This document shows, piece by piece, positions 1 through 64,000 of a DNA stretch of 64,000 bases. The stretch covers positions 16,423,817-16,487,816 of the forward strand of contig NC_090699.1 of assembly GCF_040954835.1 (NCBI RefSeq). Direction: 5' to 3'. How positions within the stretch are numbered: the first letter of the stretch is position 1; the number at the start of each line of letters is the position of its first letter. The position numbers and the translations under genes are program-made. The notes below the pieces were generated by a model. It saw only the letters and a list, made by a program, of their open reading frames with translations. It was not told the origin of the DNA and made no database searches. The stretch is from Lepisosteus oculatus (taxonomy: Eukaryota > Chordata > Actinopteri > Semionotiformes > Lepisosteidae).

Positions 1-889
1 ATATCATGTGTTAATGCTACTTAAGGGCAGGAATATTGATTAATACTGATAAACTAACAAAAATGTACCTGTATGTGCAAAAACTCTATTTTCCTGCTTA
101 TGAATACCATTATTGTTGCAAGCAGAAGTTCTTCAAGAGGTAGAATTAATTACGTTGTGTGAAAGGAGAGTTAGACGGACCAGGCAGATTCCAGGGCTGG
201 GGGAGAGGTTAGGAGAGAAGGGAGAACTGATCACTTTGAAGTTGAAAACAGTTCTGTAAATGGAAAAGAAACCAAGGTTGCGGTAGCACCAGCCGGAACT
301 GGTTCTGAGCTGAGAGAATCCAGCAGGAGAAAAGCAAGGCCCCAGCTCACACCTCTGTCCAGCCAGAGAAGACAAAAGCAGGGTCCTGAGAGAGAGAGGG
401 GGAGAGGCCTCTCAAGCTGGATCTCCCATGTGCATGCAAATAAAGACCCTCTGCTCCAGCTGGGGCTTTGTTGTCCACTGAGAGATTTTATACAAGGACA
501 TTTTCTCCCACAGAATCATCCAACATCGATGAGCGATACAAGAGAGTCGAAAAGAGCCGATCGCCTCACCTCCTGGCGCTGGCCTGGCAGAGAAGACTCA
601 GCCTTGTGAATCACCCCCCGGGCTCCCCCAGGACAAGACAGAGCCCAGCCCAGATCCAGACCCCGCCGTGTCTGTACAGGGTACGACTCGACTCCAGCTC
701 CCCCCTTGGCTAACAAAGAGGCAGACCTCGCCTCCAGGGGGGGGGCTGCATGCCGCGGCCGAATTTACCTAAGCAAATCGCCGCCTATCCTTCCGGCAAC
801 CTGCCTGCGCTGCACGGGCTCAGAGCCGAGAGCTACAACAGCAGCCGCCTGCTCAGGGAGGGAGAGGAGAAACTTCAATTCCCCTGACC
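1..889. other. Upstream region, no gene recognised; GC-rich from about 600
   Basis: The first 450 bases are AT-rich and hold no convincing coding frame. From about 600 to 890 the sequence becomes GC-rich with several CpGs, which would suit a promoter and 5' untranslated region for the GIMAP gene that follows. No TATA box was seen. Confidence 0.3.
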
Positions 890-899
890 ATGTCCCAAG
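890..899 (+). CDS. Candidate first coding exon of the GIMAP gene (ten bases)
   Basis: An ATG in fair context (gaccATGt) is followed by TCC CAA G and a splice donor, gttagt. The exon would code Met-Ser-Gln and leave one base over. The GTPase exon starts in the matching phase after its acceptor at 2591, so the joined start would read MSQGPRSETRIVLLG. Fish GIMAP genes often have a very short first coding exon, so this fits the family, but the link is inferred from phase and consensus only and the intron would be 1.7 kb. Confidence 0.4.
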
Positions 900-1149
900 G
901 TTAGTGTGCGCTTTCTTTCCAAAATTGTAATACTAACACACTAGCGTGACGGGAGAAGTAACTATGAGAGGCATGATGATTTTAAGCGATACGGAATAAC
1001 TAAGGTTGCACAATTGTTTCTGGAATGTGTCCCCACTGTGTCCGAGTATGAGATGTTGGCCACATACAGATAAAGAGCTATTTCACCTGTTCTGCGATAT
1101 TTACACAACAGCAGAGTTACAGGTATTTCCGGCTGGGGTTTTTATATGT

Positions 1150-1345
1150 GGGCAGTATGGTGGCGCAGTGGTTAATGTTGCAGGGCCTCGGGTTCAATTG
1201 CTGGGGTGCTCTCTGCGTGGAGTTTGTATGTTCAGTCCAGGTGCTCAGGTTTCCTCCCGCGGTCCCAAGGCACACTGGTGGATGACCGGGGAAAACCGGC
1301 CCTGGTGCGAGTGTGTGTCTCTGTGTGTTTGCGTGGTGTCCTTGT
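1150..1345 (+). repeat. tRNA-headed SINE, 5' part
   Basis: The head carries a pol III A box (tggcgcagtgg) and a B box (gggttcaattgc), followed by the body seen many times in this window (gtggagtttgtatgttc, tttcctcccgcggtccc). It stops before the usual 3' end. Confidence 0.75.
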
Positions 1346-2124
1346 AAGTAATAGGATATAATGGAGGAAAACATCATACCAGCCGAAAACTGCGAGCGAA
1401 TAAGCAGCGAAATGAGAGTCCCTCTGCTGGATTTGCCTAAACAAATGACTGTTGTTCCTCCAGCCAGCCCTCGGCCAGACCTCATCCTGTTAGAGTTTCC
1501 CTATCAGAACACGCAGACATGGAGCCACTCAGAGGTGCAACTTCACTTGGGCAGCATGTCTTCAGGCCCCAGAATGAAGGAAATGCACCCGGTGGACATG
1601 CAGACTCCCCACAGAAGGTGCCCAGGGATCCGGGGGCTGTGAGGCAGCAGCGATCGCTGCCCCGGCCCCCACTGTGCCCACCACTGTCAAATCCCTGTTG
1701 TGCCATGCCCTTAGATGGAGACTGGGGCACGACAATGAATAGTGACCGATCTAGACTCAGCGGAGGAGATTAATAGGTTTATTGGGCTTAATTAGGAGGG
1801 TGTTTAGGAGATGTGGGGGCGGAAGAGCTCTGGGAGGGTCCTGGGAAAAAGACCTGAAAAGGGCACGTGAGACGTGCCTAGGCTGACTCAATGACTGAGC
1901 CCTGAGGCATGCATCAGGGCTTAAATAGTCTGTGAGGTTCCCCTAATGAGGTAGAAAGGCCCAGCCTGATCTCATTTGAGATGGCCCTGACGAGCTACTT
2001 CCACGTGGGATGGAATTCAATGCAGGTGTACTGGAGCTCATCGGGGTGTCACAGTCTCCCTGTGTTTTAGTTAAATTCTCAAAGATCACCTGCTATGAAT
2101 GAGTGGTCAATTTCCATTGGAAAG
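1346..2124. other. Presumed GIMAP intron sequence, no gene seen
   Basis: No exon-like signal was found between the two SINE copies. If the ten-base exon at 890 is real, this lies in the first intron. Confidence 0.3.
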
Positions 2125-2336
2125 CACGGGAGGGACAGTGGCCTCTCAGTGCTGGGGTCCTGGGTTCAATTCCTGGGGTGCTGTCTGTGTGGAGTTTGCA
2201 TGTTCTCCTCATGGTCACATGGGTTTTCTCCCACAGTCCAAAGACACACTGGTTGGTTATTTGGTTTCTGGGAAAGCAGGCCATGCATGTGTACATGTGT
2301 GTATGCGTGCGCCCTGTGATGGACTGGTGTCCTGTC

Positions 2337-2380
<44 letters not shown>

Positions 2381-2555
2381 TGGACTGGTGTCCTGTGATG
2401 GACTGGTGTCCTGTCCAGGGTGTGTGTGTGTGTGTCTGTGGTGGACTGGTGTCCTGTCCAGACTGTACCCTGCCTTGTGCCTGCTGCATGCTGGGATAGA
2501 CTCTGGCGCCCTGTACTGGAGAAAGCGCTTCAGGAATGAATGGGAACGGATATAA
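2125..2555 (+). repeat. tRNA-headed SINE with TG microsatellite, next to the GIMAP splice acceptor
   Basis: The body and 3' end of the tRNA-headed SINE are present (tgggttcaattcctgggg near the start, ctgtactggagaaagcgc near the end), but the A-box part looks replaced. A TG run lies at about 2340-2379 and the motif 'gatggactggtgtcctgtcc' is repeated. The element ends about 35 bases before the acceptor of the GTPase exon. Confidence 0.8.
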
Positions 2556-2591
2556 GAAGCATGCCGGCTTGTCGCTCGCCTGTTCCCGCAG

Positions 2592-3376
2592 GGCCTCGGA
2601 GCGAAACGAGGATCGTGCTGCTGGGGAGAGCGGGATCCGGGAAGAGCGCCACGGGAAACACCATCCTGGGAGCAGCCGCGTTCGCACCCGGGACAGCCAC
2701 GCAGAGCTGCGCCAGAGCCGAGCGGCGCGTGGGCGGGCGGCAGGTGGTGGTGATCGACACCCCCGGCTCCGTGCTCGAGGGCGAGGGCAGGGGGCCCGAG
2801 GCGCGGAGGTGCGTCTCTCTGGGCGCCCCGGGGCCCCACGCCTACCTGCTGGTGATCGACCCCGGCCGGCTCACGGCCGAGGACGAGGCGGCGGCGGCCC
2901 GGGTGCGGCACGTTTTCGGGGAGGCGTCCGAGAGACGCACCATCGCGCTGCTGACGCACGGGGACCGGCTGACGGAGCGGCGCCAGCAGGAGGCGCTGGA
3001 GGGCCAGCGGGTTTGGCGGGAGATCCTGCAGAGGTTCGGCCGCCGCTACCACGTCTTCAATAACGGGGACCCCGGCGACGGCCGACAGGTCGGGGAGCTG
3101 CTGGACAAGATCGACCGCTTGGGCGAGGAGGGCGGGACGTGCCGCCGGGCGGAGGAGGGCGAGGGCGTCCCGCGCAGGAGGGGGGGCGCGATCCGCGGCA
3201 CCGAGAGGAGGTCGGCGCCCCAGCGCGGCGCGGCGGAGGAGGAGAAGCCGCCCGCCCCGACGGGGGGGCGCTGGTTCGGCCCCCTGCGGGAGGAGGAGTG
3301 GGCCCTGCTGGGCCTGGCGGTGGTCACGGTGGGCGTGGTGGCTGGAGCGGTGGGCGTCGCCACCGCCATGGCGTAA
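2592..3376 (+). CDS. GIMAP (AIG1-type) GTPase, main exon
   Basis: This exon encodes a GTPase of the immunity-associated protein family (GIMAP, AIG1 domain), proteins that bind GTP at intracellular membranes and act in lymphocyte survival and defence. The exon follows a pyrimidine-rich acceptor (cctgttcccgcag). Visible motifs are the P-loop GRAGSGKS, the family NTIL stretch just after it, G2 Thr in GTATQSC, G3 DTPG, the conserved box GPHAYLLVI, and THGD in the G4 position, followed by YHVFNN in the G5 region. A basic, low-complexity linker leads to a C-terminal hydrophobic segment (about WALLGLAVVTVGVVAGAVGV) that ends three residues before the stop, so it is probably tail-anchored. GC content is very high, including third positions. 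Without the ten-base exon, an unspliced start at 2540 inside SINE sequence is possible but less likely. Only one member is in the window although fish GIMAPs are often clustered. Confidence 0.85.
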
Positions 3377-3439
3377 ACGGGGCTACGGCGTGCCCATCAG
3401 TCCCTGTGACAGGCCACGCCCCAGCGGCCCTGGATCTGA

Positions 3440-3925
3440 AACCTTCGCTCGTGATCAGTGGTTAAAACCACCAGTTCAAGTTCAAGTTCATGTTTATTTG
3501 TCATATACAAATATACAAGTACACAGTGCAACAAAATATCCTTCCCCCTGGTCCATGGTGCAAAGACAGACAGGACACTGACATAGACATTGTAGACAGG
3601 ATACACATAGTGCAAAGTGTAAATTTCAAGGCAATACATGATACAATCTACACAACACACCCTGTTTCTGGAATTGGTGTGGGTGCAGGTAGATTCCAGG
3701 GTGTCGAGGAGCCTGACAGCCTGTGGGAAGAAGCTGTTACAGAGTCTGGTGGAGCTAGTCCGTACACTGCGTTATCTCTTCCCAGGTGGTAGGAGGGCAA
3801 AGAGTTTATGGGAGGGGTGGGAAGGGTCTTCTACTAAACTGGAGGCCCTGTGTCTGCAGCGTTTGTGACAGGTGACAGAAATGGAAGAGGGGGAGGCTCC
3901 AAAGATCTTTTAAGCTGTTTCCACA
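3440..3925 (+). repeat. Dispersed non-coding repeat (LINE-tail-like start)
   Basis: It begins with 'tcaagttcatgtttatttgt', the complement of a LINE 3' tail, and runs through a GC-moderate block (gaggagcctgacagcctg) typical of dispersed fish repeats. Related starts occur near 36,420, 39,920 and 59,885. Family not identified with certainty. Confidence 0.45.
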
Positions 3926-3989
3926 ATTCGTCGCAGGGTCTGGCAACAACCAACCGGGTTCATCCTTTCGCATGCGCGCCCAGATTATT

Positions 3990-4257
3990 GTCATCCATTT
4001 TCTAACTGCCTTATCCAGTACAGGGACGTAGGGGAGCAGGATTCTATCCCAGCAAGGGCCAGGCACAAGCCAGGGTACACCCTGGAGGGAACTGTAGTCC
4101 ATCACAGGGCAGACAGACACACACACAGGCACAGACACGGATACACGTTCACACCAGGGCCAGTTTGTCCAGGAACCAGTTAACCTGCCAGCATGTGTTT
4201 GGCCTGTGGGGGGAAACAAGAGCGCTAACAGTAGAGCAATACAAACTCCACACAGAT
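3990..4257 (-). repeat. tRNA-headed SINE, reverse copy
   Basis: Read on the minus strand this is the common SINE body; on the plus strand it shows its marks 'ttatccagtacaggg', 'tatcccagcaagg' and 'caaactccacacaga'. It lacks a clear pol III head. Confidence 0.75.
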
Positions 4258-4520
4258 AGATATCTCTCTTACTCCCCTCCCACTTTCCCTGTCCCTCCCT
4301 TTCAGCCCTGCTGCGATTAAAGGGCTCTGCCTTTCTTTTGATCAGGAATCAAAGCTTAATCAGATAAGCAGTGGGGCCCAAGGTCCAACTGTGGCTTCAC
4401 CACACCCTGCCACTGTAAATCCTGGAAGTTCTGTTCAGTTCGCACCCTGACCAGGCTCTTTGCTAATGAGATCTGATAAGATCGTGCCATAAGGGGTGCC
4501 AGAGGATGGTAGGTTCAGAG

Positions 4521-4620
4521 AAGATGGCAGATCCTGTCAGAACTACATTCCCCACGAGGGCGGCTGGTGAAGTTCCACAGCCTTCTGGGGAATGTAGTTC
4601 AGCACGTGATCTGCCATCTT
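4521..4620. repeat. Imperfect inverted repeat with paired YY1-like and ZNF143-like sites
   Basis: The left arm (4521-4553) starts AAGATGGCAGATC and ends ACTACATTCCCC; the right arm (4587-4620) is its near reverse complement, starting GGGGAATGTAGTTC and ending GATCTGCCATCTT, with a 33-base spacer. AAGATGGC resembles the YY1 core and ACTACATTCCCC resembles the ZNF143 core, both usual in promoters. It could be a small palindromic transposon relic instead. Confidence 0.5.
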
Positions 4621-5244
4621 ATTCCAACCTCCCACAGGGGACAACACTGCTGTCAAATTCCATTACTGCTGTCAAATTCCTGCTGTGAAAATATTCTGGA
4701 AAAAAAATCAAATCCAGCTTTAGAAATTGAGTGATGGTTTTTTTTTTCTATCAGCACGTTATGAATTTGTGTTTTATTTACCTGTAATGAAAGTTCAGGT
4801 TGGCAGGAGTCTCACTGCCTTCTGGTCCAGGGAATTCTCCTTCTGGAGGGACATTTATTTTTCATTTCTGTTGTTTCTGACAATGATGTGAATAATCTGC
4901 TACTTATTAAAATTCATTTAAAAAATACAATTGTTCATGCTTGCATTTGTGCGACAATCACTGAATATACCCTTTCATTTAGTTTCTATTTCAGCATTAC
5001 ATCATAGGAAAGGTATAAATGAGTTTGGAGCTGTTTGATCAGACACAGTAAGGAGAGAGAGGCAGCAAGACAGCGCTAATCAATCCCGGGACTGGGATGG
5101 AAACACAAGCCCAAAGAGAGAGAGAGATGCAGTGCTAATTGAACCCACACAGGACCAGAGAGACAGTAAGGCAGAGCTAATTGATCCAGATCCTTGGACA
5201 GAAAGATAGATGGTCAGTACTAATCACAGTCCTAGCTGAATAGC
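4621..5244. other. AT-rich intergenic stretch
   Basis: No gene seen. It holds T runs near 4740, short direct repeats of 'ctgctgtcaaattcc' at about 4645-4685, and repeated 'gagagag' motifs near 5050-5170. Confidence 0.3.
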
Positions 5245-5640
5245 CAGCCTGGATCACCCTGCTACTCACAGCTGGCAGCCCACCGAAGCTCAGCAGGTGT
5301 GAGCCTGGATGGGAGACCTCCTGGAAAAAACTAAGGTTGCTGTTAGTGGGGCCAGTAGGGGGTGCTCACCCTGCAGTCTGTGTGGGTCCTAATGCCTAGA
5401 TTTTCCCTGGTCTTTCCTAATCATGGCCTCCTAATAACCCCCCTCTCTGAACTGGCTTCATCACTCTGCTTCCCTCTGAGAGCTGGTGTGTGTGAGCAGA
5501 CTGGCGCATCATCCAGGTGGGGCTGCACACTGGTGGTGGTGGAAAGGGGGACCCATTACCTGTAAAGAGCTTTGAGTGGAGTGTCCAGAGAAGTGCTTTT
5601 CTATCCGAATCGATTGTTCGATTCAGAGTTGGTTAATTAG
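5245..5640 (+). repeat. 5S-rRNA-headed SINE, nearly full length
   Basis: The head (aagctcagcaggtgtgagcc, then tggatgggagacctcctgg) matches the internal promoter half of 5S rRNA. The body follows (gtcctaatgcc, catggcctcctaataaccc), and the tail is the 'ctgtaaagagctttgagtgg' block seen in every other copy here. Confidence 0.8.
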
Positions 5641-6600
5641 ACGCGCCTGGCTTTCACCACCAGGGCAAGCAGGCGGGTCAGGACGACAGGCAGGCCGAGA
5701 TGCAGCTGATGCTCCTATTTGCATGTGAGGCTATGTGGTGAGCCGATCTCCTGTCACGACAGCGGAGGATCAGACACTGGCAGGGACCGTCAGTCAAGGC
5801 AGCTCGGAGACCCCGAGACACGCCGCTTTTGCAGGTAGGAATAGACACAGCAGAAATGCAAACCATCTGCACAGTTTTGATCGAGCTTGAATAGATCCGG
5901 TCCTTTCAAGCACTCAAGACAAGGCAAGGCGAATGGAGCCGAGAGAACCGTTAGTGAGCCTACTTAGTGATGATCGTGCGGAGTGGCTCGGACGTGCATT
6001 TCAAAACAGTGCGGGTACAATCCAAAGCCCAAAATGATATAGAAAGACTAAATATAAAACCAAATAATGTCCAGAAAGCAGGATTTGGAGGAATGACAGT
6101 GAGTTTAAAGGAAGTAAAGTGGGACAGAGACAGACATGAATTCAGTGGAAGACAGATGGCACCTGTATAAACGGGTTTTCAAGTCCTTCCAGAAGTACAA
6201 CAGCAAAACTGTTGTCAGGAGTGAAGCTGAATACATCTGAGAGAACGATGGCAAACCGCTAGATGGTGAAAAGGAACTAGCTGACGTACTGCAGTAAGTG
6301 AATATTTCACTCAGGTGTTCACTACAAGAGTCAATCTCATGCCCCAGGCAGCAGAAGGACAGGGGTCTGTATTACAGATATCAGTGTAGACGAGGGAGAG
6401 GTGTTTCAGGTACTGGTGTAATGGTGGGATCTTGCCGGTTGTACTCAAGGAAATAAGAGATGTTCTTCAGAAGCCATTGAAATGAAACTCTTCCAACATT
6501 CCCTGGGCACCCACCCAGGGACTGGAGAAAGACTAATGGGGCTCCCATCCGCAGGAAGGGTGACAAAACTGAGGGTGTACCCTGCCTTGTGCCCGTAGCT
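5641..6600. other. Intergenic, no gene recognised
   Basis: Mixed sequence with only short frames. The stretch 6540-6660 carries the SINE end motif (ctgtactggacagagtgctg). Confidence 0.3.
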
Positions 6601-6889
6601 TGCTGATTAGGCTCCAGCTCCCCTGCAACCCTGTACTGGACAGAGTGCTGAGAAAACAGATGGGATGGATAGATAGTCACCATGGATTTAGAAATGTGTC
6701 AGAGTTCTTTCAACAAACCACAGAGAATAATAGAACCACAGAGCTTGTGATAGAGCATAATACAATTTCTAAAGTTCCCTCTTAAAAATACTCAAATTGC
6801 AAGCTGTAGGATTTTGGAGAAAAGTGAGTTTGGATTGAGAATTGGTGAAATCGAAATGAGAAGGGAGAATACTCAAAATGGGGTGATGT

Positions 6890-7195
6890 AATTAATGGAT
6901 TACCACAGGGGTCTGTACTAGGACCACTGCTCTCTTTAGTTATAACAGTGATATAATTGGTGAATTACCACAGGGGTCTGTACTAGGACCACTGCTCTTC
7001 TTGGTTATAACAGTGATATAATTGGTGGATTACCAAAGGGGTCTATACTAGGACCACTGTTCTTCTTAGTTATAACAGTGATATAATTGGTGAATTACCA
7101 CAGGGGTCTGTTCTAGGACCACTGCTCTTCTTAGTTATAACAGTAATATAATTGGGGAATTACCACAGGGGTCTGTACTAGGACCACTGCTCTTT
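6890..7195 (+). repeat. Tandem duplication of the LINE reverse-transcriptase box
   Basis: About five copies of a roughly 62-base unit with core 'ttaccacaggggtctgtact' and 'aggaccactgctct'. Each unit encodes LPQGSVLGPLL. The unit is not a multiple of three, so copies fall in different frames. Confidence 0.8.
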
Positions 7196-7711
7196 TTAAT
7201 TTGTGTAAATTATCAATTATCTATATGGATCAATGTATGAACTATCTATATACTGGTAGGTAATAAACCAGTCAAATTTGCAGATGATGCTATAGTAGCA
7301 GGACTAGTAGACACTGTAGAAACAGCAAAGGCAACACAAAGACAAAGGACAAATACCAGTCAGACAAAGTTTAATGAAATGCAGGGTTTTGCAGGGTAAT
7401 ATCAACATAACCTATAAATACAAAATGGGAAACGCTGATCTAGAAGAGGTTATGTCTGAAAAGGTTTGAGGTCTTTATGCTGACCTGTGATTTCCATTGA
7501 ATAATGTGGGGAAGGTGTCAGAAAGGTAAAGAAAATGTTAGGATGTAGTTAACAGTATAGAATATAAATCAAGGAATGTTAAAACTGTATAATACACCAA
7601 TTAGGTCTTGTTTAAAATAATCTGTACAGCTTTGGTTGCTGTTTTAGAAGAGCTGTTGCTGCTCTGGAATCAGTGCAGAGAGGAGACATACCAGGGCTGA
7701 GGCGAAAATCC

Positions 7712-8145
7712 AGGAACTGAGTCTCTTTAGTCTGAAGGGAGTGTCCCACACTGACAGGCTGAAGGAACTGAGTCTCTTTAGTCTGAAGGGAGTGTCCCAC
7801 ACTGACAGGCTGAAGGAACTGAGTCTCTTTAGTCTGAAGGGAGTGTCCCCCACTGACAGGCTGGAGGAACTGAGTCTCTTTAGTCTGAAGGGAGTGTCCC
7901 ACACTGACAGGCTGGAGGAACTGAGTCTCTTTAGTATGAAGGGAGTGTCCCACACTGACAGGCTGGAGGAACTGAGTCTCTTCAGTCTGAGGGGAGTGTC
8001 CCACACTGACAGGCTGGAGGAACTGAGTCTCTTTAGTATGAAGGGAGTGTCCCACACTGACAGGCTGGAGGAACTGAGTCTCTTCAGTCTGAGGGGAGTG
8101 TCCCACACTGACAGGCTGCAGGATGTGAGTCTCTTTAGTCTTGAA
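7712..8145 (+). repeat. 51-bp LINE-derived minisatellite, eight units
   Basis: The unit contains 'ctgagtctctttagtctgaa' and 'gtgtcccacactgacaggct' and encodes 17 residues, LSLFSLKGVSHTDRLKE, so the frame stays open on both strands for over 400 bases. Variants are few (aag to agg, gtctg to gtatg), which points to recent expansion. The frames here are shadows of the repeat, not genes. Confidence 0.9.
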
Positions 8146-8350
8146 CACAGAAGACTATGAGAAGACTGATGTAAGTATTTAAAATCCTCACAGACATCTA
8201 CAGAATCAATGCAGTGGACTTTTTCACATTGAACAGTAAAACACAAACCAGAGGACACCAGTGGGAAATAAAGGCAAGTGGATCTGAAACCAAGAAAAGG
8301 AGTCACTTCTTTACTCAAACGACGGTGAGAGTGTGGAACTCAAGGGAATG

Positions 8351-9955
8351 AAAAAGAAACATGATTATTACAACATTGATTGAACAGTGCTGATTTAACA
8401 TCGCACACATGGATGTGTGACTGTCACTGTCGTCTGCTACATAAACAAGACAACTGCTAAAACAAAGCAACCGCTAGAGAAAGTAAAAAAATAAAACCTA
8501 GAAAGTATCAACCCACATGATTTCCATATGTAAAATTCAACCTGCTGCTCAACAAAGGGATATTGTGGCCATGAGTCCCCTGAGGGACCAATGCAAAGCA
8601 GAAGAATCCACGGACCCTCCTATCTTCACATGGACTCAGCCACTCCCGTGTGGACACGCCCATCTTCATAAAGACAAAGCACGCAGGCCCTCGGAAGGAC
8701 ACGCCCTCTCACACTTGGGCATGCCCTCTCACACATGGACACGCCCTCTCACACTCAGGACGCACTTACAGCGTGATCAATACCCCCAGCAAGAAGAATC
8801 TGTGGCACTCCGGACAAGTGTACTGGATCTCTCCACGCTTCATCACTGTGGCTGGGGAGATTGTTCCACACCTCCACAACTTTTTGTGCAAAGATTTCTC
8901 TCCTGTTTTCAGTCCCTGGCTTTAATCTTGGGGTACAATTTCGGGCCTTTTTTCTCATTTTGATGGCCGACGCTTGATCTTTCCCTGTTGAAGGGGGAAG
9001 ACACCCAGTTTCCTGGAAAGCCCAAAGGCAGCTGTCAGACAGGCCAGATGACTCCTGACTACCCAACTCAATCACTTCCAAGCTGCACCTGATGCCTCTG
9101 TTGCACTGACTTTTTTATTGGCTGTAGAGTTCTGTACCTCCTCTAGTGTTGTCAAGGTCAACAGGTGGCCCAGTAAAGGCACCAGACACAGACAAGGAGA
9201 TACACTGCATCAGTACCCTTGGCAGGTCAGCCCCTCCCAGCTCTGCGCAGCTCTGCGCATCACCTGCAGACATCAGGTCACTCAGCGCATCACTAGCAGA
9301 AGGCAGGAATTTCGGCAGCTCCCATTACTGTCCTGATTACGAAAGGGAGGAAAAGACACTTTCTGAAGCAAAACGTATCACAAAGCCACACGCAGGATAG
9401 TGTGCAACCTGCAGAAGCAGACTGGAATGTGTAGCTCTTGGGTTCCTGTGCTCTCAGCCCTGCTGAGGAAGAGCTCCCCACCGTTGTGCAGATATCAGCT
9501 CCACCTCCAGGCTTGACCACTCCAGTCACTCCTGGATTTGTTTAGAGGAAGTCTTCTTGGCAGCCTTGGAAGTTCTGCACCTTCACACTACCACTGATCC
9601 AAAAGAGACAAATCGTTCAGTCAGACACCCTGATGCCATGCAAAAATCTAGCAGGAAACTGACTCCACTGAAGGGCATAGTTAGTTTTTGACTTAAGTCC
9701 TAATATGATTAAGAAACAGAGACCATTTTTTCCCAACATGCAGTCGTGTTTTCGCTCAATCGGGCTGGTTTTAGACAGTGTGATTTGGGAGATTTTGAGT
9801 TGCTATGGAAGAGTAACGTCTCTGTGGACACTGCTGTCTTGGGTGTGTCTGTGTGTGGAGCCAGAGTTGGTGAGTGTGGGTGTCAGTGTGCTAGTAAGAC
9901 CACACTATGCAATCATAATGTGCTCTCATGTATCTTCTTCTTCTTTTTCACAGCC
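8351..9955. other. Intergenic, repeat scraps only
   Basis: Short tandem 'ggacacgccctctcacac' units lie at about 8650-8760 and a minus-strand LINE 3' scrap (VVEVWNNLPSH) at about 8840-8960. No gene recognised. Confidence 0.3.
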
Positions 9956-10605
9956 TTAGTCCCAGACTGTCCTGGGGTCAGCTGCTTTGGTTGCTCTTCT
10001 CCACTTGTCTCTGTCGAGCACATCTTCCTCACTCACTTCACATACCTCCATATTTTTTCTCGCACAATCTATCCATCTCTTTCTAGGCCTGCCTCTTCCT
10101 CTGTTACCTTCCACCTCAAATTCCATTACCCTCTTTGTTACTTCCTCAACGTCCTTCCTCATGATCTGTCCATACCACCGTAACCTCGCCTCTCGCATCT
10201 TCTCAACCACATCCACCACCCTACATTGTCTACGGATTTCTTCATTTCTGATCTTATCCTTCATTGAAATCTGCAGAATCCATCTCAACATCCTCATTTC
10301 AGTTCTTCTCATCAAGTTCTCTTCCCTCTTTCCAACTGCCAAGCATTCAGCTCCATATAGTAGTACAGGTCTAAAAACAGTCTTGTACATTTTGCACTTT
10401 AACTTTCTAGGAATTTTCCTGTCACAGATTATTCCAGTTATTTCTCTCCACTTGTTCCATCCAGCTTTCACTCTTTGTTTTACTGCCTCCAGTGTTTCTT
10501 CTCCCTTTGCCAGTTTTGATCCAAGGTATTTAAAGCCATCAACTTGTTTCAGTTTTCCTCCATTTGTCTCCATTTGTGCTCTCATGTATATATAACCATA
10601 TTTAA
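9956..10605 (-). mobile_element. LINE 3' end, C-terminal reverse-transcriptase region (RTE-like)
   Basis: An uninterrupted minus-strand frame of about 215 codons carries the family pattern of the region after the RT domain: GFKYLGSKL, KAGWNKWREITGIICD, PVLLYGAECLAV, RMLRWILQISMKDKIRNE, EARLRWYGQIMRKD and GRPRKRWIDCARKNM, ending ADPRTVWD. The upstream RT and endonuclease are missing, so this is a 5'-truncated insertion. Its open frame suggests a fairly young copy. It abuts the 51-bp satellite at 10,612. Confidence 0.85.
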
Positions 10606-10611
10606 CTGAGA

Positions 10612-10832
10612 CACTCTCTTCAAGCTGAAGGAACTGAGTCTTTTTAGTCTGAAGGGAGTGTCCCACACTGACAGGCTGAAGGAACCGAGTCTCTTTAGTC
10701 TGAAAGATTGTCCTACAGTGAAGGGCTGAAGGAACTGAGTCTCTTTAGGCTGAAGGGAGTGTCCCACACTGACAAGCTGAAGGAACCGAGTATCTTTAGT
10801 CTGAAAGATTGTCCTACAGTGATGGCCTGAAG
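10612..10832 (+). repeat. 51-bp LINE-derived minisatellite, about four units
   Basis: Same unit as at 7.7 kb, with alternating variants 'gaagggagtgtcccacact' and 'gaaagattgtcctacagtg'. It ends about 40 bases before the signal-peptide exon of lectin gene 1. Confidence 0.85.
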
Positions 10833-10870
10833 GAACTTCTCTCTCCTCTCTCTCAGTGCTGGCTATTACC

Positions 10871-10904
10871 ATGGACAAGAGGAACATATTTCTCCTGCTT
10901 GCAG
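10871..10904 (+). CDS. Lectin gene 1, signal-peptide exon
   Basis: ATG starts 11 codons (MDKRNIFLLLA) and one extra base before the donor gtaagt. The hydrophobic core continues in the next exon, whose first two bases complete a valine. An acceptor-like ctctctctcag lies just upstream, so a separate 5' untranslated exon is likely. Confidence 0.8.
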
Positions 10905-13900
10905 GTAAGTTGTGACTTTTGTATTGAATTAACAATTTCAGGAATAACTTTTTTAAGTGTAATCTTTAAAATGAAACCAGTGAAGGCTGCTATGAAGCTG
11001 GAGTGCCTTAAAAAAAAAATATTTTAATCTCGGTCAGATGTTCATGGGACGATGCAGCTGCGAGAGCTCTGAATTTGCTCCCCCTACAAACAGAAACCCA
11101 CCGCATTTGTCAGTGCTACGTTTGTGCCGTTGAAAGCAGCGTTTGTACTGCTTTCACCCCTCGGGTACAGCGCCTTTTTTTTCAGAACGCGACACAGATT
11201 ACTCAACACCCCCCACGACGGCTATATCACCAGGGCGTTTCTCAAAAAGAGTAGGGGTGTAACCCCGGCATCCTGGCCAAATTTCCCATTGGCCCTTACC
11301 AGTCATGGCCTCCTAATAATCCCCCTCTATGAACTGGCTACATTACTCTGCTCTCCTCCCCACTGATCGCTGATGTGTGGTGAGTGTTCTGGTGCACTAT
11401 GGCTGCCGTCGCATCATCCAGGTGGGGCTGCACATTGGTGGTGGTGGAGGGGAATCCCCATTACCTGTAAAGTGCTTTGAGTGGATTGTCCAGAAAAGGG
11501 CTATATAAGTGTAAACAATTATTAATTATTAATTATTATTATATCTCGAAAATTGAGCTATATCTAAAAAACAAGAGCACCTCAGATGCTACTTTCAACA
11601 GCACAAGCCAGCACAGGCAGGGCACTAACAAATGCTTCTGGCATCACTGTTTGTGCTGTTTGTGGGGGGGCTCAGCGCGTGGACAGAGAGCGCTTTAGGA
11701 GAGGGAAGGGAGCACTCCCACCGCTACTCTTCAACGGTCAGGCTGCAGAGGTGGGGGAGAATCTCACCCCCATCTCCAACACTCCAACGTGGGAGGTCAA
11801 CACATCCATCACGGTCAGGACAGCTCGCCAGAGGCTGCTCTTCCCGAGACAGTGAAAGAGGTTTGGAGTGTCACGGGAAGCAATGACCCTCTTCTGCAGA
11901 CCTGTCCCTGAGCCTGTGTTGATCTTCTCCCTCACTGTGGGGTCTGCCCACACCCCCAGGGCCAGAAGCAGCTAGAGAGACAAGGGCCGGACAGACGATA
12001 AGAATGAAAGGGTTTCTGTGCAGGTGCAGGCACAAACACAGAAGCAGAGCCGATCGTTGTTGTGCCCTGTCTTCCCTGCCCTGCAGTCAGCCTCGCCGCC
12101 GCCACCGGCCACGTGCGCGAGTTTCACTTCGTGGAGAAGGCGCGGACGTGGGCGGAGGCCCGGAGGCACTGCCGGGAGGCCTTCACGGACCTGGCCACCC
12201 TGAGACACCACGGCGACATCCGGAAGCTCCTCGGAGCCGCCGCCTCTTCCTCCTCCTCCTCTTCCTCGTCTGCCTGGATCGGCCTGCACCGCGGCCCGCA
12301 GGCCTGGCGCTGGGCCGACGGGAAGCCCTGCGGGTTCGTCAACTGGAGGCGGGGCCTGTTCTGCGCCCGAGTGGACAGCCAGGGGGCCTGGGAAGACCGG
12401 CCGTGCTTCATGGGGGAGAACTTCATGTGCTCTACGGGTAAGGATCCCGGGGCGACGCTGTCACCAGCTCGCAGGCAGGAGGAGGCCTCTTCTTCCATCT
12501 GGCTCATCCAGCTGTTTCTTGTCTCTTATATGGCTGGACAGCTTGTTCCACACTCCCACCACTCTTTGTGTAAGGCTGCGTCTCCTGTTCTCAGTTTTAA
12601 TGATCCAATCTAGCAAAAGGTGAGCATCTTGTCCACCTTTCTCACCCTCTAGCACCTGGATTGCCTGCTATATCAGAAGACCGGAGGTGGTTGCTCCAGA
12701 GCAGCCGCCCTTTAAAGTTCTTTATTCAGTTTTAAGCCCCTCGTGCCCTTTAATTGCCAGTAAGGCTGGTGTCCACAGCAGTGCTCCAGTAGAAAAGCAA
12801 GCTCAAGCAAGTTCAAGTTTGTTTTCAGTACAATGAAGATAGATAGATAAGACTTTATTGATCCCGTAGGGAAATTGAAATGCTTACTTGCGTGTTCTCC
12901 TCACATGGGAGGCGACATCACAATTCTTGGAAACAGGAACATGGCAGCAGCTGTACTTTTAAACAGCGTTCAGATAGCGGCCGTGTGCTGGAAAAGTGAG
13001 GAGCCCCCCCCCCCAGACCCCCCGTTGGGGTCTGTAGGGGCCGCAGAACGAGACCAGTCCAGATCTGCTGCTCTTGTGAATGGGGACTGGGAATCAACTG
13101 CATGTCCCAACAGATTCAGTGGTTTCAGGTTTTGTTCTTTTCCTTCTAACATTTTTCAGCACAGCAATGCTGAACGCAGGGCTTGGTAAGTGAGTGTGTG
13201 TGGGTGCATGTCTCTCACCCCACCAGCCCCCTCCTCTCTCACCCTTAGAAAACCCCAAATCTCTCACACAGCACCCCATCTCTCACACCCCCAAACCCCC
13301 ACAGCACCCCAACTCTCACACCCCCAAACCCCCACAGCACCCCAACTCTCAGCCTCAGAGTTCCTCCTGTCTGAGCCTGTGTGTCTCTCTCAGACTCCAG
13401 CCAGGGCTCCAGGACCTACACCCTGATTGAGCAGAGCAAGACCTGGGCAGCCGCTCGAGATCACTGCAGACAGCAGCACACTGACCTGGTCACCATCAGC
13501 AGCCCCAGAGAGAACCAGGCAGTGAGGAAGATAGCAGGGGGCAGAGTGTTCTGGATCGGGCTGTTCAACAAGCCCTGGGAGTGGTCTGATGGGGGAAACT
13601 CATCGTTTCGACACTGGATAAGAGGAAATCCTGACAACAAACATAGAAATGAGACCTGTGTTGCTCTGAATTACCTGGGCATGCAGGACATGGACTGCAG
13701 CCTCTCCCAGTACTTCCTGTGCTGTAAAGGTGGGTGAGCTCTGGGGTGATCGGTGTGTTCAGGCAGCCTGCAGTCTGAGTCCAGGGCTGGGCCGTGGAGG
13801 AGAGCGAGCTCTGGGGTGATCGCTGCGTTCAGGCAGCCTGCAGTCAGAGTCCAGGGCTGGGCCGTGGAGGAGAGCGAGCTCTGGGGTGATCGCTGTGTTC

Positions 13901-16900
13901 AGGCAGCCTGCAGTCAGAGTCCAGGGCTGGGCCGTGGAGGAGAGCGAGCTCTGGGGTGATCGCTGTGTTCAGGCAGCCTGCAGTCAGAGTCCAGGGCTGG
14001 GCCGTGGAGGAGAGCGAGCTCTGGGGTGATCGCTGTGTTCAGGCAGCCTGCAGTCAGAGTCCAGGGCTGGGCCGTGGAGGAGAGCGAGCTCTGGGGTGAT
14101 CGCTGTGTTCAGGCAGCCTGCAGTCAGAGTCCAGGGCTGGGCCGTGGAGGAGAGCGAGCTCTGGGGTGATCGCTGTGTTCAGGCAGCCTGCAGTCAGAGT
14201 CCAGGGCTGGGCCGTGGAGGAGAGCGAGCTCTGGGGTGATCGCTGTGTTCAGGCAGCCTGCAGTCAGAGTCCAGGGCTGGGCCGTGGAGGAGAGCGAGCT
14301 CTGGGGTGATCGCTGTGTTCAGGCAGCCTGCAGTCAGAGTCCAGGGCTGGGCCGTGGAGGAGAGCGAGCTCTGGGGTGATTGTTGTGTTCAGAATCCAAC
14401 TGAAGGAGAGAGCTTGCTACAGACTCCCAGTATTGGTATAGAAGTGCCCATTGTCACTCTCTTGCAGGGCTGGCGAAGTTACCTTTACGATAACAATCTG
14501 ATTTGCCAGTAGACTTTATACAAGTTCTGCTAACTGAAATTAGACGTTAGATGTCGGGACGAAAGCGAAAATGACGGAGGCGCTCTGGAAGGCGGATGCA
14601 GCGAGTGCGCCCTTCAATAACTACAGTAGCGCACTCTGAGCTAGAGACTACGTAAATATCCGGACTACCGAAGAAATTACAAGGAACTGTTGCGTCAAGG
14701 GCTTCAGAGAAGAAACCGCTGTGTACGAATAAGACGTGTAGAACTCAGATTTGTTTTAATTCTTGGCAGTACTTTCGGTGAGTAGAGCAGAGTTAGGAGG
14801 GGATGTAACACACCGAAAAGCGGGTGAACAGGAAAGCTGTTAAAAGGAGCCGGACCAAGGGTGCTGTGTGCTGTTCCAGCGGGCGGGGCGGCGCCGGGAG
14901 ACTGCCAGCTGGTTGAAAAGAACAAGACGTGGACGAAGGCGCGCGGGTACTGCCGGCGGCACGGGGGAGAGCTGCTCACGGCGCGCGGCCAGGCTCAGCT
15001 CCAGGAGCTGCACTTCCGGCACTTCGGGCAGCTCGTGAGGGGGCCGGTGTGGATCGGGCTGTACCACGGCACGGAGAGCTGGCAGTGGGTCAGCGGAGAG
15101 AGGGCCAGCTATGCCAACTGGAAGACCCGGGTCTTCTGCGCCACCGCTGGTCCGGATGGGTACTGGACAGATGTCGTCTGTGACGAGCTGCACTACTTCA
15201 TGTGTTACACAGGTACAGTCACCCCCAAATCCCCACAGTACCCCAACTCTCTCACCCCCAAACCCCCCACAGCACCCCAAATCTCTCACCCACAAACCTC
15301 CACAGTGCCCCAACTTTCTCACCCCCAGACCCCCACAGCACCCCAACTCTCTGAGCCCCACACCCCCACAGCACTCCAGCTCTCTGAGCCCCAGACCCTC
15401 ACAGCCCCTCCTGTCTGAGCCTGTGTGTCTCTCTCAGACTCCAGCCAGGGCTCCAGGACCTACACCCTGATTGAGCAGAACAAGACCTGGGCAGCCGCTC
15501 GAGATCACTGCAGACAGCAGCACACTGACCTGGTCACCATCAGCAGCCCCAGAGAGAACCAGGCAGTGAGGAAGATAGCAGGGGGCAGAGTCTTCTGGAT
15601 CGGGCTGTTCAACGAGCCCTGGGAGTGGTCCGATGGGGGAGACTCCAAGTACCGATTCTGGCAGCGAAGACAACCAGACAACAAGGGCTTCAGGGAGGAG
15701 TGTGTGGAGCTGGACTTCACCGCCACAGGCAAGGGTCAGTGGAGAGACCAGGACTGCAGGACCAAACTCCCCTTCTTCTGCTACGAGGGTAAGACTCCAG
15801 CAACCCAATACCATCCAGTGAGCTTTGAAGGATTTCTAATGTTGACATAGATCTATCTGGATCTGAGAAAGGGTGGCAAAGTGGTACAGTGGGTTAGCAC
15901 TGCTGCCCTGCAGCGTGGGGCCCTGGGTTGCTGTCTGTGTGGAGACTGTAGGTTCTCTCCATGTTCACATGGGTTTCCAACGGGTCTCTGGTTTCCTCCC
16001 ACAGTCTAAAGACATGCTGGTGGGTTAATTGTCTACTGGGAAGATCAGTCCTGGTGTGAGTGTGTGTGTGTGTCTGTGTCTGTCTGCCGTGTCTGCACCG
16101 AGAGAGAGACAGACACCCCAACTCTGAGACAGTGCAGGAGAGAGAGAGATACCCCAACTCTGAGACAGTGTGGGAGAGAGAGAGACACCCCGATTCTGAG
16201 ACAGTGCAGGAGAGAGACACCCCGATTCTGAGACAGTGCAGGAGAGAGAGACACCCCGACTCTGAGACAGCGCAGCAGAGAGAGAGATACCCCAACCCTG
16301 AGACAGCAGAGGAGAGAGAGAGACACTCCAACATTGAGACGGCGCAGGAGAGAGACACCCGGACTCTGAGACAGTGCAGGAGAGAGACACCCAGACTGAG
16401 ACAGTGCAGGAGAGAGAGACACCCCGACTCTGAGACAGGGCAGGAGAGAGACACCCGGACTCTGAGACAGTGCAGGAGAGAGACACCCAGACTGAGACAG
16501 TGCAGGAGAGAGAGACACCCCGACTCTGAGACAGCGCAAGAGAGAGAGACACCCGGACTCTGAGACAGCACAGGAGAGAGAGAGACACTCCAACACTGAG
16601 ACAGCGCAGGAGAGAGAGACACCCCGACTCTGACACAGCACAGGAGAGAGACACCCCGATTCTGAGACAGTGCAGGAGAGAGAGACACCCGGACTCTGAG
16701 ACAGCGCAGGAGGGAGAGACACCCCGACTCTGAGACAGCGCAGGAGAGAGACACCCGGACTCTGAGACAGTGCAGGAGAGAGAGAGACACTCCAACACTC
16801 AGACAGCGCAGGAGAGAGAGAGACACTCAACACTCAGACAGCGCAGGAGAGAGACAGATACCCTGACTCTGAGACAGCCTGACCGCCCTGTCCCCTGCAG

Positions 16901-17461
16901 ACGTGAGAGACCTGGTGCTGGTGAAGAGGAGGCTGTCCTGGGAAGAGGCGCTGGACTTCTGCCGCTCGCGCCACACCGACCTCACCAGCGTGCTGACCGA
17001 GAAGGAGCAGGCCGCCGTTGCCCGCGGCGCCCGAGCCGCCCGCTCCGCCCACGTCTGGCTGGGCCTCAGGCAGAGCCGCATTTTCGGCTTCTGGTTCTGG
17101 GTGAACCAGGAGCCCATGGGATACCAGAACTGGGGTGCCCGTGGGGAGCCCCAGCTGGGCCGCCGGTCCAGCCCCTGTGGAGCCATGTCTGCTGTGGATC
17201 ACACCTGGACGGACAGGCCCTGCGAGGAGAGGCTGAGCTTCATCTGCTACAGAGGTACGGCCCCTCCAGCCGAGCTGCGGTCAGTTCAGTCTCAATTCGG
17301 AGGGACCGGGGGACGCGGCCCGGTCACAGATGCAGCTGGTGGCGTTGCTGGGTCCTGTCTGTGTGGAGCCTGTATGTTTTCCCTGTGTTCTCCTGGTGCT
17401 CCAGTTTCCTCTCACCGTCCAGAGAAATCCTGGGAGGTTAATTATCTTCTGAGAAAACTGG

Positions 17462-17506
<45 letters not shown>

Positions 17507-18231
17507 CCTGTGATGGACTGGTGTCCCGTCCAGTGAGTATCCTGCCTTGTGCCTGGTGCACAGCTCCAGCTCCCCCGTGGTCAGCAAATGGCTATGTGGG
17601 TAGTTGGATGGATGGATGCAAACTTCATTAACAGTTTAAAAAGCATACAGAAGTGCCTCCAGTTTCAATGCCCCAGTTTGTTCCCAGTTTCAATGCCCTC
17701 ACCTTCTCAGCTCTTCCCAGTGTGCTCAGTGCTTGCAGTAGTGCAGTTTGATCTGCAGGCAGCTGGGCAGCAGGGAAGGGTGTTAGTTAGTTCAGCCCAG
17801 GCCTTACAGCTCTGTTGATTAGGCTGTCAGTAGTGTAACAATCCCACATCGCTGCTGTCTGCCGTCACTAACAAGATGTTACCCGTGACAGTTTCATTTC
17901 ATCAGCCATGGCTGTGATCCTGGCAACCAGAGGGCATCAGGGGACGCTACAGGGGTGAGCACTTGAAACTAAGAGCGGGAGCCCTTACTTAACACACAGG
18001 GTGGTGGGAGTATGGAACAATTTGCCCAGTCATGTCGTTGAAGGCGATACCCTGGCTTCTCTCAAGAAACCACTGTATGAGATCGTGGGAAAAATGTTCT
18101 TCCAACGTGGATTGAGTGGGTGGTGGGACAAATAGACTCTCGCTTGCAACTGTTATTTAAGTGTCGCTGGAGGTGTACAGCTGTCTTTGAGTTTAATTCT
18201 CCAACCCTGTGTTTCCTCTACAGGTCACTAA
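10871..18231 (+). CDS. Multi-CTLD C-type lectin, gene 1 (whole gene, seven coding exons)
   Basis: The model joins 10871-10904, 12087-12437, 13394-13729, 14880-15212, 15438-15788, 16901-17254 and 18224-18231, giving 588 residues. The signal peptide forms across the first splice (MDKRNIFLLLAVSLAAATG). Five CTLDs follow, each in one exon with phase-1 borders at both ends, in the order A1-B1-A2-B2-C. No transmembrane segment is seen, so the product is probably secreted. Fish proteins of this type are usually annotated as macrophage-mannose-receptor-1-like lectins. A domains lack the Ca2+/sugar loop; B and C domains keep loop residues. The C-terminal tail found in lectin gene 2 was not found here. 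All junctions follow GT-AG and keep phase; the last tiny exon is the weakest part. Confidence 0.8.
11233..11545 (+). repeat. 5S-SINE body and tail, head missing
   Basis: It runs from 'gtaggggtgtaaccccggca' to the tail 'gctatataagtgtaaacaat' and a short AATTATT-rich end. It lies in intron 1 of lectin gene 1. Confidence 0.8.
12087..12437 (+). CDS. Lectin gene 1, CTLD A1 exon
   Basis: The domain reads HFVEKARTWAEARRHCRE, then AWIGL, WRWADG, NWRRGLFC, WEDRPC and FMCSTG. The four core cysteines and the WIGL motif are present, but no EPN/QPD loop. Just before WIGL is a run of nine serines coded by mixed TCC/TCT/TCG, an insertion not seen in the sister domains. Ends at donor gtaagg. Confidence 0.85.
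12538..12650 (-). mobile_element. LINE 3'-end fragment
   Basis: The minus strand reads QRVVGVWNKLSSH, the conserved end of CR1/L2-type pol frames. It lies in an intron of lectin gene 1. Confidence 0.6.
13394..13729 (+). CDS. Lectin gene 1, CTLD B1 exon
   Basis: The front half (SSQGSRTYTLIEQSKTWAAA through FWIGLFNKPWEWSDGG) is nearly identical to the other three B exons. The loop half is its own: GNPDN in the sugar-loop position, then DMDCSLSQYFLCCKG, with an extra cysteine next to the last core one. Acceptor ctctctcag, donor gtgggt, phase 1 on both sides. Confidence 0.85.
13736..14395 (+). repeat. 70-bp minisatellite, nine full units and a partial
   Basis: Units begin 'gagctctggggtgatcgctg' and repeat every 70 bases with almost no variation. 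The array starts within seven bases of the B1 splice donor and lies in the intron of lectin gene 1. Such homogeneity implies recent expansion or ongoing turnover. Confidence 0.95.
14396..14879. other. Unique-looking intron segment of lectin gene 1
   Basis: Between the 70-bp array and exon A2 no repeat family or exon was recognised. Confidence 0.3.
14880..15212 (+). CDS. Lectin gene 1, CTLD A2 exon
   Basis: Reads DCQLVEKNKTWTKARGYCRR, then VWIGLYHGTESWQW, YANWKTRVFCA, YWTDVVC and FMCYTG. Core cysteines and WIGL are kept; there is no EPN/QPD motif, so calcium-dependent sugar binding is unlikely. Phase 1 on both sides, donor gtacag. Confidence 0.85.
15438..15788 (+). CDS. Lectin gene 1, CTLD B2 exon
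   Basis: The front half matches B1. The loop half reads RRQPDNKGFREECVEL, then GQWRDQDC and FFCYEG. QPD followed by W-x-D is the arrangement linked to galactose-type ligands in CTLDs, so this domain is the best sugar-binding candidate in gene 1. Donor gtaaga, phase 1. Confidence 0.85.
15871..16085 (+). repeat. tRNA-headed SINE fragment in intron
   Basis: Contains 'gtggttagc'-like head (cagtgggttagcactgctg) and body 'tttcctcccacagtctaaag', ending in a TG run. Confidence 0.7.
16090..16880 (+). repeat. Degenerate minisatellite, about 31-36 bp units
   Basis: Around two dozen units of the form 'gagagagacaccccgactct' plus 'gagacagcgcag' fill the intron up to 20 bases before the acceptor of the fifth CTLD exon. 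Minus-strand frames over it are shadows of the repeat. Confidence 0.9.
16901..17254 (+). CDS. Lectin gene 1, fifth CTLD (C) exon
   Basis: Reads DVRDLVLVKRRLSWEEALDF, HVWLGLRQSR, NWGARGEPQL, then CGAMSAVDHTWTDRPCEERL and FICYRG. GEPQ sits in the loop position and WTDRPC is a canonical end motif. It is neither A nor B type and has no counterpart in lectin gene 2. Donor gtacgg, phase 1. Confidence 0.85.
17336..17618 (+). repeat. tRNA-headed SINE with TG microsatellite
   Basis: Body and 3' part of the family (gatggactggtgtcccgtcc, ctgccttgtgcc) around a TG run at about 17466-17506, ending in 'ggatggatggatg'. Confidence 0.75.
17985..18110 (+). mobile_element. LINE 3'-end fragment
   Basis: The plus strand reads 'RVVGVWNNLPSHVVEGDTLA'-like sequence followed by SLKKPLYEIVG, the end of a CR1/L2-type pol frame. 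Confidence 0.65.
18224..18231 (+). CDS. Lectin gene 1, candidate last coding exon
   Basis: After tttcctctacag the bases GT CAC TAA join the phase-1 end of the fifth CTLD to give CYRGH and a stop. A polyadenylation signal AATAAA follows at 18570-18575. A different, unseen 3' end remains possible. Confidence 0.45.
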
Positions 18232-18569
18232 CACAGGAGGAACCCCAGCCCAGACCCAGCAACAGTGCGGGGACACCAGCACCCTACTTTCAGTATCACA
18301 TGTGTAACATTTAAACACCCCTAAAAGCCAAATCACACGGAAGAGAGATGTCCAGCAAGCATTTCCAGGGATGGGTTGTTCCATGCTCCTGCAACACTTA
18401 GTGTAAAGCAGTTTCTCCCGTTCTCATTTTTAAACGGTCTTAATCCTTGTTTCTTTTCATTTGCATTGGGGACTGTAAGAAGGGAGGTCTTTTTTTTCAA
18501 GGGCGCCCCCTGCAGCGCCTCTCGCACACTCCATGTGCAGAAAATGAATATAAGATTTTATTGTACGTA

Positions 18570-18575
18570 AATAAA
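18570..18575 (+). terminator. Candidate polyadenylation signal, lectin gene 1
   Basis: AATAAA about 340 bases after the candidate stop codon, in an AT-rich stretch. Confidence 0.4.
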
Positions 18576-19384
18576 AGGAAGTGGAAAGGTTATAAGCACA
18601 GTGTAATTCTATAATTATTGGATGTGAGACACCGGGAGAAGGTAGCGTGTTATCTATAAAACACGCAGAGTCTAGAATTAAGAGTAAGAGACTTGAGATG
18701 TTTGTGGTATTCAAAGTTTATTAGTTGTCGTAGAAGCGCCCAGGTTATCTGTGCTTCTGTCCGTCTCTGAAAAGTAACAACGCGTGAAATCTGTGTCCGC
18801 AAAGCACTTTGTTTGTTTGTTTATTTGTTTTAAAATAAAAGACGTTAATAGATGTGGAGGATTTTTATCCTTTTATTCAAGAATATTTTTAAAAGAGCTT
18901 ACAAAAACCTAGAAAACCTAAAAGGTCAATTACATCTGAACATATAATTTAAACAATTTAAAAATTGGATTAAAAGTACGAATGAATCATCCTCACTTGA
19001 AATTCTGAACAGCGCCCCCTACAGGCTGCACAGCACAAAGCAGCCCAGGTCTGCTGGTCCGGTGCAGCAGAAATCCCGAGAATTTGCTTCTGGAGGTTGA
19101 TAGAGCTCATTTTACACTGTGTAGAGCCCCTCCTGGCTTGATTCTGCTGTGCTCTGCTCTAGAAAACGACTTTCAGAGCGTAGCACAGACAGATTCTTCA
19201 TCATCATCATCACCACCACTTCCAACAATTCGGGACCATGGTGGTCCAGACTCTTTCCCAGGAAGGATTAGGCAGAAGATGAAATACACCCCAGAGAGGA
19301 CAGCTCCCTTTAGATTAAAGAGACTCGGTTTCTTTCATTTACATACATTCCTTGAGTAGTTTCATAGCAGAGACTTCTTATACA
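18576..19384. other. Intergenic, no gene recognised
   Basis: AT-rich sequence with 'tttgtttgtttatttg' near 18810 and 'tcatcatcatc' near 19200. No exon or full repeat recognised. Confidence 0.3.
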
Positions 19385-20090
19385 TGTTTTTATTCTTTAT
19401 TCTATCATGAAGAAAGCTCAGCAGCGCCTTTATTTCTTGAGGTGCCTCAAGTGATGGGGGATGCCAATACATGTGTTGGTGAACTTCTACCGCTGCACCA
19501 TCGAGAGCATCCTCACCAAAGGGATCACCATGTGGTATGGCAACACCTCTTCGCGAGAAAGAAAGGCACTGCAGAGAATGGTCAATATGGCCCAGAAGAT
19601 CATCGGCTGCAGTCTCACCGAGATTAAACAGCTCTATGAGGACCGCTGCCGTGGTAGAATTCTGGCCATCACAGAGGACAGTCACCACCCTGGGCATGAG
19701 CTCTTCACCCCACTGCCCTCAGGCAAGAGATATAAGAGCATACGGACACTTACCACTAGATTCTTCAATAGCTTCTATCCACAAGCAGTGAGACTGGCGA
19801 ACACATTTAGCCATCCCCCTCGGACCACACCTACACCATCACCATCTACCTCTTTATGATTTCTTATCTATTGCACATCTCCAGTCATTGTTTACACATC
19901 TGTATTGTTTACATTCAAACTGTCTACATGTTTACTTGCACATTGTCTACTGTTTGTTTGTACATTGTCTTAATGCACTGTTTGCACTTTGTCTTGTTTT
20001 TTACACTTGTTTTACAATCTAGAGACTTTCTGTAAGTAAGAATTCCATTGTACCAGTACCGGTTACATATGGCAATAAAGTTCAAGTTTT
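19385..20090 (+). mobile_element. L2-like LINE 3' fragment
   Basis: Reads KKAQQRLYFLRCL, then VNFYRCTIESILTKGITMWY, LPSGKRYKSIRTLTTRFFNS and FYPQAVRLANTF, the C-terminal reverse-transcriptase region of fish L2-type LINEs, with one frame break near the start. The 3' untranslated end runs to 'gcaataaagttcaag'. Confidence 0.8.
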
Positions 20091-20462
20091 TATGTGAATT
20101 TGGTCCCCTATACCGTCTCCCTGATGGGTTGAGAGTGCAGTGGGCGTGTGGTATCAGCTGTGATGTTTCCTGCTGCTCTGAGAACTGCATTATGATGGAA
20201 TTTGCTGAGCTGGGGCGGCTGTTTCCCAATTATTTTTCCTGCCATTTTCACAATTCTGGACCGTTTGATTTTGCTTTTCAACCCCGGGTTTCCGTAGCAA
20301 ACTGTCATGTTAAATGCCAGAATGCTTTAAAGAAGGCTTTTATATGCCATCTCTAGGACATTGAGACTAACATTAGAGTTTTTTAGTCTTTGAATTAAAA
20401 GCAGCTTCCAATTTGATTTATCAAAAATGTTGTCTATATTCACATATAACTCAGCCTCAATA

Positions 20463-21010
20463 ATAATAACAAATTCCTTACACTTATATAGTGCTTTCCT
20501 GGACACTTCACTCAAAGCGCTTTATTCTGTAATGGGGACTCTCCTCCACCACCACCAGTGTGCAGCCCCACCTGGATGACGTGACGGCAGCCATAGTGCG
20601 CCAGAACGCTCACCACACATCAGCTATCAGTGGGCAGGGAAAAGAGTGATGAAGCCAGATTAGAGATGGGGATTATTAGGAGGTCATGACTGGTAAAGGC
20701 CATATGGAAATTGTGCCAGGACACTGGGGTAACACCTCTACTCATTTCGAGAAACATCTTGGGATTTTTAAAGACCAGAGAAAGTCAGGACAGCGCCTTT
20801 ATAGAGTATAGTTTCTCAGTCACTATACTGGGGGCATTAGGACCCACACAGACCACAGGGTGAGCGCTCCCTGCTGGCCCCACTAACACCTCTTCCAGCT
20901 GCGACCTCAGCTTTCCCAGGAGTCTCCCCTCCGGGTACTGACCAGGCTCACACCTGCTGAGCTCCAGGGGACTGAAGGCTGTGAGCTGCAGGGTGATATG
21001 GCTGCTGATC
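20463..21010 (-). repeat. 5S-SINE, full-length reverse copy
   Basis: Starts at the AT-rich tail (taataataac, then cacttatatagtgctttcct), passes 'cagtgtgcagccccacctgg' and ends in the 5S-like head (gtactgaccaggctcacacc). Confidence 0.85.
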
Positions 21011-21026
21011 AAAATGTGTTTCCAAG

Positions 21027-21197
21027 AGACTCAGTGTAGGACACTCCCTTCAGACTAAAGAGACTCAGATCCTTCAGTCTGTCAGTGTGGGACACTCCCT
21101 TCAGACTAAAGAGACTCAGTTCCTTCAGCCTGTCAGTGTGGGACACTCCCTTCAGACTAAAGAGACTCAGTTCCTTCAGCCTGTCAGTGTGGGACAC
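21027..21197 (-). repeat. 51-bp LINE-derived minisatellite, three units, reverse
   Basis: Reverse complement of the 7.7-kb unit (cactcccttcagactaaaga), joined directly to the end of a 5S-SINE. Confidence 0.85.
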
Positions 21198-21594
21198 ATG
21201 GTGGCCAAATCTGTGCACAGTATGCGCACAGGATCTGTGTACTGCATTGCAATTTAAATAAAAACTCTTCATCACTCGGACCTCCATGGTGGATGAAGTG
21301 GGTTCCCTCCTATATGTGAAGCACATATACGAGATGGAGATGGCATTGGGATGGAAGATGCAGAAATGTATGGAATTATGGAGGAAAATATTTGATATAA
21401 TAAAAAGGTTCTCTCATATACCATGTATTACGGCTAGCATCACTCCAGGCTACAAGCTGGTTACCCGGAAGATTTTCCTTAGCTTGTGTGTGTGTGTTGG
21501 CAGGAAGACCTCTGAGAAAAAACAATTATACCGGCGGTGTCCAGCCAGCGGATTCAGCCCCGTAGCCTGCGGTTTGTCCGTTTCTCGCCGCAGG

Positions 21595-21925
21595 ATGGGA
21601 GGCGAGGAGGCTGCGGCGCCCCTCGATCTCCACAGCCAGCTGTCCGAGGTCATGCAGCGGCTGGTGAGCCAGACGGTGTCGGAGGTGGCGCTGCTGGTCC
21701 AGGGCGCCGTGGCGCGGCTGCGGGGGGACCTCGCCCGCAAGGAGCAGGAGAACGAGGTGCTGCACCTGCGCCTGGCCCTGCTGGAGGACAACGTCCGGGC
21801 CGCCCTGGAGAGGGCCGTGGCCGCGGAGCGCCGGGCGCGGGCGCTGGGCTGCCGCTGCGGGGAGGCCCGCGGTGCGGCCGCGGCGCCGTCCGGCAGCGTC
21901 CCGGGGGACCAGCGAGTCACGGCAG
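21595..21925 (+). CDS. Zinc-finger gene (21.6 kb), coiled-coil exon 1
   Basis: 110 codons and one base, ending CGGCAG before donor gtaggg. The frame upstream of the ATG is open but lies before an acceptor, so the ATG at 21595 is the chosen start. Confidence 0.8.
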
Positions 21926-24900
21926 GTAGGGAGGAGAGGCCGAGTTGCCTCCGCAGCACTGCTGTGGTCAAAATCACACCGAAGGATCCCATTGTCAACT
22001 GGAGCGAACTGCGCCAGTTGTGAGGAAGCCTATTAGCTCCACAGAGAAAGGGTGTTTCGTGGTACTTATTTCGTTTAAACGACATACAGGAATACAATTA
22101 CATAATATCTTGTTTAATCAAGATACTGAGTTTAAACGAGATGACGGTATTAAAACGCGGTAAGTACTTCGTAAACTGCCTAATATATATTCATATTTTA
22201 CGATATATATATATATGAAATAATATTGTGCCATTAGCAGAATCGATATTAACAACAGTCACACTCCTCTTTGTGCAGGTGAGTTAGTCTAAAGGAGTAC
22301 GTGTACTGTCTTCAAGAGAAGTGGATGAGCAGAGTGCTGGTAATGTGTCATGTTAGCAGCACTGTTTGGTTTAAGTAGTACAGTACAGCAATATAGTATT
22401 ATCTTGGTGCAACCCAATAAATATTTTTTCTATGTGGTGCTAATGGGCTTCCATACAATTGACTTGTTTGCTGTTCAGTGTGCCACAGTAACTCAAGTGG
22501 TTCAAGCCCAGGCTGACTACTGGGATAGACCAGGACATTCTGGATGTAAACTGATGGCAGCTCGTTAACCAGTTATCCACCCGTCCACTTTTCTGCAGCT
22601 TTATTCAGTACAGGGTCCTGGAGGAGCACGCAATTGTGAGCAACCGGCGCAAGACAGGACGGACCCTGGACCAGGTGCCAGTCGGTCACAGGGCACACAC
22701 GGACACACACACTCACACCTGGACCGACCTTCCCTGAAGACAGTTATCCCACCAGCGTGTCTTTAGACCGTGGGAGGAAACCCACACAAATGTGTGGAGA
22801 ACATGCAAACTCCACACAGACAGCACCCCTGGTTTGGAATTGCACGCAAACTCTTAAACAGCTTTTCAAAGAGGAGTGATTTTCTTTTTTCCGGTTTCCG
22901 CGGCCGAACCAACGTCACGGCCTCTGCGCTTATTGCTGGCGCGGAGTGGTGCCGGGGGGGCTCGGGCTCCTCAGGCGCGCCCAGAGGCGGCGGCGGCGGC
23001 GGCAGTGGGGTTCGGGGGAAACCGGGGGTGGGGTGTATCCTGGTGATCGGTGTCGCCCTGTCCCCCCAGGACCAGCCCCGGAGGAGGAGGAGGAGGCTCT
23101 GTTCGGCCCCGAGTGCCTGACGCGCGCCCCCGAGACGGGAGGGGAGCAGGAGGGCCTCGGCGCTCCGCCGGCCGGCCGGGGGAGGGAGGACGCCGCCAGC
23201 GGCCCCCCGGACTGCTCGCCGTCGCTGGAGATTAAGGTCGAGCCGCGCGTCGAAGTGGACCCCGCCGGGTCGGCCGCCAGCCCGGCCTGGACCCGGACTG
23301 CCGAGTCCGGCTCGGACCCCCCGCCTGAAGGAGGCGGGGAGGGCTCTCTGCTGCCCCCTGCTGGCAGGTGTCAGGGCCTACATGTGGGCAGCGACCAGGA
23401 AGGGGGGCTGCTTGTCAGCGCGGCCGGTGAGTACTGGTTGGGGAGGGGGGGGGGGACCGGCAGTGACCAGGTGGGCTTTCAGTCGCAGGCCCAGCTAGTC
23501 ACTTGCGGGCACTCTGATAAAGCAGCTGTAACAGCCCACAGCTCCCAGCTGGCAGCCCAGTGGAGCTCAGCACCTGTGAGCCTGGTCAGCACCTGGAGGG
23601 GAGACTCCTGGGAAAGCTGAGGCTGCTGCTGGAAGAGGTGTTAGTGGGGCCAGTAGGGGGCGCTCACCCTGCAGTCTGTGTGGGTCATAATGCCCCAGTA
23701 TAGTGATGGAGACACTATGCTGTAAAAAGACGCCGTCCTTCGGATGAGAGAGGATGAGTCTGTGGTCATTAAAGGTTGTTTCTTGAAAAGAGTAGGGGTG
23801 TTACCCCGGTGTCCTGGCCAGATTTACCCCTGGCCTTTACCAGTCATGGCCTCCTGATAACCCCCCTCTCTGAACTGGCTTCATCACTCTGCTCTCCTCC
23901 CCACTGAGAGCTGGTGTGTGTGAGCAGACTGGAGCATCATCCAGGTGGGGCTGCACACTGGTGGTGGTTCAACTCCTGGGGTGCTATGGGTGTGGAGTTT
24001 GCATGTTTCCTCTGGGTGTTCTGGTTTCCCCCCACAGTCCAAAGACATGCTGAAGGGTTAATTGGCTTCTGGGAAAACTGCCCCTTGTGCCAGTGTGAGT
24101 GTGTGTCCTGTGATGGACTGGTATCCTGTCCAGTGTTTGTCTGTGTTTCTTGTGATGGACTGGTGTCCTGTCCAGGGTGTGTGAGTGTGTCTCCTGTGAT
24201 GGACTGGTGTCCTGTCCAGGGTGTGTGAGTGTGTGTGTGTCCTGTGATGGACTGGTGTCCTGTCCAGGGTGTGTGAGTGTGTGTGTGTCCTGTGATGGAC
24301 TGGTGTCCTGTCCAGTGTGTGTGAGTCTGTGTGTGTCCTGTGATGGACTAGTGTCCTGTCCAGGGTGTGTGAGTGTGTGTGTGTCCTGTGATGGACTGGT
24401 GTCCTGTCCAGGGTGTGTGTCCGTGTGTGTCCTGTGATGGACTGGTGTCCTGTCCAGGGTGTGTGAGTGTGTGTGTCCTGTGATGGACTGGTGTCCTGTC
24501 CAGACTGTACCCTGCCTTGTGCCCGGTGCTTGCTGGGATACTCCTGCTGCCCTGTGACCCTGTACTGGATAGAGAACTAATCCCGCTCTGTCCGCTCTTT
24601 CTCTGCTCCTGTTGCAGAGTGGGAAGGGCCTGCGGAGAGCGGCGCCCCCCCGGCGCTCCCGGGGCCGAGGCAGAGGGGCTGCAGGGAGGAGGCGGGGCTG
24701 TGCGCAGACGCTGCCGCCGCCCCGGGGCCGTACACCTGCGGGGAGTGCGGCAAGAGCTTCGGCGCCGCGCGGGGCTTCAAGACGCACCTGCTGCTGCACC
24801 GGGACCAGCGCTTCCCCTGCCCGCAGTGTGGCCGGCGCTTCAGCATGGCGGGCAACCTGAAGATCCACCTGCGGCTGCACACGGGCGAGCGGCCCCACCG

Positions 24901-25084
24901 CTGCGCCGACTGCGGCCTGGCCTTCACCTTCGCCGAGCAGCTGCGGCGCCACCGGCTGGCCCACACCGGCGCCAAGCCCTACCACTGCGCCGTCTGCCCC
25001 AAGGCCTTCCGCCGCAAGGACCAGCTCAACGCCCACGAGAGGGTGCACGCCTCGCCCGAGATGAGCCGCGTCCGCCCCCGCTAG
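21595..25084 (+). CDS. C2H2 zinc-finger protein, three exons, four fingers
   Basis: Exons 21595-21925, 23070-23426 and 24618-25084 join in phase 1 each time, giving 384 residues. Exon 1 (ATG just after an acceptor, cgccgcag) encodes a coiled-coil N-terminus, LDLHSQLSEVMQRLVSQTVS followed by KEQENEVLHLRLALLED, the oligomerising region common in fish zinc-finger genes. Exon 2 is acidic and Pro/Gly-rich with one sumoylation-type motif, IKVE. Exon 3 has four C2H2 fingers: YTCGECGKSF, FPCPQCGRRF, HRCADCGLAF and YHCAVCPKAF, with one standard TGERP linker and one TGAKP. Likely a nuclear DNA-binding regulator. GC-rich like GIMAP and prdm9. It ends tail to tail with prdm9. Confidence 0.85.
22573..22835 (-). 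repeat. tRNA-headed SINE, reverse copy in intron
   Basis: Plus-strand marks 'tattcagtacagggtcc', 'gtgtctttagaccgtggg' and 'catgcaaactccacacag'. It sits in intron 1 of the zinc-finger gene. Confidence 0.75.
23070..23426 (+). CDS. Zinc-finger gene (21.6 kb), acidic linker exon 2
   Basis: Acceptor tgtccccccag, then GPAPEEEEEALFGPECLT, and later SPSLEIKVEPRVEVD; donor gtgagt. Phase 1 on both sides. Confidence 0.8.
23500..23965 (+). repeat. 5S-SINE copy joined to a tRNA-headed SINE
   Basis: The 5S-like head is partial; the body and 'ggtggggctgcacactggtg' are present, then the sequence switches directly to 'caactcctggggtgctatgg' of the other SINE family, so one inserted into or recombined with the other. 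Confidence 0.75.
23966..24575 (+). repeat. tRNA-headed SINE with internal array of about 47-bp units
   Basis: The central part has expanded to about nine units of 'tcctgtgatggactggtgtc' plus 'ctgtccagggtgtgtgag' (24105-24500). Normal 3' sequence (accctgccttgtgcccggtg) follows. It lies in intron 2 of the zinc-finger gene, ending about 40 bases before exon 3. Confidence 0.85.
24618..25084 (+). CDS. Zinc-finger gene (21.6 kb), finger exon 3
   Basis: Acceptor ctgttgcag; short Pro/Gly-rich lead, then four C2H2 fingers to the stop TAG. The third finger linker (TGAKP) and the Pro in CAVCPKAF depart from consensus. Confidence 0.85.
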
Positions 25085-25455
25085 CTGAGCGCGGGGTCAG
25101 AGGTCACGGGCCCGGAGAAGGGAACGGGGGACATTCCTGCCCCCACCCTGTTTCCCTGGCCTTGAGAACACGGGAGTGTGTCCACGCCGCTGTCCGGTTT
25201 CTTACCGCTTCATCCAGTACAGGGCTGTGGCGAAGCCCACTCGCCACGCAGCAGGGCTTCGGCCTGGGGGAGGAACACGGCACGCCTCGAGAAAAGCCAC
25301 TCGAACAGGGGCGGAACGTGCAAACTCCACTGAGACAGAGCTGGGGGCCCTGAGCTCAATTCCTGGGGGGGCTGAAATTCCTGCGCTGGGGGGGCAGGGG
25401 GGGGTCTCTCTCTGGGGTGCTGTCTGATGTAACTTTCTTCCCTCTGGAGGACTGC

Positions 25456-25461
25456 AATAAA
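25456..25461 (+). terminator. Candidate polyadenylation signal of the zinc-finger gene
   Basis: AATAAA 370 bases after the stop codon, on the plus strand. Confidence 0.5.
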
Positions 25462-25731
25462 AGATCAAGATGAAAAATACTGCATCCAGGGGTGTACCTT
25501 CACAGAACGGGGCCCCTCCAGCTCTGGGTTGGACAGCCACAGCCCCGTCCACAGAGCACGGTCCTGGGGAGGAGGAGGAGGGGTGTGGGTGGGGGGTAGG
25601 CGTACAGAAACCCCACTAGCAGAACTGCCTCTGGTTCCATATGCTCTCTGTGTAAATAATGGCGCTGATGCAGACTGCTTCACAGCAGTGTACACAAGAG
25701 GAGGCGCGGGGCAGACGCTTCACACACAAAC

Positions 25732-25737
25732 TTTATT
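25732..25737 (-). terminator. Candidate polyadenylation signal of prdm9
   Basis: TTTATT on the plus strand reads AATAAA for the minus-strand gene, about 450 bases after its stop codon. The two genes would end 270 bases apart without overlap. Confidence 0.5.
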
Positions 25738-26188
25738 CCCTGGGTGCAGGAAGACACACAGAGCGGAGCACAGACACGGGGCACACTAGCGTACAGTTAG
25801 TTCAACAATTCGACACACAACAGCTGATCCAGCACACGGACAGGGCTGCGACCAGGGTAGAGTTGAGACTTAAAAAAAACATAACGAAAACAAAATGTAG
25901 TATCAAAGAAGGGGGTTGGGGGGGGGATTTTCATCTCCCAGCGGGAAGGGCGAGAACCTTTGGGCTTTCCCCCCCCACTGCCCAGGGCTGCTGGGAGAGA
26001 GGGAGGGGGGAGCGATAGGGGAGCGATTCATTGTTCAGTCCAGTTCTACATTCTGAGAAAGAGGTCCAGCAGGTGGCGCCAGCGAGCAGGACGTGGACCG
26101 CAGTGTGGCGGGGTGCGGGAGCTGTCAGCGTAGCCTCCCCGCTCCTCGCACAGGAACGGGGTGCCTACCCCCCCCCCCCACCCTCGGG

Positions 26189-27609
26189 TCACACTTCCTC
26201 CGCGTCGCCGCCCCCTGGCTGCAGGGGGCACTGTTGGAACTCCAGGGTCTGGGCGGCGGTGGCGGCGGCACCACCGGGGGACTCGGGCTCCCGCTCCGGG
26301 GACGGGGCGGGGCTGTCGGCGGCGGCGGCCCCGTTCTCCGGGGGGGGCTCCAGTCCCGCAGCGCCCCCAGCCTCCAGCGGGGCGGCGCTCTTGGCCCCCA
26401 AGTGGCTCTGCTGGTGGATCTTCAGGTAGTAGAGGCGGGTGAAGCTCTTGCCGCAGTGCTGGCAACAGTAGGGCTTCAGCCCCGTGTGGCTGCGCAGGTG
26501 CGTCTTGAGGATGCGCACGTCGCGGAAGTTCTTCCCGCACTGGGTGCAGTGGTAGGGCTTCTCCCCCGTGTGGATGCGCTGGTGCGTCTTGTAGTCGCCG
26601 GAGCGCGTGAAGCTCTTCCCGCACTGCGTGCACAGGTAGGGCCGCTCGCCGGTGTGGATGCGCAGGTGCTTGGTCAGGTCGCCCGACTGGCTGAAGCCCT
26701 TGCTGCAGAGCGGGCAGACGTAGGGCCGCTCGCCCGTGTGCACGCGCCGGTGCGTCTTGAGGTCGCCGGCGCGGCTGAAGCTGCTGCCGCAGTCGGGGCA
26801 GCAGTACAGCTTCTCGCCCGTGTGCACGCGCTCGTGGCGCCGCAGGTCGCCCAGGAAGCTGAAGCTCTTGCCGCAGTAGGAGCAGGAGTAGGGCGTCTCG
26901 CCCGTGTGGGTGCGCAGGTGCATGGACAGGTCGCGGGCCTGGGCGAACATCTTGCCGCACTGCTCGCAGCGGTGGCGCCGGTCGCCGGAGTGGAAGCGCT
27001 CGTGGGTGCGCAGGTAGCCCACGGTGTTGAAGCTCTTGTCGCAGTACTGGCAGCGGTAGGGCCGCTCGCCGGTGTGGATGCGGATGTGCGTGGTGAGCGC
27101 CCCCGAGTGGCTGAAGCCCTTGCCGCACTGGCCGCAGCGGTAGGGCCGCTCGCCCGTGTGGATGCGCTGGTGCCGCGTCAGGGAGCCCGACTGGCTGAAG
27201 CTGCGGCCGCACTCGTCGCAGCGGAAGAGCTTCTCGCCCGTGTGGATGCGCTGGTGCACGCGCAGGTTCTCCGCCCGGCTGAAGCTCTTGCCGCACTCGG
27301 CGCAGTGGTGCACCTTCTCGCCGGCGTGCGTCTTGCGGTGCTCGCGCAGCGCCGCCGGCGTGCCGCAGGCCTCCCCGCAGCGGGGGCAGGGGTGCGCCTC
27401 CGGCCCCTCGGGCAGCGGCCGCCCGCACAGGGCGCAGCCCCCGCCGGCCGGCGGCCCCTCGGGCGGGGGGTCTCCCGCCAGCCCGGCGCCGTTCGGCAGC
27501 TCCTGCGGGTGGGTCCTCTGCACGTGCTTGAGGAGGAAGAGCTCCGAGGAGAAGGAGAGGCAGCAGTGAGGGCAGGAGCGGCACTGAGGAGACAGATCAA
27601 CCCCCTCAT
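26189..27609 (-). CDS. prdm9: prdm9 last exon: proximal finger and 12-finger array
   Basis: Begins after ctctcctcag with DEGVDLSPQC, then the proximal finger. The array starts with the atypical HPCPRCGEACGTPAALREHR and ends YCCQHCGKSFTRLYYLKIHQ. Linkers are mostly TGE(K/R)P, with one SGDRR. The finger helices differ from each other (RAENLRV, QSGSLTR, TVGYLRT, FLGDLRR, RSGDYKT), so the array is not a homogenised minisatellite. The tail is Ala/Gly/Pro-rich and acidic. Confidence 0.88.
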
Positions 27610-30216
27610 CTGAGGAGAGAGAGACGGGAGAGAGTCAACACCCTGGACACTGCACTGAGAGAGAGGGGTTCATACAGACACACTGACTGACTGGACACTC
27701 CAGTACATTAACACTGCACTGAGAGAGAGGGGTTCATACAGACACACTGACTGACTGGACACTCCGGTACATTAACACTGCACTGAGAGAGAGGGGTTCA
27801 TACAGACACACTGACTGACTGGACACTCCAGTACATTAACACTGCACTGAGAGAGAGGGGTTCATACAGACACACTGACTGACTGGACACTCCAGTACAT
27901 TAACACTGCACTGAGAGAGAGGGGTTCATACAGACACACTGACTGACTGGACACTCCAGTACATTAACACTGCACTGAGAGAGAGGGGTTCATACAGACA
28001 CACTGACTGGACACTCCAGTACATTAACACTGCACTGAGAGAGAGGGGTTCATACAGACACACTGACTGACTGGACACTCCAGTACATTAACACCGGACG
28101 TCTTCAGGTCTGTCTGCTCTTACCTTCTGAGCGGCACTTCCTGTCCCACAGCCGGTCCCACAGGAGGCCCAGCTCTGCCGCGTACCGGTCGGAGTACCAG
28201 ACGCGCAGCTCGCTGCCCGGGGCGATGGGCCTGCAGGCCCGGAAGAAGACCTTTCCCTGCCACTGGACCGCCTCCAGGTTCTGGTCCTGCTCGTCCCGGG
28301 CGCACCTGACAAACCTGCCGAGAGGACGAGGGAGACACGGGGGGTCACGGGCGAGCTGTAGCCTTGGGACCCGGGAACGAGCAGACCGCGCCGCGCTAGG
28401 CCCCGGTCTCACCTCAGCCAGTTGGCGCTCTCCTCCCTCTCCCCGTCGATGAACTCGAACCCGCCTCCCTCCTTCGAGATCTGAGGGGACAATGTCAACA
28501 GCTCAGGAAGTGAGAGCGAACAGCCCGGCCTTTCAGAACAAAGCCTCTCCCAGCCTGTACCCACACTTTCATCTTCCAGACCGTTCGCAGACCAAACGGA
28601 AGAATAGAGTTAAAAGTTCAGAATATAGTGCTCATATAATGTTTTTCACCATTACATCCCACACACAGCATGCAAACACACCATTAAGGTCTCATTTAGA
28701 ATACTTGGGACAGTTAAGGTCACCATGTTATATAAAAAGATGTTGCTACTCTGGATTGAGATCAACCAGATACATTCTGTGGCTGAATGAAAGGTCCTCC
28801 TCTCACAAAGTTAAGGAACTGAGCCTCTTTAGTCTGAAAGGAGTGTCCTACAATGACAGACTGAAGGAACTGGGTCTCTTTAGTCTGAAGGGAGTGTCCC
28901 ACACTGACAGGCTGAAGGAGCTGAGTCTCTTTAGTTCGACAGGCTGTGAATTGTGAACTGAGCTCGACAGGCTGAGTGGGCTCCTCTCATTTGTTAGCAT
29001 TTTTTATGTTCTCATTGTGGTAAAAGGATTAATTTAAAGCAATAGAATACGAAACTGCTTTTCAAATATTAACATCAGGCTTATTTCCTTAAAAAAATCA
29101 AAGTCTTGAGCCTAACCCCCGCCTCACCCCCATGTCAGAGGGCACCCAAGAAAATACACCCCTCCATCCTGAAACGTCAGGGCTGAGACCAGGAGAAGGG
29201 GACTCGGTCACCCGCTGAAGGAAGAGCTTGCCTGGGTATGAGCTGGGTACGAGCAGACGTCAGCCACAAGCAGGGCCGTGAAACCTGCCGCCGGCGCTGC
29301 TGGGAAGGGGCTGGAAGGAGCGACTCACCACCCAGGAGTGCGCGCTGCTCAGGGCCTCCTCCTCGCTGGCGGGCTCCCCCTCGTAGGGCCCGAAGTACAC
29401 CCCGCGGGGGATCTCCGCGTCCCGGTTGAAGACTCCCGGGGGCTCCAGGCCCAGCCCGGCGGGCAGGGTGAGCCGCGCCCGGTGCGCCTGGCCCGGTTCG
29501 GCGGGGCAGTTCCGGGCCACCACGGCCGAGCCCCAGGCGTCGCAGCGGTCGCCCAGCAGGGCCTGGCACTGCCCGCACACTGGGGGAGAGGAAACAGCAA
29601 CGCGTCAGGACACCGGGGAAGAACCAGCAGCAGGGCTCTACCGGACAACAATCCCAGGGGCGGGTAGTGGCCGGCACCGTCTGGGGGCATGACCCTCTCA
29701 GGCACCGGCACCACGAGCACTGTGGTCCAACGGGTTCTGGTCCAACCTGGATCGGTTCGCCCGCGCCGGGGAGCTCGGCACCAGGGCTGTAAGGACCGAT
29801 GGGACACCCTTACCTGTCTTCGGAGCGTCCGAGGGTCCCTGCGGGGCACGGGGGCAGTCCGGCTTGGTCCTGCGGGTGCCGGTGGGTGCCAACTGGCGGC
29901 CCGGAGCGTGGGCTCTCTTCCGGCCGCCGCCACTGTCCCCGCCCACCTGCTCCTCTTCCTCTTCCTCCTCCTCCTCCTCCTCCTCCTCTTCCTCTTCCTC
30001 CTCCTCCTCCTCTGTCTTCAGGATGAACGGAGAGCCGGCAGCACCGGGAGGGTCGTCAGAACCGGACGCCACGTTGTGGATCAGGACTGGGTCGTGTCTC
30101 TCTGCTCCTGCTCCTCCGCCCTCTTCTTCTTCCTCTTCCTCCGTTGGCTCCTCTTTGATGCGGACATACGTGTCGTCCTCCATGAGGAAGAGCGCAGATT
30201 CGCTGGCGCCGTTCAT
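26189..30216 (-). CDS. prdm9: PRDM9, PR/SET histone methyltransferase with zinc-finger array (beta type)
   Basis: Minus-strand exons 30216-29814, 29579-29329, 28480-28413, 28314-28124 and 27609-26189 join with correct phases to 777 residues. PRDM9 methylates H3K4/K36 and its fingers place meiotic crossovers in many vertebrates. Order: acidic N-terminus with VRIKEEP; CGQCQALLGDRC knuckle (about 136-147); PR/SET with FGPYEG (Tyr200), SANWLRFVRCARDEQDQN and RVWYSDRY (Tyr281); the diagnostic proximal finger CPHCCLSFSSELFLLKH; then 12 C2H2 fingers. By alignment to mammalian PRDM9, Tyr276 and Tyr357 are kept but the Tyr341 position is Phe265 (VFFRAC). No KRAB or SSXRD precedes SET; an in-frame TAA lies 15 bases before the chosen ATG. 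This combination matches fish PRDM9-beta, which probably does not direct recombination. Confidence 0.88.
27640..28095 (+). repeat. 63-bp minisatellite in prdm9 intron, about seven units
   Basis: Units 'cactgcactgagagagaggg' with 'gttcatacagacacactgac' and 'tggacactccagtacattaa' repeat with only rare changes, one unit lacking an eight-base 'tgactgac'-type step. Confidence 0.95.
28124..28314 (-). CDS. prdm9: prdm9 SET exon, C-terminal half
   Basis: Encodes RFVRCARDEQDQNLEAVQWQ, KVFFRACRPIAPGSELRVWY and SDRYAAELGLLWDRLWDRK. The Phe in VFFRAC replaces a catalytic-site tyrosine; VWYG of mammals is VWYS here. Acceptor ctcggcag, donor gtaaga. Confidence 0.88.
28413..28480 (-). CDS. prdm9: prdm9 SET exon, short middle exon
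   Basis: 68 bases encoding ISKEGGGFEFIDGEREESAN and WLR, matching mammalian [20 protein letters not shown]. Phase 0 in, phase 2 out; acceptor cccctcag, donor gtgaga. Confidence 0.85.
28690..28945 (+). mobile_element. CR1-like LINE C-terminal piece with three 51-bp units
   Basis: Reads LEYLGQLRSP, then three copies of the LSLFSLKGVSHTDRLKE-type unit. This copy shows where the 51-bp satellite comes from: the end of the LINE pol frame. Located in a prdm9 intron. Confidence 0.75.
29329..29579 (-). CDS. prdm9: prdm9 exon: zinc knuckle and N-terminal half of SET
   Basis: Starts after ctctcccccag; encodes VCGQCQALLGDRCDAWGSAV, LTLPAGLGLEPPGVF, IPRGVYFGPYEGEP and SSAHSWV, then donor gtgagt in phase 0. 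The FGPYEG Tyr and Gly needed for catalysis in mammalian PRDM9 are both present. Confidence 0.88.
29814..30216 (-). CDS. prdm9: prdm9 first coding exon, acidic N-terminus
   Basis: ATG at 30216 starts MNGASESALFLMEDDTYVRI. Two glutamate-rich stretches follow, the second a run of about 21 Glu (DNA 29950-30012), each beside a sumoylation-type motif (VRIKEEP, ILKTEEE). An acceptor at about 30,389 (ctggcccccag) probably starts the exon, leaving a 5' untranslated part. No KRAB is encoded. Confidence 0.78.
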
Positions 30217-30389
30217 CGCGGCGTGAGCTTACATCCCACCTCGCGCCCCCCCTGCCCCCCGGGAAGTCAGTCCGGGATCCTGGCGGCACTCCTGGGAAGC
30301 GCAGGGACGAGCTCTCCCGGCCTCGGGCAGCTCGTGCTCCGCGTGGTCCCCGATCCGCAGCGGGGCGAGCGGCAGGGGAACAGCGGGCT

Positions 30390-32020
30390 CCTGGGGGCCA
30401 GATATCAGGAAGACAGGCTCTGGTTAGGACAGTGAGTCCCGTTCATATCCAGCACCTCCCACAATGCCCAGATTCTGCCGAGCGTACAAATCGATCATTT
30501 CATTCCCGAGGAGCGTGACAATATCACTGAAGCAAATGGGGTTTCTAAGAAACAGACCTGCCATCGTGCGGAGTATATTAAAACTGTGGCGTTTGTACTT
30601 CAGTGTGGTTATGAAATTATTTTGTATATTATAATATAGTTCTCAGAATCGCAAAGGAACATCACAGCGAATTCCACACACCCTCCATCTAAATTCATAA
30701 TGGGGACCAAATTAAACCAAAACACGCAAGAAGTGCTTTGTCCCCTCTGCAATAATACTGCTCAATGAAGGTATGTCATTGGAGTCCCCCCTCTACCCAT
30801 TTACTTATCTGTGTATTGATGTTATTACATTCTGCTGTTGTGATTTCATGTGACTTTTATGTCTTGCTTGTGTGTTTTGTACTTTTATGGGAAAAGCCAA
30901 AGAAATTTCCACAGTAGTGGACAATAAATTATCTAGCCTGTTTTACTTCACACAAATAAACACTGCCAGATGTTAATGGGACACTCCTTACATCCCCCTG
31001 GACTTGATCGCACGGTCCCTAGCACAGCGAGGAGCAGCGGCCAATAATAATAATAATCCCCTGCATTTTATTCACGTAGTGTTTTTCCATCTCAAAGGGG
31101 CCCAGCGCGTTTCACTCTTCATCCTTCCCTCTGCTTGGCCCCCAGCTGTGGTCTCCCAGAGAGACACTTTCTATACAATGAGACCCGCTTGAATGAATGG
31201 CTTAACACATGGAAAGCACTTAATTGGCCATCCAACACAACCTTAGCCTGCTGGGATTTTGAGTTCCTGCACACACTGGCCCAGGAGAACTACATATTTG
31301 AAAGGGCAAAGTAACACAGCTCTTGAGCTTCGCCCATCAGCCTGACATAATACCCCAAGTCTGGGAAGAAACCTTGTCAGTTGTTGTGGGAACAGCGATA
31401 CTCTTTACCATATTTTTGTAGGAAGAAGGAGGTGTGTGGGCAGCGCTTACTGCAAAGGAACAAGTAGAGAAAAACTGCACTACTGTACACAAAGGGTAGT
31501 AGGAGTGTGGAACAAGCTGCCCTTCCAACTTTTTAAAGCCAATACCCTGACCTCTTTCAAGAAACAGCTGGATGACATCCCCGGATCAATTACCTACTAG
31601 CAATCCAGTGCAGTGAACAGCCTCCTCTCGGCTGCAAGAGTGCTGAAAAATGTGTATGACAGATCGCTTCATGGAGAGCAAGCTGGGGTATGCGAAAAAG
31701 ACGAATTCCTAATGCAAGAAATTGTATATGGCTAATAAAGTGATTTTATCTTCTCTCTCTTACACTCATCGTTACTGTTGCCGTGTTGCATGCCTCAGCT
31801 GCCACCCTTTTACTTAAAGCACTCTACAAATCTACAGCATCACCCTGTTCATTTCACCCAGAAAACTGGAATATGTTTTGTCAACAAATGCGAATCAGCA
31901 CTTATAAGCAATCAGCACGGGTAAGTTAAGAACCCCTTCTCATTTAAAACTATTCCCGTGGTGAGGCGCATTTAGACGACATCGCATTTATTAAAGGTTA
32001 TCCGAGCGAGGGGTGAAGAG
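30390..32020. other. Upstream of prdm9, no gene recognised
   Basis: AT-rich sequence with one plus-strand LINE 3' scrap at 31,490-31,580 (VVGVWNKLPF-like, then SFKKQLDDI). It could be the first prdm9 intron if transcription starts near 33 kb. Confidence 0.3.
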
Positions 32021-32024
32021 GGTA

Positions 32025-32095
32025 TGACAGCTCTGATTCGAACCCGCGACCTTGTGCGTCACAAGTCCAGAGCACCACACTACACACACGGTATA
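32025..32095 (-). repeat. tRNA-like sequence, minus strand
   Basis: Contains a B box (gggttcgaatc) and an A-box-like 'tagtgtggtgctctgg'. No closing acceptor stem could be drawn, so it is a tRNA-derived relic and not a functional tRNA gene. Confidence 0.4.
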
Positions 32096-32599
32096 GTGTT
32101 AGGAGTAACGGGCAGGCTATGAAATCAATTGTCTTACCCCCTCAGAAATAATTATGAAACCGGTGATAATTCCGCCTCGGTACACGGGAGAAGCGGTGCT
32201 CGAGTCCGACGATCCCGAAGGTTTTCGAGGATAAGCGGGGAAAAGGCCGTTGCTTTGCCTTGTTCGTGCGGACGGACGGTATTAAAACCGCCGCTGAACA
32301 TCACATCGCTTTTCAAAACAAACCCCGGGCCCCAGAAGCGCAACCCCCATCCCTGCACGGCTCGGGTTACGCGCCACCGACCAGGGTTTTTTTTTTAGAA
32401 AAAGGAGTAGTTAGTAGCCACATTCAATTAAAAAAAAAACATAAAACCCAAAGAAAATACCGTCGACCACCAACTCGGAGTGCACGAAATCCCTGCTAAA
32501 TGAGCTGCCGTACGCTTTCTGCGGCTAACCCCGGTCCGGGAGGCAGGAAGGCAGGACCTGTTTGTGTCGAGCTCCCTGTGAAAGGCTTCATTCAATCCC

Positions 32600-33350
32600 T
32601 CGGGAGTAGAGGGGAAGTAAAGACATCTTTTGTCCATCAGCTTCCAAATCCCCCCACCCCCGCCCTGTGAAGAGGCCCCAGAAGCCATGTTTTCTCCCAG
32701 ATCCGTAGGATTTCCCCCTTACCCCCGCTCAGGGGTCTTGCAGGGAGCCGAGAGCCCGCTTTGTCCCCCGTCCCTGCAGGCGGAGGCGGCGGCGGCGGCG
32801 GCTCTCGCCGAGTCCGGACTCACGCCGAGACAAACCCTCAGATCGACCAGGTCCGGCTTCGAAAAAGCAAAGCGTAAAGGGCGGCTTCCGTAATTTGTAA
32901 GAATAAACTCCCTTTATCACCTACTAAAGCCTCCCTTTCCCTTTCCAAAAAAAAAAACTTTGTGGGGGAAAAAAAGTCTTCCCTCCGCGGCCTCCCCACT
33001 TCTGCAAACCCCTCGATCCCCGGACTAAAGTCGGATCCTCCTCCCTGGAAAACTCACCTCCGCGGCGGCAGGTCTCCCTGTGCCCCTTCCGGTGGAATCA
33101 CAACCCGGTTGTTTTGGCTAATTGCGTACAAGGGGAAATAAACCGCTGTGGACGCGCGTTGGGGAGGCACTGCTGGCCAGATGCAGGCAGACTGAGACCG
33201 GCGAGTCCGTGCAGCCCTGCCGCCGTCGCGCTGCGTGTGTCTGCGGCGCCCGACCCGGCCCAGCCCCGCACCCCGCCTGCTCCCGGAGCCGGAGTGACGC
33301 GCCGTGACCCCCAGCCGGAGCCACTTACCACACTTCACCGATAGCTGACG
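32600..33350 (-). promoter_or_regulatory. CpG-rich block with minus-strand splice donors, candidate promoter
   Basis: GC-rich sequence with many CpGs, including a GGC run near 32,780. Two minus-strand donors are visible: CGCGGAG|gtgagtt ending at 33,058 and AAGTGTG|gtaagtg at about 33,328. They would suit 5' untranslated exons of a leftward gene; prdm9 is the next one. A minus-strand frame from 32,688 (MASGASSQGGGGGIWKLMDK) has a good start context but is not recognised. Confidence 0.5.
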
Positions 33351-35219
33351 CCTCTGGCAGAGGCGATTTACATTTCCAGCCAGCGCCTTTTTTTTCTACC
33401 AAAAACGTGCAAAATACGCTCTGGTCTAAGCAAAGTAAAACTGTGTTGCAATTGGATTTAATACAACGATTACCGGTCAGTAATAAGAAGTACACTCAAT
33501 GACAGAGGACCCTAACTCCTGACCTAGGGACCAGCACGCCTGGTACCAACAGTTTTTTTTAATTGGTACCCAGTTTAAGGCCGTGGAGCTGCGCCAAACT
33601 AGTCAGGCTGAGCCGTAATTGGAACGACTTACCGTTTGTCCCAGGTGAGGAGCTGTTCATATCTCAGTTTCATACCCGGGACAGAAGCGAATGCCTGATC
33701 TAGATTTATAAATGTCTAACCTTCTGTAAAAAAAAAAAGCATAAAAGGTCCAGCTGAAAAGCTGATATTTTTATCTTTTTAAATGTGAAAATGACTTTGC
33801 AAGGTTTTTACACGTCACTGCAGGACTCCCCAAATCTTCCCACGCTCCGCACAGGCGACGATGACTTCAGGTGAACAAGAAAACCCGCGCTGCTGCAGTG
33901 TAGTGGTTGAATTAAAGCTTTTATATGCAGAAGAGTAGATTTATGAAACTTATTGCATCACTCGCGCGGATGTTGAGGTTACACAGCGTATCAGGAAAAA
34001 TAAGCAATTATTTTCACTTTTGATATTTCACTCGACTTTCGCCCTCTTAAACATAATAACACTTCACATCAGCACTCGGCTGTGTGCTCCCAACTTGTGT
34101 GCTCTTACCATTTTGGGTGCAGTTTTTGAAGCTAAAAATGCTTATTTTCCGCATGCCCTTCCGTGCTGACACAGCCCTGAGAGCAGGACCCCGGCTCGTC
34201 TTTTCAGAGCACTTAGCGCAAGGAGTTTCAGTAACTCCTTGCAAAATGAGACGGTTAGAATACATTTCCCGTTCAAAAGCTTTTGTGTAGAAATCCATCC
34301 GTTTAATAGTAGAAAGCTGCACGTTCCAGATAAGGGCTGTGACAAACTGACTATCCGGGATGCACAGAGGGCACACCGAGTCAGCAGCCTGTAGGAGGCG
34401 CTATTCTCCCAGGGCTTCAATCCTCACACATAAAAACTCCCCTTTACATTGGACAACCCAGCCAGCACGTGTTTGGAACATGCAGACTCCACACAGAAGG
34501 TTGCTCTGACCACATTCGGACCCAGGACCCAAGAGCAGGAGGAGCGATGACCATGAAGATCTGAGTGATTTAGTAATAGTGATTTTGCTTCACTTGGGAT
34601 ATGTTATTGATGAGAGATACACCCCCCCCACACACACACAGGAATAACTAAACCCTCACACAACCATAGAAGAGGCAGCGTTGGTGTTTGACAAGATACC
34701 CCCAGGGCTCTGTTTGAAAGGAAATAACCCAAAAGTACTGGCAAGTTCATAACTAAATGGCAACCAGGAATTTTATTCTGGACAGTTTAGCATAGGATAA
34801 TGCAGAAGGGGTACTGTCGCCTCGTCAGAACCCATATGAGCCCGTGCCAATGTATTCTGATCTCTTCAGAGTTACACAACCACTCAATCCCTCTGGAGGA
34901 AAAGAGGACAGTCCCGAGCGTAACGAAGCAGGTAATTCTATTTTGGGTTAAACAGTTTCCTGAGGCGCTGAGCTTCTGGCCTAAGCACATACCAAGCAGT
35001 ATTGCCAGCAGATTCACCATGTTAAAGGACAGAAAGAAAACTCCTCTCCTCTCACTTTCTAACCCTCCATCACACTCACACACACTTACACCAGGGCCAG
35101 TTTCACAGGAGCCAATTCACCTATCAGCACAGGAACAAGTAGAGGTTTATCCCATGCTGTAAAGAAATGAAACACAGCAGTTATGCTGTGGGTTTTGTTT
35201 TTATGTCTTATCCAAAGGG
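33351..35219. other. Intergenic, no gene recognised
   Basis: AT-rich; a SINE scrap near 34,440-34,510 (catgcagactccacacag) and a 'aggaacaagtagaggtttat' scrap near 35,130. Confidence 0.3.
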
Positions 35220-35465
35220 CAGCACATTTTTACAGTATATTGTCCCCATCACTATACTGGGGCATTAGGACCCACACAGACTGCAGGGTGAGCACCCCCT
35301 ACTGGTCCCCCTAACACCTCTTCCAGCAGGAACTTTTGTTTTTCCCAGGAGGTCTCCCCTCCAGGTACTGACCAGGCTTATACCTGCTGAGCTTCAGGGG
35401 GCTTCCAGCTGTGAGCTGTGAGCTGCAGAGTGAGACAGCTGCTGCTGGCTAGATGGCTCTGGCTG
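35220..35465 (-). repeat. 5S-SINE head, reverse copy
   Basis: Plus-strand marks 'ggggcattaggacccacaca' and 'ggtactgaccaggcttatac'; the tail half is missing. Confidence 0.75.
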
Positions 35466-35804
35466 AAGTAGTGCCTTCTCACTGTTGCTGGTGCAGCTGC
35501 TTCTCAGAACCAGCAGGAGAGCTACGGATGAGTCCAGCTGGTTCTCTTAGTTGCTGATTCAACCAAGTTGCAGGGGGGTTTATCCAGAAGGATCTTGGGG
35601 AAAGTATCAGTTTCAACAATGGTGTCTAATCCCTTGTGTTCTGAAATCTAAGCATTACTCTAGGCACTGAATTCTCCATTCAGAACTTCTCAGAGCCATG
35701 AGAAGCACATTCGCTGCAATATTTTGAAATGCACAAAGAAACTTAAGAGATTTTTTTTCAACAAAATGTATGCTTTCCATTTTTTTGGCAAAAGTAGTTT
35801 ATTT

Positions 35805-36155
35805 AACAGGGCAGCATGGTGGCATAGTGGTTAGCGTTGCTACCTTGTAGCGCTGGGTTAATTCCTGGGGTGCTGTCTGTGTGGAGTCTGTATGTTCTCC
35901 ATGTGTTTGCATGGGTCACCTCAGGTTTCCTCCCGCAGTCAAAAGACATGGAGGCTGTGGCCAGGGCTCTAGGAGAGCCTTGAATCTCAACAAATCCTGT
36001 TGTGTGTTATTGTAGCTCACTGATGTCAACTGCCCGGTCCTGGAGTCCTGGCCAGGGTGTATCTCACCTTGTGCCTGTTGCTTGCTGGGATAGACTTTAG
36101 CTTCTCTGCAACCCTGAATTGGTAGAAGGGGCGAGAAAAATGGATGGATGTTTTC
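35805..36155 (+). repeat. tRNA-headed SINE, near full length
   Basis: Head 'gtggcatagtggttagcgtt' with B box 'gggttaattcc', body, and 3' end 'aaaaatggatggatg'. Confidence 0.85.
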
Positions 36156-36639
36156 CATGAAATGGTTAAATGCTTATGGGCTCAAATGCTTATGGGAGTT
36201 TGAAAATAAATGACACCTCTAAAAGATGGTACTTAAACGTCTTTGTTTCTGTTGGCCAAACCGTTGTATTACATCCCAAGAGCCAGCTCAGTTGCGCATA
36301 AACACAAGACTATGACAATAAAATCGATACTAGAGGTACAAAGCTGGTTTTCTGTGCTCTTCTGGGAGGTCTTCAATAATGTTACACATATGACGCAGGG
36401 AATAGCGAACGATTTCAATCAATCAGTCAAGGTTTATTTATCAATGCACGAACAGAACAGCATACAGCGGTGTTGTCGGCAATGAAATGTTTTATCCGCG
36501 AGCTTGTTAAGAGGGATAGAAGACTAGAAGGACAGGAATTTACAGGGATTAGATTAAAGAAAAGAAAAAAAAAGGATACAATAAATTACACAATTGCAAT
36601 TTACAACACAATTTACAGATTTCTACAGTTTTGGCACAG

Positions 36640-36770
36640 GACCTCATAGAAATCTGAGGAGATGGCTTTTTACATAAAGGGTGGTGGGCGTGCGGAATAA
36701 ACTGCCCAACTGTGTTGAGCTGATATCCCACAGCTGGATGAGACCCTCCGGTCAGGACAGAAGACACTAC
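36640..36770 (+). mobile_element. LINE 3'-end fragment
   Basis: Plus-strand reading RVVGVRNKLPN, the end of a CR1/L2-type pol frame. Confidence 0.55.
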
Positions 36771-36914
36771 ACAATGCAAGCCAAGATTGGAAATGGAAGC
36801 AAAACAGAAAAACAATTTACACCATAAATGGAATGTCTGATGGATAAAATGAGCAATCTCAAAATTCACTACAAAATCAATTGGCGCTACAAGAATAATA
36901 ACATAAACTAGCAG

Positions 36915-37600
36915 CAGCCATATCACCCTGCATCTCACAACTGGTAACCCACTGAAGTTAAGCAGGTGTGAGCCTGGTCAGTACCTGGGTGGGAGATCTC
37001 CTGGGAAAAACTACAGTTGCTGCTGGAAGAGGTGTTAGTGGGGCCAGCAGGGGGCGCTCAACCTGTGGTCCATGTGGGTCCTAATGCCCCAGTATAGTGA
37101 CGGGGACACTGTACTGTAAAAAGATGCTGTCCTTCAGATGAGATGTAAAACAGAGGTCCTGACTCTCTGTGGTCATTAAAAATCCCAGGGCGTTTCTCGA
37201 AAAGAGTAGGGGTGTAACCCCGGCATCCTGGCTAAATTTCCCATTGGCCCTTACCAATCATGGCCTCCTAATAATCCCCATCTATGAACTGGCTTCATTA
37301 CTCTCTGCTCTCCTCTCCACTAATAGCTGATGTGTGGTGAGTGTTCTGGCGCACTATGGCTGCTGTTGCATCACCCACAGTAACAGTTTAATTAATTACA
37401 TAGCACTTTTCTGGACAGTCCACTCAAAGCGCTTTACAGGTATTTACAGGGGATCCCCTCCACCCCCACCAGTGTGCAGCCCCACCTGGATGATGCGACG
37501 GCAGCCATAGCGCGCCAGAACGCTCCCCACACACCGGGTATCAGTGGGGAGGAGAGCAGAGTAATGAAGCCGATATGGGCTGCAGCTACTCTGGAGTGAA
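36915..37600. repeat. Two 5S-SINE copies in inverted arrangement
   Basis: A plus-strand copy (36,915-37,378) with a clear 5S-like head (gccatatcaccctgc, aagttaagcaggtgtgagcc, cagtacctgggtgggag) meets a minus-strand tail half (37,388-37,600; agcacttttctggacagtcc, ttgtgcagccc-type block). The first loses its tail where the second begins. Confidence 0.85.
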
Positions 37601-38104
37601 TACTACTACCCAAGAAGTTCGTATAATGTTAAATGTCATTCTCATGTTGGCAAAATTTTACCAAATGTGTAGAGTAAAAAAAAAAACCTTCCAGGTGCTT
37701 TAAATAAATTTCTAACTCATTTAAGCTTTACTCAAATTCACTAAAAATATTTAAAAATATACTTGGTGAGTTGGTTAACAAACATATTTGATGTAACCTT
37801 TGTTCTATCATGCTGTGACATCTGTATGTGTATACCCTTGTTTGGTGTATTTTCCTTTTTTGTACATAAAAGATATAAAAAATAAAACATTAAAAAATAA
37901 TACAATGACCTGCATGTTGCCGTATGGGCTCGTATATAGGCGCACAATGGTTTCGACTCTATTTTCCCACTTTGCTTCAAATTTCACGCTCCTTTCTTTC
38001 CCACGTAAAACTTCAATACGAGCAGTGCACCAAAAATTAACTATTTTTAAGCAGGTTGCTTTACAAAGAATATTTCTTATGATAGTTCAGGTGGGTAGCT
38101 GCGT

Positions 38105-38210
38105 CAGCATGCGTAGGCTGCAAAGGAACAAGTAGATTTATTCCGTGCTGAAAAGAGAAGAAAGAAAACACAATGTTTCGGGCGTGGAGCCTTCTTCAGG
38201 TGTGAAATCA
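38105..38210 (+). repeat. Dispersed repeat end ('ggaacaagtagatttattcc')
   Basis: The block with 'gtttcgggcgtggagccttc' and 'ttcaggtgtg' recurs at about 38,790-38,870 (reverse), 48,075-48,150, 60,690-60,740 and 61,440-61,500. Such ends resemble Penelope-like elements, but no coding part is here, so the family is uncertain. Confidence 0.4.
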
Positions 38211-38904
38211 TATTTCTTAGGATGATTATTATCGGCGTTCTATTCTGTTGTTGTACGGTAACGGATGCCGTGCGGTCCCCTGTCAACAAAGATCCTCGTG
38301 TTTCCTGTCCAGGTTTGTTTTCGGTTCATCTCCACCGCGGGGTTTCAGCAGCTCCGCCTGCTGGTGCGGAGGAGTCACTGCTGCGCTCCGGCCGTTCCCT
38401 AACCGCTTTATACAGCCCAAGCCTGCAGGGGGGCCAACCCGGGATACAATCACAGGGCAGACAGACACGGACTTTCAGTTTTCACAGAAGCCAGTTAACC
38501 TACCGACATGGTCATACTGGTCATGATCATGCTGATCTCTGCGTCCCCTCAGAGGGGTTTCGGAACTCCTATTGCAGAAAGACATCCGAAGCCAAAATGA
38601 CCCTGAAACTAGGATCACACCTTCCCCCTTCTCTCAACGGCAGACTCGTCTCCTTCTAATCCTCTATACTCATTTGCATCCTCCCGTTCCCCAAGAGTGT
38701 CGCTACTCCTTCACTCCTGCTCCCTGCCTCCTCTCAACTACCGTGTCTTTTCTTCTCCCAGGCTTCATTAACTGCCGGTTTCCCTCTCTCCCTCACGCTC
38801 CACAGCCGAAACGTTTCCTTTTTTCTCTTTTCAGCATGGAACAAACCTTTACTTGTTTGAACTTGGATGAAGTTAGCAATAACGGAAGGACATTGGCAAA
38901 TCAG

Positions 38905-39320
38905 CTCGGGAGAGAAACCGTTCTGCTACCGCACCGCGAAGGAGGCTCTGTCGTTTGGCTGCCGTGAAAAAAAATCCAATCAAATTCACATTAGGTAGAG
39001 AGAGCGTGTCGCTGCTCTTAGCTTGGGAGATGTTTCAGCGCATTAGGACACCTGGAAAAACATCTGGTAATCCACACAGCAGAGAGAGACTGTTCTGCTG
39101 TTCCGGTGCGGGAAGAGTTTTCCCGATTTAGGAGCACCGAAACCAAATCGGCTCACCCGCACAAGAGAGACAAGTCTGCGGATGAACGTTTTTTTCAGAA
39201 CCTCAGGACACCTGAAAACACATCACCGCATTCTGCTTCTGCCAGTGAGAGGAGAGTTACAGCATGTTGATTCATCAACAGAAACAATTCGTCAGCAGCT
39301 GATCGACACGAGAGAATGAC
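38905..39320 (+). pseudogene. C2H2 zinc-finger pseudogene remnant
   Basis: Decayed pieces of a finger array are legible: a linker GEKPFCY near 38,910, GHLEKHLVIHTAER near 39,045, CGKSFPDLGAPK near 39,105 and FFRTSGHLKTHHRI near 39,190. They fall in different frames, with at least two frame changes, and lack most second cysteine pairs. It resembles the array at 58.6-59.7 kb and is most simply a dead copy of that family. Confidence 0.7.
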
Positions 39321-39419
39321 CAGAGCCGCAGGGCTGTGGTCCTGAAGTCTAGTGCCATCGCAAGCCTTCTAGCCAAACACGTCTTCCCATTCGGAGTCAC
39401 AGATCCTATCATGGCAAGA

Positions 39420-39540
39420 AACAGGCCCAAGGCAGGGTACACCCTGGATGGGACAACAGTCCTTCACACGGCACACACACACACCAATTTCTCCAGAAAG
39501 CCACAGCTATCTTTGTGGAGTTTGCATGTTCTCTTTCCAG
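39420..39540 (-). repeat. tRNA-headed SINE fragment
   Basis: Marks 'ggcagggtacaccctggatg' and 'gtggagtttgcatgttctc', interrupted. Confidence 0.55.
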
Positions 39541-39589
39541 CTTCTACAGTTAATAAAGGCATTTATAAAGGCACGCCCAGCCCTGAATC

Positions 39590-39780
39590 CGCAGAGAGCC
39601 AGTACAGAAGGTATATTAAACATCTTTTCAATTTTATTTTTCATGAATTCAAGGATCTCATCCTGCCATGTCCAGAGAGAAGTCAGGGTATCGGCTGCAA
39701 CAACATGGCTGGGCAGCTTGTTCCACACTCCCACCACCCTTTGTGCAAGAGAGGGCCGTCCATTCTTGGTTTTTAGTGCT
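39590..39780 (-). mobile_element. LINE 3'-end fragment
   Basis: The minus strand reads MVGVWNKLPSHVVAADTLTS, a clear end of a CR1/L2-type pol frame. Confidence 0.65.
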
Positions 39781-39914
39781 CTTCCACATATTTTCCCATC
39801 TGTGCCTCTGGTTGGTGATGCTCTGGCCCAGGTTCTTCCAAAGGTGACTTATAATTGGTCAACTGGTATTCCCATACGGACTGGACAGGAGGCTGGGGGA
39901 TGGGGCAGGTGGGG

Positions 39915-40245
39915 TGATTTCAATTCCATTCAATTCAAGCTTTATTGTCCCCCAGGGGAAATTTGTTTCATGGCACGGTCAAACACAACACAATGACAAA
40001 TAAACACCACCAAAAGGGAAGAGAATACAGTAGTGTTACAGGAAAAAAGAAACAAGAGACAAGGTAGTGACTTTGCATTGTTTAAGAGTGTGATTGCAGT
40101 GGGGATGAAATATTTCTGAGTCGGTTGGTTGTACACCTGGGGGCACTGGGGGGAATTCGCGATGGAGGGGGTGAAACACATACACTCCCTGATGCTTTTG
40201 GCTTTCTTAGTCACCCTCTGTTTGTTAAGCATACTGAAGTTGATT
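39915..40245 (+). repeat. Dispersed repeat with LINE-tail-like start
   Basis: Starts 'caagctttattgtcccccag', as in the related copy at 59,885. No coding sequence. Confidence 0.4.
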
Positions 40246-40914
40246 TGAAATCTGGGACTGCTGCTGCGAAGCGAAGCTCAGGCAGGGCTGAGCCCAGAAA
40301 GGGTTAAAGCCCTGCAGGGCCTCAGGACATGGTTGCTTTATGTAAATCCCAAAACAAGCAAAGGCTAGTGTAGCAGTGTGGAGCAAAGACAGAGACCACA
40401 TCGCCCCTGAGCACAGGTAAGACTTTGATCTGTCCCTTCAGTGCTGGGGTACAGGGCTGGTGTGATCTGATCCTCCTCGGTTCAGATCCCAGCCCAGTTT
40501 CGGATCGAGGGTGGAAACACAGCACGATCTGCTCTGCTCACCACCAGAAACATCCGCCCTACAGGAATCTGCATGGGGTTGGACGTGCTGGAAAAGACCA
40601 ACGTGAGCTGTCAGCGATGGGTGGGGGGGTAGCTCAGCTGCTGAGCGTAAGGGGGACTTTGTCAAACGTTTGTGCAATGCTTGTTCAAATGCACCCCTGG
40701 GGTATCAGACTGAAACAGGGGTGTCTCTCTATGACGGGTCTGTCCAGCTCAGAGATGCAGACTGGTGTTTGTATACAGGATTTATCAGAACTGGAACCTA
40801 GAACGTGTTAGATCAGACTCGCTCCCTCTGCGTGGAGCATCGTTAGAGCTGGGCCCCAGTCGGTGCTGTCCTGTAACCTGCTGTCGTGTTACACTCCATG
40901 CAGGGCCGGCAGTA

Positions 40915-40951
40915 ATGGAGCAGAGCAGACTGATCACCCTGGTACTCGCCG
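40915..40951 (+). CDS. Lectin gene 2, signal-peptide exon
   Basis: Twelve codons (MEQSRLITLVLA) and one base, then donor gtgagt. An acceptor-like ccatgcag at about 40,902 suggests an upstream untranslated exon. Confidence 0.8.
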
Positions 40952-43900
40952 GTGAGTAGAATCATCGAGACCCGTTGTATCCCTTCAACCATTTTCTAAC
41001 CATTTCTCCCAATTCAGGGCCGTGGGGGAGCCGGAGCCTATCCCAGCAAGCAACAAGCACGAGGCAGGGTACACCCTGGATGGGACGCCAGTCCATCATG
41101 AGTCCAGCCCATCAAAACAATACAAAGAATCAACACAAACTAAGAATTCAGGACAACAGCGCTGCAGGAGATCAGAGAGTTATTTTACCTCCTGTGAGCG
41201 TGAGATTGCAGAGGAGATAAAAGAGCTCCTGAGTCTGTTAATGATACACCTGGGGACACAGAGGCAATTACATTGTTGAACTGCATTGGCCCCATTGTGA
41301 ATTCTGCTCGCTCTCGGATGTTTAGTAATAAGGCGCTATACATCCACAGATTAACTTCTGTCCTCCTCCGGGTGGCTGCTGTGCTCCGCAGGGCTGTGCG
41401 CAGCGACTCTCGCCCACAACAGGAAGCACTACTACATCAGTCGCCCCCTGCCCTGGGATCAGGCCCGGAGCTACTGCCGGCAGACCCACACTGACCTGGC
41501 CGTGGTGGAGGACGGCAGAGAACTGGGGCAGCTCGTGCGGGAGGCGGGGCCAGGGGCCACCGCGAGGGCCTGGATTGGGCTGCAGCGCGGGGAGATCGAC
41601 TGGCGGTGGGCCAGCAGGGCAGCGGTCAGCTACCACAACTGGAACCATTACCTGTTCTGTGCCACCATGAACCCGCAGGGGACCTGGGAGGACACGGAGT
41701 GCGACAGGAGCTTCCCCTTCATGTGCTACACCGGTAAGAGGCTTCGGCTGAGACCCAGGTCCAGGTTCCCAAAGATGACACTGGAGACCCAGATCCAGGC
41801 TCCTCAAGGTCAAATCTCCATACTTGCATTTCTGAAAGTCTTACACTGATAGGCTGAAGGAACCGAGTCTCTTTAGTCGGAAGGCAGTGTCCCACACTGA
41901 CAGGCTGAAGGAACTAAATCTCTTTAGTCTGAAAGGAGTGTCCTACACCGACAGGCTGAAGGAACTGAGTCTCTTTAGTCTGAAGGCAGTTTCCTACACT
42001 GACGGACTGAAGGAATTGAGTCTCTTTAGTCTGATGGGAGTGTACCACACTGACAGACTGGAGAACCAAGGACTCTCTCCTATCTGAGTCTGTGTGTCTC
42101 TCTCAGACTCCAGCCAGGGCTCCAGGACCTACACCCTGATTGAGCAGAACAAGACCTGGGCAGCCGCTCGAGATCACTGCAGACAGCAGCACACTGACCT
42201 GGTCACCATCAGCAGCCCCAGAGAGAACCAGGCAGTGAGGGAGGCGGCTCTGGGCAGAGTCTTCTGGATCGGGCTGTTCAACGAGCCCTGGGAGTGGTCT
42301 GATGGGGGAAACTCCACAGTCCGACACTGGGTAACATTACAGCCCAACAATCTTCTAAACGATCAGAAATGTGTGGTGTCCACTTCCCTGGGCTGGTACG
42401 ACATGGGGTGCAGCACCAGCTACAACGTCCTGTGCTGTACAGGTCAGTCTCCTGGCTGCTCCACTTGTAAAGCCTATATTGAACTATGTATTTGCCTTTT
42501 CCTGCTAACAGCGTATGCTAGGTTTCAGTGTTGGAAAATGTGGAATTTGATTCAGTTCATTTTGCCTGAGGTAGGGATAGCTGGCTGTAACAGAGCAGGG
42601 ATCATGTGAAACCCCTGCACACGTGCACCTCTTAGTAGCAGAGGTAGAGGTTTCTCCTGGTAGCCTGATCTGGTCAGATGTCAGAAGCTAAGGGCTTGGT
42701 CGGCACTGAAATGAGAGACCTCTAGTCCAGCGTCCCCCTCAATCAGAGGTTCTCCAGCCCCAGTCCAGCATCCCCCTCAATCAGAGGGTCTCCAGCCCCA
42801 GTCCAGTGAGTCTTACAGGTCCCCCTCAATCAGAGGGGCTCCAGCCCCAGTCCAGTGAGTCTTATAGGTCCCCTCAATCAGAGGGGCTCCACCCCCAGTT
42901 TAGTGAGTCTTACAGGTCCCCCCTCAATCAGAGGGTCTCCAGTCCTGATCCTAGAGAGGCCCAGTCCAGTAGATTACCATTAAATCTCCAGTTTCTAACA
43001 TATGAAACAATGAAATAATTCTAAAGTGCTTAATCAGACAGGTAATTTGCTACAGTAGTACCACAGTACTATAGTCATTTAGAGATCATTTACAATCTAA
43101 GTACTCTTCAGATCTCAAATACACAGCCCTTAACTGAACAGACTACTAGGTTGATTCATCAGTACTTACAGGCATTGCCAATCTTTAGAAAGAGTTGATC
43201 TATAACTGGACTTTGGATATCTAGGACCAGGTCGAGAAAACCAGGTGGCTGCTGTAAGTGGTGTTGGGAGTTCAGTAGGGGGCGCTCTTCCCTCTAGACC
43301 AGAATATCCAGAATTTGTTTCCCAGTATGGCGATGAGGGACACTGTGTGGTAGGCAGTGCTCACCCATCAGAGGAGATGTTATGAAAAGGTCCTGACTGT
43401 GCTTGGTCAACGGAGGTCCCATGACTGCTTGCAAAAGTCCCCCTGGCTGAAGCCCAGTCTTGAACAGTCTGTCCTCCCTCAGGTTCCCCATTACTGTTCT
43501 GGGGCCACAGTTTCTCTCTCCTCCCCCCGATCAGCGTGCTGGGAGGAAGCTGTGTGTCACCCAGGTGGGGCTGCACTGGAGCAGGACTCCCTCTGGAATG
43601 AAAGGCACTATATAAACATAAGGAACAACCATTATTAAAGCTTTCATCGATGGTGGCAAAAGCCATGCAAAGATATTGTGTAGGGTTCAAAGCCATGTAG
43701 AGGTGTCAAAGGGTTCAAAGGTCATGTATAGGTGTCAAAGGGCTCAAAGGTCATACGGTATACGGTTATGAAGGGCTCAATGGTGATGCTCATCCAATTG
43801 GCGTGTTATTGATTTCTGTTCCAGCCAACAGCTCAGCTCCCATCACACAGAGGTGCCAGGTGGGGAGCGTGACGAAGACGTGGCCCGAGGGCCAGGCCTT

Positions 43901-46900
43901 CTGCAGGAGAGCGGGCCGAGACCTGGCCACAGTCCGCAGCCCGGCTGAGGCCCAGCAGATCTCCCAGAGCTACCCGAACGTGTGGATCGGACTGTACTAC
44001 AAGCGGCAGGCCTGGCAGTGGGCGGACGGGCAGAGCCTGCTCTACGCCAGCTGGCAGACGCAGGGCTTCTGCGCGGCAGCCGACGCCGAGGGGTACTGGC
44101 ATGACGCGGCCTGTGAGCAGGAGCTGTCTTTCATGTGCTACACAGGTACGGCGGAGCGCCCGGTGACACCAGCCATTCGCAAGGTGGAACGTGGGACAAA
44201 CGTTCCCTCTTTCGTCATCGTCTCGTGGGGACTTTATCTTTAAACATTGCTTCTTGCCACACTGCCGAAAGAGCCGACACTAGGCTTCAACAACATGACT
44301 CACCAGCTTCCACACTCCTGCAACAGTCTGCGTAAAGTAGTGCCTTCTGTCCTGATTGCAGGATTTCTTGAGAGGACTCAGGGTATCAGCTTCACCAACA
44401 TGGATGGGATGTGTGATCCACACTCCCACCACCCTTTGTGTAAAAAATAATCATTGTTAATTCTGAAGCACTCCTCTGGGTAGAATAGAAGACTATTAGA
44501 GAAACTGATACTAATATTCAAAATCCTCAAAGGCATCAGCCTTTGAGGATTTTGAATATTAGTATCAGTTTCTCTAATAGTCTTCTCTGTTCAAGACCGA
44601 CATGCTGCCTCAGTTTCTGCAGCATGTAGGTGTAGGGCACTCCCTTCAGACTAAAGAGACTCAGTTCCTTCAGTCTGTTAGTGTGGGACACTCCCTTCAG
44701 ACTAAAGAGACTCAGATTCTCCAGCCTGTCAGTGTGGGACACTCCCTTCAGACTAAAAAGACTTGGTTCCTTCAGCCTGTCAGCGTAGAACACTCTTCTG
44801 ACTAAAGAGACTCGGTTCCTTCAGCCTGTTAGTGTGAGACACTGCCTTTAGACTAAAGAGACTTGGTTCCTTCAGCCTGTCAGTGTAGAACACTCTTCAG
44901 ACTAAAGAGAGTCAGTTCCTTCAGCCTGTCAGTGTAGAACTCTTCAGACTAAAGAGACTCGGTTCCTCCAGCCTGTCAGTGTGGGACACTCCTTTCAGAC
45001 TAAAGAGACTCGGTTCCTTCAGCCTGTCAGTCTGGGACACTGCCTTCAGACTAAAGAGACTCAGTTCCTTCAGTTGGTCAGTGTGGGACACTCCCTTCAA
45101 ACTATGCATCCTAACATATTTTGTTGCCTTTCTAATTGCTTTCCTACATTGTCTAGAAGAATGAAATGAGGTGTCAACACAAACACTCTAGTCTCCTCTA
45201 TAAGTCTACCTTCGTGCAAAACCCTACACTTATCTTGTCTTAAAGTCTATAAAAAATCTTTTTGAATTTCATCTTCAGCCGCTCTCCTCTCTCACCCCCA
45301 AACCCCAACAGCACCCCAACTGTCAGCCTCACACCCCCTCCTGTCTGAGCCTGTGTGTCTCTCTCAGACTCCAGCCAGGGCTCCAGGACCTACACCCTGA
45401 TTGAGCAGAACAAGACCTGGGCAGCGGCTCGAGATCACTGCAGACAGCAGCACACTGACCTGGTCACCATAAGCAGCCCCAGAGAGAACCAGGCAGTGAG
45501 GGAGGCGGCTCTGGGCAGCGTCTTCTGGATCGGGCTGTTCAACGAGCCCTGGGAGTGGTCCGACTCAAGTCATTATGACTTCAGAAACTGGAAGAAGGGG
45601 GAGCCAAGTAACTGGGGTAACAGCGCGACCTGTGTGACTCTGGATCTGAGTCCTGGAGCCCAGGGCCAGTGGGGGGATGAGCTCTGTACCAATATCCAGC
45701 CTTTCTTCTGCTACCAGGGTGAGTTCACTAGCACAGCTCCGTGAAATTACAAGCGGTTTCTGCCATGGTTCAAGAATTTGAAATTCACTCTGTTATATTA
45801 GGAAAAATAACTTGGCCAGTAAAGATGTTCAGAGTAAAAATGCTTTAAGAATCAGTGCTGCTTCCTCTCCTGTAGTACACTGAAGAACTGGATGTCAAAG
45901 AGAGAAATGATCTGTTCCCTCTGCTGTAGGACACTGTAGAGCTGGACACAGAGAGCTGATCTGTTCCCTCTGCTGTAGGACACTGTAGAGCTGGACACAG
46001 AGAGCTGATCTGTTCCCTCTGCTGTAGGACACTGTAGAGCTGGACACAGAGAGCTGATCTGTTCCCTCTGCTGTAGGACACTGTGGAGCTGGGCACAGAG
46101 ACATGATCTGTCACCTCTGCTGTAGGACACTGTGGAGCTGGACACAGAGAGCTGATCTGTTCCCTCTGCTGTAGGACACTGTGGAGCTGGACACAGAGAG
46201 GTGATCTGTTCCCTCTGCTGTAGGACACTGTGGAGCTGGACACAGAGAGGTGATCTGTTCCCTCTGCTGTGGGACACTGTGGAGCTGGACACAGAGAGGT
46301 GATCTGTTCCCTCTGCTGTAGGACACTGTGGAGCTGGACACAGAGAGGTGATCTGTTCCCTCTGCTGTGGGACACTGTGGAGCTGGACACAGAGAGGTGA
46401 TCTGTTCCCTCTGCTGTGGGACACTGTGGAGCTGGACACAGAGAGCTGATCTGTTCCCTCTGCTGTGGGACACTGTGAAGCTGGAGACAGAGACATGATC
46501 TGTCCCCTCTGCTGTAGGACACTGTAGAGCTGGACACAGAGACATGATCTGTCCCCTCTGCTGTAGGTCACTGTGGAGCTGGACACAGAGAGGTGATCTG
46601 TCCCCTCTGCTGTAGGACACTGTGGAGCTGGACACAGAGAGGTGATCTGCTCCCTCTGCTGTAGGACACTGGAGCTAAAGAGTGAAGAGAGGTGTAGCTT
46701 GATCACTGTTTTAAAGCAACACCCCAGAATGTTCAATCTAAGGCTTGAACTACTCAGCGATCAAGATCAAAGCCCAAGAAAGAAAATTAATCCTAAAACC
46801 TCCTTATAAAAGATGATCATTTCAATTTAGTGTGAGCAGTACCACAGAGAAAAGCCAAGCACTTGGAAAGAAGACACCAATGATTTTCATTAAAAAAGGA

Positions 46901-49900
46901 ACATGAAAAAGAAGCTGATTAGTCAAATTGTAGGAATAAAACAAATGTGTTGATCAGAGTTAAACAGGTATAAGGACATCTGGCTGGTTCTTGAGAGAAG
47001 CCAGGGTATTGGCTTCAACAACGTGGCGGGGCAGCTTGTTCCACACTCCCACCACCCTCTGTGCAAAGACATGTATCTTTTTTTGAGCTCTTCTCTGGCC
47101 ACTGTATTGACTTTCTCAGTGCCTTTGAGGATTTTGAAATCTTGTATTGGATCACCTCGTGATCTGTTCAAGAGTGAAGAGATCCAGGTCTTCAGTCAGT
47201 GTAGGACATTCCCTGATGCATCAGCATGTATCCATTTACGTTTTCCTCAAATCTCACCCAGAGAAAACCCACATGTACATGGGGAGAACATGCAAACACC
47301 ACACAGATAGGACCCCAGGAATTGAACCAGGGGCCCCAGTACTGCAAGGTTGCAATATTACCCACTGCACCACCATGCTGCCCCACAACTGTACACAATA
47401 TTCAAGATGAGACCTGACTGGTGCATTATACAATTTAAGATCCCTAGATTCTAATTTTATGTTATACTGTATGCCTCAGCAGTTTGTTTGCCTTTTTAAT
47501 TGTTCCCCCATATTGTGCAGAAGATTTAGACAATGTGTCCACATGAACACCTCAGTCTCTTTCAGAAATAACCTCCTTTAACCTCTCTAGTGTGCCGTTT
47601 ATAGTTCATGTTTTTACTGCTGGTGTGTCACACTCTGCATCATACATCTGCCAGTTGCTTTCCCAGTCCCGAATCTGATCTAAATCCACTTCGATTTCTA
47701 GTGTTTTTCCCTAATTCTCCTCTTTTGGGATCGTCTGCAGCCACGACTACTTAACCCCGCACAATCCCATCACCCCCCAGCTGTCGGTTTCTCCAGAAGA
47801 TTCTTCCTCCCCCAACACTCACACCTCCTCTCCCTCTCTCCTCCCGCAGTGAAAAGAGTGGTGCTGAGAGTTGGCGTCAGAGCGGAAAACGGGGCGAATG
47901 TGAACGAGCCCCAGGTGCAGGAGGCGGTGTTGAAGCAGGTAGGTGATCAAGTTCAAGGCACAGAGTTCAAGGCACAGAGTTCAGGGCACAGAAGAGCCGG
48001 CGGGCTGTGGGAGCTGTCCCTTGTAAAGTTTGCCGTGTGGCTCCAGCGAAAAGGCTCAGAGCCAGCATGACAACAGAACAAGAAAATGCTGATTCCACAC
48101 TGAAAAGCAGCAAGGGGAAACAACATTTTGGCTGAGGAGCCTGGAGAGAGTAAGGTGACGAGGATCTAAGGCACAGGAGAACAAACATAATATTCCCACC
48201 ACCTTACTCTCTCACACACCTGTACGAGGCTCCACAGCCAAACTGTTGCTTCTTCTCCCTACCTTTCATCCAGCCAGAGTCAATCCCAGCAAGCAACTGG
48301 CACAAGGCTGGTACATCCTGGACAGGAAAGGATGCCAGTCCATCAGAATGCTCCCAGGGACACACACACTCACACCAGAGGCAATGTTCCCAGAAGACAA
48401 TTAACCTCCCAGCATGTCTTTGGACTGTGAGAGGAAACTAGAACACCTGGAGGACTGGAACACTAGACCACCTGGAGGAAACCCAAGCGAGCACTGTGTG
48501 TGTGCCCTGTGGTGCACTGGCATCCCGTTCAGGGTGTACCCTGCCTTGTGCCCGTTGTTTGCCCTTTGAAAGGCCAAGTCCGGGCCTCAGTCTTCAGGCT
48601 GCCGTGTCACGTGGTTTAGAAGAGGTCACTCGTAAGGGAGGCACGTTAGACCGAGGGAACTCTGGGAGGAGTAAGGTTTTATTTTTAATAAAATAAAGAG
48701 GAGTTATTTTTAGGTTGTGTCTCAGCTCTTGAACAGCACAGCCTGTTCTGCACACAAGACATAGCACAACGTCCCCAATCCATCATCACATCTCAATTTC
48801 TCCTGTTTTCTCACTATTTTTAAATATTTGTCCTCATGCAGCCTATTCACATACCGTACACATATTTTTCTAAAAAATATGCCAAAAAAGTGATAAAATC
48901 ATAATCCATTTTTGGATTATGCTTGGGGCTGCTCTTTACTTCCACCGCTCTCGTTTTCCGGAGAGCGCTCCAGACAGGAGCTGAGGTACAGCCGCCGCTG
49001 GCGGATCACCCACGAGCCAGGGTTGAGAGAGGACACCACGCCGGGCTGGCCGACGACCCTGGGGCAGAGAGCGTGGCGGGCCGAGCGAACAGAGCGGGTT
49101 GGGAGTTGACGTTCTCTCCTCGGTAGCGCCCTTCGCTTTGGAAAACTGAAGCAAATAGCCTGGACCTTCCGAGCTAAAGAAGTATTTCACAGGGTGAACG
49201 AGACGGGAAGAAAGCAAAATATCTTCAGCTGCTAAGAATCGTCACCCGTGGTTTTCTTAGTGGCTGCGCCGGCTCCTTGTCTTCCCGCTGGTAGCACTGC
49301 GGCTCTCTCTGTCCACGGTGCTGTTCTGTGGCTGATCCGGGAACGCCTGTGCGGTCAGCAGCCGTTCTCCTCGGGTGCACTGTCCTTTCCTGCTCACCTG
49401 GCTGCCTCTCACCCCTGCTAACGAGACCCACAGGGGCTCATCTGTCAAGCAGGCTGGAGTGAGACGACTGTCAGCTGACTCCTCTTCCTCAGGCCGCCTG
49501 CCCGTCACGGAGGGTTTCTCTCGAATCCAGCCGGACTGCACCCCTTGCTCGGGGGCAGGCTGGAATGGGCACGGTTTCCGGGAGCGGGCTGGAAGAGTAG
49601 GGTTGCGATCAAGGGCGGCAGGTCAAGTGTGATCGAATGGAGCTGCGTGGTGCCGAGCATTGTGGGATAGAAAGAGTGCCGGTCACAGAGGACCCTCCTC
49701 GGGATAGTTGTACAGTGCTGTGCCGTGCCGACTCCAACTCTCGGGAATGTCGTTGCATCCCAGCCACAAACTGATCTCCCCCTGCGCTCTGGCAAGCGGT
49801 TCTTCATCATTAAAGCTCGGACTACTTAGGATTAAAAATAGCTTCTATATATTGCTGTGCGCATCCTTAACAGCTAACCGCAGTGCCTCAGAACTCAATA

Positions 49901-51714
49901 CATCTCTACACTTGTTTTTGGACTACCATGTTTTTTTTTTCTCACTATCACATATTTATTGTTCTGGTAGTTAGTATTTATTATGTACCATTGTGAAATG
50001 TACTGTCTCCATTGTGTGGTGTTGTCTGCTGTACTGTGTCCTGACAGATCGGTGCAAACAGTTATTCCAGTGTACACGTACATATGGCAATGCTCTGCTC
50101 TGCCTGTTGACAGATCCAGGAGCAGCTGTTCGGGCAGGTTTCGCTGGAGGACACGGTGCTGCTCTGGAGGGAGCAAGAGGGACTCGTCTTCCGGATGGAG
50201 GAGGAAGAGGATGGTGAGTCTGCCTTGATCTATTTGACACAGGGGCCCCTGGTTCGACCCCCCAGGAGGCCAAAGCCCAGGAGTGTCTTTGGGTCTCTTT
50301 GGGGCACAAGCCTGATAAACTACAGGAAAACCCAAAAGGTCCACCTCCATTGCCGGGAAGCATGAGAAAGCACGAGCCAAAATCCTGAGGCATATATAAA
50401 GCAACTAGATATATTCCCATATATATATATATTTCCACTGATTTTCCTCAGTGCCTGGAGGAGGAAGAGGAATCCTTTCTATGGGGTTTCATGTTCAGGT
50501 CAGGGTCCCCTTAGCCTCTGTTCTCACCGCAGATTCAGATTTACTACCTTTAAATACGCTGGTTTCAATAAGAAATAGAGACACAAACACAGCCTTAAAG
50601 GTGAAATTACGTTCTTTGAGCCTCTACCTACACTTCTTAAAGCATCCTTCTTTTCCCAAGCAGAGGCTCCAAACTCATACACAAGTTACCTGGTCTGCAA
50701 CCACTCAGTCAGTTGCTTCCTTCTCCCTCTGATGCTGCTCACTTTAGAAGTTGAAAAGCAGAAATTAACCAAACCCGAGAAATCTCAGCTTCCTGCCTTT
50801 TTAAAAGTCATCCAACCAATTGTCTTTCACCAATTGGTCAGGTGTCTAAGGGTGGCAGGTCATGCCCCACAGCTTCCTGGAAAAAGCTGCCATCTCATCT
50901 GACCATGTTGTCCTCTCAGAACCAGCTAAATGAAATTGGACAGAATTTTGATATGTTTGTTGAATCAGACCAGTGATTGATTGAGTTGACTTTTTTAAGA
51001 AGCATCTTATCTAACTTATTACCCATCTCAAAAACCTAAAATAAAAATAATAATATAGGGGGTTATGTCGACTGTTGATTGGTTTAATACCAGGTAAAAA
51101 ATAAGAAGTTCTGCCTTGGGCCACTGGTTGTAAAGACAGAAATTATGTCACTTCCTCGTGAATTTATCCTGATGAATTGTGGAAAAATGATTCCTATACT
51201 GTCACTCATTCATCAGAAATGTTGAGCTAACTGAAGAGGAAACAAGCTCAGTAGTTTTATGATCTCAGTTTAAAGTATTAATAACAATGGGATTGAAAAG
51301 CCCTCTTGTTTTTGAGTGTTCAGCAACACAGTTTACAGTCAGATGTGATTTGATTCTAAAATTGTAAACAGTTGAGTTATTATGGAATGTATTTACTCAA
51401 GTGAACCATTCTAAAGTGCCAAGACTCAATAACAAGATCTGGCACAGGAAAAACAAGAAGTCAGATTTGCCAGAACTACGTACTGGACAGTACCGGCCCA
51501 ATCAAGTACTGACTCTCTCCCTCTGCTGTTCCTCAAGCTGTTCCAGTGAAGTCATTCCCTCCCTCTGCTGTTCCTCAAGCTGTTCCAATAAAGCTATTCT
51601 CTCCTTCTGCTGTTCCTGTGCTGTTCCTGTGGATTCAGACCCCCCCTCTGCCATTCTTGTGGACTCATTCCCAGATTCTGTGTTTCCACTACAGATCAGT
51701 GTGGTGCCAAGTGA
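40915..51714 (+). CDS. Multi-CTLD C-type lectin, gene 2 (whole gene, eight coding exons)
   Basis: The model joins 40915-40951, 41392-41733, 42107-42442, 43825-44145, 45368-45718, 47850-47938, 50114-50213 and 51695-51714, giving 531 residues. The signal peptide forms across the first splice (MEQSRLITLVLAGLCAATLA). Four phase-1 CTLD exons follow in the order A1-B1-A2-B2, the same as the first four of lectin gene 1. Then comes a two-exon tail, VKRVVLRVGVRAENGANVNE PQVQEAVLKQ and IQEQLFGQVSLEDTVLLWRE QEGLVFRMEEEED (shown in pieces), which matches the tail of fish macrophage-mannose-receptor-1-like lectins (VxLRLKxxSS...PAVxEAIL...LSWRKQPDGKVFHKEE). No membrane segment is seen, so secretion is likely. 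The last exon is uncertain. Confidence 0.8.
40975..41110 (-). repeat. tRNA-headed SINE 3' part
   Basis: Plus-strand marks 'ttctaaccatttctcccaat', 'tatcccagcaagcaac' and 'acaccctggatgggacg'; lies 24 bases after the signal exon. Confidence 0.7.
41392..41733 (+). CDS. Lectin gene 2, CTLD A1 exon
   Basis: Reads HYYISRPLPWDQARSYCRQT, AWIGLQRGEIDWRW, YHNWNHYLFCA, GTWEDTEC and FMCYTG. WIGL and core cysteines are kept; no EPN/QPD. It lacks the serine run of its gene 1 counterpart. Confidence 0.85.
41838..42065 (+). repeat. 51-bp LINE-derived minisatellite, four to five units
   Basis: Same unit as at 7.7 kb, in the intron between CTLD A1 and B1 of lectin gene 2, ending about 40 bases before the B1 acceptor. 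Confidence 0.85.
42107..42442 (+). CDS. Lectin gene 2, CTLD B1 exon
   Basis: The front half is the shared B sequence with the gene 2 signature VREAALGR. The loop half reads TLQPNNLLNDQKCVV, then WYDMGCSTSYNVLCCTG, with the same extra cysteine and DMxC pattern as B1 of gene 1. Donor gtcagt, phase 1. Confidence 0.85.
42720..42965 (+). repeat. Short tandem array, about 50-bp units
   Basis: About five imperfect units of 'ctcaatcagaggggctccag' with 'ccagtgagtcttacaggtcc' in an intron of lectin gene 2. A 5S-like head scrap (agatgtcagaagctaaggg) lies just before it at 42,655-42,720. Confidence 0.8.
43170..43640 (+). repeat. Old, diverged 5S-SINE copy
   Basis: Body marks 'gttcagtagggggcgctctt', 'gtggggctgcactggagcag' and the tail 'gcactatataaacataagg' are recognisable but far from the other copies. 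Confidence 0.6.
43825..44145 (+). CDS. Lectin gene 2, CTLD A2 exon
   Basis: Reads RCQVGSVTKTWPEGQAFCRR, VWIGLYYKRQAWQWADG, YASWQTQGFCA, YWHDAAC and FMCYTG. No EPN/QPD. Same position and end pattern as A2 of gene 1. Donor gtacgg. Confidence 0.85.
44250..44480 (-). mobile_element. LINE 3'-end fragments, two in tandem
   Basis: Two minus-strand copies of the pol end (plus-strand 'cacactcctgcaacagtctg' and 'cacactcccaccaccctttg'). Confidence 0.55.
44487..44586. repeat. Perfect inverted repeat, 48-bp arms, 4-base loop
   Basis: Arms 44487-44534 and 44539-44586 are exact reverse complements around ATCA. The arm begins AGAAGACTATTAGAG and reads RRLLEKLILIFKILKG, part of a LINE pol end. It lies in the intron between CTLD A2 and B2 of lectin gene 2. 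Confidence 0.97.
44630..45110 (-). repeat. 51-bp LINE-derived minisatellite, nine to ten units, reverse
   Basis: Reverse copy of the 7.7-kb unit with more variation and several short deletions, starting about 45 bases after the hairpin. Confidence 0.85.
45368..45718 (+). CDS. Lectin gene 2, CTLD B2 exon
   Basis: Shared B front half with VREAALGS. The loop half reads KKGEPSNWGNSATCVTLDLS, then GQWGDELC and FFCYQG. EPS in place of EPN together with W-x-D is close to the mannose-type arrangement, unlike the QPD of its gene 1 counterpart. Donor gtgagt. Confidence 0.85.
45885..46670 (+). repeat. 49-bp minisatellite, about 16 units
   Basis: Units 'gatctgttccctctgctgta' and 'ggacactgtggagctggaca' repeat every 49 bases. 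As 49 is one more than a multiple of three, minus-strand frames cycle through three repeat peptides; these are not genes. Located in an intron of lectin gene 2. Confidence 0.95.
46985..47170 (-). mobile_element. LINE 3'-end fragment
   Basis: Plus-strand marks 'cagcttgttccacactccca' and 'ccacc' reverse the LINE pol end, with 'ttttgaaatcttgtattgg' behind it. Confidence 0.6.
47228..47395 (-). repeat. tRNA-headed SINE head, reverse copy
   Basis: Plus-strand marks 'catgcaaacaccacacagat', B box reverse 'ggaattgaacc' and 'cactgcaccaccatgctgcc', so the pol III head is kept. Confidence 0.75.
47850..47938 (+). CDS. Lectin gene 2, tail exon 1
   Basis: After ctcctcccgcag the frame reads VKRVVLRVGVRAENGANVN and EPQVQEAVLKQ, then donor gtaggt in phase 0. 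It matches the start of the conserved C-terminal tail of fish multi-CTLD lectins. Confidence 0.75.
48265..48575 (-). repeat. tRNA-headed SINE pieces
   Basis: A reverse copy (caatcccagcaagcaactgg, catgtctttggactgtgaga) is followed by a short plus-strand piece (gcactggcatcccgttcagg). Confidence 0.65.
48580..50110. other. Intron of lectin gene 2, GC-rich patch, no exon assigned
   Basis: A GC-rich patch at 48,940-49,620 has open frames on both strands (for example RQELRYSRRWRITHEPGLRE) but no family is recognised and no paired splice sites were found. Confidence 0.25.
50114..50213 (+). CDS. Lectin gene 2, tail exon 2
   Basis: After ctgttgacag the frame reads IQEQLFGQVSLEDTVLLWR and EQEGLVFRMEEEED, then donor gtgagt in phase 1. 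LLWREQEGLVFRMEEEED matches the family's LSWRKQPDGKVFHKEE end. Without splicing the frame runs on to a stop at 50,365. Confidence 0.75.
50452..51690. other. Intron or 3' region of lectin gene 2, no exon assigned
   Basis: AT-rich. An acceptor-like site at 50,451 opens an in-frame stretch of about 90 codons, but it has no similarity to the tail. Short 'ctctgctgttcctcaagctg' repeats lie at 51,515-51,640. Confidence 0.3.
51695..51714 (+). CDS. Lectin gene 2, candidate last coding exon
   Basis: After gtttccactacag the bases join in phase 1 to read DQCGAK and a stop (TGA 51712-51714). Chosen because the acceptor is good and the family usually ends a few residues after the acidic run; weak otherwise. 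Confidence 0.3.
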
Positions 51715-51829
51715 ACTGCCACTGTCTACACGAACCTGAGGACTCTCTGGACAACATGACTGACACTGAACCTGTCTCTTCTGCAGAACATGAGACATTC
51801 TGTTGTAAATAAGATTATAAAACATCCCT

Positions 51830-52260
51830 GTTCACACTGTCACCTGTAGATCTACACTCCCCTGTTCACAATGGCACCTGGTGATCTACAGTCTACTGAT
51901 CACCTCCTCCACACTCATGTTCACACTGACACCTGGAGATCTATAGTACTGATCACCTCCTCCACACTCCTGTTTCCACTGACATTTGGAGATCTACAGT
52001 ACTGATCACCTCCTCCACACTCCTGTTCACACTGACACCTGGAGATCTACAGTACTGATCACCTCCTCCACACTCCTGTTCACACTGACACCTGGAGATC
52101 CACAGTCTACTGATCACCTCCTCCACACTCCCCTGTTCACACTGACACCTGGAGATCTACAGTACTGATCACCTCGTCCATACTCCTGTCCACACTGACA
52201 CCTGGAGATCCACAGTCTACTGATCACCTCCTCCACACTAACACCTGGAGATATTAATGT
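51830..52260 (+). repeat. About 54-bp minisatellite, seven to eight units
   Basis: Units 'ctgttcacactgacacctgg' with 'agatctacagtactgatcac' and 'ctcctccacactc'; lengths vary by a few bases. Confidence 0.9.
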
Positions 52261-53030
52261 TGCAAAGAGTCTCAGTACTTGCGGCCCTCTACTATGCTGT
52301 TTCTCTTTTATTTTTCATCAACAGTTCTATGTAATCTGCTATAGGCGGAAAAGTAATATTAATATTTGTGATGCACTACAGTTGTGTTTATCCAATTAAT
52401 AAATTGAGTTAATAGTGCATTGGATTTACTTGCTATTTTATCCACATCTCATTCTGCAAAGCCTTTGGTTTTCTCTGGAAGACTGACAGATTCCATTTCC
52501 TGGCACTGGGACGCAACAGCACTGAGGACAGACAGAAACACAGCAGCTGTGAGGACTAATTGGACACAGCAGCACTGAGGACAGACTGAGGCTCAGCAGG
52601 AGGCTGGGGAAGTGGGGGCAGGTTTGAGTACTGACTCAGAGATCCGACACCCATCTGAGTGACATCCCATTGTCACTTGGTGATGTATGATACTCAGGTC
52701 TTGCCCACACAATGAAATCCTATCTAAGCAAATGCAGAACTTGCTGCTTTGCATGAGGCAGCAGTGGTGAACTTTCCTGGCAGTGTTGACAAAAGTAGAT
52801 AATTCCAGCCTTTGCATGGGGGAATTTTCCAAAGCTTTAACATGATGAATCACTTGACTGCAGATTGTTTGGGTTGACGTTTGTCATGACTGTTATCTCT
52901 CATACTTGACAACACAAGCCCTTTATCAGAGCTCCGAGCAGAGGGATTCAGCTGGTTCCCTTGAGAAGGAAGATGCTCGTTTGGAAGATACAGGGTCTTA
53001 AGAGCAATGTTACTTTTTCTTCAGAACAGT
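52261..53030. other. Intergenic, no gene recognised
   Basis: AT-rich sequence; 'cacagcagcactgaggacag' occurs twice near 52,520-52,590. Confidence 0.3.
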
Positions 53031-53230
53031 TAGGGTATTGGCTTTGACAACATGACTGTACATCTTGTTCCACACTCCCACCACCTTCTGTGTACAGCAG
53101 AGCTTCTTGTCCTGATTGGAGGATCTCATCCAGGTGACGCTTCAACAACATGGTTGGGCAGATTGTTCCCAACTCCCACCAACATTTGTGTAAAGAGGCA
53201 CCTTCTGTTCTCCATGTTAAATCCTATCTT
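53031..53230 (-). mobile_element. Two LINE 3'-end fragments, reverse
   Basis: Two adjacent minus-strand copies of the pol end (plus-strand 'ttgttccacactcccaccac' and 'attgttcccaactcccacca'). Confidence 0.6.
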
Positions 53231-53339
53231 CAGTGAGATACAAGCAGGTATTTGATAAAGGAGTGCAGACAAGCTAGACTTTGAGTATTGAAGTAAAAAG
53301 GGGAAGTTAAACGATATGCACAGTCTCCTTAAAAACACT

Positions 53340-54010
53340 AAACTACTGTTCTGAACTTATGAAAGTTCGGTTCACACTTTATACAAATGATTGTACAAGC
53401 AGTAGTCAAAGCAACTTTATTTTTAAATTCTCAGATGATACAGCTGTCCTTGGCTTAATACATAGAGGTTGCAGCTCATTTGTATACATGTCAGAAATCT
53501 AAAGGTTTGTGCAATGGTGTGACAACAATAGCCTAATTCTGAATGTTAAAAAAACAAAAGAAATAGTTTTTGATCCCAGAGCAGTTGGTCACATGTAGCA
53601 ATCCACAACGAACTTATCATTCAGGTTGATTCATATACGTACTAAGGTGTTCACATAGACCATAACCTGCACTGGACTACTCATGCTGAGAGTGTTTGGT
53701 CCAAAGTTCAGCAGCGATTATATTTCCTGCGAAGACTAAGAGTGTTTGGGGTTCGACAGGAAGTAAGGCTACTCTTTTACCATGCTGTAATCAAGAGCTT
53801 TATCAGATACGATATTACAGTGTGGTTTGGTAATCTATCAGTTCATTTAAAATCACAAATTACCTGCCTCATATTTTTTGTAATAGAACAATGTGCAATG
53901 TTTTTATTTTCTTCTTTATTGGTTTGCATTCTATTTAAATGTACAGGAGTGCTGTGTGTCCATAAAAAAATGCCCTCAGGGGACAATAAAATCTTATCTT
54001 ATCTCCCATA
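53340..54010 (+). mobile_element. L2-like LINE 3' fragment
   Basis: Readable with breaks: YTNDCTSSSQSNFIFKFSDD, LILNVKKTKEIVFDPR and YHAVIKSFIRYDITVWFGN, the region from the FADD box to the end of an L2-type reverse transcriptase. The 3' end is 'aataaaatcttatcttatc'. Decayed by several stops. Confidence 0.8.
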
Positions 54011-54159
54011 CAGTGTTAGAAACAAAGAGCATGATTTGTGCAACATGAAGAGCACTGGGGGGACTTTGCGGAGATAATAAGGTAAAAAACAATATCTTCA
54101 AGTATTTTTAATCTCATGCTTGCATTACAGATATTTTCACATAACGGAATAGACACAGA

Positions 54160-55070
54160 TTACGGAAGAGTCCAATAAGTATTACAGGTAGACGTGCCTC
54201 CTCTTACTCCTGGGAAAACTCCAGCTGAGCTGGATTCAAAGCAATAACCCTGCATTTCAATAACTCCATGCGCATCATTGAAAGAATAGAGAAGACTTGG
54301 AATTAGTAATAAAACAGAATTTGCATTATATAAACAGGACTGGCTGACGCTGGTGCAGGAGGGAAACCATCCAGGACATTTTATACATCTCCAGTGTCTT
54401 ATCACCTGTAACAACTGCGTTTTGTCCACTTAAGCAGGCTACTTGAGCAATTTAATAGTTTAGAGACAATTTGCAATGTCAATTCAATCAAGTCTCTAAT
54501 TTGATCAAAAAATTTCTCATGTCTTCCAACTTCTTACAAATCGGTGAACAAAGAGAAACCTATAAGACCTACTGTATGTTTTATATAGATTTAGATACAT
54601 TTAGAGAAATTCATCCTTTGTGCTGTCTGTAGGGGGGCCAACTTCACAGAGCTACTTGGAGAACCTCGCAGCCTCTAGGTGACTCCAAGTCCCATGATGC
54701 AACGCTTCGCCTGGACGGAAGTGCCAATGTTGACGCGTCTGAGAAATTTCCTGGCAGTAGTTACCATAAAACGAAGAAAACACAAACTTAACAAAATGGT
54801 GGAGGTGATTAAAAAACTTGAAATGTCGTTTGCAAAGCAACTCGCTGAAGATCTGAAGCTGAAGTCTGTAGTACTATCAGCTCAGTATTTGGATCCACTC
54901 AACAGGGGGAAAAACAACTATCAATCGAAATGGATGTGCGCGTATATACGAGAACTTGCGGGGTCTGTGCTTCTGCAGGAGGCCACTGCAATCTTGTCTT
55001 GAACATATGAAAGTTTACAAACAATAAGAGGTCTTTTCCTCTAACTCGCTCGTTTGGTTGCGAGTAGCCG
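54160..55070. other. Intergenic, no gene assigned
   Basis: A plus-strand frame at 54,679-55,002 (with MVEVIKKLEMSFAKQLAEDL) might be an upstream exon of the coiled-coil exon that follows, but no splice donor or family match supports it. Confidence 0.25.
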
Positions 55071-55076
55071 TGGCGG

Positions 55077-55349
55077 TGAGGCAGATCACGGACAGTGTGG
55101 GACACAGCCTGGGCGCCCTGCTGCTCCTCATCGCCAGCACGGAGCAGGAGAACCGCGGACTGAGGCGGCGAATGCAGACCTGCCGCCCCGGACAGGCGCC
55201 TCCTGCGACCCGGGCTGGGGAGACCGAGAGCGCAGCGGCCCCCAGCAAGACGGCATCGCCTTCATCGCCGCCATCCTCCTCCTCCTCGGGCTGTGAGCGC
55301 CCCAAGCCCCCAGACACGGAGAGACAGGAGCAGAGAGCCCGGGTGCTGG
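55077..55349 (+). CDS. Candidate coiled-coil exon of a zinc-finger gene
   Basis: The frame reads ITDSVGHSLGALLLLIASTE QEN RGLRRRMQTC (in pieces), similar in pattern to the coiled-coil exon at 21.6 kb (KEQENEVLHLRL), then a Pro/Ser-rich linker and RARVLG at a phase-1 donor gtgagg. No start codon was found, so the true 5' limit is unknown. It probably belongs with the 58-kb zinc-finger gene, which reads on in the same direction. Confidence 0.4.
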
Positions 55350-55671
55350 GTGAGGAGCTCTTTCTCAGTTACACTCCTCCGTGATCCTGAAAACTGGTGA
55401 CACTATTCTCATCAGTCACATTCCTCGCAGGATAGTTTTATTCTGGGTACACAGTAGAAATACGTCGGATAATTTTGATGTTTCTGCTTGCCATCGGGAA
55501 GAAACGGCACTGTCTCTGCTGTTCAACGTGAGTTTGAAATTCGCAGACGCAACATCTCCACGTTTCTGAAGCTTTTTTTTTAAAAAAAAATCAAATTCAG
55601 CTACACTGAAACGTCATGCATCCGTTGCTTCTCCGTTATCGAGAGCCCGGTTATACTCACATGCGTTAACC

Positions 55672-56045
55672 GTAATAATAATAATAATAATAATAAAAAT
55701 AATAATTGCTTACACTTATATAGCGCTTTTCTGGACACTCCACTCAAAGCGCTTTACAGGTAATGGGGACTCCCCTCCACCACCACCAGTGTGCAGCCCC
55801 ACCTGGACGATGCGACGGCAGCCATAGTGCGCCAGAACGCTCACCACACATCAGCTATTAGTGGGGAGGAGAGCAGAGAGTAATGAAGCCAATTCATAGA
55901 TGGGGATTATTAGGAGGCCATGATTGGTAAGGGCCAATGGGAAATTTGGCCAGGACACCGGGGTTACACCCCTACTCTTTTTCGAGAAACGCCCTGGGAT
56001 TTTTAATGAACACAGAGAGTCAGGACCTCGGTTTTACGTTTCATC
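55672..56045 (-). repeat. 5S-SINE, tail and body, reverse copy
   Basis: Begins with an ATA run and 'cacttatatagcgcttttct', then 'cagtgtgcagccccacctgg', ending near 'caggacctcggttttacg'; head missing. Confidence 0.85.
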
Positions 56046-56204
56046 CGAAGTTTGTACCAGATTAAACGGTGTGTATTTTCACAGGCGAAACGCCTGACAG
56101 TACATATTCTGTTACAGAGCCTGTTCTCTTTCTCCTTCAGTAAGATTGAGATATATAATCTGTCTTGATAGGCAGGAGCTTCAGTCATGTAATTTGGGAG
56201 TCCA

Positions 56205-56505
56205 TCCATCCAGCCATTTTCTAATTGCTCAATCCAGTACAGGCTCACAGGGAAGATGGAGTATATCCCAGCAAGCAACAGGCACGGGGCAAGTTACCCC
56301 CTGGACAGGACACCAGTCCATCTCGGGACACACTCTCACAGCAGGGCCAATTCTCCCAGCAGGTCTTTGGACTGGGGGAGGAAGCCCACCCAAACCTGGG
56401 GAGAACATGCGAACTCCACCCAGATAGGACCCCAGGAGTTGAACCTGGAGCCCCGGGGCTGTGAAGCAGCAATGCTGAGCAATGTGCCCCCCTGTCGCCC
56501 CTCGA
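56205..56505 (-). repeat. tRNA-headed SINE, reverse copy
   Basis: Near full length: 'ccattttctaattgctcaat', 'tatcccagcaagcaacaggc', 'catgcgaactccacccagat' and the reversed B box 'ggagttgaacc'. Confidence 0.8.
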
Positions 56506-57149
56506 TGACCTAGAACACCATTTCTCTTGTGGGTGTTGCCGTAGTTCTCTGGGCTTATCCTGACTCCTGGCTCAGTACTTTAGAGAAGAGAAGCTGCTGT
56601 CCATCTGTCCACCAGCAGAAAGGCCAGGTTCACGGCAGATCCCCACCCACAGCTACAAGGGGCAGGACCTCAGACTGGGGAGGAGGACAGCCCAGCGCAG
56701 GACACCCAGGCACACAACGATCAGGTGGAATCGGCCAGTTAAACCAGCCTGCACCGGTGTATTCAATTAAAAAGGCACAATCATAATAGATAGAATATAT
56801 TACATATGTGTAGTAGTAGCATTTTCCACAAAATTCTGAAATCAAATGAACAAGGTTTACAGTACAAGTAACACCTGAAAAAAGTGATTAAATCAAAATC
56901 TATAACCATCCCAGATGGTTCAAAAACTCGGTTAGCAATGTGGCTCGGATGAGAACTGGAAACAACACCGGTCACAAACGGGAGGCGGCCATTTGGCCCA
57001 TGCAGCCTGTTTGGCAGCTAGTAGCTGATCAGTCCCAGGAGGCATTGATCCACAGCCATCTTATCTCCTGCTGCTCTCCGACACTTGCCCCTGATGAAAG
57101 GGTACTGAGAGGACTCCTGCTGACAGACTGCAGGAGCTTGTTGCTTTGT

Positions 57150-57605
57150 TTTTCCCAGGACACCTCCTGGAAAAACTAAGGTTGCTGCTGGAAGAGGTGT
57201 TAGTGGGGCCAGCAGGGGGCGCTCACCCTGCAGTCTGTGTGGGTCCTAATGCTCCAGTATAGTGACAGGGACAAGGCGCCGTCCTTTGGATGAGACGTAA
57301 AACCGAGGTCCTGACTCTCTGTGGTCATTAAAAATGCCAGGGCGTTTCTTGAAAAGAGAAGGGGTGTAACCCCGGTGTCCTGGCCAAATGTCCCCCTGGC
57401 CTTTACCAGTCACAGCCTCCTAATAACCCCCCTCTCTGAACTGGCTTCATTACTCTGCTCACCTCCCCACTGAGAGCTGGTGTGTGTGAGCAGACTGGAG
57501 CATCATCCAGGAGAGGAGAGCCCATTACCTGTAAAGAGCTTTGAGTGGAGTGTCCAAAAAAGCACTATTTAAGTGTAAACAATTATTATTATTAATTATT
57601 GTTGC
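57150..57605 (+). repeat. 5S-SINE, head-truncated copy
   Basis: Starts inside the 5S-like head (cctcctggaaaaactaaggt) and runs to the tail 'cactatttaagtgtaaacaa' and an ATT run. Confidence 0.85.
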
Positions 57606-57868
57606 AGGTCCAGGGGCTGAACTCTCCTAAAAGACCAGTGAGATGAGCAAAAGCACAAAATTATTATTATTAAAATGGTCACAGGGGGTGTGTAGCTGTT
57701 CAGACACCTGAGGGGCAAAGATGTCAAGAAGGTGATAAAGAATTGTAGTTGGTTGTTTTAGGAACTTATTATCTAGCTGCTAAAACCTTTATTAGATTTA
57801 CTGATTTTACAAATTAACTGTTACAGATGCACTGTGTGACGACTTTTTAACTTCTGCCTAGTGTGCTG

Positions 57869-57876
57869 TATATAAG
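57869..57876 (+). promoter_or_regulatory. TATA box, candidate promoter of the 58-kb zinc-finger gene
   Basis: TATATAAG, followed about 30 bases later by 'cactcattgtcagtg', which would suit a start site. The chosen ATG at 58,096 lies 220 bases downstream. Confidence 0.45.
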
Positions 57877-57948
57877 CTGCCTGCACACTCATTGTCAGTG
57901 TCAGAGCTGCTGCTCACAGGCTCGTTCTGCTGTCTGCTTGTTCCCCAG

Positions 57949-58151
57949 GAGCTGGAGAGGCCGGCGCTCTCCCTGACACTGGGGAAAGGGCTCCCACTGA
58001 GCAGCAGCACTGGGGGCAGGAGTGGGGCTCCAGTCTGAGGCAGGAGACAGAGCCCACAGCTACTGGAGGAGCTCGGGGGACTGGAGTCTGTCCAGATGGC
58101 AGAGACAGACATGGAGGGCGTCCCACAGGGACTCCCCATGCCGGGATCTGA
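57949..58151 (+). other. Out-of-frame coding-like stretch before the 58-kb finger gene
   Basis: After ttccccag a phase-1 frame reads GAGEAGALPDTGERAPTEQQ, then [16 protein letters not shown], in the style of fish zinc-finger linkers, but stops at 58,149-58,151. The finger frame is open only from 58,039. The two overlap and would join with one frame change. Confidence 0.45.
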
Positions 58152-59784
58152 TCTGAGCTCCATTAACGTTGCGCGTCATTCCAGGATACTGTCCAGCCCA
58201 AGGTCTTCTCAAATGGGAAAACAGACTGATAATCTGAATCTCATTAAACCAGAACATCACAATGACCTACCGTCCTTCAATGGCTCTGAGCTCAGTTCCA
58301 TTAAAACAGAGATCGAACCCAGTCTGGTGTCTGATTACATTAAATTAGAGATGACTGGGCTGGAATCTGCTGGCACAGCAGACTCAAGGGAGTGTCCAAG
58401 TGTTGACAGACTTGTTGAGGTCAGATCAGGTTCTATTAAACCTGAGTCTGTTACAGAACAAGTCATTAAATCAGAGCCCGAGCCCGATGCTGAAGGCCAG
58501 TGTGTCCTGCAGTCTGCGGGCTCAGGAGAGGGGCTCAGTGCAGGGAGTCAGAGCCCTGAACCCTCCAGCACACCCTCCCCCTCCACGCTGTCTGTGAGCA
58601 CCAGCACAGTGGAGACCCCCGGAGACCCTGCGGACTGCCATCGCTGTCCCCAGTGCGGGAAGACCTTCAGGACTTTGAAATACCTGAGGAGACACCAGCG
58701 CATCCATACAAAAGAGAGACCACATTCCTGCAGCCAGTGTGGGAAGAGTTTTACTCTGTTCGCATCATTGAAAACACACCAGCGCATCCACACAGGTGAG
58801 AAACCGCACTGCTGCCTCCAGTGTGGAAAGAGGTTCAGCCGTTTAGGGGACCTGAAAAACCACGAGCAGATTCACACCGGTGAGAAACTGTTCTGCTGCA
58901 CTGAATGTGGGAGGAGTTTCAGTGAATTAGGATCCCTGACAGGACATCGGCGCATCCACACAGGAGAGAGACCCTATTCCTGCTCCCAGTGTGGGAAGAG
59001 CTTTCGAGAGTTAGGACACCTGAAAAGACACCAGCGCATCCACACGGGAGAGAGACCGTACTGCTGTACCCAGTGCGGGAAGAGCTTCAGTGAGTTAGGA
59101 CACCTGAAAACACACCAGCGCATCCACACGGGAGAGAGACCCTATTCCTGCTCCCAGTGTGGGAAGAGCTTCAGTCGATTAGCAAACCTCAAACCACATC
59201 AGCTCATCCACACAGGAGAGAGACCGCACTGCTGCTCCCAGTGTGGGAAGAGCTTCAATAGATTAGCAAACCTGAGAACCCATCAGCGCATCCACACAGG
59301 AGAGAGACCCTATTCCTGCTCCCAGTGTGGGAAGAGCTTCAGTGAGTTAGGACAACTGAAAAAACACCAGCGCATCCACACGGGAGAGAGACCGTACTGC
59401 TGTTCCCAGTGCGGGAAGAGCTTCAGCGAGTTAGGACACCTGAAGCGACATCAACGAATGCACACAGGAGAGAGACCCTACTGCTGCTCCCAGTGCGGGA
59501 AGAGCTTCAGCGAGGTAGGACACCTGAAAACACATCAGCGCATCCACACGGGAGAGAGACCGTACTTCTGTACCCAGTGCGGGAAGAGCTTCAGAACATC
59601 GGGAAACCTGAAAATACACCAACAGTTCCACAGAGGGGAGAGGCGCTTCTGCTGCTGCGAGTGTGGGAAGAGTTTCATCGATTCATCGAGTCTGAAACGT
59701 CACCAGCTGATCCACGAGAGAGAGAAATCGGACAGGCGAGCAGCTCGCTCTCCTGATGCGGAGTCACAGGACTGTGGGGCGTGA
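58096..59784 (+). CDS. C2H2 zinc-finger protein, 13 fingers, 562 residues
   Basis: One uninterrupted frame from ATG 58,096 to TGA. Residues 1-175 form an acidic, Ser/Pro-rich region with repeated sumoylation-type motifs: LIKPE, SIKTE, YIKLE, SIKPE and VIKSE. Then come 13 C2H2 fingers from [10 protein letters not shown] to [20 protein letters not shown], nearly all with TGERP or TGEKP linkers (TKERP after the first, RGERR before the last). Several helices are alike (RELGHLK, SELGHLK, SELGHLK, SEVGHLK; SRLANLK, NRLANLR), which suggests finger duplication within the array. Probably a nuclear DNA-binding regulator. The start is the first ATG after the in-frame stop at 58,036; a longer spliced N-terminus may exist or have been lost. 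Confidence 0.88.
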
Positions 59785-59879
59785 TCCTGGAATCTGGCTC
59801 CAGTGGAATATGAGGTCAAGGTCCATCGACACTCATGGTGAAAGCTAACACCAGGCCAAAGCAAAGTAACACTGCATTT

Positions 59880-60180
59880 AATGAGAGAGTCTTTATTATC
59901 CCCAAGGGGGAAAGTTGTTTTACAGCAGCAGTGTTGGTGTACAGATGGACAGAAGAAGAAAAACAACAGGAACAACTATATACAATATACATACATATTT
60001 GCATAGAAAGTCAAGTGTTAAGTAAGGATATGGCTACAGGTATGAATGAGAACTTAAATCTGTTGGTTTTGGTGTTTGGGAGTCGGTATCTGCATTCTGA
60101 TGGGAGTAACTGGAAATTATTAAACAAGGGGTGTGAGGGATCCTCACAGATGGATTTTACTTTACGCAAAAAGTCCTTCT
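59880..60180 (+). repeat. Dispersed repeat with LINE-tail-like start
   Basis: Starts 'tctttattatccccaagggg' and includes 'ggtttggtgtttgggagt'-like text, related to the copy at 39.9 kb. It lies in the presumed 3' untranslated region of the finger gene. Confidence 0.4.
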
Positions 60181-60416
60181 GAAAGATCAGTGTTTAAGCT
60201 GTTGTCCTGTGTCTCGGACTCTGGGTTGTTACTGCCTTGGTGTGGATTTGAAACCACCGAGGGCAGAAACATTCGTTTCCATGAAAAGCATGTTGTCCAT
60301 TATCACACCTCGTCAGGTGAGAAACTGTATTCTTGGTTTAAAAAAATCATTTGTTTTGTTACCATGGAAAAATACAAATACTCAGTTGATACTCTTGTGT
60401 TATAGCTTTAATTTGA

Positions 60417-60422
60417 AATAAA
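60417..60422 (+). terminator. Candidate polyadenylation signal, 58-kb zinc-finger gene
   Basis: AATAAA 630 bases after the stop; other sites could serve. Confidence 0.35.
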
Positions 60423-60914
60423 TTAACATTCAAGACATTCCATCTGGGGACCTACCGAAACTTGGGTCATTTTTATCTCTTATATTAACTCAGTCCTTTA
60501 CCTCACTGAAACAAAAGATCTCTCAACACCAGAGCAAACAGGAACTCCATTTCTGATTTCTTTACACACCTGTTTTTTTTTATTTCCCCTCGGGTCTCTT
60601 ATAAAGCCTAGCTACACCTAACTTAATACACACTTGGCCTGAATGATTTAGGTCATCAGAGTCAAGTCATGGTCTCCCAGTACGATAGCAGAAAAAAGAA
60701 ATGCATTTCAGCTGTGGAACCTCCTTCAGGTGGCAGTGACTTGTTCGTGTTAATGAAAGATTCAAAGTTAGTTACCTGAGCACTCAGCTGTTCATAAACC
60801 CTCGTAATATGTTTGCCGTCAAAATTTTTTATGGTTGAAATTTGAATTAACTTTGAAATTTCAGTAATTGTCTACTAGTCAGTTTGTTCTAGGGGTTCAC
60901 TTATATCAGGGTGG

Positions 60915-61165
60915 ATTCTGCGAGGTTCAATTGCTGCAGCTCTCTCCGTGTGGTGCTCGTATGTTCTGTCTGTGTACGTGTGGGTTTTCTGCCGTGCTCT
61001 GGTTTCCTCCCACAGTCCAAAGGCATGCTGGTAGGTTCATGTGCTTCTGGGAATATTGGTCCTGGTGTGTGTTTGTGTCCCTGTTATGGACTGGCGTTCC
61101 GACCAGGTTGGACCCCACAACGTGCCTGTTCCTTGCTGGGATATTCACACATGTAAAATGAGGAT
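60915..61165 (+). repeat. tRNA-headed SINE, 5'-truncated
   Basis: Marks 'gaggttcaattgctgcagct', 'tttcctcccacagtccaaag' and 'ttatggactggcgttccgac'. Confidence 0.75.
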
Positions 61166-61169
61166 GGCA

Positions 61170-63370
61170 ATACAGAAAATCCTCAATCCGTTTGGACAGC
61201 CTGCGCGAATGATATTGTTGCTTCTTAATCAAAGCGTTCAACAGTGCTATATATCAGGAAAACGGTACGACAATCCACAAACACAATTTGAAGCACTTTA
61301 AATGCGTAGCATTGTACTTTGTTTGATGATTAAAATCACTATAATGGTAAACGTTTCATTAAAGCTTTTTGGTCCAAAGCAGATGTAATAAATTAGATGT
61401 TATTCAGCTATCCACTTTCTAGTAACGAACTGCGTCAGCGTGCGTAGGCTGCAAAGGAACAATAGGTTTATTCCATGCCGAAAAGAGAAGAACGGAACAA
61501 CGTACACTGGAGCACCCCAGACCTTTGCAAACTGTTGTCCCACGAGTTCTAATGAGCTGTTCAGGGGAAAAATTGTGAGCAGTAGTTGACACACTGGAAG
61601 TGCGATACTGATGAAAATAAAAAAAAACAGAATGAAGACATGAACAGGGTATTGAAATTTTATTTAAAAGGGATGGGAGTTTTCTTCTTGTCACGTGCCC
61701 AGAGCGAAGTAGACATCTGGTTAGTGTCTCGTGTTACGTAAGTGGTAACAGAAAACAGCAGGCAAATCTAATTAGGTTAGAGTGCGGTATATTGTGTAAA
61801 ACTCATCTGCAGATAGTAATAATGCTCTCTTCCGAAACTGGGTGTCTGAGACTGGAGTCACTGATAATGGGGTACCCAAAGACTTACTGTGACAGACTTA
61901 CTGACATAACTGCAGTGGTTTCTGGGATCGCCATGGAAACAATCGCGCAATGATGTCACTTCCACCTCACTTCGACCAATCGAAAGTGACACCAGTCTGT
62001 AGCTCCGACTGTGAATCATGGGAGATGGAAAGTTTGGGTTTTGTTACCAGAACGGACAGCTTGTAGCTCTTGGCTTTGGTTTAAGATGATGATGGTGGCC
62101 CGAGACTTGGGAAAGTTAATTTTTGCAGCAAAGAAAGCTTTTCTTTGTCTTAAAAAGGGAAAGGAAATAATGCATCATACAACAGCCAAAATGTAATAAT
62201 TTAAATAATTATAATTATTGTGTGTTTATTTACAGGTGACAGTCCATAAAGGCTGTATCCCATTAATCGGGTTCGGAAAAAAGAGAATCCCGGAAACAGC
62301 CAAACCTTTTCTGTCCAGTATTAAAAGTCTATGACCTAACTTAAATTCCCTCTTTAAGGGGAAATAAAAAAAAACTTGTATTTTCGAATCCAGTTGAAGT
62401 GTGCACCTTGTGCATGATTATTTTTCTTAAGTGAAAATGTATGAAAAATAAAAACAATCATTTTTACATAAACCTGACATTAATAGTTTGAAATGGTGCC
62501 GTTAGAGAAGAAGCTGCACACATTTGTAGAAAGTAGGGAGAAGCCAATCATGATCGCGATTCTTTTCAGATATGGGCGCTTGCTGGCGCGGATGAATCGG
62601 GGGTGAAAAGCGTCTGTTCTGATCTCTAGATCTCCGCGACAGCTTTACGGTGCTCCAGTATTTCTGCAAGGCAGTAATGTTTATTAATGGAAATTTATCC
62701 ATTCAACAGAATTTTGAAACACGTCTGATTTTTGCTGTTATACGCAGTACATCTGCACTTTAAGCCTGTCTCAGTCTAGGGGGGGCAGCTAAGCTTGCCA
62801 CATGTGGCCGCACGGGTTTCTGGGAGATGTAGGCATTGCTTATGCAGTATAACCGGACTTTCTCCCATTGGGAAAGCTCTCACATTAATACCCACTGAAT
62901 TCAAATCAAGCAATTCCCACTCTGCTGCCAGTTTCAAACCCAGAGAGCCTGTGTGAACGCTCTCTGACACTTCTCAAGCATCAGAAGATCCTGTTAATAA
63001 ATGGCGATCAAATCCATCAAGCACTGGACCAAATAATCAACAGCAGCGTTCCTTGAAGCAAGCTCACATTTCCCAGTAGTGTTCTTAAGAAAGCTGAGGG
63101 TCATTTCTCCTTAGAAAAGCCATCTACACTTTCAGCTTGAAATAAATATTTCCAGCCCTGTGAACAAAATCATTCAGGACATTAAAAGACGCTGCAAGAG
63201 GAGAAGGTTTGGGAAGCAATGCTTGAGGGCAAAAACAGGAAACCATCAGCCCTCGCAGCTTCACTGGGCGCGGGTGAAATGTCAGCCCTTGAACCCGGAT
63301 CGGTCCAGAAGGTTCGTTTGTAAACTTTTTGCTAGACTAAGCAAAGCCGGCAGCCACCGTGACCCTGCTG
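61170..63370. other. Intergenic, no gene recognised
   Basis: AT-rich; a 'gcaaaggaacaataggttta' repeat end at 61,440-61,500. A block at 61,920-62,010 (cttcgaccaatcgaaagtga, with a CCAAT-like core) looks promoter-like, but no coding exon follows. Confidence 0.3.
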
Positions 63371-63374
63371 GTGC

Positions 63375-64000
63375 TCAGCGAGCCCCGTTAGAGTCGACGA
63401 GCCCCTCGCTCGCCACTTCCCCCACGGCGGACTCTTGCGCGGGAAGTGCGATTTCCCACAATGCCACCAGCGGGGCGGTGATGAAGTTCGGCAGCAGGCA
63501 GGCCGGCGGCGCCGCTCCGGCGTCCACCCCTCCTCCTCTTCCTCCTCCCCCCACCGCCGCCGCAGCCTGCCGGGCGCGTTTCAGGCACTTGGAGCAGCAG
63601 CAGGGCCGCTCCGCCGAGTGGGCGCTCTGGTGCTTTGACAGACAGCCGGACGTGATGAACCGCCTCCCGCAGCGGTCGCAGCCGAAGGGCTTCTCCCCCG
63701 TGTGGAGGCGCTGGTGCGCCCTCAGGCTGTCCGAGGCGGCGAAGCTCTTCCCGCACTGGGCGCAGCGGTAGGGCTTCTCCCCCGTGTGGATGCGCTGGTG
63801 CTTCTTCAGGTGGGTCCTGACCCGGAAGCTCTTGCCGCAGTGGGCGCAGGGGAAGGGCCGCTCCGCCGCGTGGGTGCGCAGGTGCTCGGTCAGCCGCCCT
63901 TTGGCGCGGAAGCCCTTGCCGCAGCGGTCGCAGGAGAAGGGCCGCTCGCCCGTGTGGATGCGCTGGTGCTCGGTCAGCCGGGCCTTGGCGCGGAAGCCCT
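63375..64000 (-). CDS. C2H2 zinc-finger protein, 3' end only
   Basis: The minus-strand frame enters from beyond the window edge and ends at TGA (63,375-63,377). It begins in a finger (GFRAKARLTEHQRIH), then four whole fingers: FSCDRCGKGFRAKGRL, FPCAHCGKSFRVRTHL, YRCAQCGKSFAASDSL and FGCDRCGRRFITSGCL. A last one, CCCSKCLKRARQ, keeps the cysteines but lacks the histidine pair. Linkers include HAAERP and HSAERP in place of TGERP. The tail is Gly/Ala-rich. Codon use is very GC-rich, like the 21.6-kb gene and prdm9 and unlike the 58-kb gene. Confidence 0.85.
   Translation of the reverse strand, partial: GFRAKARLTEHQRIHTGERPFSCDRCGKGFRAKGRLTEHLRTHAAERPFPCAHCGKSFRVRTHLKKHQRIHTGEKPYRCAQCGKSFAASDSLRAHQRLHTGEKPFGCDRCGRRFITSGCLSKHQSAHSAERPCCCSKCLKRARQAAAAVGGGGRGGGVDAGAAPPACLLPNFITAPLVALWEIALPAQESAVGEVASEGLVDSNGAR

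Follow-up and report, generated by a model that had tools for sequence, protein, structure and literature searches.

Gene conversion from which one region escapes is already known from other genes, and the lectins described here would add a clean example. In the human red and green opsin genes conversion is frequent, while the functionally different exon 5 stays diverged (reviewed in PMC3924837). The likeness is that paralogues kept alike by conversion retain one diverged functional stretch; the difference is that opsin exon 5 is flanked by homogenised introns on both sides, whereas the lectin B exons have homogenised DNA on one side only, have partners some of which are tandem domains within a single protein, and carry the boundary inside an exon. 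For bovine CEACAM32, an escape from concerted evolution has been described, with natural selection proposed by the authors as its cause (PMC7042247). In the bovine case the escape concerns whole exons of a single gene, whereas half exons escape in all five two-B lectin genes, and the remaining half of the same lectin B domain is homogenised.

Among proteins, the closest described systems are the soluble dual-CTLD proteins of Fugu and zebrafish, which contain two or three CTLDs, form a phylogenetic group of their own and were first taken for paralogues of the mannose receptor, whose family (group VI) has known members with at least eight CTLDs (PMC514892). The genes studied here likewise encode repeated CTLDs, in W1 on a protein predicted to be soluble, but W1 has five and W2 four. 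They share tandem CTLDs with the mannose receptor, and the best PDB sequence matches of the second B domain of gene a are PLA2R (E=1.6e-31) and relatives; W1, complete with its signal peptide, has fewer CTLDs than group VI members. A literature search, judged by titles and abstract openings among the matches listed, found no paper on half-exon conversion in lectin domains. These lectins offer a compact natural experiment on the open question of what halts gene conversion inside a domain: five genes, spread over two chromosomal sites, have one and the same half of the exon homogenised, its end points shifting slightly near the start of the loop region, and the neighbouring A2 exon supplies a mirror case.

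Lectin genes of the window and their relatives

All comparisons are drawn from one genome, that of Lepisosteus oculatus. The window, a 64,000-nucleotide stretch of contig NC_090699.1, contains the lectin genes W1 and W2; further genes of the same C4 cluster are called a, b and c, gene b being on the minus strand. The cluster comprises five genes with together nine B exons of the shared-front type, and one related gene on C6 (B exons 6B1 and 6B2) repeats the front/back pattern. W1 encodes a signal peptide followed by A1-B1-A2-B2-C, and its protein stops two residues past the last CTLD, too soon for a membrane anchor to follow. W2 encodes a signal peptide, A1-B1-A2-B2 and a candidate tail. Neither a B2 nor a C exon was found in the DNA examined downstream of the A2 exon of gene c. 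The four window B exons named in an earlier sequence-only reading are all present with canonical splice sites (Table 1), and in 11 of 11 B exons the frame is open and uninterrupted. All seven window exons scored match Pfam PF00059 (Lectin_C) at 47–77 bits against a curated cut-off of 22.6 bits (W2 A1 and W2 A2 left out). An AlphaFold model of W1 B2 from an 11-row alignment, with a mean pLDDT of 47.6, is too poor for a fold search and was used only for the order of strands and helices. A genome DNA search with the B front, which skips common words and thus gives lower bounds, returned at least 29 places: nine fronts at 89–100% identity, all in C4 genes, two on C6 at 74–77%, and at least 18 weaker or short matches on C14. 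On the places found in this search, a dispersed mobile front cassette was rejected: all nine high-identity fronts lie in C4 genes.

Table 1. Features of W1 and W2 in window coordinates.
Feature	Position	Strand	Details and evidence
W1 signal-peptide exon	10871..10904	+	ATG, GT donor, in frame with A1
W1 CTLD A1 exon	12087..12437	+	splice sites, Pfam Lectin_C
W1 CTLD B1 exon	13394..13729	+	homogenised to ~13596, divergent from ~13597; change point codon 69.0, Pfam
W1 CTLD A2 exon	14880..15212	+	divergent front, back from ~15050 homogenised with genes a, b; change point residue 57, dS
W1 CTLD B2 exon	15438..15788	+	homogenised to ~15640, then divergent; change point, splice sites
Homogenised block A2 back-intron-B2 front, common to W1, a, b	15050..15645	+	overlapping blastn alignments
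W1 CTLD C exon	16901..17254	+	Pfam, splice sites
W1 last exon with stop	18224..18231	+	splice-site/frame analysis
W2 signal-peptide exon	40915..40951	+	splice-site/frame analysis
W2 CTLD A1 exon	41392..41733	+	splice-site/frame analysis; tblastn
W2 CTLD B1 exon	42107..42442	+	homogenised to ~codon 66; change point, splice sites
W2 CTLD A2 exon	43825..44145	+	without homogenisation to other A2
W2 CTLD B2 exon	45368..45718	+	homogenised to ~codon 66; change point, splice sites
W2 tail exon (candidate)	47850..47938	+	splice sites, open frame
Second W2 tail candidate	50114-50213	+	splice sites, open frame
Gene signature patch, W1 B1	13528..13538	+	
Gene signature patch, other exons	15572-15582, 42241-42251, 45502-45512	+	
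33-bp minisatellite ahead of W1 B1	13267..13351	+	
33-bp minisatellite ahead of W1 B2	15219-15405	+	
51-bp arrays ahead of W2 B1 / W2 B2	41843-42060 / 44609-45104	+	

A sharp identity step inside the B exon and its mirror in A2

The sequence-only reading hinged on a step near WEWSD, with nearly identical B fronts before it that include the end of the preceding intron, and such a step is present and sharp. Among the four window B exons, 14 of the first 196 bases vary and then 16 of the next 19, and past codons 66–71 the exons differ at 37–60% of bases. Maximum-likelihood change points fall at codons 69.0 (W1B1–W1B2) and 65.7 (W2B1–W2B2) within genes and at 70.7 (W1B1–W2B1) and 66.7 (W1B2–W2B2) across them, with LR 58.7–166.2 over eight comparisons. 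In the five two-B genes they lie at codons 65.7, 67.7, 69.0, 72.7 and 76.0, with non-overlapping support in eight of ten gene pairs, which suggests several events. The step also appears at third positions (Fisher p=4.8e-8 for the W1 pair and 1.7e-10 for the W2 pair; 2.4e-6 to 8.4e-14 in all five two-B genes), and fourfold sites alone give p<0.05 in only three of the five. Within each of these genes the fronts have 0–4 silent differences over 43–44 sites (dS 0.00–0.10), while dS of the backs runs from 0.84 to saturated; the C6 pair has 0/44 in front and 0.84 behind. A longest-run permutation gives global p=0.0002 for the two W1 exons and 0.0004 for the two W2 exons, but ignores the rate difference between the halves and counts as support only.

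Upstream, all four window B exons have the final ~30 bp of the preceding intron in common, with two differences, both in W2B1, and in three of the four the identity reaches further, to about -80 or -141. The downstream introns are unrelated, so the step is one-sided and the divergent half does not have homogenised DNA on both sides, except that genes a and b also have C exons in common. Apart from this partial a/b exception, the B exons thus lack the homogenised flanks on both sides that bracket a divergence peak in the sense of Teshima and Innan. Binned front divergence stays at 1–10% (24% between genes in the bin with the signature) and then jumps to ~40%, so that a smooth polarity of conversion from the intron was discarded as the main pattern.

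In the A2 exons of W1, a and b the arrangement is reversed, with a homogenised back and a divergent front. The homogenised block runs from the A2 back through the A2–B2 intron into the B2 front, as traced by overlapping blastn alignments (340 and 396 bp for W1–a; 231 and 327 bp for W1–b). Since this block crosses an intron, the front half is not the unit of homogenisation, and since the homogenised half of A2 is its back, protection of the ligand half is no general rule. The A2 front is the faster-evolving half among the three genes (dN 0.60–1.13). This mirror mosaic was absent from the earlier account of the locus.

Age of the doubling and exchange among genes

In a 12-row tree of A exons the A1s from C4 and C6 group in one clade and the A2s in another (100/99), and 6A1+6A2 is rejected as a clade (p-AU 0.00097), which places the B1/B2 doubling before the C4/C6 split. 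When two C14 A exons are added the A1 clade is lost and 6A1 moves beside the A2 clade (83/84), with 6A1+6A2 still rejected (p-AU 0.0012). As the A-B doubling is older than the split, homogenisation of the fronts came afterwards and separately on C4 and C6, which points to gene conversion. 6B1 and 6B2 are alike over 487 bp at 96.9%, ~262 bp of it intron, and their silently identical fronts are more alike than the older doubling of the 12-row tree allows, as in concerted evolution. By comparison, in two C14 five-CTLD genes, which serve as an unhomogenised control, the B1–B2 fronts have dS 0.67–0.69 and dN 0.50–0.52.

The proposal that fronts follow the gene survives only for the signature patch of ~11 bases; the signature reads VRKIAGG in both W1 B exons and VREAALG in both W2 B exons. 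Outside nt 132–154, front divergence within genes (four pairs) is about equal to that between genes (24 pairs), which rules out conversion confined to each gene. Gene a breaks even the patch, its B1 bearing the W1 signature and its B2 that of gene b; its B pair is rejected as a clade in the front tree (p-AU 0.0017), and together with the tract-like change points this mosaic phylogeny is of the kind expected under concerted evolution. For the W1 and W2 pairs a clade is neither established nor rejected (p-AU 0.11 and 0.08), and the least homogenised C4 front is cB1. Fronts grouped by position, which would have refuted the earlier reading, were not the outcome: with C4 and C6 rows together a six-B1 clade is rejected (p-AU 5.8e-47), a result that we think probably owes much to the C4/C6 split. 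Judged by these sequence comparisons, front exchange is cluster-wide and not only within genes.

Divergent loop halves and explanations for the mosaic

Ca-dependent sugar-binding CTLDs carry a proline-centred triplet, EPN in the mannose type and QPD in the galactose type, plus a WND-like motif. The triplet proline is invariant in 11/11 B exons, and the residues around it give eight triplets (NPD, QPD x2, QPN x2, EPS, DPD, EPN x2, EPR, SPD); the second motif is altered in several B exons, and the sugar site as a whole is a prediction. The endings reported for the window exons, DMxC...LCC(K/T)G in B1 and GQW(R/G)D...FFCY(E/Q)G in B2, are as described. The wider claim that ligand halves follow position fares less well: a CC ending occurs in six of six B1 and none of five B2 exons, but the back-half trees are weakly supported and place bB1 outside the B1 group. 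A W1B1+W1B2 clade of backs is rejected with DNA (p-AU 0.028) and not with protein (0.41), and the B1 backs are neither supported nor refuted as a clade (0.15, 0.48, 0.36). Grouping of the backs by position is partly shown and weak. That the loop halves are selected to differ is suggested, in a fragile way, by codon models. For the back, M2a is a better fit than M1a (p=0.0035, a level reached by 0/120 null simulations), and for the front it is not (p=0.70, where the third class has omega 1.0 and its site list carries no meaning). With one codon set removed, the back statistic is 8.1 or 19.1 against a null 95% point of 7.9, and it falls to 2.5 once the nine opening codons and those flanking gaps are left out together. 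Single omega values are below 1 for front and back alike (0.50 and 0.62 with IQ-TREE; 0.32 and 0.57 with our own code).

We consider it probable that the B fronts have been kept alike by gene conversion from which the loop half escaped, likely through faster evolution and perhaps through selection. An old doubling of the A-B unit would have produced two B domains, after which non-reciprocal copying from one B exon to another, inside a gene as well as across genes as much as ~0.65 Mb apart, would have held the end of the intron and the initial 66–76 B codons close to identity; around A2–B2 of three genes it would have extended over the intron and the back of A2 too. The loop region with its EPN/QPD-type triplet would have stayed uncopied long enough for silent divergence or saturation. 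Most likely this region, which evolves faster and in which a change of ligand may be favoured, sank under the similarity required for conversion, or else copies of it were purged by selection; in either case tracts would end there. A purely neutral escape, in which the faster-changing half drifted under the similarity requirement with no selection for difference, is a real possibility, though we lean against it. The sharp, one-sided step, the back omega below 1 and the A2 mirror, where the unconverted half is again the faster-evolving one, are consistent with it, while the better fit of M2a to the back and the variety of residues flanking an invariant proline speak against it.

A recent partial-exon duplication, that is, a single copying of one front segment into all exons, would account for front and intron end being shared as one block. 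We regard it as very unlikely, since the varied end points, the graded similarity of the fronts with their gene-specific patch, the distinct pair on C6, which has an intron end of its own, and the A2 mirror require several events; the single uninterrupted frame of each exon also speaks against it. That strong protein and silent constraint, such as splicing signals, held the front alike without copying has next to no credibility. The B front protein is indeed well conserved, but C4 and C6 fronts differ at 21–28 of 66 third positions, against 0–5 within genes, so that silent constraint is already contradicted; C14 fronts have diverged as well, and B intron ends match one another inside C4, with cB1 as the exception, and inside C6, whereas those of C4 are unlike those of C6. 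Miscopying of repeats between loci during assembly is highly improbable: tandem repeats do adjoin several tracts, but the copies have their own differences, different flanks and open frames in every B exon.

On the favoured reading of conversion with an escaped loop, trees built from entire domains of these lectins combine two different histories, and the front half is a poor guide to the age or ligand of a domain. A bolder germline scheme of constant frame and variable loop, in which the scaffold of A2 back, intron and B front is renewed cluster-wide by conversion, perhaps seeded by minisatellites of the introns ahead of the B exons, while loops shielded from copying diversify, strikes us as unlikely. 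If true, a single protein would carry several sugar sites that evolve independently on one shared frame, and the scheme would have arisen or persisted separately at two chromosomal sites.

Initiation of conversion by an intronic minisatellite is a weak lead from the sequence. An array lies within 300 bp upstream of 7 of 11 B exons and of 4 of 16 CTLD exons that are not B (Fisher p=0.061, with copies that are not independent). In its favour, cB1 has no array; against it, aB1 and bB2 are homogenised behind short introns without a called array. GC-biased conversion was dropped as a diagnosis: GC3 is higher in the front than in the back in C4 and C6, and the same excess in C14 B1, which is not homogenised, makes it undiagnostic.

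Lectin genes and the identity step in their B exons

The window holds two lectin genes, W1 and W2, in which each CTLD is encoded by a single exon with a length that is a multiple of 3 and GT-AG borders. W1 was read as 7 exons and 588 codons, running from a signal peptide through the CTLDs A1, B1, A2, B2 and C to a stop 2 residues after C, and W2 consists of a signal peptide, A1, B1, A2 and B2 with one or two candidate tail exons. Pfam Lectin_C was matched by 7 of the 7 window exons given (those other than A1 and A2 of W2). PRDM9, to which a neighboring exon is similar, directs recombination hotspots in some animals.

Lectin genes and neighboring features (window coordinates unless a contig is named)
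Feature	Position	Strand	Observation
Window	C4:16423817-16487816		Two lectin genes, W1 and W2
AIG1/GIMAP-type GTPase ORF	2540-3376	+	Pfam AIG1, E=2.3e-38; close to lectin genes
70-bp minisatellite	13736-14392		9.4 copies, 98% matches; begins a few bases beyond W1 B1 splice donor
Gene with PR/SET-domain exon	26189-30216	-	Limits by eye; between W1 and W2; ORF downstream with about ten C2H2 zinc fingers
PR/SET-domain exon	28125-28313		Best PDB matches PRDM9 (E=1.4e-17)
Perfect inverted repeat	44487-44586		48-nt arms, 4 nt between them; in W2 A2-B2 intron; adjoins 51-bp minisatellite
C2H2 zinc-finger ORF	58096-59784	+	11 fingers, 84-bp period
Second 84-bp array	63594-64000		Runs to window end
Gene a	C4, 15.82 Mb		Lectin gene added
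Gene b	C4, 15.95 Mb	-	Lectin gene added
Gene c	C4, 15.97 Mb		Lectin gene added; B2 and C not found in stretch retrieved
C6 gene	C6, 41.59 Mb		Related gene added

The sequence-only reading had described near-identical front halves of the B exons, including the intron end, with a step near WEWSD, and base counts and change points bear this out. Among the four window B exons, 14 of 196 bases vary at the exon start and 16 of 19 in the next stretch, while about 30 bp of intron are shared by all four and more by three. Change points lie at codons 65.7-70.7 (LR 58.7-166.2) in the W1 pair, the W2 pair, B1-B1 and B2-B2.

A protein search of the same genome, presumably that of a ray-finned fish (1.2 Gb, 813 contigs), gave 206 candidates and at least 150 CTLD matches (150 of 150 scored); contig C14 carries 119 of the 150. 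As a DNA query, the W2 B1 front found at least 29 places: at least nine on C4, where identity is 89-100% and every match falls within W1, W2, a, b or c, at least two on C6 at 74-77%, and at least 18 weaker or short matches on C14. With the window genes, the set comprised 11 exons of type B and 12 of type A, and four further stretches from C14 and C18 served as controls. On C14, the genes L022 and L023 have B exons that diverge by a dS of 0.03-0.08, which marks these as recent duplicates.

Change points fall at codon 65.7 in W2, 67.7 in b, 69.0 in W1, 72.7 in a and 76.0 in the C6 gene. The supports are disjoint for 8 of the 10 gene pairs, which points to several homogenising events. In the GENECONV-like permutation test that had been proposed, which makes no correction for unequal rates between the halves, 23 of 55 pairs reached global p<0.05, including all five within-gene pairs, and each significant run was confined to the first 222 nt.

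Ages of the two halves and of the domain doubling

In each of the five genes that carry both B1 and B2, the two fronts show 0-4 silent differences per 43-44 silent sites, and the backs a dS of 0.84 to saturation. Third positions differ, front versus back, at 2/66 versus 21/47 in W1, 5/66 versus 30/47 in W2, 5/66 versus 24/52 in a, 3/66 versus 34/50 in b and 0/66 versus 23/48 in the C6 gene (Fisher p 2.4e-6 to 8.4e-14). Fourfold sites alone, which are few, give p<0.05 in 3 of 5 genes (W1 0.072, W2 0.28). Comparing C4 with C6 fronts gives 21-28 differing third positions out of 66, and thus front silent sites are free to change. The step at silent sites speaks for an age difference between the halves rather than for protein constraint. 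In the C14 control, two five-CTLD genes that are near copies of each other, B1-B2 fronts are unhomogenised (dS 0.67-0.69, dN 0.50-0.52).

A tree of the 12 A exons separates all six A1s from all six A2s, with C4 and C6 members together (support 100/99), and rejects a clade of the C6 exons 6A1 and 6A2 (p-AU 0.00097). Adding two C14 rows keeps the A2 clade (100/100) and again rejects 6A1+6A2 (p-AU 0.0012), but places 6A1 beside the A2s (83/84), and the A1 clade is lost (p-AU 0.062 against it). Because the A1 and A2 clades of the 12-exon tree span C4 and C6 and 6A1+6A2 is rejected, the A-B doubling is most likely older than the C4/C6 split, with B1 and B2 equally old. If so, the near-identical fronts within C6 and within C4 would most likely have arisen later and separately, probably by gene conversion. 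The C6 pair shares 487 bp at 96.9%, about 262 bp of it intron.

Grouping of the halves and a mirror mosaic in A2

The signatures VRKIAGG and VREAALG split the four window B exons by gene, as had been claimed. KIAGG is present in B1 of gene a, and EAAQG in its B2 and in both B exons of gene b. The broader proposal that fronts follow the gene finds no support in that form, since per-bin front differences are about equal for the 4 pairs within genes and the 24 pairs between genes (cB1 excluded from both), the exception being a patch at nt 132-154 (0.091 within versus 0.235 between). The front tree rejects a clade of the gene-a pair (p-AU 0.0017), and it neither rejects (p-AU 0.11 and 0.08) nor demonstrates the W1 and W2 pairs. 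Front sequences track the cluster more closely than they track the gene.

The companion proposal, that backs follow position, holds in part. The CC ending occurs in 6/6 B1 and 0/5 B2 exons, and the DNA tree of backs joins W1B1+W2B1 (83/85) and then these with aB1+cB1 (86/94), but bB1 is not among them and there is a weak pairing of 6B1 with 6B2 (78/85), which is lost, though not rejected, under a stricter cut (p-AU 0.29). DNA rejects a clade of the W1B1 and W1B2 backs (p-AU 0.028), which protein does not (0.41).

Nor is the front half the general unit of homogenisation. In A2 of W1, a and b, the backs are homogenised (dS 0.06 in three pairs) and the fronts strongly diverged (dS 1.5 to saturated); the change points sit at WIGL/WIGM (residues 55-57). 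In W1-a and W1-b, overlapping alignments extend from mid-A2 through a short intron to mid-B2; W2, where the A2-B2 intron is 1219 bp, has an unhomogenised A2.

Genes a and b are also alike in their fifth-domain C exons (L010, L011) and some 350 bp downstream of them, with 94.5% identity over 694 bp, which is another homogenised or recently duplicated block; the gene a and W1 C exons match at 57% in protein.

Probable escape of the back half

The lectin B exons share their logic with the red/green opsins (PMC3924837) and CEACAM32 (PMC7042247). They differ from both in that the units are half exons, the partners are tandem domains of one protein as well as several genes, and the pattern is mirrored in A2 and repeated at two chromosomal sites. 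The lectin backs are not bracketed by homogenised flanks, the mark of a divergence peak.

The B change points (codons 66-76) precede a proline triplet (codons 79-81) in the CTLD loop region; a poor AlphaFold model (mean pLDDT 47.6) has a strand at 53-58 and no further element before the strand at 88-93. The triplet takes eight forms among the 11 B exons, with the proline invariant. EPN is the mannose type and QPD the galactose type. PMC514892 makes the same assignment.

Mean distinct residues per full column are 1.74 in the front (66 columns) and 4.47 in the back (45 columns). That the backs were selected to differ, as the sequence-only reading had suggested, finds some support: across the nine exons from C4, a positive-selection site model fits the back better than the nearly neutral one (2dlnL 11.3, p=0.0035), with omega 2.8 at 26% of sites, and brings no such gain for the front (p=0.70), and 0 of 120 null simulations reach 11.3 (95% point 7.9, largest 10.2). 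The back 2dlnL is 19.1 without gap-flanking codons and 8.1 without the first nine codons, but it falls to 2.5 without both; since, in addition, relative branch lengths were held fixed and the backs are near saturation, selection for difference is no more than plausible. Neutral escape, in which the faster-evolving half falls below the similarity required by conversion, would explain just as well why the step is one-sided and why A2 shows its mirror image.
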